In this document: positions 1-64,000 of the stretch, in pieces
Numbering within the stretch: position 1 is the first letter of the stretch
Layout: every line of letters begins with the position of its first letter
NCBI GenBank assembly: GCA_017506865.1
Contig: JAFCMP010000490.1
Span: 776,019 to 840,018, forward strand
Origin: Tribonema minus
Taxonomy: Eukaryota > Sar > Xanthophyceae > Tribonematales > Tribonemataceae
Length of the DNA stretch: 64,000 nt
Reading direction: 5' to 3'
Notes under the pieces: generated by a model
The model's input: the letters and a program-made list of their open reading frames with translations, nothing else
What the model was told of the DNA's origin: nothing
Database searches by the model: none
Translations under genes and position numbers: made by a program

Positions 1-2
1 AC

Positions 3-3000
3 CTGCTTGTTGAGCTCCGCCTGCTTCTGCTGGTAGATCTCTGCCTCGCGCGGCGCGCAGTGCTTGCACAGCGTGCCCTCGCCGTCGTCCATGGGCGTCT
101 TGCACGCCATGCACTTGTTCTGCGGGGGCGCAAAAAGACGCGGAAGGTGCCGATGAATGAAGGCTTCTGCCAGTTCAAACTGTCGATGGCGGACTAGGGC
201 GTGTTTCTGTAAGGCAGCGGGCGCTGACGAGCGGCGCGCTTGCAAGCGCCCTGCAGAAGTGAATTTGACGCCACACCGGCACGGGACTTGGCGGCTCTCG
301 CTTGTTTCACCTTTGTACAGACTATCATGCCGCCGCCTGCAATGTGAAGGCCATGCTCCCCTGACCCTGGCCCTGGCCCTGACAGCCACGTGGGCTTGCT
401 CTCACACGAGCGCCATATCAGGACCAACCTGATGCAAATAGACTAGAACCTTGCAAACAGAGCAAACCCTTGGTTCTCACCTTTTTCACTGTCGCAAACA
501 TCACAATGCCGCCCTTGCGCGCGGCGGGCGTCTTCTTCACAACAGTGCGCGTGTGCGCGCCGGCGAGAAGCGTCTGCGGATTCTCGATGATGGGCTCAAA
601 CAGGCGCGTGAGGGGCTTCGCAAGCTGATTGGTCAGGTAGTACCCCGTGTCGATGGGCAGGTTGTTCTCCAGGACGTACACGGGGTCCTCCGATCGCTCG
701 TAAGCGGGGGTCTGAGAGGGGGGTGGGTGGGGGGGGGGGGGGGGGGGGGGGGAAGGGGGGGTGACGGAATCTCGTGCTCCAAACAGATGTGAGTCAGCGG
801 CATCAGCGTATAATGCTTGTTGACAACTGCATGCGCTGATGAACCCTGAGTCAGTGGCAACAGAAGTCAGTAGCTTTGGGCCTGCATATGCGACAGCATC
901 CCTCCCCTCCCCCCTTGCTGACAGTGCTCAGATGGCTTTAAGAAGTCGCAGGTCAGTGACCAGTAGGTAGTACACACACGAAATCTGTTCACGTGAGCAC
1001 AGGAGCGGGCACGTCACCACGCTGCCGAGTATTGCCGCCACACCTTGTGGTGACACCTGCCTCACCATGGCCATGTTGTTGCGACGCTGCCGTGCCCGGC
1101 GATTCAACGTGGACATCGACAGCAGCACCTTGAGTTCATGGCAGCACAGTAGGTTGCCACAAGCGACCCGCCCCCTCCACCATCTCAATGATGCATAGAG
1201 GCATGTCTTGGCACGTCAACTTGAACTTGTAAGGGCAGCAGGGGTCACTGACTCACACCCTTCCCCTCATCGTCATTGACGCAAGGCATGCAGTCGCCAT
1301 AGTTAGAAACAATGTCTGCCACGGCATATGAAATTGACTTCAACAGCATGTCAACTTCAAGTTTGTTGGCAGCGATGTTCATCCCCCTCCCCCTTTCAAA
1401 GGCAACCGAGGGCACGGAATGTCTGTTGCAGCACGACGATTTGAGCCTTTCTAGCACATGCAAGGGAATGCGAACAAGTCCCCCCCTTCCCTTCACAATG
1501 ATGACGTAGTCGAGGCATAGCAATTGCCAGTACCCTTGTGCTGCAGCACGTACCAAAACATGTCAACTACAGCTTTCAGGGTACAGCGGGGGACAAACAA
1601 TACTCACCCCCTTCCCCTTCTCGATGATGACGTAGGGCACGCGGTCGCCCACGTTCGGTGCGGTGCCGGGGTCGCGCCGCCGCATGCGCATCGCCAGCTC
1701 CACGTGCGCCTGAGCATGGCCACGCATCACAATCATGAATTAACCACACGAGCCTGAGCGATGCCATCAATCATGAATGTTGTGAATCTGATTGCATGGG
1801 GAGGGTACAGAGCGCCGTCTCAGTTTGCGGTCTGTAGCACGGACAGCCGTGTCTCAACTCTGCATGCATCGCCAGCTCCGCGTGCGCCTGAGCGATGCGA
1901 TTGCTCACAATCATGAATCAACATCATGAAATCTGCTGATGTCAGGCTCACGTGAGCCTGAGCGGTGCAACTCTGCATGCGCCTGAGCGATGCCACAAAA
2001 GACAATCACAAATGCTCACCGTTAATGCAGTCTGTTGGTTATGCTGTCAGGCGCTATGGCTGTGTGCAGTATGAATTGTGGAGCCCATGACCCAAACTCA
2101 GCATGGCTATCAGCGATGCCACGATTCACAATTAGGAATTATAGTCAAGAATTTACACTTAAGATATGGCATCAGCGGGCTGTCAGATGCCATCGGCGAA
2201 ATCGCGGAAGAGACACGTCTCGCCCCGCATATGCATCGCCAGAGCTCTACATGGGCCATGAATCACAATCACGCATGAACATCACACAGTCATGTCAGCG
2301 AGCCCTACACCTAGGGTTGGCAGCGCGCTGACCTACACCGAGGGTTTGATGCAGCGCTCAACCGCCTGGCAGCGAGCGACACTTCCTGCCTGCGCGCCTT
2401 GCCAGGTTCTTGGTGACAACAACAACAACGCGGTATGTGTCACCGTGCCCTAAACCTAGGGTTAGCATACACAGTGCTCACCTGTTTGGCAGTGTAGCCC
2501 TCCATGTCCGCGCTCTTCGCCAGCGCCTTGGTGATGACCAGCAGCGATATGTCCATGCGGTCCTGTAGCAGCTGTGTGACGCATGAAGAGAGAGGCAGAG
2601 GCAATGAGACACTATGCGTGATGAATAAGGCTTCAGGAAGGTATACAGAGGTGAGAGCGCAGCGCAGACTATACGCAGACACCCGTGGGCATCAGGTGAG
2701 GGCTACAGCTGCAGCGATATGTCCATGCGGTCCTGGAGCAGCTGGTGACGCATGAAGAGAGAAGCAGATGCAATGAGACACTATGCGTGATGAACGAGGC
2801 TTGAGGAAGGTGTACAGTAGTCAGAGAGCGGCGCAGACTATAATAGGGGTGATCGCTGTTGCTTAGGCTGGGCTAATGTCTTCGCAAAACCGCAGACACC
2901 CACAGGCATCAGGTACAAGAGGCACTGTGCGACAGGGGATGCTATCGCTGATGCTCAGGCTTGACCTAGCCTAGCCCTAACCCTCCCCTTAACCCCCCTC

Positions 3001-6000
3001 TCGCAACCAGACTCCCCCATCCAACCCGCCCAGCCCAGTGCTCGCTCAGGTTTGACACGCGGCCTTCGCAAAACTGCAGACTTCTGTGTGTGGATGCTCG
3101 CCACTCCAGACGATGCCCGTCAGTCCGTGCACGCTGGGCAGCAGTTGTGTCTTAGGGTTAGGGTTAGGTATCAATTCATCGCGACATGGTTCTTACACCG
3201 CTTCAGCCTTGAAAAAGTTGTGGTCTGCTGGTGCCTTGTGGGAACCCCAAGAAGCACTTGTGCGACAGCAGCGCTATGTGTAACGATCGCAGAACCTTAT
3301 GCAGCAGATGTTATGCACCGAGTGCATTCACACTTTGAGGGCTGCGCTCTGCAACAGGATTTGTCGCGGTTGCTGACCAGTGAATATACTGTCATATTGG
3401 CCGGCACGTGTAACCAGCACTTGTCTGCGGCGCATCCTGCTTTTGTACACCAAGTACATGTGCACAAGGCACTTAGGTGGGTAGACCACTCTCATAAAGT
3501 ACATACCTGTGATATGACCTCCGGCGAGTACATTCGTGGCGGTTGCCAACAGGCGACAACAACTTCCATCAGTGGCCAGCCCGTATGGTGTCTGTACTGC
3601 ACATTCTCTATATGATACTTCAAGAAGTAGAAGTACAGGGTTTTTCGCCCTTCAAGCGAAAATCAATAAAGTAAATCACTGCGATATGACCTCCTTGGAG
3701 TATGCTATGGCGCCGTCCACGTCTAACGGTATGGTGTCTATGCTGCACACACTCTACACGAGACACCGGTTTTCGCCCGTTAGGCAGAAATAAATAAATG
3801 TACATACCTGAGATATGACCTCCTTGGAGTATGCTATGGCTCAAGCCAAAATACATAGAAGTACATACATACCGAGATGCCATTTGGCGGCGGCGGTGTT
3901 TGAGTGGTTGTCGTTGAGACACTTTCAGACTGTCACACGACAGGTAGATTCCGTACAGCGCGAGCTTCAAGTTAGATGCCATTCATCTGGGCTTTTTCGC
4001 GCCCTGAGCGAGAGTCAATAAAATGTACATACATACTTGTGTGATATGACCTCCTTGGAGTATGCTATGGCGCCATCCACGTCTGACGGTATGGTGCCTA
4101 TACTGCACCGACACTACACGAGACTCGGTTTTTTGCCCTTCAAGCGGAGTACATGTACATACCTGTGATATGACCTCCTTGGAGTATGCTATGGCACAAG
4201 CGAAAATACACAGAAGTACATTCGTTGCGACACTTTCAGACTGTCATACGACATGTAGATCCCTTACAGCTAGATGCCAATCATCTGGGCTTTTTCGCGC
4301 CCTGAGCGATAATTAATAAAAAGTACATTCATACCTGTGATATGACCTCCTTGGAGTATGCTATGGCGCCATCCACGTCCCTGTCGATCAGGATCTTGTG
4401 CAGGCACGTCTCCACCACCTGGGCGCGCGCGAGGAAGCCGTGGCGACAGGTTCGGCAGTTCGCATGAGTCCCCAAATGGAACAACAGAGGACACAAGACA
4501 TGCATTGTACACATACAGCAGTTTGCACTGTACCGTATGCATGTGTTCTTCTAAAGCATTATGTGCAGCAACGTGTCCACCAGTTGTGCGCTCAGTGACG
4601 TGAAGGGGAAGGCGTGATTCATATCCAGATGCAACTCCCATTATGCCAATTTACACTACTGCACGCCTCCACGTCCTGGGCGTGCACGAAGCGACAGTGG
4701 AAGCCGTCCTCGGATGCGGATACAAAAAGTAAAACAGTTGCAGCACATGCTATGTGATAATGCTTGCGTGCTCCGGGGCCTGCAGACTTCAACTTTCTAC
4801 ATCGACAACATGCACGCAGAAAGCAAGTGATGGATTCCGCAGCGCACACCTTGCGCACGAGCATGCAGTTGTCGAGGCACACAGTCCCAGGGCCCTTGGT
4901 GTGCACCTTGTCGAGCTTTCAGCACTTTCTTAGCTAATGCTGGGAAAATGATGGTGACGCTCTCACCTTGCCCAGGAGCATGTTGTCACATAGGCTTACG
5001 TCCTTCAGCATTTTATCGGCAATTGCTGGGAAAATGATGGCAAATTCTAACCTTGCACACCAGCATGCACTTGTCACGGCACGCGATTCAGCATTTATCG
5101 GCAATTGCTTGGAAAATGATGGTTAATTCCGCCACTTTCGCGCGGGCATGCAGTTGTCGCGGCTCACAGTTCAGCATGTTCTCAGCAAATGCTGTTAAAT
5201 TCCGCAGCTCTCACCTTGCGCATGAGCATGCAGTTGTCGTGGCGCACGTTCTCTTCCTTGCAGCATTTTCTCGGCAAACGCTGAGAACATGATGGCGTTG
5301 TCACCTTGCGCACGAGCATTTGTTGCGGCGCACGGTCTCTTGCTTTCAGCATTTTTGCGACAAATGCTGAGAAAACGTTTGTACCTTGCGCACGAGCATT
5401 TACTGGCGACTGCTGGGAAAATGATGGTAAATTCTGCAGCTCCCACCTTGCGCAGCTGTCAAGGCACACAAAATTAGCATTTTTGCAGCAAGTTCTGATG
5501 GGAAGTTTTGCCGCTCTCACCTTGCGCACGAGCATGCAGTTGTCATTGCGCACAGTTTCTTGTTTATCTTGTCATTAACTCAGCATTGCCTCGGCAAATG
5601 TTTGGAAAATTATGGTAATCCGGCTGCTGTCACTTGTCACACGCTGTGGCCCTTGTGTTTCTTTCAGCATTTCCTCCACAAATGCTGAGAAATTGCAGGT
5701 AAATTATTACCTTGCGCACGAGCATGCAGTTATCGCGCCGCACGGTCTCCAGTCCCTTGGTGTCCATTTTGTCACTCTCTGCACCTTTGCAAATGCTAGG
5801 AAAATGATGGTAAATTCTCGGCAAGTTCCGCCGCTCTCACCTTTCGCACGAGCATGTAGTTGTTGCAGCGCCGCATATTCTCGGCAAATGCTGGGAAAAT
5901 GATGGAAAATTCTCACCTTGCGCACGAGCATGCAGTTGTCACACAGCTTTCGGCAAATGCTGAGAACATGATACTTCAAGTTGAAGTAGTAAATTCTCAC

Positions 6001-9000
6001 CTTGCGCACAAGCATGCAGTTGTCACGGCGCACGGTCTCCAGGCCCTTGGTGTCCATCTTGTCATACTTGTCCGGGCGCGTCCACAGCAGCCCCGCGTAG
6101 CGCTTCTTGTTCATGAGCAGGTACGGCCAGTACACCTACAAAACATATGGATGTACATAGAGAATTGACATCATCAGTTACACTCAAACGTCACCAACAA
6201 ATGAACATGTAATTGACAGCCTCTATAGTAACGGATGCACAAGTGATGCATCCAGAGCAGACCTGCGTAGCGCTTCGTGTTCATGAGCAGGTACTGCCAG
6301 TACACCTGCAAACAAATCCACGTACATGGTGTTTCAGCATTTCCAGTAGCACGCACGTTGGCAAACAAATGAAGGGCATGTGATTGGCACATCAATTATT
6401 TGAGGAAGGCATAGAGTAATAGATGAGCAGGCGATGCATCCAGAGCAGCCCCGCATAGCGCATCTTGTTCATCAGCAGGTATGGCCAGTACACCTGCATG
6501 AAAACATATACTTGAAGTATAACATAGGATTCACATAATCGTAAACACATGCACGTCAACAAACAAATGAAGAGCGTGTGATTGGCAAATCAATGAGACA
6601 GAAGTAGAGCAGTGGATGACCAGGCGATGCATCCAGAGCAGCCCTGCGCAGCGCTTCTTGTTCATGAGCAGGTACAGCCAGTACACCTGAACAGGTACAT
6701 ATTTCAATAGAAAATTGGCAAATGGAAAATTAAAACATCACTGACACACGAACGTCAACAAACAAATGAAAAAGGGCATGTGATTGACAAATCAATTGAA
6801 GTATTTGAGGCAGAAGCATCTATAGTAATGGATGCACATGTGATGCGTCCACAGCAGACCCGCGTAGCGCTTCTTATTCATAAGCAGGTACGGCCAGTAC
6901 ACCTGAAGGAATATATGTACATTGTGTTTCAGCATTTCCAGTAGCACGCACGTCGGCAAACAAATGAAGGGCATGTGATTGACAAATCACTTGTTGGAGG
7001 CAGACGCAGCTATAGTAATGGATGCGCAAGTAATGCGTCCAGAGCAGCCTTGCGTAGCGCTTCTTGTTCACGAGCAGGTACGGCCAGTACACCTGCAAGC
7101 ATGTGCATGTTTCAGCATTTCCAGTAGCACACGCACGTTGGCGAACAAAGGAAGGGCATGTGATTGACAAACCAATGATGTGAGGCAGAGGTATCTGGAT
7201 GAGCAGGTGATACGTCCACAGGAGGCCCCGCGGTTTTTCATGAGCAAATATGGCCAGTACACATGCCAAAATAATTGTGCATGGCATTTGTAGAAGACAG
7301 CGTCACTCAACATGCGGATAGTACACGCATGTCAGCAATCAAGTAGAGGGCAAACTAACTCGTTGAGGCAGAAGTAGGCGTGTACCTTCTCAAACTCCAG
7401 CTTGATGGGCCGCGGAAAGATCTTGGAAACTTCCTCGGCGGCCTTCTCCGCCAGTGGCATTGCCTCGGCAACCGTCTTGGTGCCGAACTTCACCATGACG
7501 GAATCAGTATCGCCGTACACAACTTCCGCGTCCGCAGAGTAGCCGTTGGCGATCGTGTACTGGCTTTCCACGTACTCCTTGGTCTTGAACAGCTGCGCGA
7601 GGAGGGGGGGGGTGCAAGCATTTGCTGTGTGAAGATGACGCAGTTGAAGCGTTGAAGTGCAAATCAGAGCGTCAGCTTCTCAGATGTGTACTGGCTCTCC
7701 ACGTACTCCTTGGTCTTGAACAGCTGCGAAACGGGGGGGTGAAAGCGTTTGCAATGTGATTGGATGGCGCTGTTGAAGTGGTGACGTGCGGAGGAGAGCT
7801 GGGTGTGTTGAGCGTCTGCTGCGCGTCGGCAGCGGTCACCAATGAACACAATTCAAGTATTGAAGCACACATGGGAGCGTCATGTTCACAATGGGAGCGT
7901 CATTTTCATATTGTGTACTGGCTCTCCATGTACTCCTTGATGTTGAACAGCTGCGCAAGGGGGGGGGGGGGGGGGCAATGTGATTGGATGGCGCTGTTGA
8001 AGTGGTGACGTGCAGATGAGAGCTGGGTGTGTTGAGCGTCTGCTGCGCATCGGCAGTGTTCAACAATGAGCTGACGCGGTCGAAGTATCGCAGCGCACAT
8101 GGGAGCGTCAACTTCAAACCGTGTACAGGCTCTCCATGAATTCCGTGGTACGCGACAGCAAGGGGGCGGAAGCGGCTCTGTCGGTGTGTTGAAGCGCTTG
8201 AAGTATGGGCACGGAAATGAGGGCTTGATGTGTAGAACGGCGGCATGACAAAGAGGCCAAAATTTGAACTTCTAAAGTTCCCGCCGGGGGTTGAAGTATT
8301 AATCAGGGGGTCGACGACTTTGAGGCTGCAAAGAGAGCTTCTGTCACCGAATGCCTGCGTCCGCAGAGCAGCCACAGCCATGGTGTGTGATGTGATCATT
8401 GCGACTCCGCACGGAAGTGCATGTATGATACTTCATACGATGGCATACGTGACTCTCAGACAAAGGTGTGCTGGTTCCCCAGTGGCCACGCAGACTGTGG
8501 TGCAAACACTGTATCGCGAAACTCAAGGTTACAGACACGATAGTAGGAGTCCTCTTGCTGAGGGCACAATACACGTAGCGGAAAAAGCTCACCAGCTCAC
8601 GCCCGTAGGATGTCACGCTGGATGCGATGGGGAGGCACGGCAGTTGGCCAACGGTGGCGCCGGTGAACCCGTACACAGAGTTGGCGCTGATCTGCGGTTC
8701 ACGGGATGAGCAACATCACAACTTCAAAGACGAAGTGGTTGGCGCTGATCTGCGCGCCAGCGGGCGATTGCGCACTCACGATGTTTCAACTTCAACACGG
8801 CAATGCCTGACTTCAAAGCGGTTGAACGTGATGGTGCACATGCGGTGTGCCGATGCTGGACGCAACGGTAAAGGCGTGGCAGTTGGGCAACGGTGGCAAT
8901 GGTGAATCCGTACACGGAGTTGGCACTGGTCTGCAGCGCAGCGGGCGATCACAAATCGATCGGTGTCACAAACTCAAATTCTGAATATAGACTCCAAGTT

Positions 9001-12000
9001 GATCACTGTTGCACCAGTGGACTGTCAAGGGTCAAGCGACATCACGATGACAACAAGTTGAGGTTGGTTCCAAATTTGTCGCTGCTGGTCGGTGTGCTGA
9101 ATGCGCAACCCATCCGTCATGACGCAGACGAGGAGTGACAGATGTACCACTACGAGCAGCACACGCTGCGCAGCCCACTGGTAGGCTGACTGATCTTGAG
9201 CACCGTTACTGAATTGGCTTTGACACTAAACTTCAACTCTGCCTGCGCCGCAAGTTGTGGCAGCTCTTGGTGGCGCGCACTGAAGTTTATTCTTGCAACT
9301 GCGAACAATACGTAAAGTGTAGTGAGACACTGTGAACTACACGGTAATCTGCCGTTGATGCACGGCACAGTGCGCGTACAGCACGTACATAAAACACCGA
9401 GGAAGTGCGTGAAGGTGGGGGCGACGGACTGGTGGCGTCATCCAAAGTGTATACCTCAATGCGCTCCGCAGTACATATGTACTGCACAGCGCGGCAGGAA
9501 TGCAGTACCGTAAAGTCTATAAATTAAGCCCATGGTGCGACTTTTTTATGAGAGCGAAAAAAGGGGGGTGGGGCGTCATTAATATATGGAGGAAAAAAGG
9601 GTGGGGCGGATTAATAGTTGAGCCATTACGGCTTATCTAACATCGTCATGAAGTGACGGGCATCGCCAGCCTTCCCGCAATCAGCGCATTCGAACCTCCG
9701 GTTCAACTTGCACTTGAAGTGGCGGTTCAAAAAATTTCAAGTGTGACTGATCAGGAGCTGGCGGTAGGCTAAAGCCAAGCAAGCTATGAACAAAGCTTTG
9801 CGTGAGGTACATGAAGGCAAGCAACGCAGCATGCTGGATGTCTCCGCAATTGCCTAGCCGGGCCAATTCGGTCTCCGCAACAGCCTCAGCTCAGCCCCCC
9901 CCCCTGCAACGCAGCAGGTTGTCGTCGTGCAGATAGAGTCTGAAAGCGACGGCGATTATGCTTCTGTGTATTTGCTGCCTGTTTATGTGATTGCTGCCTT
10001 TCTGACTGCTCTGCACGTTGCTGGCAATGGCTGCTTCGCGTTGTTTTATGTGCCCAAATAATGTGGTGATGTAGCATGAGTCACATTTGGATCATCCCTG
10101 CAGCATGCGCATGCGCAGAGGGCACGTTGTGCTGCATATGCATATGCAAGAGGGGGGGGGGGGGGGCATATTTTCATGAGCAAATAAAAAAGGGCGGGGC
10201 ATCATTTTAGGAGGGCTCGGAAACTCATAAAAAAGTCGCCCCATGGGCTTTTTATGGACTTAACGGTACGTGTGGGCACCCCAGTGTCCTAGTAGTATGC
10301 GCCAACACTCTGTACAGTATGTACTACGCAACTCGGCAGGCAAAAAGTACATGCGGGATGGAGATTTCCCGAGATGCCATTTGGCGGCGGCGGCGTTCGA
10401 GTGGTTGTCGTTGAGGCACTTTCAGACTGCCACAGGGCATGTAGATTCCGTACAGCAAGCTTCAAGTTAGATGCCATTCATCTGGGCTTTTTCGCGCCCT
10501 GAGCGAGAATTATTATAGAGTACATGCGGGCAGCGACCGACATCATGGTAATTGATTGCTGACCTCAAGCGCCAGCTCCCTGTTCCTCAGGTACTACTGC
10601 ACCGTTGATGTACAGTTGTGTGCAAGTACATGAAACTGCGCAGGTCAGCAGCAGCCGCAGTACATGCGGGCAGCGGTCTGTGTACTTTTATTATATTCCA
10701 CTTGTGGCTGTGGAAATGCCATGTTGTAGGTGTGTCGCCTTGTTCTCACTCTTGGATGTAGCATGCAAAGCTTGCACGCCACACCCCGCCCCCCACATCA
10801 CCCCCAACAAAGCACCCGCAAGCGACTGTCCTTACATACTAGCAGGGATACCAAACAAAGCTACAAGACTCTCCCCCCACAGACAGACCTACTGCAGTAC
10901 ATACAGCGTATGCACAGCATGTACTGCACAAATCGACAAAAAAAGTCCATACTTGTAGTCGTCATTGAGACACTTTCAGCTCGCCGCATGACACATACAT
11001 TTATGCTACCTCAAAGTTTTCGAAGCACCTCGAAGTATAAGCATTGATGATCGCGGGCAGCGGTCCATGTACCACTGCAGTACAGTGCTTGTAGGTAGGT
11101 GTGCTGCACAAATCGACGCGGAAGTACACACTGCAGATGTACGAGGACTTCGAGGGGTGGGCATGCCATATTGCGACGTCATTTAAAAGTGATCGGCAAT
11201 GCGCCCAGAGACACTTTCAAGGGTATTCATATAAACACATGTAGATTCTGGTTGCGAGTCCAGGGACATCCACCATCTGGGCTCTTTCACGCCCTGAGCG
11301 AGCATGAAAGAAGTACATACTTGCGGTGTCTGATTGACTCACCTTGAGTGCCAGCTGCCTGCCGTTCTGCACGGCGTACTCCATGGGGTCAGTAGCGAGC
11401 GCCATGTCTTTCTTTGCGCGCTGTTGCAACAATAGGGAAGGAAGGGCAGTGGCACACAAAACAGGTGAGGCAGCTGTGCTTCAGATGACTTGAAGTTGAA
11501 CGTAAACTGCATACATGCCTACCTTTCGTGCCGCGAGCTGCTCGTCCAGGATAACAGGCAACAGGCAACTGTACTCTATACTTCAGTACTTCAATACCTT
11601 GAAGCAAACAAATGAGCTGAAGTTTGAGTTGAACTGCATAGTCTACATGCCTACCTTTCGCGCCGCCAGCAGCTCGTCCAGGACAACAAGCAACGGGCAA
11701 CTATACACAAGTAGTTTGAAGTACAAGTACTCCATACATATTGATAAAAAAATCAGAAGTTCTTCATAACTCTTGGACTTTTAAGTAGATATATCATGTA
11801 AGTTCAAGCTGAACTGCATACATGCCTACCTTCCGTGCCGCGAGCAGCTCGTCCACAACAACAGGTAACGGGCGACTGTACTCAAAAACTTCAGTGCTTT
11901 GGAGTCAACCAGTGCCTTGAAGTTCAAATTGAACTGCAACTTTACTACTTTTCGTGCCGCCAGCAGTCCAGGATGACGGGCAGCATGCCTTGTATTCAAA

Positions 12001-15000
12001 TACTTCAGTACTTGAATACTTTGATGAAAAAACTGATGAGTTGAAATTCAAGTTGAACCGCATACATACATACCTTTCGTGCCGCCAGCAGCTCGTCCAG
12101 GATGACAGGCAACAGGCAACTGTACTCAATACTTCAGTACTTCAAAACCTTGAAGTAAACAGATGACTGAAGTGCAAGATGGACTGCATACATGCATACC
12201 TTTTGTACCGCGAGCAGCTCGTCCAGAATGACAGGTAACGGGCAAGATAACGGGCAACTGTAGTCAAATACTTCAGTAGTTTGAGAAGTAAACAAACGAC
12301 ATGATATTCAAGTTGAACTGCATACATGCATACCTTTCGTGCAAGCAGCTCGTCCAGGACGACAGGCAGCATGCCCTGGTACTCAAATACAGTACTTGAA
12401 TGTTTTGTTTGAAGAAAACGGATGAGTTGAAGTTCAAGCTGAACTGCATACATGCCTACCTTTCGTGCCGCGAGCAGCTCGTCCAGGATGACGGGCAGCA
12501 CGCCCTTGTGCACCTCGGCCCTCACAAACACATCCCCGGAGGGGCTGGTCTGGTACTGGTCGGCGCTGAGGGACGCCAGCTGCAGCAGCGCACAGCAGAA
12601 TTGCGGAATCTGATTGGGCCATGTCATTACTGTGATAGGCAGATTGTGTGCGGTTGTTTTGAGAGCGGTGCTGCCCTTGGCAGTTCCGGCCAGAAAGGCG
12701 GAATGTGGTGCTCGCAGTGACGTCGGGACAGCGAAGGTACTGGTCAGCGCTGAGGGACGCCAGCTGCGGCAGCGCACAGCAAGTTTGAGGCATCTGATTG
12801 GGCAATGTCGTCACTGCGATGGGCAGATAGTGTGCAGCCTTTTGGAGCGGGCTGTTGCCTTTGCTGATTCTGGTCAGAGAGGCAGACCATGGTGCTCAAA
12901 GTGACATCAGGAAACCAAATCGCCAGCTGCGGTAAACATTGACGAGGCCTCTGACATTGGAGCACGGAATTGGCCTGCCTCTGAATGAATGCAGATTTCA
13001 ACTTGTACACCCGTCAAAGTGGGAGCTGAAGGCGAAATTTGAACAACAGGCAAGGGAAAAATCCAAATGGCCTGGAACTTCAAAGTGCCAGCCCGGACAC
13101 CCAGAGCCTTCCTGGTGTACACACGATGTTCGACAGCGCATTGTTGAAGTGCGCTGGCAACTGCCACAGCGCTCGCGGTAGCGCGGACCCATGCCGATAT
13201 GCGCGCTTTGTTCAAAAGCACGGCCAGGTAATCGAACACGTGGCACTCGACACTTGGCACTCGCTTCCCCTCTCTCAACCCCTTTGGCTAATTCCTAGTT
13301 TTTGGGTGCCATTTGTGTGCCAAAATTGCCAAGTCGATTCTGAGCTCGGACGGCAACTGTCTCAGCGTTCGCACTCGCGTGCAGAGCCGTGGTGACATGC
13401 ATACGTACATACACTATTTCAAATTCTATTTGATAGCGCGCGCGCAGGTGGGGGGGGGGGGGGGCGGCTACTCACGCGGAACCGCGGTCATGTGCGCACC
13501 CTGTCAAAAAGTGCGGTTCTGAGCTAGGCCTGCGACTGCCGCATATATACACCATTTGATTTGATAGCGTTGGGGAGGGGGCTACTCACATCGTCCTTGT
13601 GCACCAGCGTGGAGTAGCAGAGGTTGTACGCCTGCATGATGGACGGGTACAGACTCGCAAAGTCGAGAGTTGCAATGGGCTCCGTGTAGTACGCCTGGGT
13701 GGGGGGGTGGGGTACAGAAAAGGGGGGGGGGGGGGTTGAAGGGAATCATAAGTGATTGGTAAAGTACAATTGAACACAGGGGCGCAGCATTGCGGGCTGC
13801 AAAGTGACTGGTACTGTTGAACACAGGGGCGCAGCATTGCTGGCTGCATGTCACCAGAGCATCCACACGAAAGCACTAGGCTGAATTGAAAGTAGGCATC
13901 CAGCGCGCACTGTCAGTCAAGCGCATGGGATGGAGCTGATCGAGAAAATGCTCTTCGAGGCAAGTTGTTCTCTCAGAATGACACTTGCTGACATCTAAAG
14001 CACCGTACTCCAACGACATACAAGAGAAGGAGAAGCTGGACGTTTTGAAACGAGAAGCTGCGCCTTGCTTTGTCCAATGATGGCAGACATGTCATCACGC
14101 CTTCCTCGACCACCTCCACATGCTCCAGAGTGCCTGAGGGAACTGCATGGCGTCAACGCGTTTGAAAGAATTGAAAGTAAAGAAGCGCTGTTGTCATTGT
14201 GCAACACTTCTCGAAAATTGAGGAAACTGTATGGCTCAAATGCATCCAAACATACTGGAAGTGCAGAAGCGCTGCTGTCATTCTGCATTTTTTTCTTGAA
14301 TACTTCAACTTCACCTTATTTGGATCGATGACGGTTGCATCAATGCATGTCAAAGCAGCGGAAGAACAGAAGCGCTGCCGTCATTGCAATCACTTCTAGA
14401 ATACTTGAAGTACTTCAACTTCACCTTCTTCGGATCGATGACGGTGGCGCCACTTCTTGAATACTGAGGGTACTGCATGGCTCCGACGCATCTGAAAGTA
14501 ATGGAAGTGCAGAAGCACTGCTGTCATTGCAATTACTTCTTGAGTACTTGAAGTAGTAGAAAAAATTGAAGTACTTCGAATTATATTTCAACTTCACCTT
14601 CTTGGGATCGATGACGGTGGCGCCTTCGTAGCCCTCCTGGTCCGCCCCGTGCTTCGCCAGATTGGGTATGAGCAGGTTCTCTGTCTTGCACTTGCGCAAA
14701 AGCATGCTGTACACCTGCGTGACAAATGAATGACGGCATGGCAGCAGGTCACAACTGTCATTATATGCGGGCAAGGGCGAGCTTAGATGACGCGCCACAC
14801 ACAACGGCAGTATGCCACTCATGCTGTGTCATCTCATGTTCCCAGGGCAGCACATTACCTATCAGAGCAACACGCTGCGCAAGTTGCAAAACTCGTCAAT
14901 TGCGGCCAACGGTCCAGGCAAAGGCGCGCTGTGCGGACGCAGTTGCAGCGAGCGGCGGCATGAGCAGCAGCGCTCTGCGGCAAGATTCGCAGTGCGCATG

Positions 15001-18000
15001 TGCACATGCATTGGGGCGCTGGCGCTTCGAATCTGCTGGGCACCGAGGGCTTCACGATGGCGGAGGCCTAACCCTAACCCTACCCCTACCCCTAACCCTA
15101 ACCCTAACCCTAACCCTAAGATTGGGCGGCGGCACGAAGGCGCAGCATGTCAAGCATTCCCAGGGTGCAGACATGCCCATGACGTCAGGGTGCGGCGGTT
15201 AGGGTAAGGGTTAGGGACCAGTCTCGCACAGCAAGATGCCTTGATGCTCTCACACATGCATCGCGGTGCAAGAGGCCACCTGAATAGCAATTCGCATGCG
15301 CGTGGTATGGGAGAGTCAGGATGCGGTGCACCATAAGTACGCAAGAACTTGATAGGTACTTATACTGCAGTTAGCCCAGATGAAACGTATGCTCACCTTG
15401 ATCTGCTGTCCGCGTGTGAGCAGGAAGCCCAGCGGCACGCCTGTCACGCGCGCCATCTCTGCGCAGGCACACCGCAGCACGGGGGGGCGATGAGTGCGTC
15501 GTCATTGGCGTGACAAGCACTTGCACATGATTAATTAAGCGCTGATGCGGTGATGTCGTCACGGTGCACTCGATGATGGCCTCTTCTTCATGGCGAGCAG
15601 GAACAGCGCATCGGGCGGTGGGGCAGTGAGTGAGCCGCCATTAGCATAACAATTTCTTGCACGTGATGATGCGATGAAATGATCGAGACGCAAAGCATAC
15701 TCACAAGCAGCAGCGGCGGCAGATGGGCACACACCAGCAACACTAGGCGGCAGCGTTTCAACTCGTAGGCTAGAACAAGCGATTACTGACTGCGGTCCTG
15801 CGAGGCGAACTGAGGTCATATGCATAGTAGGAGGGTTAGGGTTGGGGTTAAAGTAGGGTTGGGGTTGGGTTGGGGCTACAAAACCGCCAACTGAACGATG
15901 TAGTTGCCCGTGACGGACAGCTTCTCCATGAGCAGCGGCGGCAGGTGCGCGTCTTAGAGGCAGTAAACGAACATGAAGATAACATTTTGAAGTACTCTGA
16001 AGTAATGAAAAGAATGCAAGCAACTGCGATAAAGACAGCGAGACGCAGCTCCAATTGACCAACGTAGTTGGCCATAAAAACAGCTTCATTATGAGCAGCA
16101 GCGGCAGGTGCGCGTCTTTGAGGCAGTACATGGCCATAAAAAATATATATGTTGAAGTTCGAAGCAATGAAAAGATGCTAAGTAACTGCGCACGCAAAAA
16201 GCGAGCCGAAACGCCAACTGACCAATGTAGTTGACCATGACCGACAGCTTCTCCATGAGCAGCAGCGGCAAGTGTGCATCCTTGAGGCAGTACATGGCCA
16301 TGAAAAAAATACATGTGGAAGTACGTTGAAGTACATGACACAGCTCGATGAGTAAGACACAGCTCCAACTGACCGATGTAGTTGACCATAACGGACAGCT
16401 TCTCCATGAGCAGCAGCGGCAGGTGCGCGTCCTTGAGGCAGTACATGGCCAGGCGCCGCCGGTCCTCGTCGCTGCCGCGCTGCAGGTCCGAGATGATGCT
16501 GTGGTGTACATCGTCCTGCCACATGCACACACAACGTTTTTTGAATTGAGCGGTTCAGACTTGATGGAAATAGATCGGTCCGCATGTATTCATCGTCTTG
16601 TGGTGGTCTGCACGTGTTCATTATCAGGCGTACATATTATGAGGCAGTACATGGCCAGGCGGTATCGGTCCTCGTCGTTGCCACGCTGCAGGTCCGAGAT
16701 GATGCTGTGGTGCACATCGTCCTGCACCGTACACGCGCAACGTGGAGTGCAGTCTTTGTACACATTTTCAAGTACTGAAGAGAGGGATTTAAGAGGTGAG
16801 ATGGCGATGTAAATATTATTGCAGACCGCAAGCCAAAGCTGTGGTGCACCCTACCTGCGACATATATGCGCAGCGTGGAGCGGTTCAACGAATTTTTAAC
16901 TTCGGCTGCCATTCAATCTTTGCTAATACACTGTCTCAACTCAACAGGAAGCCTACTTGCTTGTCAGTACCTTGCGAAAGCTTCATGTGAGAACGACGTT
17001 CGACAGAGAGCATTCGCCGACGCTGCGCACCTTCTGGTCCTTTGTACATGTGCGATGAGCACAGGTGATGCAAGGTTGGTGCTTCACGAAATAGCAGCTG
17101 TGATTGCAAAACTTCTGCTGCCCCAGGAGCTCTGCTGAGACGCTGCTGAGCAAGCCTACTGTACTGTGATTAGCACTTTGTAAGTGTTGCACAAAGTACA
17201 CACAAAGGCTTTTTGCTGACACAGCGATTCAACTCAAAAGCAAGCCTCCTGTCTCGTCAGTACCTTGCCAATGTGACAACAGCAGGGACTCAACTCAACA
17301 GCAAGCTTGCTGTCTGCTCAGTACCTCGCAAGAACTCCATGTCAGAAGGACATTCGACTCACTACCCTAACCCCAACCCTCACCCCGACCCTAACCCTCA
17401 CCCCGACCCTAACCCTAAAGCTAACCCTATCACCCAAATCCTAACCCTAATTGCATTACGCACCTTCTGCTGCCCCCAGGAACTCCGCCGAGACGCAGTT
17501 GAGCGAGTACGACGACAGCTTGTGGTTGCGGAAGAAGTACGGCAGCATGTCAAACATGACGCGCCTGATAATCCTAACCCTAACTACCCTGATCCTAACC
17601 CTCACTACCCTAACCCTGACCCAACCCTAACCCTAACCCTAACCCTAGCAGCGCACCTTCTGCTGCCCCAGGAACTCCGCCGAGACGCTGTTGAGCGAGT
17701 ACGACGACAGCTTGTGGTTGGCTGTTTGTAAGTGTTGCCCACGAAAAGGACATGCGGCAGAGACCATTCGAGTCGGAGCTTATTTTGTTATTAGAACTTT
17801 TGATTGTTGGTTTTATGAAAAATTATATTTCAACAGAGAGCATGTGAGTTGCTGCTGACGTCGCGCACCTTCTGCTGCCCCAGGAACTCGGCCGACACGC
17901 TGTTGAGCGAGTACGACGACAGCTTGTGGTTGCGTAAGAAGTACGGCAGCATGTCAAACACGACGCGCTCATTCACCCTAACCCCAACTGCCCTCACCCT

Positions 18001-21000
18001 AACCGTCACTACCCTAACCCTGACCTACCCCTAACCCTACCTAACCCTAACCGCGCACCTTCTGCTGCCCCAGGAACTCCGCCGAGACGCTGTTGAGCGA
18101 GTACGATGACAGCTTGTGGTTGCGGAAGAAGTACGGCAGCATGTCGAACATGACGCGCCCGTCAATCGTCGTCTCCACGTTCTCGCGCTTCCCGTACGCG
18201 CTGCTCTGGAACGTCGTGTCCTTCATACGGCACAGCTGCCCCTTCAGGCGCCCCCACTCGCCGAACCTGTCCGATTGAAGTTTGGAATTATGGTTTTGGT
18301 TAGACTAGGGTCAGGGTTAGGGTTAGTACGCGCTGCTCTGACACGTTGTGTCCTTCATGCGGCACAGCTGCCCCTTCAGGCGCCCCCACTCGCCAAACCT
18401 GTGATCGCCGAGCGAGCGAGCATTGACTGCGCGGTGAGGCTCGGAGCGTGTGCGAAGCTCGTCTTTGACTTAAGGTTCATGTTTTTAGAAAGTTAGGGGT
18501 TAGGGTCGGGGCCAGACGAGGGTCAGGCGTGCGAAGCTCGTCTCGCCGTCTGCGCGATACTGAGAGGTAGAGTGGGGTTGTGGAGACTGCAAGAGCCTGG
18601 CGCGTTTCGATCAACGTACGCAGCGCCCCTCAAGGCGGTCTCATTCACCGAATCTGCAAGCACCGGGCGAATGATGAACGCACAGTGATGCTCCAAGCGC
18701 GTGCTAAGCTCGTCTTCAGGTGATGTTTTAGGGTCAGGGTTAGGGGTGGAGGTTAGGGTTAGGCATGCAAAGCTCGTCTGGCTGTCCGCTCCATGCTCAG
18801 AAAGTACTTTGAGGTGTTGAAACTTTGAGAGCCACAGGCGGAACGTGCCGCGAGGCTCCAAAAGCTCTACCCGAGTCATGCAGCTACATCGTGATGTGTC
18901 AAGTTCAAAAGTGCAAGCGCCGGGCAAGTGACGTCAGAACACGGCTCGGATCCGTTCGAACACACGTTTACGTCGATATGACTGGTACTGTTCTCGAGGG
19001 TTGCTCAAGCGCTGGCCCACTCCCCAGAACACAGACAGTTGCAGCACACAGTTCCTTGCAACAGAAGAAAGGGTGGTGTTTCATGAGTGCTGCTCGACTG
19101 CGCCAGCCAACCACCCTTCAGAGCACGCGCAACCGCAGACAAGTTACCTCGCAACAAAAGGGTACTGCACGGGCACTGCTTCAGTTGCAAGAGTGCTGCT
19201 TAACTGCGCCAGCTGACCATGCTTCAGAGCACACACAGCTGCCAACAAGTTACCTTGCGACGGAAGGGTACTGCTTCTTGAGCGCTGCCGCGCGGTTGAG
19301 CAGGTACGGCACGTCGAAGTTCTGGATGTTGTAGCCCGTGATGATGTCGGGGTCCGCCTTGCGCACAAAGTCGGCCCACCTGCACGCAGCCGTACAAAAG
19401 TTGGTGCGCGGCTTCATGGTTGTGATGATTGCCAGTATTGTCTGTGATTATAAATTCTTCGACGCAATAAAGTTATTGGTTCATGCTGATGCATATCCGC
19501 CTTGCGCACATCGCCTGCGCGCGGCCCGTTCAGGACGTTGCACCCACACCATTGCTACAGCAATGACCAATGTCGGTATTGTATCAGAGCATGATGGTCA
19601 CTGCTTCAAAGAAAGACTGACGAAGTAACACCCGACCGCCTTGTCTCAGGGTTAGGGCTAGCCAATCAGCGCGCGGCAACCCAGGTACGGACCAGTCGGG
19701 AGATTGGGTACACCAGCATGGCGCTGGGAGGCAACAGTTTTATTGGTATCCGTTGGCACTCATCCCCGGAGGTAGCCCTACCTTGCAACAATCAACCTCA
19801 GGACATTGTCATGAATTACCCGTGCTTTGCATCGATAAACCGCACCTAACCCTAACCCTAACCCTAAACCGCGACCCTACACCGTGGGAGCTTGATAAAT
19901 GCGGAACTCTGCTGCAAAACTCTGCTGCGGTCCATGACCACCAGCGCAGCATCACCGTACCCCAGCATTGCTGCTTTGCCGCGAACCAGCTGCGGGAGCC
20001 TGACTTCAGCATTCGCGACATCAGTTGACAACAGCATTCACCGGCATCAGCGCTCAACTGCATCAGCGCTCAACTGCATCAGCGCTCAACTGCATCAGTG
20101 CTCGACCGCATCGACGCTCAACTGCACAAGCGCTCAATTGCATCAGCGCTCAACAACATCAGCGTCAGTGCTTGACGCCATCAGCGCTAGCGCACTCACC
20201 CCATGAGCAGCTTCGCCTCGGTGTCGCAGGAGATGGCGTGCGCGTTGTTGACATCATCAGTGCTTCAACCACAGCAACAAATCAGTGCTCAACCACATCA
20301 CCAGTGCTCAACCACATCAACACATCAGCACATAACCGCAGCAACAACAGCCTTCACACCAGCACTCACCCCATGAGCAGCTTCGCCTCCGTGTCGCAGG
20401 AGATGACGTGCGCGCCGTTGATCCGATCGCAGCCGCCGAGCGTGAAGACGTTCTTCACAATGAGGCCGTCCTGGCCCTGCACGCTGACGGCGCTCGCGAT
20501 CTGAATCACGGGGTCCTTGTCCGCCTCCGGGAACACGCCCTGACAGGGCGGAACAATAAAAAAGAGACGCAAAAGCTTTCAGTTATAGTAGGTGCTATAA
20601 GCTGGTCAATGCAGAGTCTGGCGGGGGCGAGCGTGATTGACGGCGCAGACATCGGTAGTGTGGGTGAGGTTAGGGTAGGGTTAGGGTTGGGTTAAGGTCG
20701 GTCGCAACCTGAATCACGCGGTTCTTGTCTGCCTCCGGAAATACGCCCTGGCGGGGTGGTACCAGCGTTGCACAAAGTGCCAAGTATTGTTATTGAGATG
20801 GCTGGTGTCTCATGGTCCGGCGGGGGCAAGCTTGAATGATGGCATAGCCGTTGACATTGCAAGTGAAATCTTTCACATCAACATGATAATAACAATCAGG
20901 GCGCTGACTGCAACACCTACTGCTGTGCGGACATACACAGACTCGCATTCCTAAGGCATGACGCTTGTGTTTTCCAGAGCCTTTTCCTAGCGGTGAGATG

Positions 21001-24000
21001 CCGCTATGCTGATGGGCGCTGCCAATCTGAATGCCTGGGGTCCTCATTAGTTTACGAGGAGACGCATTGACGGCGTAGGTGTGAGTACAATGGCAGTAAA
21101 ACGATTCCAAGCTTGCGCATGTGCGGTCTGGTAAATGTATTGTACATATATGCGCATGTAGCTCAGGTCATGGCGCAGGCATGGCAAGGAAAGCAACAGG
21201 GCATTGAAACGAGAGCGAGATGATGGGTGTACAGGCTCATGTGTGCCCTCCTGCGCATGTTCTCAACAGCTGAATACACGCTTCCGAAAGAGTCTCATTG
21301 TGATTTGGGTGGCTGGTGGCGTGAGTAAAAAAGATGCTCCTACCTTTCTCGCCTTGCACTCAGTGCCAAAGCTCAGGCTGCGCAGTCGTGCAAGCCTGCT
21401 CCAGCAACCCATGCGTACCCTAACCCAAACTCTTACCCCAACCCTAATGATAACGCTCTCCTTACTCCTGCACTCAATGTCGAAGCTGCGTATGCGCTGT
21501 CGCACATTGTAACCCTCGCGTATTTCCGACCATTTACCCTGATCCTCACCTTTCTCCGATGCACTTGATGTCGAAGCTGAGCAGTGCTGTAACCGCCGTA
21601 GCCCTAACCCTAACCCGGATTCTAGCCCTCCCTTACTGTTATTATGACATCTACTCTAATCCAAGCCCTATCCCTCACTGTAATCATAGCTCTCACCTTT
21701 CTCCCCATGCACTCAATGTCGAAGCTGAGTATGCGCAGCGGCGCGAGGCGGCTCCAGCGCCCCTCGCAGGGGTGCGATATCATGTGGTAGTAGAACACGT
21801 CCACTTCAACCTGTGACGCACCGCAAGGACGCGTGCGACAACGTCACCATGCTGGCTGTGTTTGGGGTGCGATATCATGTTGTAGTAGAACGCGTCCACT
21901 TCAACCTGTGAAACACCGCAAGGACACGTGCCGTAAGAGGCATCACCACGCGCAGGGCTCCACGCAGCCAAGAGACTGGAGTGCAATATTAGTTGAAGTA
22001 GAACACGTCCACTTCAACCTGTGACGCGCCACAAGCACACACGCCACGACGTCACCATGCAGGCTGCACTTGGAGTGAGATATCACGTTGAAGTAGAACG
22101 CGTTCACTTCCGCCTGTGACGCGCCGTAACGACGCGCGCGATGACGCGTCGCGCACGTCCCGGAAATATTGCTATGGAGAAGTTGCGTCTGTCAATGAGG
22201 GCGCTGCGCGTGTGGGCTGAGCACACCGCTGAGCACTGACTGCTGAGATGCTGTCTGATGACGGCGGCGACAGCGGCATGGCGCGCACCGCTGTCATGCG
22301 CAGCATCGCCCCGCATGTAGTATTACTGTACAAAGTACACTAGGCACATCACAGTATTACCTTCGAGCGACACGAAGCGCATGGCAGCATCACTTCACGC
22401 GAGCGTGTCAAAGACGCTACACGTGTACTCAAATACTTCAGCAGCTGCGATTATGAGCACGCAGTCAGAGTGCCTCTCATGCCGCCGTCATGCGCACCCT
22501 GAGGTGTATCTATGAGTTTTCTCGTAAAACGTACACCAAAAACTGGAGCAAATCCGGCAAAACAAAGGTTGCAAAGCCTGACAAGAAAAGGGTTTGCGTA
22601 GAAGCACGCTGCCTTCTGGAGTGCCTAGTTGGGGTTTGGGTTAGTGTTAGGGTTAGTGTTAGGGTTAGCATGCACGCAAATGACGTGCCCGCCCGGCAGC
22701 GTAAAGGGTGGTACTCGACTGTGCCGCTTATCACGCGCTGACGACCTGCAGCATGCAGCATTTCAATCATACCTGACCTGTGATGTAATGTGGAAGTAAG
22801 CATACTCGAATGATGCAACATGTATATTCCCGTACTGCTGGGCCGTGAGGACGATGCGAACCTCAAATCAGGCGTACCAAGCGAAGTTATAGTCCTAAAG
22901 CACTACTTCTTGAAATAGTTTCTGTACTGATGCTGGAGACGCGTGCACAATGGCAGCGCGACAGGCGGTCCTTGGGCTCTCTCTATATATATACTTCGAA
23001 GTATATAATTCGAAATCACTACTTCTTAAAGTGATGTTTGAACTGATGCAGACGACGCGTGCGATGGAGTGCTCATCTGAAAGCGCGACAGGCGGTCCTT
23101 GGGCTATATCTTTACACATATATATAATTTTAAGTCACTCCTTCTTGAAGTAGTTTCTGAAGTGGTGCAGACGTGTGCACCGTAGTGCTCACCTGACAGC
23201 GCGACAGGCGGTCCTTGGGCTCTCTGACGCTGTAGGTGCCCTTTGGCAGCTCGATCCAGTTTGCACCCTGTACCTTCCGGTCCACCATGAACCGCAGCAC
23301 AAAGGGCACGTTCGACTCAAAGGTCGTGGTGCACCTGCGATAACAATAAGCCGCAAAGGACACGAGGAGCGAGGTCAGCACTGTTGGCTGCAGCACGTCG
23401 CGGTGCACGTGCACTGACAAGCTGTGAATGATACAATGAGCGTTGCCTGTTGAATGTTGATGGTATTGAGTGTGGTGCGAAGCGGGGTGCAACAGCACTT
23501 GTGTACATTGTAGAGACGCCAACATCACTTCAGCCACTAAGTGCAAAAGTCGAATGTTCGTTGGACGCACCGCCACAGACACGTCTCCACCATGAAACGC
23601 AGCGCAGGGGGCGCGTTCAGCTCGAACGTCATAGTGCACCTGCTTTGACACATTGATGGCATGCATACATACCTGATGGTACCAAAGCCCGTGGCGTGCA
23701 CGCCGTCCGTGAGCAGCGTCTTGACCTTGTTCACCAGGCTTGGCATGGCGAGGTAGATCTGCATGAAGTGACGCTCCCCACCATTGTTGAAGTAATTGTT
23801 GAGTCTACTTCAAGTAGTATTTCAACAAAACACATACAAGGCATTTAAGTGCCTACCTGATGGTACCAAAGCCCGTGGCGTGCACGCCGTCCGTGAGCAG
23901 CGTCTTAACCTTGTTGACCAGGCTCGGCATGGCGAGGTAGATCTGCATGAAGTGACGCTCCCCGCCGTTGTTGAACCCCAGCAGCGACGTCTGTGCGAGC

Positions 24001-27000
24001 ACAAGCAACAAGCGTCGTCATTGGGAATACGCAGCTCTCAACAAGATACATGTACTGTTGATGCTTCACGGCTGTTGTTTTTCTCGCTCGGGGCGCAAAG
24101 AAGCCCAGCTGAAGCTTGCTTTGACAATCACAATCTATACATAGTCACAAAGCGTCTCAATGCTCCCACGAAGCTGTGTATATACATGACGTGACGTTAT
24201 TGGCCTTTGTCAACCCCCCTCAGCGATGCCTGAGCGAGCACAAGCAACGACCGCCGTCACTGTGGGTGCCCAGCTCTTCACAAGACTTATGTACTGTCGA
24301 TAACACTTCAAGGTTTTTCCTTGTTGCTTGGGACGTAACGAAGCCCAGATGATGAAGATCAAGCTTGCTTCGAGAATTGTATGTTGGCACAAAGTCTCAA
24401 TGCTCTCATGAAGTCGTGTATATATACGTATACGTGATATTGTAAAAAAACAACAACAATGATGTCTGCACCAGCACGGGCAACAACAGCGGCTTGCTGC
24501 AGGGGCAGCCAAGGTCACTACCAGATGCACGTACTAAATTACTTGATGTGCGCATCCACGACTGCTCTCTGCAAGGGCAGACCTGCGATGAGGTGATCTC
24601 AGGCTCGAAGCTCTGCTGGGGGGGGGGGGGGGGGGAATGCCTGACCTTTATACGGTACATGTATATATACCTTGTCTGCGCATCGCGGGCACCTACATAC
24701 ATTGTCCTTCAGCACCATGACGCCGAGGCACGGGCTCATTGCAGTACCTACAGTACCTACATACCTTGTCCTCCAGCACCACGGGCTGCACATCACGGTA
24801 CCTACAGTACCTACACACCTTATCCTTGAGCACCATGACGCCGAGGCACGGGCTGCGCATTGCAGTACCTACAGTACCTACAGCGCATTGCAGCACCTAA
24901 AGTACCTACATACCTTGTCCTTCAGCACCATGACGCCTAGGCACGGGCGCATTGCAGTACCTACATACCTACATACATACCTTGTTCTTGAGGACCAGGA
25001 CGCCGAGGCACGGGCTCTTTAGCTCCCGCTCGTCCCCCCTGCCGCGCCCCATAATAGCCGCGTTCAGCCCCTCCATCAGGCCCGTAGCGTGGCGCTGCTC
25101 GAACCCCGGGGGGGCGGGGGCGTACAGGTAGGGGGTGAACCCCCTCACGTGCGCGAAAACGCTGTGCCCGGCCTCCGTGACCCCGTACATTCGGATGATC
25201 GGGGTGATCTTGGGCTCAGGACTCTGTTGGGTGGGGGGGTGGCTGGTGGCGGGATCGATGGATAGGGGCGCGGCGCCCGACATGTCCAGGTCTACCCACT
25301 GTGCGGCAGGGGAAAGGGGGGGGGGGGGGGGGGAGTAGGTGAGGGGGTGGGGGGGAGGGGGGGGGGGTGAGGGAGGGGGGGGGGGGGGAGGGCAACGCGA
25401 ACCGCGCAACGCGGGTCATCGCGTGATGCCAGAAGAGTTCAGAACAATGTGATAACAGAAAAGCATCAAGATGTGCCAGCTCGAGCGACATAGTCAGCGC
25501 AACGCACCCCTCCCGGGACCCTTGCGGCAGTGGCGGGGGCGATAGCAAGGGGGAGCGCTCGTCGCGCGCGCGACGGGCTTCGCGAAGTGACATGAACTAC
25601 TGTACAAAGGAGCATGTGGGTACAAGCGCAATACCAGCCCCCTAGTGTTCCTCTGACGCAGCGAAGCGCCGCCCGTGCCGGCGGTCGAGTCGTATGTCAA
25701 TGTCAATACCTGACGCGCCCCGCTTGACAGCACACATGTCCAAATGAGATGGAGAGGGTTACGCGTGGCGGTGTCAGCGAGCGGTCCTGAGTCAACGCTA
25801 CTCCTAACCCTACCCCAAGCTCTGTCAATATGCGCAATAACGCATAGCGCACCGAGCAGCGGCGGTGTACATCGATCATCTGGGCCTTTCCTGCGCCCCA
25901 AGTGAGAACCGACCAGAGGCGCAAAGTCATCGCCAAGGGATTCAAACCGCACTACGCTTTCAACCAGTGATTACTTCACTGCAATCCTGAGTGTGGCGCT
26001 GGCGCGCCTCACCCTACCCCTAATCCTCACCGTAACCAATCGCTTTTAGCACTGGGGGCACTGGCGCATGGCGGAGCCTGTGGGTACCGAATGCGCCAAG
26101 TACAGCAGGTCCTATGTACTCAATTGCCAACCCTAATCATAACCTTCCCCCTGACCCCTGCTTGCAGCTTTGATGCCCCAAAAAGGCCGACGGCACACCC
26201 CGAGTAACCGTAATCACATTCTCTGAGTGTTGACCCAAAACTGAGTCTGCAGAGTTCGCCTCAACGCTCAACTCAACCTCAACTGAGCGCGGCGAGGGTT
26301 AGGGTTAGGGTTGGATTAAGTGGCGCAGAAGCTCAGCAGCCCTCAAGGTAGGGCTCACCTGAGAGCCCAGCGCATCCGAAGCAGCGATCAGCGGCGCCAT
26401 CTCAACCCCAATCCGACATACACCTAACGTAACCCAAACCCTAGCCGTAACTGGAAGCTCATCAGCAGCCCTAATGGGACGGCTCACCTGAAATGCCAAA
26501 GGGTCCGTGGCAGTGTTCAGCGGCGCCATCTTCACCCCAATCCTCATACACCTAAACCTAACCCTAACCCTAACCCCAACCCCATTCCTCAGCTCATGAG
26601 CAGCCCTAATGATAGGGCTCACCTGAAATGCCAGGGAGTCTGTGGCAGTGTTCAGCGGCGCCATCTCCGGCCGCGGCCACGTCGCCATAAACTCCACGTG
26701 CCTGTCGTCCACAGCCTCAATCTCTGCAGGGTAGGTATCACAAAGATAAATGTACATACATATGATTTGAGCAATTTATATGTAGAAGTATACATATGTA
26801 CATATCAAGCCATGCGCAGCAGTATCGACGAGCAGAGAGCACTGGTTAACCTCAGAGTGTTGCAGCAACTTGAGTTTTCTACCACGAAGTCAGTCGTGTT
26901 GAAGTTTGTGTCAACATCACCGACGCGCCTGCTTTACCTACCTGTGCTGTTCAGCGTTGCACGCTGCATCTGCACTGCCTCATTCATGCAGATGTGTGTG

Positions 27001-28428
27001 GCGATACGTACCACAAACAAAGGCACGTATTGATGAAACAAGGGTATGTATGGCAAGCAATGGTGTTGACTCTACAAATGTCCGCCATGTGCTCATTGTC
27101 AATGCCATGTGCATCCCTCTTGCATTGATGCTAAGTATACTCCTCTCATTTGATTTAATTCTCATTTGTTGCTGCCCATTCTTATTATAAAATGTCTCCA
27201 GACGTTTACTGTGTCTTGCGCAATCAGCAGCAGCATTGAACGCTGCAGTATGCGGATCTGAAAAGTGAATGCGCGCATGCTTGGTGCAAATTGGAGGTGG
27301 TCGTGCAGCAGGCAAACCCCAGTGCGGCAGCCGCAGAGTCCAAACGATCTGACACTGCATGCCTCCCCTGTAGCCAGTGGCGCCAACATGTGGCACCAAC
27401 ATGTGTCGCCCAATGAGGCTTCCTTCCACATCCATGTGGAAAATTACGAACGCAACAGTCAACACAGACACAATTTCCTGCACATGACACAGGAGTTGCA
27501 CTTGAATAAGTGCAGTTTTTCGCATCGCACCAAAGAGATGTTGTGCTTCAAGTGTATCAAGCCAACTCGTCTGGTAGCCGCACGTAGATCAGAAACTCCG
27601 GGCACCACTGTTGAGCTGCATGCCTGGAGCACAACACGCACATCCCCATCCGCCCCCAACCCCAGAGTTGAAGTTACATGGAACTGCAATACTGACAAAG
27701 GGAGAGGGGTGACGCACCTTCATCAGGCGGTGGCGGGTGCCCCCACGCACACCCCCGACTCCATATTTTGAGTTACAGAAAGCTGCAATACCGTCAAAGA
27801 GCGAGGGGCAACGCCCCTTCATTGGCTGCCCCACGCACACACCCGACCCCAGAATTGATGCTAAAACCGCAGTACACAAAGGAAGAGGGGTGACGCACCT
27901 TAATCGAGCGGCGACGGGTGCCCCACGCACACCCCTGGCTCCAGATTTGAAGTTACATAAATCTTCAACACAGACACTACGGGAATGACGCACCTCCGTC
28001 GGGCGGCGGCGGGTCCCCCATCAGCGCGGTCTCGTGCTCCAGAATTGAAGTTACAGAAAACTGCAGGACATACAGGGAGAAGGTGAAATACCTTCATTGG
28101 GCGGTGCCGGGTGCCCCACATACATCCTCACCTCCAGAATTGAAGTTACAGATATCTTCAACACAGTGACGCACCTTCGTCGGGCGGCGGCGGGTGCCCC
28201 ATCAGCGCCGTCTCGTGCTCCGTGCTGTCCACGAACGCCTCCTCGTCCTCGTCCAAAATTGAAGTTACAGATATCTTCAACGCAGTGACGCACCTTCATC
28301 GGGCGGCGGCGGGTGCCCCATCAGCGCCGTTTCGTGCTCCATGCTGTCCATGAACGCCTCCTCGTCCATGGCCATGGCATCCACGTCCTCATCGGCATCT
28401 TCTACGTCCATATGCTCCACGTCATCGT
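3..28428 (-). CDS. POLD1: DNA polymerase delta catalytic subunit (family B), partial at both ends
   Basis: Replicative polymerase that copies the lagging strand and proofreads with a 3'-5' exonuclease in the nucleus. Twenty-three exons join in phase to about 1045 codons: 28428-28294, 26723-26623, 25298-24981, 23990-23857, 23334-23193, 21810-21697, 20539-20370, 19379-19254, 18266-18059, 16515-16374, 15458-15397, 14714-14598, 13694-13590, 12579-12460, 11420-11343, 8691-8593, 7592-7386, 6135-6001, 4418-4335, 2571-2482, 1709-1608, 711-481, 119-3. All B-family motifs are present in order: [39 protein letters not shown] and KKRY, then a CxxC...CxxC cluster. The first exon with the start codon was not found; the frame is open through 28462 but without an ATG. 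The remaining C terminus, with the second cysteine cluster, lies left of the window. Introns make up about 89% of the span. Confidence 0.95.
1240..2260 (-). repeat. Exon-edge copies around POLD1 exon 1608-1709
   Basis: Donor-side copies of the GEKGKG-like exon end lie at about 1258-1280, 1380-1410 and 1478-1516. Acceptor-side copies of the exon start (GCCAGCTC...TGCGCCTGAGCGATG on the plus strand) lie at about 1860-1902, 1974-1996 and 2226-2260. All are in host orientation. Confidence 0.7.
2537..2843 (-). repeat. Tandem duplication of POLD1 exon 2482-2571 start plus intron
   Basis: 2537-2672 and 2707-2843 are two copies of one unit of about 136 bp with close similarity: ATATGTCCATGCGGTCCTG, a CTG-type acceptor complement, GACGCATGAAGAGAGA and ATGAGACACTATGCGTGATG. 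This is the youngest-looking exon-edge duplication. Confidence 0.85.
3873..4024 (+). mobile_element. SINE-like element, full-length copy
   Basis: 152 bp beginning CGAGATGCCATTTGGCGG and ending GCGCCCTGAGCGAG plus an AATAAAA-type tail. It is flanked by 12-bp direct repeats GTACATACATAC (3861-3872 and 4025-4036), although the locus is microsatellite-like. Near-identical copies lie at 10370-10518 and 60919-61062. No clear polymerase III boxes were seen. Confidence 0.75.
4224..4320 (+). mobile_element. SINE-like element, 5'-truncated copy
   Basis: Shares the family's 3' part (ACACTTTCAGACTGTCA through GCGCCCTGAGCGA and an AATTAATAAA tail) but lacks about 55 bp of the 5' end. Direct repeats AAGTACATTC flank it (4214-4223, 4321-4330). 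5' truncation with an A-rich tail and target duplication is what target-primed reverse transcription leaves. Still shorter 3' scraps appear at about 3648-3680, 3760-3800 and 4120-4150. Confidence 0.68.
4845..6000 (-). repeat. Exon-edge array, donor side of POLD1 exon 6001-6135 (about 12 copies)
   Basis: The plus-strand text CACCTTGCGCACGAGCATG, which is the exon 3' end MLVRK with its donor, recurs at about 4850, 4966, 5051, 5134, 5214, 5303, 5383, 5443, 5519, 5710, 5839 and 5917 before the true exon at 6001. The typical period is about 80 bp. Most units also carry a TGCTGGGAAAATGATGG block. Copies at 4850 and 5710 reach further, into GLETV. Confidence 0.9.
6255..7270 (-). repeat. Exon-edge array, acceptor side of POLD1 exon 6001-6135 (6 copies)
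   Basis: Copies of the exon start [18 protein letters not shown], with its acceptor, lie at about 6262-6306, 6448-6496, 6645-6690, 6857-6904, 7045-7094 and 7214-7264, each followed by a similar intron piece (ACAAATGAAGGGCATGTGAT). Period is about 190 bp. Confidence 0.9.
7680..8165 (-). repeat. Exon-edge array, acceptor side of POLD1 exon 7386-7592
   Basis: Copies of the exon start ([11 protein letters not shown] coding strand) lie at about 7683-7736, 7912-7960 and 8118-8160, with shared intron sequence TTGGATGGCGCTGTTGAAG between them. Confidence 0.85.
9506..10268. mobile_element. 763-bp terminal-inverted-repeat element (non-autonomous, MITE-like)
   Basis: The left end reads TACCGTAAAGTCTATAAA and the inverted right end reads TACCGTTAAGTCCATAAA. 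The match continues for about 47 bp through GCCCATGG, GCGACTTTTTTATGAG, with few mismatches. If TA is the target duplication, the element proper begins CCGT and ends ACGG. The interior has A/G-rich subterminal stretches (near 9557-9610 and 10185-10215) and no recognisable transposase. It sits inside the polymerase delta intron between 8691 and 11343. Confidence 0.8.
10370..10518 (+). mobile_element. SINE-like element copy
   Basis: Same family as 3873-4024 over its whole length, ending GCGAGAATTATTATAG. AGTACATGCGGG occurs at 10346-10357 and 10519-10530, a possible target duplication, but the same 12-mer recurs at about 10661, so it may be local repetition. Confidence 0.72.
11160..11310 (+). 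mobile_element. SINE-like element, diverged copy
   Basis: Starts GCATGCCATATTGCGAC, keeps AGACACTTTCAAG, CATGTAGATTC, CCATCTGGGCTCTTTCACGC and CCTGAGCGAG in family order and spacing, but is clearly more diverged. It ends just before exon 11343-11420 of polymerase delta. Confidence 0.55.
11510..12459 (-). repeat. Exon-edge array, donor side of POLD1 exon 12460-12579 (7 copies)
   Basis: ACCTTTCGTGCCGCGAGCAG, the complement of LLAARK plus donor, recurs at about 11514, 11647, 11820, 11946, 12065, 12193 and 12327, ahead of the true exon at 12460. Period is 120-170 bp. Units share CTTCAGTACTTCAA and GTTGAACTGCATACATGC. Confidence 0.9.
14300..14460 (-). repeat. Exon-edge copies, donor side of POLD1 exon 14598-14714
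   Basis: GGATCGATGACGGT, the complement of TVIDP, recurs at about 14322 and 14437 before the real exon, each after CTTCAACTTCACCTT. Confidence 0.8.
15067..15119. repeat. Interstitial telomere-like repeat, CCCTAA type
   Basis: Mostly perfect CCCTAA with a few CCCCTA variants, in a polymerase delta intron. Shorter runs of either strand occur near 15198, 18305, 18493, 18728, 19846, 20660, 21420, 22630, 26294 and 26548. Confidence 0.9.
15885..16730 (-). repeat. Exon-edge copies on both sides of POLD1 exon 16374-16515
   Basis: Three donor-side copies (about 15893-15976, 16056-16134, 16217-16301) repeat the Exo III-coding half, with [16 protein letters not shown] text; one has an in-frame stop. 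One acceptor-side copy at 16639-16726 repeats nearly the whole 5' half. The true exon is the only one with both ends. Confidence 0.9.
17100..18410 (-). repeat. Exon-edge copies around POLD1 exon 18059-18266, alternating with telomere-like repeats
   Basis: Donor-side copies of the exon end (AACTCCGCCGAGACGC on plus) lie at about 17107-17150, 17457-17567, 17651-17722 and 17868-17971; an acceptor-side copy lies at 18326-18406. CCCTAA-rich stretches separate the units. Confidence 0.88.
17360..18055. repeat. Interstitial telomere-like blocks between exon copies
   Basis: CCCTAA-rich blocks at about 17363-17450, 17574-17647 and 17976-18051, with many CCCGACCCTAACC and CACTACCCTAACC variants, placed between copies of the 3' end of exon 18059-18266. 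Confidence 0.88.
19025..23790 (-). repeat. Exon-edge copies beside five POLD1 exons
   Basis: Exon 19254-19379: donor-side copies at about 19029-19106 and 19129-19184. Exon 20370-20539: 20193-20243 and 20703-20756. Exon 21697-21810: 21340-21365, 21460-21495 and 21550-21580 on the donor side, 21870-21912, 21978-22022 and 22074-22118 on the acceptor side. Exon 23193-23334: 22957-22985, 23078-23105 and 23588-23642. Exon 23857-23990: 23673-23780, nearly perfect. Confidence 0.82.
24655..28250 (-). repeat. Exon-edge copies beside the three N-terminal POLD1 exons
   Basis: Exon 24981-25298: four donor-side copies between 24660 and 24960 (GCACCATGACGCCGAGGCAC). Exon 26623-26723: 26353-26416 and 26481-26545 (CAGCGGCGCCATCT). 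Exon 28294-28428: six donor-side copies starting near 27716, 27815, 27898, 27990, 28092 and 28169 (GGGCGGCGGCGGGTGCCCCA); the last reaches back to the acidic segment. Confidence 0.85.
24981..28428 (-). other. POLD1: POLD1 N-terminal exons (acidic leader and start of N-terminal domain)
   Basis: Three exons. 28294-28428 encodes an acidic, Met-rich stretch ([16 protein letters not shown]) comparable to the FEEDLALMEEMEAEH region of animal POLD1. It ends in phase 1 and joins 26623-26723, which ends LAFQ. That joins 24981-25298, a 106-codon exon with [18 protein letters not shown] and YAPAPPGFE, the family's conserved N-terminal domain. The 28294 exon starts with two bases of a split codon, so at least one more coding exon should lie upstream. 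Confidence 0.88.
25316..25394. repeat. G-rich tract at a splice acceptor
   Basis: Long G runs on the plus strand, hence a poly-C tract on the coding strand, ending 18 bp before the acceptor of exon 24981-25298. Similar tracts lie upstream of acceptors at 720-752, 7600-7612, 13697-13736 and 58913-58950. Confidence 0.85.
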
Positions 28429-28571
28429 CTGCGGCGCGGAACACGCGCAACGACAGAAACAATCAAATTTCATTTGTTGTCAAAGTAAGCAAAGTAAACA
28501 CATGCCATTTAGCAAAGAAAAGTAAGCAAAGTAACCACATGCCATTTAGCACAGAAAACGTCGTGCGCAGC

Positions 28572-28572
<1 letters not shown>

Positions 28573-28609
<37 letters not shown>

Positions 28610-28685
28610 CTGAGCCTGAGCTTTGCGGTCGATGTTCTGGTCGCGTGGAATGCAATCGTGACGTACATGACTAGGGCTGTACGTT

Positions 28686-28771
<86 letters not shown>
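28573..28771. repeat. Two GA microsatellites flanked by a repeated unit
   Basis: (GA)n at 28573-28604 and 28689-28771. A unit containing GGAATGCAATCGTGAC and ATGACTAGGGCT adjoins them (near 28647 and 28818), recurs near 28900 and once more near 29205. This is probably an exon-edge array for the missing first coding exon of polymerase delta. Confidence 0.75.
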
Positions 28772-28772
<1 letters not shown>

Positions 28773-28971
28773 CAGTGGCCTGAGCCTGCGCTTCCCGGTT
28801 GATGCTCTCGTTGCGTGGAATGCAATCGTGACATAGATGACTAGGGCTATATGTTCCACGTGCCTGAACCTGTGCTTCCCGGTCGGTGTTCTGGTTGTGT
28901 GGAATGCAATCGTAAAGTCGATGACTAGGGCTGTATGGTTCCATATCGTTATCTGCGGCGTGCAAGCCCAT

Positions 28972-30349
28972 GTAGAAAAAGCACCAACTTCAGGGGACCT
29001 GCAATTATAGCTTGCGTTCGTCGCAAGCTGGGCACATGTGATTTTCTTCGTTGCCCGTTGCTATTGTTTTCCCAGCTTCTTCATATCATACGCCATTTAT
29101 TTCTAGGTTCAATTGGTGTCTTGTTTACAAGTTTGACATGATGCCAGCGCAGAGAGCCAGCAGTCTGACCCTGAACTTCCTAGCTGCTGCTTTGGTGGTA
29201 TTGAATGCAATTGTGACGTACATGACTAGGGCTGCGCATCAGCTTGCTTGGCTGTTGTCTGCACCTTTTCGTTCACCTCTGATTTGTGTAGCGTGGCGCA
29301 GTGGCCATCGAATACCGCATGCGCAACTCGAGACGTTGACATGAAGGGGGCTGCATGCAATGATCAATTGATAATCCCTGGAATACAGCTGCCTTTGATA
29401 TGATGCTCACAAGGAAGCAAGGAACCAGTAATGTGAATTTTGTTTATGGAGTCCTGTCTTGGCGCGACGTGACTTGTATCTTCGCTGCTGAGTCGAACTA
29501 ATGCCTTTCTAGATTATTGACGTATGTGAATGCTCACACGGTGAACACTCCTTCATACCATATAGAACGGGGCGATGTCAAACAGGCCTCAAATGTTATA
29601 CAACAACAACCTGGTCTTACAGAGTCCTTGTACAGTGATGTTTGGACTCTGCAAATGTTTGGACAGTCGTCGTGGCGGATGGACTGCAACCATTTTTGCA
29701 GAGTCCGTGGTTTAAGTGATGTCACGCATTATTGGCTTCTCACGGGCAGTAAATGATAGCCTGAGCGCGTGGCGCAAGTACGTCAAGCTACGCTGGGCAC
29801 TAGTGTGGTGCACATCTGATGTGAGCTCTCACCTGGAGCTGCTGCCCGTGCTGCTGATGCTGCTGCTGGGCGCGGCTTCTTGCTATAGGGCTGCTTTCCT
29901 GCGCCAGTGGACTCATTGGACGACACCCGCTTGGCATAAGGTCCGGTCACCATGACTCCGCGCTGCCTGGATCTCAGGTGCACTACTGCGTCGTTCGCGC
30001 CTTGATCAATTTCAAATCCAGTTGAAGTTTACTCCTGACAGAACAGAGACAGCATGCTGCGCAACAGCATTCAGTGAAAGGAGCAGGTAGCAACATCAGG
30101 TGGCAGCGGCAGCAACGGAAGCAGTAGCCGCAGGAGACAGGGCAGCATCTGTCTTTCCTCCTGTGAAACCCAAAACTTCAACTGCCTACTGTCTGGTAGA
30201 AGGCTAGGTAGCGCCAGCGCCCTGTGAACTCCAGTCACGTCCCACCTGAGTGCAATCCCGTCAGCCACCTGCACCGCCTGCATGACCTACAGCAGCTGAA
30301 ACAGCATCATCGGCAGCAGCGCCAGCTGCCGCACACACGACGCGCTCAG
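28972..30349. other. Divergent intergenic region between polymerase delta and ferroportin
   Basis: About 1.4 kb between two divergent genes. It should hold the missing first polymerase exon and both promoters. Apart from one more copy of the ATGACTAGGGCT unit near 29205, I recognise no coding sequence or promoter motif. Confidence 0.5.
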
Positions 30350-33300
30350 ATGCGGGATGGTGAAGTCGGCGTACCTTCGATATCCGGCTCGCCCCCTCAC
30401 GACGCAACGCATGCTGGCCGCAAGCAGCAGCAGCCGACACCACTCACCCAAGACCCCACTGCACCGCACCCAGCAAACGGCGCCCCCCAGAAGCAGCACA
30501 GGGGCCTCCTGTACGCCCCTCACGCCCTCTGCAGCTGGTCGGAGCGCATGTGGGAGTACAGCGTCGTAGTGTACCTCACCATCGTCCACCCGGGCATAGC
30601 GCTCGTCAGCAGCTACGGCCTCACCATCTGCCTCACGGCGACGCTGCTGTCGGGGCCGCTGGGCTCCTGGCTCGACGGCACGCCGCGCCTGCAGGCGCTG
30701 CGCACTGTGTCTGTCGTACGCAACGCCGCGATTGCCGCGTGCGCGCTGTGCATGTGCGCGCTGACCGCGGAGCGGGAGATGCAGCGGGCGCACCGCGTGG
30801 CGCTGCTCGTTGCGGTGCACGTGCTGGGAGCGGTTGCCGGACTAGGTATGTATTCAGGCGCATGACACGCATTGCGCGAAGTGCATGTTCTGATAGTATC
30901 AGAGAAGCACTTCAGAACTGCTACTTGGGCGCTCGAGCTGGGTTCAGAGCGGTTGTGAAGCTGGCTGCAGCAGAACAATTGCTTCTTGTGATGGGCGCAG
31001 CCGTGGAGGGTGCAGCACGTAATAGCATAGAAACCGGTTTCTGTTGCATAGAACCTAGTGGTTAATGGAAACAAATCAACAGCTCGCAGAGCTCTAGGTC
31101 CAATGCGAGACGCTGTGCAATGCTGGTGCACATCATGCGGCACAATCCTGCAACGTTTCAAAAGCATTTTGCACGTGGCACTTGACAGTGCTGACTTATG
31201 GGCTGCTTGCCGCGTACCTATACTGTAAGCATGGCCGTACGCGCAATGATCGCTGAGGTGCAGCTTGTGCGCCGCTTGCGTCTTTAGATCTGCCAGACGT
31301 ACGTGTGCTGGAACAGGACTCTGCGTGAGCCACGGTCTTTGCATACATTAAAGCCCACATGACATTTCCACGTCAACTAAGACAGCGTGGTGCAGGTCGC
31401 AGCGCCCCTCGTACGAAACCCACAAACTCCACCTTCACCACCACGTTCTGACCGCAACCATTATATCGCCCGGAAAGTCCACCTTCATCAAACATACTCT
31501 GAGTGCGACCACTGCATGCGCTGCTCTATCAGGCAGCAGCTCGCAAACTCCATCTTTACCAAACACATTTCTCACTGCAATTACTGCATGCACCCGCTGC
31601 GCCAGGCAGCAGGACCAGATTATAGCCTAACCTTAACCCTAACCCTAACCCTATAACCTAACACTGACCCTAACCCTATAACCTAATCCTAATCCTAACC
31701 ACAACCCTAACCTCTATCAGGTAGCAGGACGCAGGTGATAGCGCTGGAGCAGGACTGGGTGGTGGTGCTCTCGCGCGGCGACGCGCGCTGGCTCGGCAGA
31801 ACCAACGCCGTCATGCGCCGCCTCGACCTCACGTGCGACATGCTCGCGCCTGCGGCTGTCGGCGTGCTGATCACTGTGGCGCCCCTGCAGGTATGATCGC
31901 GTGTGTCTTAGGGCATGCGTATGGGTCAGGGTCAGGGTCAGGGATGGAGCTACAGGATGAGCCTGCGCAGGGGGCCAGGAGTAGCGTTCTGACTGGCGTT
32001 TTCGCCCCTGCAGGTATACGCATGGGGGCGACTGGGGGGGGGGGGGGGGGGGTGCGGTAGGGCGATACACTTTCTACACGGGGTGCTGATGTGCAGCAGC
32101 GCAGAAAGCGCGGTAAATACTGCAGTAGGTCAGCGTTGCTCAGCGCGTTGGCGTGCTGATCACTGTGGCGCCCCTGCAGGTAAGCGCGCGGGGCCACCGT
32201 AGGGGGCGGGGGGGCGCTTCAGGGTTGTACGGCGCGCCATAGTCAGGCAGCGCGGTCAATACTGCAGTAGGTCAGCGTTGCTCAGTGCGATGTGCTGGCG
32301 CGCGCGGCCATTGGCGTGCGGAACGCTGCGGCGCCCGTGCAGGTGCGCACACACGCGAGGGTCGTGAGGCTGAGTGCTACGGAGCTTGCGACATCTTGGC
32401 GTACTGATCACCGTGGCGCCCACGCAGGGCATGTGCGGCGGGGGCTAGGGATACATGATTGCGCTAGGGTGTGGAGTGAGGCACTGCTTTGGTGTGGACC
32501 CGGGGGCTAGGACTACACTGTGTGTGACTGTGTGGGGCACAGAGCGCTGCTTGAGGTACAAATGGCGGGGGGACGCCATACAGCAATGTCGCCAAACGTG
32601 ATTGTCAATGCGGATTGAGACACTTTGTCACAAGGTACATGTAGGTCCTGGTAGGGAGGTTGCCATGCCCCTCAGGGCTTTTCGCGCCTGAGCGGGAATC
32701 CTAACCCTAACCCTAACAAGCACATATATACCCTGTACTAGCCACAGTTGCAGCAGCTTCCCGATCACGCCCTACCGATGTGCGCAGCAGCGCAGGCGTA
32801 GCGTCACTCGCTGAAGTACATAGCCATGCTTAAAGTTTTGCCAGCCGTGTGACCATGCATCTGATCTGCGCCACGCAGACGGCGGCGCTGTCGGTGGCGG
32901 CGGCGATTCAATAATGTAGTTCATGGGGGGGCGTCACTAGTTGAAGTACATAGCCATGCTTGAAGAGCGGCTGGGAGCGTGACCATGCGCCTGCTCTACG
33001 CTGCGCAGGCGGCGGCGCTGTCAGTGGCGGCGCGATTTATCAATAGTACATGGGGGGAGCGTCACTAGCTGAAGTACATCCATGCTTGAAGAGTCGCCAG
33101 CCGCGAGACCATGCGCCCGCTCTGCGCTGCACAGACGGCTGCGCTGTCGCTGGCGGCAGCGGTTTAATTTCATGATTAAACTGAAGAGTGCATGGGAGGA
33201 GCGTCACTAGCTGAAGTACCACGCTTCAAGAGTCATCAGCCGCGTGACCGTGCGTCTGCTCTGCGCCCACAGACGGCGCCGGTGTCAGTTGCGGCGTGCA

Positions 33301-36300
33301 ACCTGGTGTCCGCGTGTGGGGGGGGGGGGCGTCACTAGCTGAAGTATACATAGCCATGCTCGGGAAGTTTTGCCAACTGCGTGACCAATGTGTCTGATCT
33401 GCGCCCCACAGACGGCGGCGCTGTCGGTGGCGGCGTGCAACCTGGTGTCCGTGTGCGTGGAGTTTGCGGCGATGACGGCCATGTTCGTGCTGGAGCCGGC
33501 GCTGGCGACGAAGGGGCATCACGCGCACGCAGCAGGTACTTGAAGTGTGAAGTGTCTTCGTGAACTTGGGGGAAGGAATTGGAAAGTCATCTCGACGAAG
33601 CTTCGGGGGAGCAGCTCTGTCGTCGAGCGCAAAGCGTTTTCATGGTGCATTAGTTTCCCGGCGATGGCAACCAAGGGGCATCACGTGCATGCAGCAGGTA
33701 CTTGAAGTTGGCAAGAGCAATTGAACCCAGTAGGAATTGGAAAGTAATACTGACGGAGCTTCAAGAGTCACTCTATCCGCATACGCAGACGTACTCAGAA
33801 TTCTTGCATTTCCCGGCGCTGGCGACCAAGGGGGCATCGCGTGCATTCAGCATGTACTTGAAGTTGAAGGAAGAAGCTTACTTGAACTTGGAAGGAATAG
33901 GAAAATAATAGACGGAGCTTTGGGAGGGCAACTCTGTCCTTGTGCACAAAGCGTACTGAATTTCATTCATGCCACTGCCTGTAGAGCAAAGCACCCGCTG
34001 AGAAGTACGTGTTGAAGAAGTTGAATCATAAGCCGAAGGTGACGGCGCCACCGCGTGCAACAGAAGGCCACTATGTGCATAGTATGTGCGTAGTACATGC
34101 ACTTACCTTTGTGGCAGGCCGCATTCATTCTTCAAGCAGTCAGTAGTTGCTCTGGCAGTAATTCGTGCTACGCCGTGAAAATGATGAGGTTCTCCTGCTA
34201 CGCTGCAGGCGCCGACAATGGTCACTTGATCAACGTGCTGGATGACCGTGCCGGGCCGCACATGCGGCTGAGCGCTGCCACACGCTGCGTGCGCGACAAC
34301 AAGAATCAGCCGTTGATAGCGTCATCGACAGCCCACTCGCGCTTGCAGAAGCACCCCTCGCCACATGGGGACGCAGTCAGTGACAGCAGCACACGCCGAT
34401 ACGCGCCGCACCTCGATGCTGATTCAACTGCGTGCTGCGCTGCGCTGCAGCCGATGGTCCGTCAATTAACGCGCTGGATGACGCGCCCGGCAGCACGTCT
34501 CAGGGCAGCTGACGACTGCACACGTTGCGTGCAGCCAAATCGGCAGACAGCGAAGGTGCACTCGCACTTGCACACGGCGAGCCATGCAAGGCGCGGGCAC
34601 CGGCAGCAGCATGTGCCAGCACGCGCTTCTTTCTCACGACCGGCATCTCTGTACTACGCTGCAGGCGCTGCCGACGGATCGTCAATTAATGCGCTCAATG
34701 ATGTGCCTGGCAGCACGTCTCAGGGCCTGGGGCTGCTCGTCCGCAGGCGCCACGCGCTGGAGATGCTGAGCATCTACTTCAGGCAGCCGATCGCGCCCGC
34801 GTGCGTAGCGCTGGCCATGCTGTACCTCACAGTGCTCAGCTTCGGCAGCGTCATGATAGGCTGGTGAGTCGTGAGTCACTTGCGTTTGCGCCACGTCGCT
34901 GGTCACTGTCCGACATGTCAGAAATCAGTGGAGTCATTGGAATGAATCATTTATTTCCGTCGTGAACAACCTGGTGACTGTTTGACATGTCAGAAATCAG
35001 TGGAATCATTAAAGTGGATTATTTATGCCCCATGGTAAACTTACCTGTGAAGACTTCGCCAAGACTTGCGCTCTCGCTGCGTATGTAGCCAGAACCACAA
35101 CTTCATCATCTTTGGTTTAGATGCTGACACTGCATCACGTGGTTGCTGACCATTTGACATGTCTGAAACCAGTGGCATGAAGCGTTGATGCCCTTTGAGT
35201 CAAACTTGTGAATCAGACTTGTGAATATGCTGTGAGGACTTTTGTTTGATGATGACTTCACCTTTGTTGATGAAGACGAATGCCAGATGCCATGAGCAAA
35301 AATGCGCACCTTTTGCAGACTAGGAGTGTGAGCACAGAGGCCGTGTCGTCATCATTGCGTCGTCAACAAGCATGCATGAGTGTTTGTTTTGAGCTGCGGC
35401 ACATGTACAAACCGCCGCGGTAAATGAGCTGCTTGTGTCTATTCATGGTGGACGTACCTGTACGCCACAGCGCACTGGGTGCAGTGCATGCGTGCTCCGC
35501 ACCAAAAAACTTTAACACCTGCAGCGCTCCGAGCGCGTGTTTTGCTGATACATCTGGCGCCGTTGCCCCAGTGCTATCAAAGGCTGTGCTTGGAAGGCGT
35601 GCTGGAAAGCGCGCCGACAGTCGCGCGCACGTGGTCTGCATTTTACACACTTCAAGCGACACTTCAAGCGAGATTTGAGGGTCCTTGCAGCGCTTTCAAC
35701 CCCGTGTTCACATAAAGCTGATCCACTGGGCTGCTCCAAATCGTCACAAATTGCGATTAGAGGGCGTGCCGGACAGCGCGCTGGGCGCAGCGCGCGCGTG
35801 CTGTGCATTTTAAACACTTCAAGCAACACTTCAAGCGACACTCGAGGATTCTTTCAGCGCTCAAACCCAGTGTTTCCCATATAGCTGCTCAACCGGGCAC
35901 CTGCTGCTCCCTGTTGTCTAGGGCTGCGCTGAGAGGGCGTGCCGGACAGCGCGCTGGGCACAGCGCGCGCGTGCTTGCATCCTACACACTTTAAGCAACA
36001 CTTCAAGCGCGACTTGAGATTCACTGCAGCGCAACCCCGTGTTCACATAAAGCTGATTCACCGGGCTGCTCCATATCGCCACAGGCTGCGCCTACAGGGC
36101 GTGCAGAACAGCGCGTGCGTGCTTTGCATTCACCAACTTCAAGCAATAGTTGAGAACTCTTGCAGCGCTCAACCCTGCGTTGACTGCCGGGTGCTCCATA
36201 TCGTCACTGGCTGCGTCTAGAGGGCGCCCCAGACAGCGCGCTGGGCGTGGCTCGCGCGTGCTCCGCACTTCAATCACTTCAAGCAACACTTCAAGCAAGC

Positions 36301-37341
36301 TTTTGTCCACATCAAGCCGATTTACCGTTCCGATCGTATTGTCACAGGCTGCGCTTAGAGGGCGTGCCGGACAGCGCCCTTGGCGTGGCGCGCGCGTGCT
36401 CCGCATTTACGGGCCTCCTCGGCACCCTACTGTACCCCGTCCTGGTCGGTCGCCTGGGCCTCGTCCGCTCAGGACTGTGCGCGATATGGGTGCAGGTATG
36501 CTTGCCCTTATGCCCCCCCCCCCTGTTGTTAATGCATTTGGTGCTGTATTGCCAGGCACATAAACAAGCGCTGGTGGTACAAAATATGGTTGTGATTCAC
36601 ATGCACAGCCTACTTCTTTTCACTTTTATTCATAAGACATGTGCGATAATTGATTTGTTTGCTCCCCGCCGACGTTCAGCGGTTGTGTCAACCAGAAGCT
36701 GCTTGTTTTCGAGAGTGGTGCACTTTCACCTGGGCCAGCTCATCCCGCTCCAGTCTGTGCGCGATATATGTGCAGGTAACGCTCCCCCTGATTCCCCCCC
36801 CCCCTCGTCCTCAGGGTCGGTTCTCAAAAGTATGAAGCCCGCAAGCTGGTTGCGTGCATGCTGAAAACTGGCATCCGCAGTGGTGACATCGGCGCCTACA
36901 TCGCCGTTGTGCAGACCACCCGCTCATTCAATGCTCTCGTGCGGCTGAGCTTGACCGTCGCGCGCGCTAAAGGTCGCGTATGCACAAGCTGCTTGTCTCG
37001 AAAGGATCTGGGAAAAGTGGCTGTCACGCCTGCCACGCATTTAGTAGCGGCGCGCATATGCCGCTTGGGGCGTCACCCTACATAGGCTGGCGCGTTGCAA
37101 TGTATGTGCGTGACTGCTTCCACATTGCGCATCGTGCGGGCGTCGTCGCGCGTGTGCCGCCGCAGTGCAGCACGCCGCTGTGCGTCTTGACACGCGGTTC
37201 TTTGTGGCACAGTCGGGGGCGACGCACAGTCTAAAGTCATGTCTTTGTGTCGCAGCTGGGGCTGGACAATGGCCGTGCTGGATGCGCGTTTGCGCAATAC
37301 ACGCATGCGCATGTGCTCCTGTGTGGCGTATGCATGCATGC

Positions 37342-37379
<38 letters not shown>

Positions 37380-39776
37380 AGCTACCGCTTACTATGCATC
37401 ATCGCTCAGCACGTGTCTGCTCATCCGTGCACAGAGCTGCCACTGCCGCGATGGCCCAGCTGAGTCATAGACCATCAAACTCATATTCCGGTAGCTACCA
37501 ATCCGTGTGTGCGCATGAGCAACGGACTCTGAGCAGTGCTGTCCTCTTGTTCTCGCATGTTTTCAAAATCCTGTTGCAGGTATTCTTCCTGGGCGTAGGG
37601 TGTATAGGCATGTGGCTTCTTCCGCAGGGGCAGGCGCAGGCTGGCGCGCTGGTCGCTGGCGTGGTGAGTCACACCTTGCACTTGCAGTTGCCCCAGATGC
37701 TGTGCTTGCCACGGCTGTGCAGTATGCAGTGCCTACTTGGAACTAGAGTTGAGCTGCCATAGTGCAGGCCTTGAGGCACTTGCTCAACGCACTCAGCCAC
37801 AGCTCACATACTTGCACTGCAGAAAGGAAAGCACGTTGAATGAAGTTTTGGCCACGGCTGCGCAGTGGCATAAAATATGTAGATGTACAGTCACGTTACA
37901 ACAGTACAGGCCTCACGGTGTTTGCTCAAATCCCGTGCATGTATTCCAGATTGCAGCGCTGTGGAATGCATGACATCAGCAATGCGACCTCACGTGCTAG
38001 CGCAGACATCGCCTTCGTATTACGTACACGACTGCAAAAGTGCAAGTGTCCGGCGGCTCTCTCAGTAACGTGTGCGCCTGCCGAAACTCTCAAAGCGCTG
38101 CTCAGCATTGTCTCCGTGTTGCACCAATTTGGCTGTATCAGGGCTTCACCGCTTGATCTGCCTGCGGAAGCGCTGTAAAGGGCGTTGCCGGCTTGGCGTG
38201 AAAACGTGACCGCGATGCCAACCGCACACATCCCGACACGGTGTCCGAACCTCAACACCTGTGTGAAAAGTCCAACTTGAGACTGAGCGTGGTCAGTGCT
38301 CTGCTGCGCAGGTTCTCTCGCGGGTGGGCCTGTGGTCCTTCGACCTGGTCATGTCGCAGGTGAGCCCTAGTGTGAGGGTTAGGGTCATGCTCAGGATCCC
38401 CAGTATTAGGGTTGTGATTATGGCTACTGCGCTTGCGCTTTCGTGCTGTGCACGCACAGAGGGCTATGACGACTCTGCTGGCCTGGTATGCAGCCGCAGA
38501 CAGCGCAGCATTTACATACCCGCACTATGTATTCATCTCAATGTGTATGTGCGCGTACCTCCACACGAGTGATGCGCGCCTCACGTGAAGCGTGGAGTCT
38601 GTCACTGCCCACTGAGTGTGCGTGAAGTTGCAAGATGCTGATGCACACTTCCCCGCAGTTCGGGCTGACTTGGACTCACTTGCTGACTCAACCGCTGCAC
38701 GCCTCAGGTCATCCAAGAAAGCGTGCCCGAGCTACAGAGGGGCGTCGTCAACGGCGTGCAGCAAGGTCTGCAGGTGGGACATCTCATCTGAGCTTCAACT
38801 TGAACATGATGACACGACACTGCTATACAGTTGTCTATAAACAAGTACACATCTGTGGCGCAAGGAAACAGGTCGTCTATCCTCAAAACCTCCTTGCAGT
38901 TATCTCGCTCGCGGCATGGAAAACCCCAGGATGTCAGCGCTATTCTCTTGCTGTGGGCGCATGATCACAAAGACACTCTCGTGCGGGGCGTGAACGGATC
39001 CAATCGAACACGACCACGCTGCAATGTACACCGCTTAAACGAGCCTTCTGCAGAGCATCATGCAGAAATGCGGCATGCGATTTCTCAGAAGACCATGCGC
39101 CCCCCCAGTGTCTCACGCCTCATCTGCTGACATGTACATGCCTGCCTGCTGTGCCTTCACACAGGCGGCGTTGGACTTTCTCAGATGACCATGCACCCCT
39201 CCGGTGTCTCACGCCCCATCTGCTGGTATGCACATGCCTACCCGCTATGCCCTCGCGCAGGCAGCCTTAGAGATGACGTCCTACGTCATGGCGCTCGTCC
39301 TGCGTCACCCCGGCCAGTTCGGCGCGCTTGTCGCCGGGTCGCTGAGCGTTGTCATCGCAGCAGCGCTCATCTATACGCGCTTCGCCACGCACGGCGGCGC
39401 AGCAGCAGCAGCAGCCGGTGGAGCGCTGCTGCCAGTGCGCTCGCGCAGCAGCGCCGCAGTCCCCGCTTCGCGCGCGCCGCTGCGTGATGCGGGTGAAGCT
39501 ACTGGAGAGCAGGCGCGGCTGCTGGCGGAATATGGCACTGGCAGTTACGCTGCGGCGGCAGTTACTGGCGGCGAAACAGCCGTCGGTGACAGCAATGGGA
39601 TTCAGGCACGCGCACCAGAACAAAAGATGCGTTCCAAGCGTGGCGGCCAACATGTGACTGCGAAGAGTGAGCCAGTTTTGGCGTTAGAGGCCAGAGATGA
39701 TGCCGAGCGTGCGGCGCTGTTGCCCTCTCGGCAGGGTATGTATGGTGTCAGCGCTCAAGTCGAGGCCGGAAGCTGA
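30350..39776 (+). CDS. Ferroportin (SLC40/IREG family) metal exporter
   Basis: Multi-pass membrane exporter of iron or related divalent metals. Nine exons join in phase: 30350-30845, 31721-31890, 33412-33535, 34665-34863, 36348-36495, 37580-37663, 38312-38359, 38708-38773, 39261-39776, about 616 residues against a family size near 570. Recognised blocks in order: WSERMWEYSVVVYL (human TWGDRMW), GPLGSWLD, QVIALEQDWVVVL, GRTNAVMRRLDL with DMLAPAAVG, NLVSVCVEF, QPIAPACVALAMLYLTVLSF, GRLGLVRSGL, RVGLWSFDLVMSQ, LQRGVVNGVQ. The last exon finishes the helices and adds a hydrophilic Ala-rich tail. The start is uncertain: an in-frame ATG also exists at 30224. The aspartate of the human GDRMW motif is glutamate here. 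Subcellular location cannot be told. It could be a plant-type IREG with another substrate. Confidence 0.9.
31625..31713. repeat. Interstitial telomere-like repeat in ferroportin intron 1
   Basis: About 90 bp of CCCTAA and its CTATAACCTAA variants, ending seven bases before the acceptor of exon 31721-31890, so the pyrimidine-rich repeat may act as its polypyrimidine tract. Confidence 0.88.
31995..34520 (+). repeat. Exon-edge copies beside ferroportin exons 2, 3 and 4
   Basis: Exon 2 donor-side: about 32005, 32149-32184, 32310-32345 and 32395-32432 (GGCGTGCTGATCACTGTGGC). Exon 3 acceptor-side: near 32868, 32994, 33116 and 33250 (CAGACGGCGGCGCTGTC); donor-side: 33660-33712, 33815-33862 and 34055-34090. 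Exon 4 acceptor-side: 34195-34270 and 34435-34515. Orientation follows this plus-strand gene. Confidence 0.85.
32571..32699 (+). mobile_element. SINE-like element, diverged copy in a ferroportin intron
   Basis: Contains ATTGAGACACTTTGTCAC, ACATGTAGGTCC and GGGCTTTTCGCGCCTGAGCG, matching the 3' two-thirds of the family. A short run of CCCTAA repeats follows directly at 32700. Confidence 0.55.
35560..36290 (+). repeat. Exon-edge array, acceptor side of ferroportin exon 36348-36495 (5 copies)
   Basis: AGAGGGCGTGCCGGACAGCG and the following codons recur at about 35563-35645, 35745-35820, 35920-35995, 36080-36130 and 36205-36285. Each is followed by CACTTCAAGCAACACTTCAA. Period is about 150 bp. 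A donor-side copy lies at 36725-36778. Confidence 0.88.
37342..37380 (+). repeat. CTG trinucleotide repeat
   Basis: About twelve CTG units on the ferroportin coding strand, inside the intron between 36495 and 37580. Confidence 0.9.
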
Positions 39777-40472
39777 TTTGAGCGGCACGTTTTTCATTCC
39801 ATGATTCTATCCCAACAGCAGTGTGTGGCACAGGCGCCTTGGCACCGCGCACTCCTCTCCAGCATTCCCCTTCAGTACCCCATTCTGCTCCCAGTTAGTG
39901 TCCCGTGAGTCAGGTGAGTATGGTGCCCGATGTCGCTTGTGGCATTGTAATGGCTGTATCCCGTCCCACAGCAAAAGTCCCTTGCGGACATTCCTCATCC
40001 CATCCTTACAGTCCAACATGAAAGCTCATGCTCCGCCCGTTCCGGGATGTGTCCCCACCCCATCCTTTCCGAATCAAAAGAAGGCGACAATGCCCTTCAG
40101 CCGTAAGTGCACGCAATGTGATGCTTCCTGGTCCTGAAATGGGTCCGAGTCCATGCCGGTGACTATCGCTTTCACTAGGCAATGACCTTGCGCGTGTATG
40201 TCTGGACTTTTTGTTACTTCGGCTGCCTCTGCGACGGATGTCGTCAACACGGACGCTGTGGGTCATAATTGATGCATGATCGAATAGGTCAGGTTTCAAT
40301 TGCAACACGCAGTACTCGTCCAAGTAACCTGTTACTGATATGATGTCTTCTTTTGTGTCTGCTTGAGCATGGAGTCATCAGATAAGCTCGCCTACGCCGC
40401 ACAGCAGTGATATCTTCCAACCTGCCAATGATGGAATGTGGCACACTTTATCACACAACCTGCATTTCTCAG
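39777..40472. other. Intergenic region, ferroportin to light-harvesting copy 1
   Basis: No recognisable gene. Short ORFs on both strands lack family motifs. Confidence 0.5.
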
Positions 40473-42945
40473 GTATGAACTGTGACCAGTCGATTCCATG
40501 CTTCTCGTACTCCTCTTGGTGGAAGAACACAAAGGCTCTCGGGCTACGACCTTGAGGCCCCCCATTACCGTTCGCCTGAGGCAGGTGCGGTTCTTGTACG
40601 CACGCCGTCCGTACGCCAGCTCATCGCGCCACTGTGCTCTCGAACTGAATGTGGTGTCCACGATGCTCTGCCAAGTCAGCAGAACGTAGACGCACTTGAC
40701 GGTGCCGTCAGTTTCTGCCACGCTAGTACATCGTTGCAAGCCAGATAGTTAGTTTCACTCTCACTTTCTGCTTGCTTAGCAAAGCAAATTTATCTCAGCC
40801 TCCCAGCACGCAGTGCAAGGATGGTCGCCAACGCTACTGCCGCTCTCATGGCCGCTGCCACCATCGCCACGGCATCTGCTTTCGTGGCTCCCCACACTGC
40901 ACTGCCTGTTGCCAAGACAACCAGCTCGAGCGCGCTGAGGTGAGCTGAGTCGCCTGCAGATCGGACTTGGTTGCTTGGTCAAATGAGTGCATTGGCGCCA
41001 CTGGGAGAGGCGGTTAGCATGTACACAACTGTATCATTGACAGCAGGCTCGTGTTCGTCGCTTACGTTTCGCCTCCACTGCCGCTGCTGCACAGGATGTC
41101 TTCCATCGGCAACGAAGTAATGTCGGAGTCTGTGCCGTTCCTGCCCCGCAACCCTGTGCTGGATGAGTTTGAGCTCGCTGGCGATGTCGGCTTCGGTGAG
41201 TGCTTTGGCACAATGGCTGATTGTACTGCTGCCCTTGCAGCAGTGCGTTGACCTTCGTATGCGACTTGAAGGGTGTGCATTGCAAGTGTGCTGTGCGCAG
41301 AGTAAAATGGGCCAATGACTCTGAACCTCTCTCTACCCTTATCAATGCCTAGAGTAGAGCAGCCTTATTATTGTTGACATGTGCCTTATGTATCCATGGA
41401 GACAACTTGATTACCACAAGACTTCAGTCGATCCCACTCAACTGACATAAATCGCCTCCCTCCCCCCCACAGACCCCCTGAACCTGGCCAAGGACGAGAA
41501 GACGCTGCTCTTCTACCGCGACGCGGAGGTCAAGCACGCGCGCCTCGCGATGCTTGCCGCCCTCGGCTGGGTAGTCTCTGAGCTATTCGATGGCCGCCTC
41601 GCAGCCGCCGCCAACGCCCCCGACCTACTTGTACGCCCCGATGGCGAGGGCATCGGACTCGCTCCCTCATTGCTCAACGGCGGTCTCGCCACCATCCCCG
41701 CTGCGTACTGGCTGCTCGTGGTGGGGCTCACGGGGGCCCTGGAGACGCAGTTCGCGGCCATCACGCCGGGGGTCGTGGCGCAGGGGCGTGAGCCGGGGGA
41801 CTATGGGTTTGACCCGTTCAACCTGTGGCCACAGGAGGAGGAGGCGCAGAAGGACCTCAGGACCAAGGAGGTATGTGGTGAAGGTCATGACTATGTTCCC
41901 TGAGTTTTGCGCTTGTTGGGGCTGTTTCTGATCTGTCAGGTGGTCAAACATGGTCTTGCAGCAGGGCTCCTGTATTGCAATGGCGGCACGGGCTTGGTTA
42001 ACACTGCATGCGCAACCGGTTAAGTCACGATCAGCCGCTGCAGTGGGTCAAATGTCGCAATGTGTGTCGTGAATTGACGTCTGGTTGGCATTGTGCAGGT
42101 TCATAGCAGAGTGGGACATGCCGCAGAGTGGGACGCGCCTCACGCACTTTTATACACTTGCATAGTCTCCAAATGTTTTCCATGTTTGTTTCAACACAAT
42201 TGGTACTAGCTTCCTGGCTACATGCTCACCGCACACTTGCTACTGCTGCTGCTCCTCTTCTTGCTCCACAACTACAGCTTAAGAACGGCAGACTCGCCAT
42301 GATCGCCATCGTGGCGTTCGCCTTCCAGGAGGCAGTCTCGCGTGTGCCCGTTGTGGAAGAGACACCGGCCCTATTTGGTCTCACGCCCAATGAGAAGATT
42401 GCAGAGGCTGAGATCGGGGAGGTGGCAGCAGCGAGCTTCAACGTCATTGAGTACTTCCTGCACCGCCTGCACCTGTTCTGAGCCAAAGCTGCACACATCT
42501 AGCAAACCAGAGGATTGCTTTCGTATTGGCGGTACTTCCAAAATTTTGAGCAACGCATGGAAGTCCTGCTGAACTCCAGCGCTTGTAGTGTTGGCGATGT
42601 CACACAGAAGAGATTGTGCCGTGCACGCAGCACAGGTTAGTGGCACAGCAGGTGACACAACACAGCCTGAGCATGCGTTTCTGAAGGGTTTGTACAGTGG
42701 TGCTGCCTTTAGACAAGCGAGCACCTGCACACAGAGTTTTGTAGGGTAGTGAACGGGCAGATTGGCCGTGTCCTCCAACATGAGGACTCAACTGGCGCTT
42801 TCATGTTGTCACATCAAATGTACAGGATGCACAAGTATGTTGACCTGCATTTGTGTGATCTCTTCTTCGCATTCTTGCTTGTGACCAATGACGGTGCATG
42901 TAGCATGATCAATCTACACCTTGAAGCATGTGCGTTTCCTTTCCT
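40473..42945 (+). repeat. Left arm of large inverted duplication (carries light-harvesting copy 1)
   Basis: Homology to the reverse complement of about 57470-59995 covers the upstream region (CCATGCTTCTCGTACTCC), the whole gene and about 460 bp downstream (for example TGCCTTTAGACAAGCGAGCA and ATCAAATGTACAGG). The ends were judged by eye and may be off by tens of bases. Confidence 0.8.
40821..42481 (+). CDS. Light-harvesting chlorophyll a/c-type protein, plastid-targeted (copy 1)
   Basis: Thylakoid antenna protein that binds chlorophyll and carotenoid. Four exons: 40821-40939, 41095-41195, 41473-41870, 42278-42481, giving 273 residues, longer than the usual 200 or so of this family. Residues 1-26 form a signal peptide ending ASA-FVAP, the ochrophyte-type leader in which Phe begins the transit peptide. 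Mature part: GDVGFDPLNL, helix 1 with EVKHARLAMLAALGW, helix 2 around AAYWLLVVGLTGALE, a second GDYGFDPFNLWP loop, and helix 3 with ELKNGRLAMIAIVAF. The ExxHxR and ExxNGR chlorophyll-ligand motifs are intact. Introns of 155, 277 and 407 bp hold no exon-edge copies. It lies in the left arm of an inverted duplication. The subfamily (Lhcf or Lhcr) was not decided. Confidence 0.95.
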
Positions 42946-44160
42946 CTGTTGCTATTGTGTCCACATGTGCCACTGGCTTTGGAACTTGCAATTGTGTGGT
43001 CTTCTCATCTTCATGGGCGCTCCATGCATTAGGATGGTCACTGGCTTGGGAAAGTGTTGGGTGTCTTCACTGTCTTGAAGACTCCCCGTGCCCTTGGATG
43101 AGTTTGACTGTCATCAAGCCCACCCTGAGGTGCGAGCATCCTCCAGATGTGCATGTAGACATGTAAGCTGCAGGAGTGTCATTCATGGAACACAAAGAGA
43201 CAGGTGTCCACAAAAAAAACTGATCATTCGCTGGCTGCTGAACATACAAAGAAAGAAAATGTTGTACACCTTTTCAGAACATATTTATCTTGTAGAAACA
43301 CCCAGCACCTGGTGATCATAATCGAGTCTAGACTCTATTGCAGCGCATGTGGGAAAAAAACAATGGGAGCAATATCACAGCATTCAATGCAGCAGTCACA
43401 ACAATGTAGAGCAAACGCCAGCACACCACATTCTATGGACAAGCTGTATTGTATGTTCGCTCTTCCCCCCGCGCGCACCGCGGCAATCTATGCGATATGC
43501 CTACTCCCCTCCCCCCCCCCCCCTTCCATGCTCAAACCACACACAGATGCATCACGGACTGCGGCACGTGCTGCTGGTGCATATGACCCCAAGTGACAGA
43601 CACACAAAATTCCCTGAGAGCACGGGCGGCACTGTGCATCTCCTCGCTTCGCCACCAGTGTCCCTCGCTAGTGCTCCCCCCCCCCCCCCCCCCCCCTTCC
43701 CACCCACCCCTATCTCCCTACTGTATATCCAAGCATGGCAAAATTGCCCCCCCGCCTAGCACACGCAAGGCGCCGGGTAACCCTGAGCCTGCGCCTGCAA
43801 GGGGGGGGGGTCTATTCACGCACATGCCAGACGAGGCCCACACACACAGAGATTTCTCGCTCTTGCCCTGCTCCTGCCGTCGTGAAACACACATGGAGTC
43901 TTCAAAATTGCAGAGGCGGCCGGGCTCCCCCCCCCCCCCCCCCCTCCCCCCCTCGGTACAGCCCGGCCGGCCCCCCTGTCTCTGGATCTTCTCTTCAAAA
44001 CCGACGCGCACGAAAGGCGCTAGCACGCGTGTGTTAGCTGTTGATGGAGTGCTCCCCGCCATCGCGCCGCCTGCGGCACACAAAGTGGCCCCGGTGGTGC
44101 GCACGTGGGGAGCTCGTTGCAGGATGTATGTGTTGTTTGCCTTGTGGCAGCGCTCCGCGC
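42482..44160. other. Convergent intergenic region, light-harvesting copy 1 and isocitrate lyase
   Basis: The first 460 bp belong to the inverted arm. The rest has poly-C runs (about 43510-43523, 43676-43697, 43929-43958) and no coding sequence I can support. Confidence 0.55.
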
Positions 44161-47100
44161 CTAGAGCCTGGCGTGGGGCGCCTTGAACTGAGCCTCCGTC
44201 ACGCCCTCGCCCATGGCGGACGTGGAGGATATGCCGCCGGTCGCCAGCCTCACCTGCCGATACCATTTTTGGAGGGGGAGGGAGAGGGGGGAGAGGGGGT
44301 GGTAAGGGGGTGGGGTGGGCAGTTGAACAAGGGCTGCATAGCGCGTCACATGCTGCAGCATGGCGACGGAAGGGGAGGGTGAGGGGGGGTGGGGAGGGAT
44401 CGTAGCAGGGCTGCAAAGCATCGTCTGCTGCAGAATGCCAGTCCGTTGCACGCACCAAAACAGCTAGTCCCAGCATGGCTCTGAACTTTGATTTGTGATG
44501 GTGCATGAGCGTAGCTGCACGTTAAAAGTGTCAGACAGTTCAGGAAACCACAAATGCGCCCGACCAGCGCTGGTGCACCTCCAAAGCAAATCTAACGTCC
44601 AGGGGCAGATGATACATGCGTTGATGCTCCATATGTATACGGCAGTCCAGCGCTGATGCACCTCCAAATCTGGCATTTAAGGTACTTTCATGACACATCT
44701 GGAGTACATTTATAAATACATACACACATACCTGCGGTCCATGAGGTCGGCGCCCGACCAGCGCTGATGCTACCAAAAATGGTCATGACACGTACGATAC
44801 ACTCCTAAAGACCTACATATAAGCTGCACTTCCAGGTCTTGCATGTAAGGTACGACAATTTTAGTCAGCTAGCTACATACATACATACATAGCTGACGGT
44901 CCATGGATCGGCGCCCGACCAGCCCGTACTTCCAAATCCGGCATCGAGAGGTGTGATACCTGATACTTACACGTGAATACACATTAAGAGTGAATACACA
45001 ACCAGTGTGTGTCAGTTAGGCCGTAGGTACTTTCATGACACATTTGGACTACATGTAGAAGTATACATACATATCTGGCAACTAATGAGGTCGGCGCCTG
45101 ACCAGCACTTACCTCCAAATCCGGCATTAACATGTGTGAAACCTTCATATTTGCACTTGGACACAAGTAAATGCTGGAAGTCCAGCGTTTAGGGGTGCAT
45201 TTAGTCAGTTACGTACTGACATACATACATACCTGGCGGTCCATGAGGTCGGCGCCCGACCAGCGCTGGTGCGTAAGCAAGTCCACCTGCTCCGCCCTCT
45301 CCTGGCGCTGCACGAGGTCCACGTACTTGATGATGCCGTGCTGGCCGTACTCCTGTTGAAGTTCACATTGAAGATCACAGCGACAAGAGGGAGGCAGACT
45401 GTCAGAGCTTGAGCGAATGCGCTGCGTTGCATGTGCTGCTGCAATGAACACCTACAGGCGATTGTACTGGGCGCTGCACGATGAGAGTGTACGCAGGCAT
45501 GCTACGCGTTCTGAGCAGGTGTTTGTGTGCACAATGTCATATGCTGAGCGGCGTGATGAGGCACAGCAGCGCTCGCCCTGGCAACGCTGGATGGGCGTGC
45601 GTACTTGGCAATACATGTGCAGTCCTACACAGTAGGCTGAGCACTGTAATGGGGCATAGCAGCACTGACCCTCGAAAGGTGCACACTGACAAGGCCATTG
45701 CTACAGAAGGTATAGTCTAGCATTTCGAGAAAGAACTTCGCAATACATGGTGAGCAAATTCATGCGCAGTCGTATGCGGTTTGCTGAGCAGTGTAGTGGG
45801 GCGCAGTGTAGCGGGATGCATCAGCGCTCACCCTCGAGAGGCGCGCAGTGATGAGGCCGTCGGCGTGGAAGCCCGCCAGTGTGATGAACTGGAAGACATA
45901 GCCCAGCTGGCCGAGGTCGCGGTTGAAGGACGCCATCTGCGCCTCCGTCATGCCCGCCTGATGAAGCGAATGAGTCAGTGAGTGAGTCAGTCAAGTCAGT
46001 GAGTGAGGGAGTATGTCAGTGAATAGGGTTGTGTTAACGAACGCCATCTGCGCCTGAAGAAGCGAGCGAGCCACACTTGCTCACTGAAGCGAGCGAGTCA
46101 GTCAGTGAGTGAGTCGGTAAGGGTTGAGTTGAGGATGCCATCTGCGGCTCCGCATGCCAGTCTGGTCAAGCGAGCGAGTCTGTGAGTAAGTGAGTAAATT
46201 GGGTGAGCAGGGCGACTTGAAGGGCGTCATCTGCGTGTCCGCCTGATGAAGTCAGCGAGTGAGCGAGTGAGTGGATTGAGTTGGGTTGAGCTGAAGGACG
46301 CCATCCATTTGACATACGTGACTTGCCAAACTCAGCTCACACAACACAAACTACTGCAACACCACTAACCGAGCCCCAATCTAGGGAGGGGCGACATGCT
46401 GCAGGAGCGCAATTGAAGCGGAAACTCCCCATAAATTCTGCTGATGTGCTTACTTCAGAGTAGTAGTTACTTCAACAGTATACTTTAAGTACGTTGAAAC
46501 AAGCACACTGAGCAGCGCCACTCACAAGAGTCCCAGTCGAAGGAGGGGGACAGGATGCACGCGAGCATCTGGTGAGGGACCGGTGTGAACTCCGTCAATG
46601 TGCTAACTTCAAGGGTAGTGGGTACTTCAACAGCATACTTCAGGTATGCACATAGAAATAAGCACCATTGCACGCAACTTACCGAGTCCCAGGTAAAGGA
46701 AGAAGACATGTTGTAGACAAGTATCTGGTGGGGGAATGCCTCGTGCACGCCGTCGATCAAATATAGTAGTTACTTCAAGTATGTTGAAAAAAGCACCATT
46801 TGAACACAACTCCAAGTATGTTGGAAAAAGCACCACTTGAACGCAACTCACCGAGTCCAGTTGAAGGACGGGGACAGGTTGTAGACGAGCATCTGGCGGG
46901 GGAACGCCTCGTGCACTCCGTTGACAAGTGGTTATGTCAATTTTGAGATACTTCAACAGTATACTTCAAGTACATACACAGCCCACTTGAAGCCAACAAG
47001 CACTTAAACGCAACTCACCGAGTCCCAGTTGAAGGAGGGGGACAGGTTGTAGGCGAGCATCTGGCGGGGGAACGCCTCGTGCACGCCGTCGATCAAATGC

Positions 47101-50100
47101 AATAGGTACTTCAACTGTATACTTCAAGTACATAGAAACAAGCTCAAACTCACCGAGTCCCAATTGAAGGAGGGGGACAGGTTGTAGGCGAGCATCTGGC
47201 GGGGGAATGCCTCGTGCACGCCGTGCGCAAACTGGCGCGCCTCCTCCAGGATGGGCTTGGCAGTCTCCATCCACAGCAGATCCGCGTGCGGAGCAAAGGC
47301 CCTGAGGGGGGGTGAGCAAAGCCCAACGAGTGAGCGCCAGAGCAGATAGACAAGGGGATCCTTGGGTGACTGATGTCCGATAACCATGCGTGGATGCAAC
47401 ATCTGATCTCCGATAATGTGGGCCTGGCAGAGGGACAGGGTATCAAAGCACAGACTACAGAAAAAACGAAACATTCGTTTGTAGCGCTGCAATCTCAGAC
47501 ATCCAACAAGTAATCAGCACGGAAACCTCAAACGCGCGCTCTAACTGTATGTGCCACCGCAGATCGTGCTGCTCTCCCCCCCGACCTAACCTGCGGCTTT
47601 CCTGCGCTCAGCGCGCTCACTGCAAGTTGTTCACTTCAACTTGAAGATGAACAAACCTGACGTGCGTCACGCAGTAGTCCACGCCGCCACGGACCATGTG
47701 CTCACTTCGCCTTGGCTTTGAATAGAATGACATGCAAGCCTGCTCGCCTCGCCTGCCCGCCTCAACTGATGTTTGAACCTAATGGTAACTTTAACTTGAC
47801 AATGGAGCACCTGGCGCGCGCCATGCAGTAGTCCACACCGCCGCGGACCTTGTAGTAGACCACTTCAACTTGATGTTGACAATGATTAACTTCAACAAAA
47901 TGATTAACTTCAACAGCGGAGTGTACCTGGCACGCGCCACGCAGTAGTCCACGCCGCCGCGGACCTTGTAGTAAACCACTTCAACTTGATGTTGACAATG
48001 ATAAACTTCAACAAAATGATTGACTTCAACAGCGGAGCATACCTGGCGCGCGCCACGCAGTAGTCCACGCCGCCGCGGACCTTGTAGTAGCCCTCCCTGG
48101 AGCGCGGCGCCTCCCAGTCAAAGTGAGGCAGCTTGGCGGGGCCACCCAGGAGCTGCGCAGCAAGGGCCCTGAAAAATGAAGAAAAAAGCTATTAGTATGC
48201 AATCATGAGTTCAACCGTTGTACACCGTCTTTCTTCCTTCGAAAATGCCGTGGGCCTCTTTGAAAGGCCTTGCGTTAAGTCAAGCAACAAAAGCTCCTTG
48301 CTGCAGCAGACACCGCGCCACGACTCAGCATTGGGCACAGCTGCACTGCGACAAAACCGAGGCAGCAGTTGACCGCAAGTGCGGCATCTGAAGTCAACAG
48401 CGTGTATGGCGTGAGAATGCAAGAGGCTGTGTTTATATTCGTCGGTAGAGCTGGTCCATGATTTGCTTTCTGCCGTAACCAGTGGGAGTGATAGCAGCAG
48501 AATGCTGGCTCGCCAAGATTGAAGGCCCTGCAATGACCAAGATGGAGGGCCTGCATGCGCCAGCAGCACACAACAACTCCAGCCGCGGGCTAACGACTAC
48601 TCAAGCTTGCCTATGTACGTGCCTGTTGAAGAATGAGCCGGCGACGTGTGCTGCGATCAGTAGCAGGTCAACGGTACTCTGTACCGGAGCCATGGTGAAG
48701 GCGAGCACCATAACGCCCACTTCATCGCGCGCGCATTCTCACAACTTTTTTGGGCCACAACTTCAAGTTCAAGATCAGGTTCAGGAGACACAGTGAGCGC
48801 CGAGATGCCTCACCTGGCCTGGTCGTGGCCGAGCGTGTAGGCCTTGCTGGCCCAGTGCTTGAGGCGCGTCTGGGCGTCCGGCAGGCCGGAGCACTCAATG
48901 GCGCGGGCCACGGCCTGGCGTAGCAAGCAGGGGTGATTGACGCGCGTGTCAGCTACATGTAGCTGCACATAGCTAGGATGGTCGCAATGGGCAGTTGCAC
49001 GTGATTCCTAGAACTGTACTAGGTACAGGATAACTGTACCAAGTACAGTAGCACTGGCGGGCCACGGCCTGGCGTAGCAAGCAAGGGCGATTGATGCGCG
49101 TGTCAGCTACATGTAGCTGTGTTGGCGGCAGATGACTATCATGGTTGCAGCCGGCAGTTGCACATGAAAATGGTACTAGAACTGACAGGCCGTCGCCTGG
49201 CGGAGGAGCAAGGGGGGTTGACTGATAATACGCGGGCGACGGCCTGGCGTAGCAAGCAGGGGTAATTGATGCGCGTGTCAGCTGTGTTGGCGGCACATAG
49301 CTATGGTGGTGACAACCGGCAGTTGCGCACGTTTGTTCAAACTGATGCTACAACTGACAGGCCGTGGCCTGGTGGATGAGCAAGGGGGGATTGACTCATA
49401 TAGTTAGCTACGACGATGACGGCGGCGACCGGCAGTGCCGATGCGTCCAAACGCATGCAAAATGCTAAGCACACCAATCGAGGGTCTGCCACGCAGAAAT
49501 AGCTGTGCCGTGTATGCACAGCTATAATGGCGGTGACTGGCGGGTGAGGTTACTACCGTGAAAGCTGGGGTTAGGGTTGGATAGCGCTGACGCATGCACC
49601 ACCCGCCCGCGTTGAAGAGGCGCGCGATATGAAACGATGCGATACGATACGATGCACCTGAGCACTGCTGGCGCACTTGACAAAAGAGCACATTGGCCCT
49701 TTCCAGAACGCATTACGAGCGGACCAGCATACCCTTATTGGCAGGATAGATCGCAGCAACGTTCTGTCATGATGACTCCCAGCAGAAAGCTGCTGGCACT
49801 GGGGCCATGGCGTACTGACGCTTCTGCAGGATGAAGCGCTTCAGAAGCTGGGGTCACGGCGCACTCACGTCCCCCACTTCGCAGCGGGCGCGCGATACGA
49901 TGCAACTGAGCGCTGCTGCTGCACTCACCTCGGGGTAGCGCATCAGTCCGGCGCTGGCGGTCCACTCCTTGGCAATGTCGTTCACCTTGTCCGCGCTGGC
50001 GCCGGCGGCAGCAGCAGCGCTCATCACCTCGTTGACGGGCCTGCGTGATGACCAAGTTGAAGATGGAGTGCGAGAATCAGCTGCGCAACACGGGGATGCT

Positions 50101-53100
50101 GCAGAGTCCGACGCATGCAGTTGATGTGTTGGTGGCGCCGAGGATGGAGAGGTGGTCGCGTGGTTCAGTCTGGCTGTTTAAGCAGCGAGGCGACCTCGGC
50201 GTAAACTTCAAGTCACACACTTCAAGTCTTCCAAAGCACAACTTCACCTGAGGTTGGGGTTGGTGGCGCCGAGAATGAAGGGGTGGTCGCGCGGGTCGAT
50301 GTTGCTGTCCAGCAGCGAGGCGGCCTCGGCGTCGGTGCGCGCCACGATGACCGTGTCCGTGCCCATGATGTCCGCCTGCAGGCGCGCCGCCACCAGCCTG
50401 TCGCAGTGCTCCTGCATGCTCACCAGCACCTGCAACGGGCGGCGCAGCGGCGGAGGCGGAGTTAGTTAGCGGCACGTACGAGAATGAAAGTAAGAGTAGC
50501 AACAAAGTGGCAGCGGCGTGACGCAGTGCTCCGGCGCAGCGGCGAAGACGGAGTAAGTTTGTAGCGCGTACGAGAATGATCATGATAGTACCGACGAAGT
50601 GGCAGCGGCCTGTCGCAGTGCTCCTGCATGCTCACCAGCACCTGCGACGGACGGCGCAGCAGTGCGCAGCGGAGGCGAAGGGAGTTGGTGGCGCCTATGA
50701 GAAATCATAACAATGATACTTCTAGGAGCGACGGAAGTGGAGGCGCTCGCGTACGCAAACGAGGGCATTTCAAATCAGACGCCGGCGGACGCGCTCTTGC
50801 ACGTCGGCAAAACGTGCGCCACAGCCGACCTCACGCTGAAAAGCAGCACCGGGTTTCGAAGCGAAAGTCCTCCGCGTATCCCCAGACGAGTCCGCCACCG
50901 CCGCCTACACCTGCAGGCACGGAGGTTCTGAAAGCGTCTTTTATGCACACTGCAGCAGCGCTCGACTCCGCGTCATCAGCGCTCTACGCCGCAAGCATCC
51001 TGCCGTCCACGAGCCCGCACGCGCCCGCGCGTGCTGACCCCGCCCTTCGCGCGTGCAAAACACGTGCGTTCCGATCACGCCCGCTGAGCGCGCGCCGTGC
51101 GACCGGCAGCAGCGCTCAGGCGACGAAGCGGGGCGGCGCGCGACGCCGATAAATTCGAGCCGTCGCCGCGCGGTGCACAACATGTGAATCACCATGCCAT
51201 ATGATACCATTTATTCGCATGTGCGATACCCCTGTAACACGCACCATGTCTAGTTACTGCAGGCTGTAGAGCACAACAAAGTCTGCGCTCCGCTCCGAGC
51301 GTACCTTGCCGCCCATGTGGCCGCACTTCAAGCTATTGCCACATGCTGCACGACACCCAGATCACCGTACCATATGCTGACATATGCAATACACGCGCGG
51401 CCCACGTGGACGCACTTCGAGCTTGTTGCCACACGCCGCACAGCATCTAGACCGCCGTGCCATCCGCTGACGTACTTCTACGCAATACGCCATGCGCTGC
51501 AAGACATCTGAAAAACCATGCCGTACGCTGACATGCGCGACACGCGTGGCGCAGCGAACCTTGCCGCCCATGTGGCCGCACCTCAAGCCGTTGAGACGCG
51601 CTGCACGACATCTGGATCACCGTACTACCATTTGCTGACACACAACGTCTTCCTGCAATGTGTCAATGTCAACGCCAAATCCATCCAGAAGTGGATCATT
51701 CTCAATGTTTGGATTACCACCAGGACTTCCATGCGATACGCGCGCGGCGCGGCGCACCTTGCCGCCCATGTGCCCGCACTTCAAGCCCGTTGACACGTGC
51801 TGCACGGCATCTGAATCACTGTGCCATATGCTGACATAAGCAATATGCCACGCGCTGCAAGACATCTGAAACACCGTGCCATACCCTAACATACACGATA
51901 CGCGCGGCGCGGCGCACCTTGCCGCCCATGTGCCCACACTTCTTGGTGCCGGGCTTCTGGTCCTCAAAGTGTATGCCCGCGGCGCCCGCCTCCACAAACA
52001 TCTTGGTGAGCTTCATGACAGCCGTGAGGCCGCCGTGGCCCGTGTCGCCGTCCGCGACCATGGGCCGCAGGTAGTCCACGGGCGCGCCCGCCGCGGCGCG
52101 CTCTGCGGGCGTCATGCGCTGGCGCTCCTCCCTCTGCGTGAGCGGCAGCGTGCACGGCTCAATGTGAGATGAAACTCTGGGTGCAATACGTCTTTGGCCG
52201 ATGATTGTCAACAGCAGGTGAGACAACGGGCGCACCCGCCGCGGCGTGCTCCGCGGCCGTCATGCGCTGGCGCTCCTCCCTCTGCAATGCGGCGCACACA
52301 GCAACGGCAAACTGGCAAGTTGGTCTTGGGTCAAGGCCAGAGGGGTGTGCGTGTGTGTGCGGTGGCGGGGTTCTCAATATTGAAGTTTGGGTGCAGGTAG
52401 TCCACGGGCGCACCCGCCGCGGCGCGCTCTGCGGGCGCCATGCGCTGGCGCTCCTCCCTCTGCGTTAAGAGCGGCAAGTCTATGTTGCGTCAGATGGTAG
52501 CGCTGTTGGGATTGAAGGTTTAGAAGGCAGGCGCCTCATAAGTGCCACTCTCGTCTTTGGCGAGTAACCATTAAAAAGTAACAGGAATTACGCACCAAGG
52601 AACCATAGGCGCAAGAATGGTCGACGGGCGCGCCCGTAGTGGCGCGCTCCGCGGGCATCATGCGCTAACGTTCCTCCCTTTGCATTAAGAGGCGGCATGT
52701 CTGTGTGTGTGGACGATAGCGCTCTTGGACATGAAGGTTCAGAGGGGGGGGCGCCTGATTAGTAAGTGCTCAACGCGACATGTAGCTCTTGGTGCAATGC
52801 ACAACTTTGGCCGATGCTAGTCAGCAGGGACCCCGTCAGGGGCGTGCTGTATGTGTCTCTGCACCACAATGAAATGAATGGAAGTACAAGGACAGCTTTG
52901 GCGCAAGGAGTACATGACCGCAGAGCGAACTGTGAGCTCATGAATGCGCGTTGCGCAAATCGCACACACTTCTAAGACGTGTCTGAGCGTCAACTTCAAG
53001 TTGCAGTCTGCACGCTGCAAAGCAAAGCGGGGCATGCATACATATCCATACGTACCTGGCGGCGGTCGTGGTGGCGCTGGGCGCGGAAGAGCTGGTCCAC

Positions 53101-56059
53101 TTTCTGCAAACACACAACAGCGCGGCGGCAACGCGATATGCGGGTCATGTCCTGTGGAGAGTTGCCATGTTGTCTGCCGACAATAATCAGGTCTGGCTGC
53201 ACTCATGACTTGGCTTTCTGAGACAATCGCGCTCTCCATGCGGACGCAACACCAGGGTTAACCGCCTGCTCACGTAGCCCTGATTCACTGCTCACGTGGC
53301 TCTGATTCACTTGCGTGTTGACAACTTTCGTTGGTGGATAATTCATGCGCCGATCTGTTCCTGCAATGTGTTGAACTGATTAAAGTAACCGCAGCCGATA
53401 CACCGAGCAGATGCATGTTGCAACAGGGCGTCTTCAATTCACCGCAGTTGTCGTGTGGGAACGATCAGGTGCGAGCGCATGCTCACGAGGGCAGCTGGCT
53501 GATTCACATCTGCTGGCAACCTAGGGATTGACTACACGGCTTGGCGTGCTCCCATGCTTCTAACTGCGCGGCGCAGGGGTTAAGGTTTGCCCAAACTTTG
53601 TATACACACACATGTACATATATACTTCAAAGTATATATACAAACAAACAAACAGCGTTTCATCTCGTTTGCCTTCGCGCCTGATGCAGGCATGGGCGCC
53701 GATGCTGCGACAATGCCACCATCGGCTACAGGCGTTTACAGGCGGTTGGTTGCACCAGCAGTTACGCCACTACGGCTCACCCTCGGCACAGTGTCCATGG
53801 GGTAGTCCGCAAAGTCCGGCCTGCGCAGCGCACACGGCAATAAAGGGCGAGCCGTGGACTTGAGGACTTTTAAGGACCGCGAGCACAAGGGCGGTGGAGT
53901 ACACGCGCGCGCATTGACACACACAACAAATCGTGTGCGCGATGTTGTACTTTAAAGTACTTGTATTCTGCAGTTGTCGCGAGCTACCAGACTAGTTTCT
54001 GATCGCTGCGCGCCATACACACCCAGCTAGTGTCCAGACTGAGGAGCACTCAAATGTAGGTAGATGCAGACTGTGGGTGCACCAGTGAAAGTGAAGCGCA
54101 GACTAGATATTCAAATGCGCCTTCCCGCAGACAAAGACCTGAGCTGATGCATTTGCACAACCTCTGCTGCATCTCATGCAGGTATGCAGGTATGTACCGC
54201 GTGGCCACAAGCGTAATGCTGAAGCGTAATTGCTGAACCAGAGCTCTGCGCAAGTGCCGGTACCGTTGACATCATCTCTATGTGCTCACAAAACGACTGT
54301 TGCACATGTGCACTTCATCGTATAACACTTCAAGCAGAAGAGTTGACACTATATATATACATAACCTCCGCTGCACCAACACCGGTCGGCCAAGGACTCA
54401 CCCCGGCTCGTTGTTGCTGGCGGCGGTGCTGGAGCACTGCCATCCACTGACGTACACCGTCTTGAGGTGGGGCGCCATCTCGATCACCTGCACACATCAC
54501 AGAGGAAACAAATCCACACAGTGGCAACATCAAATCCACTGCTTGAGCTTGTGCACTTTGTTTACAAAATTGAAGACAGTGTGACGGTGCTGGAGCACTG
54601 CCATCCACCAACGTACACCGTCTTGAGGTGGGGTGCCATCTCAATCACCTGTGCGCAACGCAATGGAAATTGCTTCAGCTCGTGCACTTTGATTACAAAT
54701 TTGAAGAAAGCAGCGAGACAAGTGTCGACATCACAGGCGGAGGGATTCAATTCATAAGGCAATGGACTTTGCTTGCAAGCTCATGCACTTTGTGTACAAA
54801 TTCAGAAGAAATCATCTTGACAAGTGTCGGCGTTAAGCGAACGGACTCGATTCAAAGACACCCTCAAGTGCCGAAGAGAACTAAATTGTGGAAAATGCGT
54901 GCAGGCACTACAGCTGGCGCTTCGAAGCCTCCAGCTTTGATGCGCAACTGCTTAATATTGGCCAATGATGTACGCAGGTACAGGACGTCATGTCACAGTA
55001 TGTACAATGGAAATTTGGCATAGCTCATGATCTTTGGTGCAAAATTTGGATTGCGACTGAAACCACGGTCCTCCATTTATTGGCTGAAGCTGAAATAAAG
55101 CAGACCGCGTTACATAATTCACACCAGAAGATCTGCAGCAGCATTGCCACAGCAAGTTCTAAGTAGTACACTTTCTATAGCCACGAAGAGACAATCAGCA
55201 GGTGATGACCAGAGACGCTGTAGGTATGAAGGAGCGATAGTTGATGCAGGCAGCCCAGGATGTTGATACTGGCATGACGTGCAAGGCTCATCGCGCTCAG
55301 CATTGAACGCGGCGAAGCAACAAGAGGATGTGTGGTTCGCGAAGTGGGCAAAAGCCAGTACACACACGCTACATGATTGTGCGCTCGGGAGAAGATGCAA
55401 TCACAAGGAAAATGATTGGGATAGTGACACCGCAGGAACCGTCGCGTGCAAGGCACGGCCGCAACCGCTACACGTCAACTTCAACATGCCGCCGTCACAG
55501 ATTTGTTTGCCGCACGGCTACTGGCAGGTCAAGCTGCAACAGAAAGCAAACATGGCCCACGTGATGCTGAAATGAATCAGATAGCGTGCTGGCAGCCAGC
55601 ACAGTCTGTTCCAGCGCGCTCATGGGCCTCGCTTCAACTCAAAGTCATCTCAAGCGGATCTCTGCATAAATCAGATCTACAGGCAAACCAGGCGTCCTGG
55701 CGTGCTGTAAATTCCACAATTGAGCAAGGATTGCATGTGAACCATGCACAAGGCTGCTTACATCGTGCCAGCCTCTCAGCACTCACCTGAACAGGGTCCA
55801 GAGCGCCGAAGGTATGGGTGAACCCCTTCCTATCGCGGCAGGCTTCCAGCTCCGCCCACAACTTCTGAGCCATCAGGTTGGAGGCGAAGGTCTCGGGCAG
55901 GGTGCCACGCATGCCCACGGCCTCCTCCGCCGTGTAAGGCCTCTTGGTGTCTCGGAAACGAGGCCCAGACCACCACTGCTTGACACCCGCCACTTCACGT
56001 GCGAACGCATCCATCTCCCTGGGTGCTGTGGGGGCGGAGGAATGGCTGTAGGAGAGCAT
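44161..56059 (-). CDS. ICL1: Isocitrate lyase, complete, with peroxisomal C-terminal signal
   Basis: Cleaves isocitrate to glyoxylate and succinate in the glyoxylate cycle, allowing growth on C2 units from fatty-acid oxidation. Thirteen exons join in phase to 556 residues: 56059-55787, 54487-54402, 53820-53781, 53103-53056, 52133-51918, 50429-50248, 50040-49929, 48914-48814, 48168-48043, 47301-47154, 45957-45832, 45352-45233, 44253-44161. Landmarks: [43 protein letters not shown], the catalytic cysteine in [89 protein letters not shown]. The protein ends HARL; ARL fits the PTS1 consensus, so glyoxysomal or peroxisomal import is inferred. The ATG at 56059 is the best start; an acceptor-like CCACAG inside the first exon leaves an upstream exon possible. 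Confidence 0.96.
44540..47100 (-). repeat. Exon-edge arrays beside the last isocitrate lyase exons
   Basis: Exon 45233-45352: donor-side copies at about 44548, 44645, 44737, 44895 and 45080 (CGCCCGACCAGCGCTG). Exon 45832-45957: acceptor-side copies at about 46038, 46132, 46215 and 46295, each followed by GAGCGAGTCAGTGAGTG-type repeats. Exon 47154-47301: donor-side copies at 46521-46585, 46680-46755, 46847-46920 and 47016-47095. Confidence 0.88.
47670..54660 (-). repeat. Exon-edge arrays beside the central isocitrate lyase exons
   Basis: Exon 48043-48168: 47672-47698, 47815-47862 and 47930-47972. Exon 48814-48914: 49054, 49184, 49226 and 49358. Exon 50248-50429: 50128-50205 and 50598-50665. 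Exon 51918-52133: donor-side near 51300, 51545 and 51750, acceptor-side near 52228, 52396 and 52619. Exon 54402-54487: an almost full copy at 54585-54660. Confidence 0.86.
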
Positions 56060-57469
56060 TTTGCTGCTGGTAGGATGGCACAGAGGTTGCTGCCGTGCTG
56101 GTATTGAGTGTGTGCAAAAGTGTAAGTGCGAACCAAACTTTTCTTTTTGAATTCAGACCTTCAACTTGAAGGGGGAGCATCACCGTACTTGTGTCGCATA
56201 GCACACACTTTTGTAGAAGCTTGTGCAACATCGGTGAAAACCCATGAGTCATCATGTTGCAGGACAATGCGAATTTGGAATATACAGAGACATCTTCCCT
56301 TTATAATTCGCCTCAGATCCCGCGCCATGAAGCACAATATTTTTGTTTACAAACAAGAGCTCTTGTTGTGGCCCTATGTCAATTTAAAGCTGTCTGTTGC
56401 ATGTGAAAGCGTCTGCAGTGATCTTCCATCTGGGTAACAGGGGTTGCAGCCCTGCTCCCATCTACATCACGAACTTCTTTTTGTAATCTGCCTCAATTCT
56501 GACTAGGCACAATGCTCATAGGTGTGAGATTTCGCAACTGACGGGTGCAACACTCTCGGTGTTATTTTTTATCTACAGTATGTAGCATGATTTGCATTAG
56601 TGCCCGAACATGAATTGTTCGGAGTTCAATGAGTTGACACAGACTGTGCAGCATACAAGAGTGCTAGTGCAACGTCAATGCTGACGTCACATACATCAAC
56701 GAGGGTATGAGCCTTAGTACAGAAGGCAGTGAATGTGTACATATATACTGCTCGTTAGCACCGAGAGGTGCGGCAGCACTCGCGGTGGCGCTGATGGTGG
56801 CGAGGGTGCATCAGGCAGCAAGGGGATGGGAGATGCTGGCTGTGAGCAGGAGCTGCGGAGTCGCGTGTGGTGAGGATACGGCTTTGGGCAGCAGCAGGGG
56901 ATATTGGAACATGGGGATACGGATAGCATCAGGGCACACTGTAGATCGTTTGCTTGAACACGCAAGAAAGAGAACCTCGGCCAGGCACGTCAGCGGCGTG
57001 CTTAGGCAAGGAATCGAGGACCGGGCGCCTCTGGCCCAAATGTATACTAGAGGCATAACCGCGGTCCTCCGGCGTTTTCGCTCAAGAGATGGAGACATCG
57101 GCTACGATAGGTGTGGCTCAGACTGGGTGCCGCTGTGTCTGCCCCCCATGAGTCTAGTACAAGCCTGCAACGCAGGGCTCTAAGGGCCCGTCCGATTTTA
57201 GTTTTTTGCATTCTTATCCAACGCATCAAGCCCACCTTGGGGCTGCTATAAATACAAGATCATAAGTACAGAAGGCAGCACTTTGTATTATTTACTGATG
57301 GTGACGTGTAATAGTGCAAGGCAGGTGAGCCTTAGTACAGAAGACGCCACTTTGAATGATCCACTGATGATGACGCAAAATGGTGCAGGCCAGGTGCAGA
57401 AACAGAAAATAGTGCAGGGCAGGTGCATAAACACCAGGCATGAGCACACATACGTTGCTAGAAAGTGTA
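56060..57469. other. Region upstream of isocitrate lyase
   Basis: Presumed promoter side of isocitrate lyase. It contains AGCCTTAGTACAGAAG near 56709 and 57331, AAGTACAGAAGGCAGC near 57265, and repeated GTGCAGG-C-CAGGTGC blocks at 57290-57430. The 158-codon ORF at 56707-57183 has no motif I know. Confidence 0.5.
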
Positions 57470-59995
57470 ATCTCATACTTCAAGTGTACATTTACCATGT
57501 GATATGCATCATCACTTGTTGCAAGCAATGCAGTGAGTGTACACAGAACCAAGAACGCAACGAAAAGATCACACCAAGTGCAGATGAAGAAATTTTTGAC
57601 CTGTACATTTGATATGACAACACAAATTCGCCAGTGAATCAATGACGCTGTCGCATCAGGTTGAGGGACACTTGCAACACCGCCTGGTGTACTACTCGAC
57701 AAAACTGTATGTACAGCTGCTCGCTTGTCTAAAGGCAGCAACACTGTCCGTGTCCTTGAACAACACAGGCTCAGGCTACGTTCTCTGCTGTGCCACTAAC
57801 TTGTAATGCGTGCACGGCACAATCCCTTCTTCACAGCACCTCCACCACAGCAAATGCCAGTGTTGTGCTGGGCAACATACGTTGATCAAAATTACGAATC
57901 ACCGCTGATACGAAAGGATCCCCTAGCCCACTAAGTGCGCAGAGCACTGGCTCAAAACAGGTGCAGGCGGTGCAGGAAGTACTCAATGACGTTGAAGCTC
58001 GCTGCTGCCACCTCCCCGATCTCAGCCTCTGCAATCTTCTCATTGGGCGTGAGACCAAATAGGGCCGGTGTCTCTTCCACAACGGGCACACGTGAGACTG
58101 CCTCCTGGAAGGCGAATGCCACGATGGCGATCATGGCAAGCCTGCCATTCTTGAGCTGTTGCGGAGCAAAAGGAGCAGCAGCAGTGGCAAGAGTTCGATG
58201 AGAACACAGCATATGGCAAAGTCAATGCCAGTTGACCATCAAAGACAAGAGTGCTCATACCAGGTGAGCGCAGCCAGAGCAGAGCCCCATTCATCAAAAA
58301 GACAAGTGACCGATTTGATCAAGACTGATACTACACGGGGAAGTTCAGAAAGCGCAATGCACGTGTAAGCCCTGCTTTCATGAGTCTACACCACGCTTGC
58401 AGCCACTGTGATGTGTCGACTGCTGTGATGTGTCCACTGCAATTCTGCCACGCCTGCTGCACACGCAACACTGTCATCAACAATGTCATCATCAGTCAGA
58501 GCGTATGCACATACCTCCTTGGTCCTGAGGTCCTTTTGCGCCTCCTTCTCCTGGGGCCACAGGTTAAAGGGGTCAAACCCATAGTCCCCCGGCTCGCGCC
58601 CCTGAGCCACGACCCCCGGCGTGATGGCCGCAAACTGTGTCTCCAGGGCCCCCGTGAGCCCCACCACGAGCAACCAGTACGCAGCGGGGATGGTGGCGAG
58701 ACCGCCGTTGAGCAATGAGGGAGCGAGTCCGATGCCCTCGCCATCGGGACGGACCAGTAGGTCGGGGGCGTTGGCGGCGGCTGCGAGGCGGCCATCAAAT
58801 AGCTCAGAGACTACCCAGCCGAGGGCAGCGAGCATCGCGAGGCGCGCGTGCTTGACCTCCGCGTCGCGGTAGAAGAGCAGCGTCTTCTCGTCCTTGGCCA
58901 GGTTCAGGGGGTCTGTGGGGGGGGGGGAGGGGGGAGGAGGGGGGGGTGCTGTCAGCAAGGTGGGGTCGACAAGAGTCTTGCAGATGAAGTTGTAAGCTAA
59001 GACACACATACACATATATAGAACAATAAGCTATGAGGCTGCTCTGGGCCTTGACGAGGGTAGAAAGCGGTTTAGACCACTTTACTGTGGTAGCGCACAG
59101 CAATGCAATGCATACAACGCACTGCTGCAAGGGTAGCAGTACAATCAGCAACTGTGCCTCAGAACACTCACCGAAGCCGACATCGCCAGCGAGCTCAAAC
59201 TCATCCAGGACGGGGTTGCGGGGCAGGAACGGCACAGACTCCGACATCACTTCGTTGCCGATGGAAGACATCCTGTGCAGCAGCGGCAGTGGAGGCGAAA
59301 CGTGAGCGACGAACACGAGCCTGCTGTCAATGATACAATTGTGTACATGCTAACCGCCTCTCCCAGTGGCGCCAATGCACTCATTTGGCCAAGCAACTGA
59401 CAAGGCACTCGCGATGTGCAGGTGACTCAGCTCACCTCAGCGCGCTCGAGCTGGTTGCCTTGGCAACAGGCAGGGCGGTGTGGGGGGCCACGAAAGCAGA
59501 CGCCGTGGCGATGGTGGCAGCGGCCATGAGAGCGGCAGTAGCGTTGGCGACCATCGTTAACTTTTGCTAGTGGAGGGCTATGAAGAAGCTCTGCTGTGCT
59601 GAAGTAAAGAAGTGGAAGTGAAACTGGCTTGCTTGCGATGATGTACTAGCGTGGCAAGAACTGACGGCACCGTTACGTGCGTCTGCGCTCTGCTGACTTG
59701 GCAGCGCATCGCGGACGTTCTGTTCGAGAGCAGCGCTGGCGGCTCGATGAGCTGGCGTACGGACAGTTCCGGGCGCGCGTGCGTACGCGTACAAGAATTG
59801 CACCTGCCTTAGGCGAACGGTGATGGGGGGGGGCGCGCGTTTGGCAGAACAACATCAGCATGCGTACATACCTGTGATGTGATCGGCCACTGCGCGCGTT
59901 GTCAGTATAGGTTGTAGCCCCGGGGGGCTTCGTGAAATCCACCAAGAGGAGCACGAGAAGCATGGAAACGACTTGTCACAGTCCAATCATATCTG
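57470..59995 (-). repeat. Right arm of large inverted duplication (carries light-harvesting copy 2)
   Basis: Reverse-complement partner of 40473-42945. Flanks diverge more than the genes: the downstream part shows small indels and substitutions, and the upstream part keeps blocks of similarity around the promoter. The spacer of about 14.5 kb contains isocitrate lyase and its flanks. Confidence 0.8.
57952..59554 (-). CDS. Light-harvesting chlorophyll a/c-type protein, plastid-targeted (copy 2)
   Basis: Second copy of the antenna gene at 40821-42481, in opposite orientation. Exons 59554-59436, 59272-59172, 58912-58515 and 58155-57952 have exactly the same four lengths (119, 101, 398, 204 bp) and phases. 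I read only two amino-acid differences in 273: Thr to Ala in the transit peptide (PVAKATSSS) and Glu to Lys in WPQEKEAQ. The ASA-FVAP leader and both chlorophyll-ligand helices are intact. Intron 1 is closely similar between copies, while intron 3 differs more (359 against 407 bp). Both copies should give working protein; selection or gene conversion may keep them alike. Confidence 0.95.
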
Positions 59996-60900
59996 CAGGC
60001 ACAGGCAGCAATAGCAAGTGCATCTTGAAGCAGTTCTTGACCAGACTATTCCCATCAGATGCACATACATACCTGGCCACATGACTTGCCCCGGGTTTGT
60101 GCGCCCCTGCGGCTGCTGCCTGCATGCATGCACTTGTGAGCTGTTGATATGGCCTGCTGTGACAAAGTGCGTGCTCTGCCTTGTCAGACTGTGGTGTCCA
60201 CAAACAGGATAAGCGCTCGATTGCCAGAGGTAAGGTGAGCACGAAGTCCCGCCTTTGTTGGGTCCCAAGCCATTATCGATGCCGATCTGACCATCTGAAA
60301 ATCAGCACTATGATATCGTGCGCCAAGGACCACAAGTAGGGCCTGGATTTAGCGCCTGTTGTTGGCCGCGACTCTGTCAACCTTTGCCAGCACTGATGCT
60401 TGCAGTGTACCAATAAATCGATTAAACTGAGTTGCGATCCTAAGCACATAGTAATGTCAAGTGTCGGTTGATCAAAGGCCCCGTCGGAGGCTGGCCGCGG
60501 CGGTCATGTGCGCAAGTGATGTACGTGTAGGGGTCGTGGTCCCCAGAGCACATCATTTCGTAACAATGTTACTGCAGGGTGCGGTATGCTGCACAGCGTC
60601 ACCCCCCCCCCCCAATGTAAGTGTGCACGCACTCGGCCAGATCCTGTGCAAGGCATATGCTATCTGCAGTGATCAGCCTGAGGGTGGCAGCAACAGTTAC
60701 TTGAACGTGTGTCAAATCCACTGAGAGGAGTGCGAGAGGCATGCCAAAACCCAGTGGCATCTGATCACACCTGAAACTCCATGGAAGGTTTTGGTGTGAT
60801 TTTGCATGCGTCAAATCTGTTCGGCAGCGCTCCACATGGCGTACTCTGGCCGTGTCATGACACACATGGCAGAATCCAGGGGGGGGGGGCACATGGAGGA
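59996..60900. other. Intergenic region between light-harvesting copy 2 and the retroelement
   Basis: No recognisable gene or RNA. There is a poly-C run at about 60601-60613 and a poly-G run at 60880-60889. Confidence 0.5.
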
Positions 60901-60918
60901 GGACGTAGGGGAGGATCC

Positions 60919-61062
60919 CGAGATGCCATTTGGCGGCGGCGGCGTTTGAGTGGTTGTCGTTGAGACACTTTCAGAAGTCACACGACATGCAGATTCCGGA
61001 CAGCAGCATCAAGTTAGACCAACATCTGGGCTTTTTCGCGCCCTGAGCGAGAATTAATAAAA
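60919..61062 (+). mobile_element. SINE-like element copy just upstream of the retroelement
   Basis: Full-length family member (CGAGATGCCATTTGGCGG to GCGAGAATTAATAAAA), followed by a second AATAAATAAAAAGTACA block. It lies 125 bp before the first ATG of the reverse-transcriptase element. Confidence 0.75.
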
Positions 61063-61186
61063 AGTACATCGAGAATAAATAAAAAGTACAGGTACCGAGT
61101 GAGGAAGTACAGGAATCTAGTAGGCCTCCACGAGATGCGGATAGGTATGTAGCTGTAGCATGTAGCACCATGGCGTAGCAGAGATC

Positions 61187-62671
61187 ATGAAAAGAATATC
61201 ATGGCGGCGGCGGGAGGCCCGTATTGCCAACTCTGAATCAGCGCAGAAATGCAAGGAATCCGATCTAGCGTGCGCACAAGCGCAGGATATTAGCACCAGT
61301 GCTGCAGATGGCAATGGCGCTTGTCAACAGGACGATGGCACGAGTGGCAGCAGCAGAGCAACTGGAGACGGACGCGCAGCGCACAAACGCAAGAGGGTAC
61401 AGAATGACGGTTGGTCAATTTCCGATCAAACAGGCGAAGGGGAGCACACGGGCGGGCAAAGTGCAGTCAAGCGCTCTAGAACAGGTCATAACAGTCTGGA
61501 ACAGCAACGTCTGATGCTAGACGACGAAGCTGGAGGTGGAGGCAGTGCGGACCCGGAGTACAAGTGCAACTTATGCGACCTCGTGGTGAAGAAGGGCATG
61601 TCGCTGCTCTCGTTACAGCAGAGGTTAAACGCCCACATCGCGGCGAAGCACCAGCGCAAACACCACAGTGGGACAGCAACAACGTTCATGGAGCGCTCCG
61701 ACCTCAGCACGTCGCACTTGCAAACCATCTACACCGAGTGTGCCTTGTGCAAAAACCTGTTTCATGCCAACAAGACATTCAGAGTGGACAGCAGCGATGC
61801 CAGCGCGGGCAAGCACTGCCGCAAATGCAGGCCTATCACTTCACCCGCTGCAGTGGCGGCAACATTGTCAACAACAGCATCAGCAGCACCGCTAGCACCT
61901 GATGCATCGACGGCAACAGCTACCACGTCGCTGCCACAGCAGCAACCGGCGTGCACACCCATCGGCAACCCCTACGCAAAGGGACCAGCGCACGCGCAGC
62001 AGGCACCTGCTGCTCAGGCTGGTGGCAGCAGCTCCTCCGGCAGCTCAAAGAGGCCGGAACGCGGGGGCAGCAGTGCTACACGAGGGGGTCGGGTCGCAGT
62101 GGAGGGCGCGGACGTGGCAATGGAGGACGCGTTCGCAGCGGCAGCAATGATGCAGACGTCAGCAGTAGCAGAGCGACTAGCGGCAGCAGAACCGGAGGCG
62201 GCAGCAGCAGCGGTGCCGGCGGCGGCAGTGCAGCCGGTACTAAGGACAGCGGCGCTGGCAACGGCCGCAGCAGTGATGCCAGCAGCCGCAGCGGCGGTGC
62301 TAGCAACAGCGGCAGTGGCGCGCGAACTCAAAACGGCCGCGGTGGCCGTGGCAGCGGTCGCAGCAGCGACAGCGGCGGACGAGGCTGTGGTCGTGGCGGC
62401 CGCGGCGGCGGCGGAGGGGGCCCCAGAGCGGCAGGTGCGGCGACAGCAGCGGCAGCGCCAGGCCCTGCAGGCGCAGCAGGTGGGGCAGGTGGGCTTTTCA
62501 CGTGGACCATCTCAACCCCCGCAGTCGCAGCAGTGCTTGACAGCATCAGCCTCGATGAGCTGTGCAAGCTGCAGTTCGCGACAACTAGAAGCCTTGCTAG
62601 ACCACGCAATCGTCGCTATGTGGGAGCTGCACTGGAGAACGCAGCAACACATCTGTTGGCACACACAATGA
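61187..62671 (+). CDS. Retroelement N-terminal ORF with zinc fingers
   Basis: Open for 494 codons from an ATG at 61187. Residues about 123-155 form a C2H2-like finger (YKCNLCD then HIAAKH). Residues about 186-220 give a second CxxC...CxxC cluster (ECALCKN then HCRKCRP). Both would suit binding of target DNA or element RNA. After residue about 225 the sequence turns Ala/Pro/Gln-rich low complexity; a second frame (61951-63372) is also open here and carries the more protein-like continuation (FTWTISTPAVAAVLDSISLD) from about 62.5 kb. The real protein probably leaves this frame in the low-complexity zone, so the last 60 or so residues listed here may be spurious. Confidence 0.6.
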   Translation: MKRISWRRREARIANSESAQKCKESDLACAQAQDISTSAADGNGACQQDDGTSGSSRATGDGRAAHKRKRVQNDGWSISDQTGEGEHTGGQSAVKRSRTGHNSLEQQRLMLDDEAGGGGSADPEYKCNLCDLVVKKGMSLLSLQQRLNAHIAAKHQRKHHSGTATTFMERSDLSTSHLQTIYTECALCKNLFHANKTFRVDSSDASAGKHCRKCRPITSPAAVAATLSTTASAAPLAPDASTATATTSLPQQQPACTPIGNPYAKGPAHAQQAPAAQAGGSSSSGSSKRPERGGSSATRGGRVAVEGADVAMEDAFAAAAMMQTSAVAERLAAAEPEAAAAAVPAAAVQPVLRTAALATAAAVMPAAAAAVLATAAVARELKTAAVAVAAVAAATAADEAVVVAAAAAAEGAPERQVRRQQRQRQALQAQQVGQVGFSRGPSQPPQSQQCLTASASMSCASCSSRQLEALLDHAIVAMWELHWRTQQHICWHTQ

Positions 62672-63140
62672 CGATGTTCGTCAATGCGGCGCGGGAGCCA
62701 GATTCCGCAGGGCGCGTGCAGCGACTGCAAAGATCCACGATTCTACACCACCTCATGCCATCACTCATCACCTCCACCGATGGCGCACCTGGCATCACTC
62801 GCTCCGACAGAATCAGAATGTTGGCACGCGGTGAGCTTGACCGGTTGGTGCCAGCGCTCCTCGCACACGCGCGTGCGCACCGGCGCTGGCGCGCGCGCCA
62901 GCAAACGGAGGCAGCGATCAACGCCTACGTCCTACAGTGCATGGGCACACGGGGGGGGCTACAGCAGGCAGCGCGTTTCCTTCAGCCCAAAACGGTGGCG
63001 ATACCTGATGATGACTGCTTTGCCGCCATGCAGTCCAAACACCCCCCCGCTGCGCCAGGGGAACAACTCCATGAGCTATCCGGCATGGTTGATCAGCTTG
63101 TGGCGAAAGCAGCCGACATGCCAGCAGAACTCAGCCTGTT

Positions 63141-64000
63141 ACAGGGGAGGGAATTGAGCCAGAGACGGTTGCCAAGCTCATCCAGCGAGCAAGCCCTTAC
63201 AGTGGAGCAGGCCCATCGGGGCTGCGCTACAGCCACCTGCAGGATGCGCTACGCACAAGCTGGGGACGGCATGAGTTTGCTGCTGTCCTCACACGGTGGC
63301 TTCAGACCGTTATGCGGGAGGCTGCGCGGCTGCCGGATGCCTTCTGGCAGTTGCATGGCGCGGGGCGCCTGACGCCACTTGCAGAACAACAGGAAGATGG
63401 TACAGCTAAGCAGCGGCCCATCGTTTGCGGCGAGGTGCTGCAGCGACTATGCACTTCGGTGTACGTGGCAGACCGCAAAGACTTCCTGGCGGAGCTCCTT
63501 GAGCCAGACGGGCAGTATGGGGTAGCCGTCTCAGCAGGAGCGGAGAAAGCGGCCATGGCCGGCAAACTCGCGTATGAGCTCGGTCACTGGCAGTTCATGC
63601 TGGACCTCAAGAATGCCTTCAACATGGTGTTCGTCCTGGCGGCAGCGGAATGGGTAGCAGCACAGCTGCCGGACTTCCTCGACTACTTCATCGGCACATA
63701 CGTTCGCACTCGGCCACGCCTGCTGTTCCAGCACGTTGACGGCTCCACGCGCATCATCATGTCTCAGCGCGGGTTTAAGCAGGGGGACCCCGCGGCACCG
63801 ATGCTCTTCTGCGGCGCCATTGCTCAGTGCTTGAAACGGTTCAATGAGGCGGCGGCTGCGCAGCGCGCGCGGAGGCGGATGGCGCCTACATGGACGATGC
63901 CAACGTCCGAACAGGCGCTTGCACGCTGACTCAGGATGACATACAGGCGGTGGCGCAGCTCAAACAACTTTGCGGAGGTGGGGCTGGAGCTAACCTCACC
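63141..64000 (+). pseudogene. Reverse transcriptase domain, frameshifted, 3' end beyond window
   Basis: From about 63141 one frame reads GPSGLRYSHLQDAL, then KQRPIVCGEVLQRL, LDLKNAFNMVF (first catalytic aspartate) and GFKQGDPAAPML, ending at a stop at 63929. The catalytic YMDD box (AYMDDANV, near 63890) lies in another frame that stays open to the window edge, so a shift near 63.87 kb separates two essential motifs. The segment before it (62.5-63.15 kb) is in yet another frame. Decay is the simplest reading; sequencing error or programmed frameshifting cannot be excluded. Confidence 0.75.

What the first reader, a model, noticed from the sequence alone, without database searches (positions are those of the whole stretch)
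1240..54660. Introns built from tandem, degenerate copies of their own exon edges
In three unrelated genes on both strands most introns hold 1-12 copies of the adjoining exon's end. Each copy includes the splice donor or acceptor and a matching piece of intron, always in host orientation and always next to the parent exon. No copy keeps both exon ends, so none is a usable cassette exon. The units have typical periods of 80-190 bp. This is not a known transposon pattern, and the intron length of these genes is largely explained by it. It suggests a recurrent local duplication process centred on exon-intron junctions, or selection for many decoy splice sites. I know of no named system with this architecture.
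Basis: seen in the sequence. Interest (0 to 1): 0.93.

Follow-up and report, generated by a model that had tools for sequence, protein, structure and literature searches.

The report
Introns grown from exon-edge copies
In this yellow-green alga many introns contain repeated, decaying copies of the edge of the neighbouring exon, apparently because short stretches of DNA straddling the exon border keep being duplicated into the intron, which points to an unusual way for introns to get longer.

Summary
In DNA polymerase delta, isocitrate lyase and ferroportin, 30 of 41 introns and 41 of 82 exon edges carry copies of the adjoining edge (107 copies; 114 sense hits, 1 antisense). None of 53 repeat families holds a whole modelled exon. 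The same geometry recurs at 12 of 14 other loci (92 correctly placed copies, 2 misplaced, 1 antisense). The genome is Tribonema minus. Copies decay neutrally. No shared mobile element was found. Planted purely intronic duplications are detectable, yet real ones are scarce. Young duplications favour exon edges: 15 of 40 young pairs in the window and 9 of 10 elsewhere, against 6-10% in a neutral simulation. Best reading: recurrent short duplication at exon-intron borders, tolerated because half-exons are skipped. Selection for decoys is not supported. Why edges are preferred is unexplained. The unit event has a single-gene precedent (potato, PMC4974935); no genome-wide form appeared in the paper listings seen.

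The parts
6001..6135 (-). POLD1 exon with donor-edge copies on one side and acceptor-edge copies on the other; parent of two arrays
4834..6064 (-). donor-edge array of exon 6001-6135 (9 copies above threshold, units of about 83-86 bp in parts)
6078..7266 (-). acceptor-edge array of exon 6001-6135 (6 copies, unit about 190 bp)
7552..8149 (-). acceptor-edge copies of exon 7386-7592
3494..4379 (-). donor-edge array of exon 4335-4418 (5 copies); a dispersed repeat of about 160 bp also lies inside it
11482..12509 (-). donor-edge array of exon 12460-12579 (7 copies, unit about 126 bp)
15882..16451 (-). donor-edge array of exon 16374-16515 (4 copies, unit about 164 bp)
17112..18167 (-). donor-edge array of exon 18059-18266 (4 copies, exon part up to 109 bp); the gap 17969-18051 is degenerate telomeric repeat
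18194..18402 (-). acceptor-edge copy of exon 18059-18266 (73 exon bp + 4 intron bp, 94% identical, 55-bp gap)
23670..23975 (-). young donor-edge copy of exon 23857-23990 (119 exon bp + 3 intron bp, 96% identical; 62-bp filler with one genomic match, itself)
24691..25020 (-). donor-edge copies of exon 24981-25298
26333..26667 (-). donor-edge copies of exon 26623-26701
32800..33455 (+). ferroportin: acceptor-edge array of exon 33412-33535 (4 copies, unit about 130 bp)
35577..36408 (+). ferroportin: acceptor-edge array of exon 36348-36495 (5 copies reaching the edge)
31828..32428 (+). ferroportin: donor-edge copies of exon 31721-31890 (3 copies)
46444..47224 (-). isocitrate lyase: donor-edge array of exon 47154-47301 (5 copies, unit about 168 bp)
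47630..48093 (-). isocitrate lyase: donor-edge copies of exon 48043-48168; the youngest pair is a gapless tandem (95%, 116-bp period)
52057..52827 (-). isocitrate lyase: acceptor-edge copies of exon 51918-52133 (3 copies)
51298..51942 (-). isocitrate lyase: donor-edge copies of exon 51918-52133 (3 copies)

Best explanation
Introns of Tribonema minus have lengthened by recurrent short direct duplications. A segment A (35-133 bp in most of the 24 high-identity pairs) starts inside an exon and ends in the adjoining intron, or the reverse for acceptors, and is copied into that intron. Close pairs are mostly separated by unrelated sequence B (37-143 bp), giving A-B-A'-C; some pairs are gapless tandems. 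The true exon stays intact because changes inside exons are purged. The copy then decays without constraint. Shown: geometry, orientation, unrepeated B, neutral decay, occurrence at many loci, excess at exon edges. Inferred: the events are end-joining repair of breaks or staggered nicks with fill-in; existing copies are duplicated again to make arrays; copies are tolerated because splicing uses exon definition, so a half-exon with one splice site is not recognised; edges are favoured by breakage linked to transcription, chromatin or splicing.
For: 107 edge-reaching copies, 1 antisense hit. 71 Pfam exon hits at 14 other loci: 43 copies of the 5' part upstream, 49 of the 3' part downstream, 2 on the wrong side, 1 antisense. 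Symmetric junction probes: 89 alignments span the junction, 4 are exon-only, 21 intron-only, no reverse-complement hit for 82 probes. Young copies separated by non-homologous sequence; the one filler tested has one genomic match, itself. Neutral decay by codon position. Planted purely intronic duplications were recovered 119, 119, 107 and 81 times of 120 at d = 0.03, 0.06, 0.09, 0.12, and exon-edge ones 119, 120, 119, 114. Young exon-edge pairs 15 against 7 pure-intron pairs at 15.5% target share, and 9 against 1 at 20%. A transcriptome protein joins 8 ICL exons; 4 of the 7 introns it crosses hold edge copies. No copies at edges of very short exons, as expected if tolerance rests on exon definition.
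Against: A label-only simulation gives a similar copy number without any edge preference if ancestral introns were short. Pairs within one array are not independent, and the sequence-level simulation uses parameters I chose. At d = 0.12 intronic pairs are missed more often than edge pairs. Intron length regresses on copy number with an intercept of 756 bp, so much length is not tied to visible copies. No ancestral (empty) allele or related genome was available, so B cannot be told from original intron, nor direction proved. Telomeric repeats did not associate with copy ends (3 observed, 2.1 expected). I saw no microhomology by eye at the young joins. Stop-codon edges carried 1 weak hit in 8 usable cases, too few to separate 'exon-hot' from 'junction-hot' (p = 0.12 computed for 1 of 9).
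Confidence: 0.65

Rival explanations
1. Duplications fall at random along transcribed DNA; purifying selection removes those inside exons or holding a whole exon. Because ancestral introns were short relative to the duplicated unit, most survivors happen to span an exon edge.
For: Label simulation from 60-200 bp introns gives means of 3.6-7.7 (gapless) or 1.6-3.1 (with filler) edge copies per ~1-kb intron; observed 107 in 41 introns, 2.6 each. It explains why copies include the splice site and none holds both ends.
Against: A sequence-level simulation through the same pipeline gives an exon share of families of 0.23-0.65 (observed 42 of 51) and of young pairs of 0.06-0.10 (observed 15 of 40 in the window, 9 of 10 elsewhere). 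Planted intronic pairs are mostly recovered. The 11 copy-free introns of the window have a median of 645 bp, not 60-200 bp.
Confidence: 0.22
2. Short RNA fragments spanning splice sites (for example protected by snRNPs) are reverse-transcribed at a nearby break, so the inserted piece is centred on a junction and always in gene orientation.
For: Junction-centred, sense, cis-located copies; intron parts often short (33 alignments with exon part >=22 and intron part <22, 5 the other way, 51 with both >=22). Repair templated by transcripts has been described in human cells (PMC12065846, start of abstract in listing).
Against: Ordinary DNA duplication gives the same orientation and position; exon parts reach 119 bp; gapless tandem pairs exist. 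The exon/intron length asymmetry is at least partly a detection effect.
Confidence: 0.08
3. The copies are kept by selection as decoy or spare splice sites that regulate splicing.
For: GT is kept in 44 of 56 donor copies and AG in 25 of 30 acceptor copies whose alignment reaches the exon's outermost base.
Against: Retention is about that of the neighbouring exon-derived bases; substitutions show no coding constraint on the copy and 24 of 97 copies carry indels.
Confidence: 0.04
4. Mobile element (Introner-like) insertions with long target-site duplications.
For: A-B-A' looks like insertion of B with duplication of A. A dispersed repeat of about 160 bp does lie inside the array at 3494-4379.
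Against: The one filler searched genome-wide matches only itself. Of the window, 23 segments (5,559 bp) match elsewhere in the 248 kb compared; apart from the dispersed repeat and telomeric blocks none is an edge-copy unit.
Confidence: 0.03
5. Assembly artefact.
For: Tandem repeats are prone to misassembly.
Against: Copies differ from their parents by about 8.5% at codon positions 1 and 2, with indels and unrepeated gaps; the pattern recurs on independent contigs.
Confidence: 0.02

Closest known systems
Tandem duplication across an intron-exon boundary in the potato RdRp gene (PMC4974935; abstract read)
   Same: The duplicated segment crosses an existing intron-exon boundary and carries its splice signals.
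   Different: One event in one gene, and it made a new intron. Here the events are recurrent, at half of the edges examined in three genes, and they lengthen existing introns.
[quoted passage not shown] passages read)
   Same: Short local direct duplication with splice-site sequence in the unit.
   Different: That model duplicates exonic DNA and creates an intron whose ends match the exon on the far side (the placement is my inference from the model); here each copy lies beside its own parent edge and no new intron is seen.
Introners (PMC9860276; two passages read)
   Same: Repeated intron-building process within one genome.
   Different: Introners are copies of one element; here the repeated part is the host exon edge and no shared filler was found.
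Direct repeats near intron splice sites (PMC11782384; abstract read)
   Same: Direct repeats at exon-intron borders read as traces of break repair.
   Different: Those are repeats of 4-30 bp (mean 11.4 bp) found by comparing the two borders of an intron; here copies of one border, tens to over 100 bp long, in arrays.
Interstitial telomeric repeats inserted at break repair (PMC2246262, PMC7215372; listing and start of abstract only)
   Same: Short TTAGGG blocks sit inside introns here and two gaps between copies (17969-18051, 18271-18325) are wholly or partly telomeric.
   Different: No significant link between the blocks and copy ends.

Membership tests
Tandem duplication spanning an exon-intron boundary | Direct, local copy whose unit crosses an existing splice junction | tested here: met
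   89 of 114 junction-probe alignments span the junction, no reverse-complement hit for 82 probes
Tandem duplication spanning an exon-intron boundary | Copies adjoin head to tail without filler | tested here: inconclusive
   Some pairs are gapless or nearly so (window 47809-48089; L015 5116; L011 3145), but most high-identity pairs listed have unrepeated sequence between them
Intron gain by AGGT tandem duplication | Intron 5' end copies the downstream exon and 3' end copies the upstream exon | tested here: not met
   5'-part copies downstream of their own exon: 0 (33 hits) and 1 (38 hits); 3'-part copies upstream: 1 and 0; in the window the copies found lie beside their own parent edge, the cross placement was not probed separately there
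Introner / transposon | One element family at many sites | tested here: not met
   One filler searched genome-wide matches only itself; window against 248 kb shows no shared edge-copy unit apart from a dispersed repeat inside one array and telomeric blocks
Cassette or mutually exclusive exon duplication | Duplicated exon keeps both splice sites | tested here: not met
   0 of 53 families hold a whole modelled exon
Coding or functional exon copies | Differences concentrated at third codon positions well beyond 2:1 | tested here: not met
   8.7, 8.4, 16.5% at positions 1, 2, 3 over 97 POLD1 and ICL copies
Telomerase-assisted break repair (interstitial telomeric repeats) | Telomeric repeats located at the joins | tested here: not met
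   3 of 19 intronic blocks within 12 bp of a copy end, 2.1 expected, p 0.36
Exon-definition tolerance | Copies are skipped in mRNA | tested here: inconclusive
   One transcriptome protein joins 8 ICL exons correctly across 7 introns, 4 of them with copies; no RNA-seq available

The most novel reading that the evidence does not exclude
Exon-intron borders are themselves mutational hot spots in this genome: a transcription- or splicing-linked process repeatedly duplicates DNA centred on splice junctions, and this, rather than transposons, is a main way its introns lengthen.
Probability: 0.4. Interest if true: 0.87.

Novelty: new variant of a known kind. Interest (0 to 1): 0.7.

Why it matters
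How introns lengthen is usually put down to transposons and random repeats (general knowledge, not from a call). Here about 43% of intron length in three genes lies between a junction and its farthest self-derived exon-edge copy, leaving dozens of near-consensus decoy splice sites next to the real ones. That makes a natural test of how the spliceosome picks the right site, and of whether exon borders are fragile. It may also mislead annotation: the predicted POLD1 protein P0001 lacks the exon at 8593-8691 that encodes [11 protein letters not shown].

Tried and rejected
A first ab initio exon finder gave wrong frames and was dropped. Telomerase filler: proposed after seeing telomeric gaps at 17969-18051 and 18271-18325, dropped. 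Splice-anchored breakpoints: intron parts look short, but part of this follows from detecting copies by their exon part; left open. Stop-codon control: 1 weak hit among 8 usable stop edges (L031 left out as uncertain; the Fisher test, p = 0.12, was run as 1 of 9 against 14 of 32 internal CCT donor edges); three start edges gave none, the ferroportin one being uncertain. Random loci L020-L029 were fetched as an intergenic control but could not be sorted into genic and intergenic, so they are not used as such. Inside the window, 2 families lie outside the gene models and may belong to unmodelled first exons of POLD1.

Rows dropped or doubtful: 3 of 27 MCM rows were left out (two adjacent partial copies and one with 3 stops), as were the polymerase rows outside C516 and C520; two rows kept are doubtful, C445:350204-350290 (probably itself a copy; it gave the one misplaced hit of that call and one of the correctly placed ones) and C156:44995-45216 (a stop inside). 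In one search, 18 of 56 CCT rows were left out (16 on loci not fetched, 2 partial copies beside a better hit). One search left out ferroportin copies. Searches used a fixed score threshold and 1.5-kb flanks, and Pfam hit ends rather than exact edges. Of the 7 'pure' young pairs, two touch or nearly touch an exon edge and one lies inside an array, so 7 is generous to the rival.

Papers: in the listings no title or abstract start that was shown describes this pattern; only the listed rows were seen, and only open-licence PubMed Central papers are searched.

Full report
WHAT WAS CHECKED. The window is the right end of contig C490 of a 158.18-Mb, 554-contig genome. A CCT-eta protein pieced together from another contig matched a protein named Tribonema minus at 97% identity, on a contig of 1,106,895 bases, exactly the length of C235. 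So this is the yellow-green alga Tribonema minus. The three genes are DNA polymerase delta (POLD1, minus strand), ferroportin (plus strand) and isocitrate lyase (ICL, minus strand). Exon edges come from spliced alignment to homologues. Eight ICL exons are also matched by a transcriptome-derived protein of 99% identity (species not named). Ferroportin used a guide that I assembled by hand, with one frame shift in its alignment; its outer ends are uncertain, though all 9 exons are open in one frame.

THE COPIES. Each exon edge (up to 60 bp) was searched in the adjoining intron at a threshold above 40 dinucleotide shuffles of that intron. Over 41 introns there were 114 sense hits and 1 antisense hit; 107 reach within 5 bp of the edge. 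Copies occur at 41 of 82 edges (22 of 41 donors, 19 of 41 acceptors) and in 30 of 41 introns. Spacing has a median of 161 bp, with none below 67 bp. Introns with copies average 1158 bp, without 618 bp; the stretch from the junction to the farthest copy makes up 43% of intron length, and length regresses on copy number at 98 bp per copy with an intercept of 756 bp. Fifty-three local direct-repeat families were found in the window: 37 span a junction, 5 more touch an exon, 9 are intron-only, 2 lie outside the models; none contains a whole modelled exon. With exons masked, 24 of 39 intron families are still exon-derived and 8 abut a junction, so the pattern does not depend on the frozen parent.

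ELSEWHERE IN THE GENOME. Seventy-one Pfam exon hits of MCM, family-B polymerase and CCT genes at 14 loci were tested without any splice model, in flanks of 1.5 kb. Copies of the 5' part lie upstream (43) and of the 3' part downstream (49); 2 lie on the wrong side and 1 is antisense. Twelve of 14 loci have at least one; at L018 and L033 the evidence is slight (one copy at 69% identity; two of 21-23 bp). One hit used, C445:350204-350290, is probably itself a copy and gave one of the two misplaced ones. Genes differ: edge counts across the three window genes and six CCT loci are heterogeneous (chi-square p = 0.005), though the two sets were scored in slightly different ways.

ANATOMY. High-identity pairs usually read A-B-A'-C: for example 119 exon bases plus GTA, 62 bases of filler, then a 96% copy (23670-23975). 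In close pairs the gap is 37-143 bp and not repeated; longer gaps in the list mostly hold further, weaker copies; a minority of pairs are gapless tandems. The one filler tested matches only itself in the genome (that search skips very common words). Of the window, 23 segments (5,559 bp) match elsewhere in the 248 kb compared: a dispersed repeat of about 160 bp (which also sits inside the array at 3494-4379), telomeric blocks, the FCP pair, and some short or low-complexity stretches. Hence no mobile family was found behind the copies. Junction-spanning probes found 89 alignments across the junction, 4 exon-only and 21 intron-only, with no reverse-complement hit for 82 probes.

COPIES ARE NEUTRAL. 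Across 97 POLD1 and ICL copies, differences from the parent are 8.7, 8.4 and 16.5% at codon positions 1, 2 and 3, and 24 copies carry indels. Unconstrained copies of a parent held fixed at positions 1 and 2 predict just this. Splice dinucleotides persist in 44 of 56 donor and 25 of 30 acceptor copies whose alignment reaches the exon's outermost base, about as other exon-derived bases, so there is no sign of selection for or against them.

IS THE EDGE PREFERENCE REAL? Two simulations disagree in part and both are told. A label-only model of random duplication with exon protection gives 3.6-7.7 (gapless) or 1.6-3.1 (with filler) copies per intron if introns began at 60-200 bp, against 2.6 observed. 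A sequence-level model with parameters of my choosing, run through the same BLAST pipeline, does not reproduce the young events: the exon-edge share of young pairs is 0.06-0.10 in simulation, against 15 of 40 in the window and 9 of 10 in 41 introns of the other loci; the share of families is 0.23-0.65, against 42 of 51. Against purely intronic segments of equal size the young excess is 15 to 7 at 15.5% target share (p = 4e-8) and 9 to 1 at 20% (p = 5e-6); pairs in one array are not independent, so these p-values are too small. Planted intronic duplications are recovered 119, 119, 107 and 81 times in 120 at d = 0.03, 0.06, 0.09 and 0.12, and exon-edge ones 119, 120, 119 and 114 times, so missed intronic pairs can account for only a small part of the difference.

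MECHANISM. Best supported: recurrent short duplication at exon-intron borders, probably end-joining of breaks or staggered nicks with fill-in (inferred from the gaps and clean joins). Copies are kept because a half-exon with one splice site is not read as an exon (inferred; consistent with the ICL transcript protein, which crosses 7 introns of which 4 hold copies, and with the absence of copies at exons of 66 bp or less, 0 of 10 against 41 of 72 edges). Why borders are favoured is unknown. Stop-codon edges (1 weak hit in 8 usable) are too few to tell whether exons in general or splice junctions in particular are prone.

COMPARISON. The nearest published event I saw is a single potato duplication across an intron-exon boundary (PMC4974935, abstract read). 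[quoted passage not shown] Introners (PMC9860276, two passages read) need a shared element, not found. In the listings nothing shown describes arrays of exon edges inside introns; subscription papers were not covered, and only listed rows were seen.

Noticed in passing
window 3152-32717 (16 blocks by one pattern; 19 intronic blocks by another): Interstitial TTAGGG/CCCTAA repeats are far above chance (106 dimers against 0.1 expected in the window); all 16 blocks lie within POLD1 or ferroportin introns; not tied to copy ends.
   Followed up: partly
window 3869-4057, 4222-4328, 10367-10525, 60910-61069, with weaker matches at 11182-11346 and 32598-32700; also L012 and L017: A dispersed repeat of about 160 bp, 75-97% identical between the copies listed; possibly a SINE or MITE (the guess is by eye).
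   Followed up: no
window and 19 fetched loci, 248.5 kb pooled: The near-palindromic words TACTTCAAGT and TACTTGAAGT are enriched (30 and 23 occurrences against 0.36 expected each); their place relative to introns was not tested.
   Followed up: no
window 40476-42883 and 57544-59985: Two inverted paralogous genes, light-harvesting (FCP) by eye, 78-84% identical over several stretches, with no edge-copy family found in their region.
   Followed up: partly
window 61166-63926: Long frames with a weak reverse transcriptase match (RVT_1, 17.7 bits, below the 29.6 cut-off), probably a retroelement.
   Followed up: no
P0001 and window 8593-8691: The predicted POLD1 protein lacks the exon encoding [11 protein letters not shown] and holds other residues there instead; decoys may mislead annotation.
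   Followed up: yes
L001-L008 (C21, C112, C181, C223, C90, C179): Several family-B DNA polymerase matches lie in long uninterrupted frames (304-985 aa), unlike the intron-rich host gene; possibly of viral origin, not examined.
   Followed up: no
L013 and L032 against L012, L016, L017, L034: Some multi-exon genes have no edge copies at the exons tested while others have many; the cause is unknown.
   Followed up: partly
window 27653-28367 and 28574-29234: Two further repeat families beyond the modelled POLD1 exons; the first overlaps frames that may be POLD1's N-terminal exons, so these may be more edge copies.
   Followed up: no
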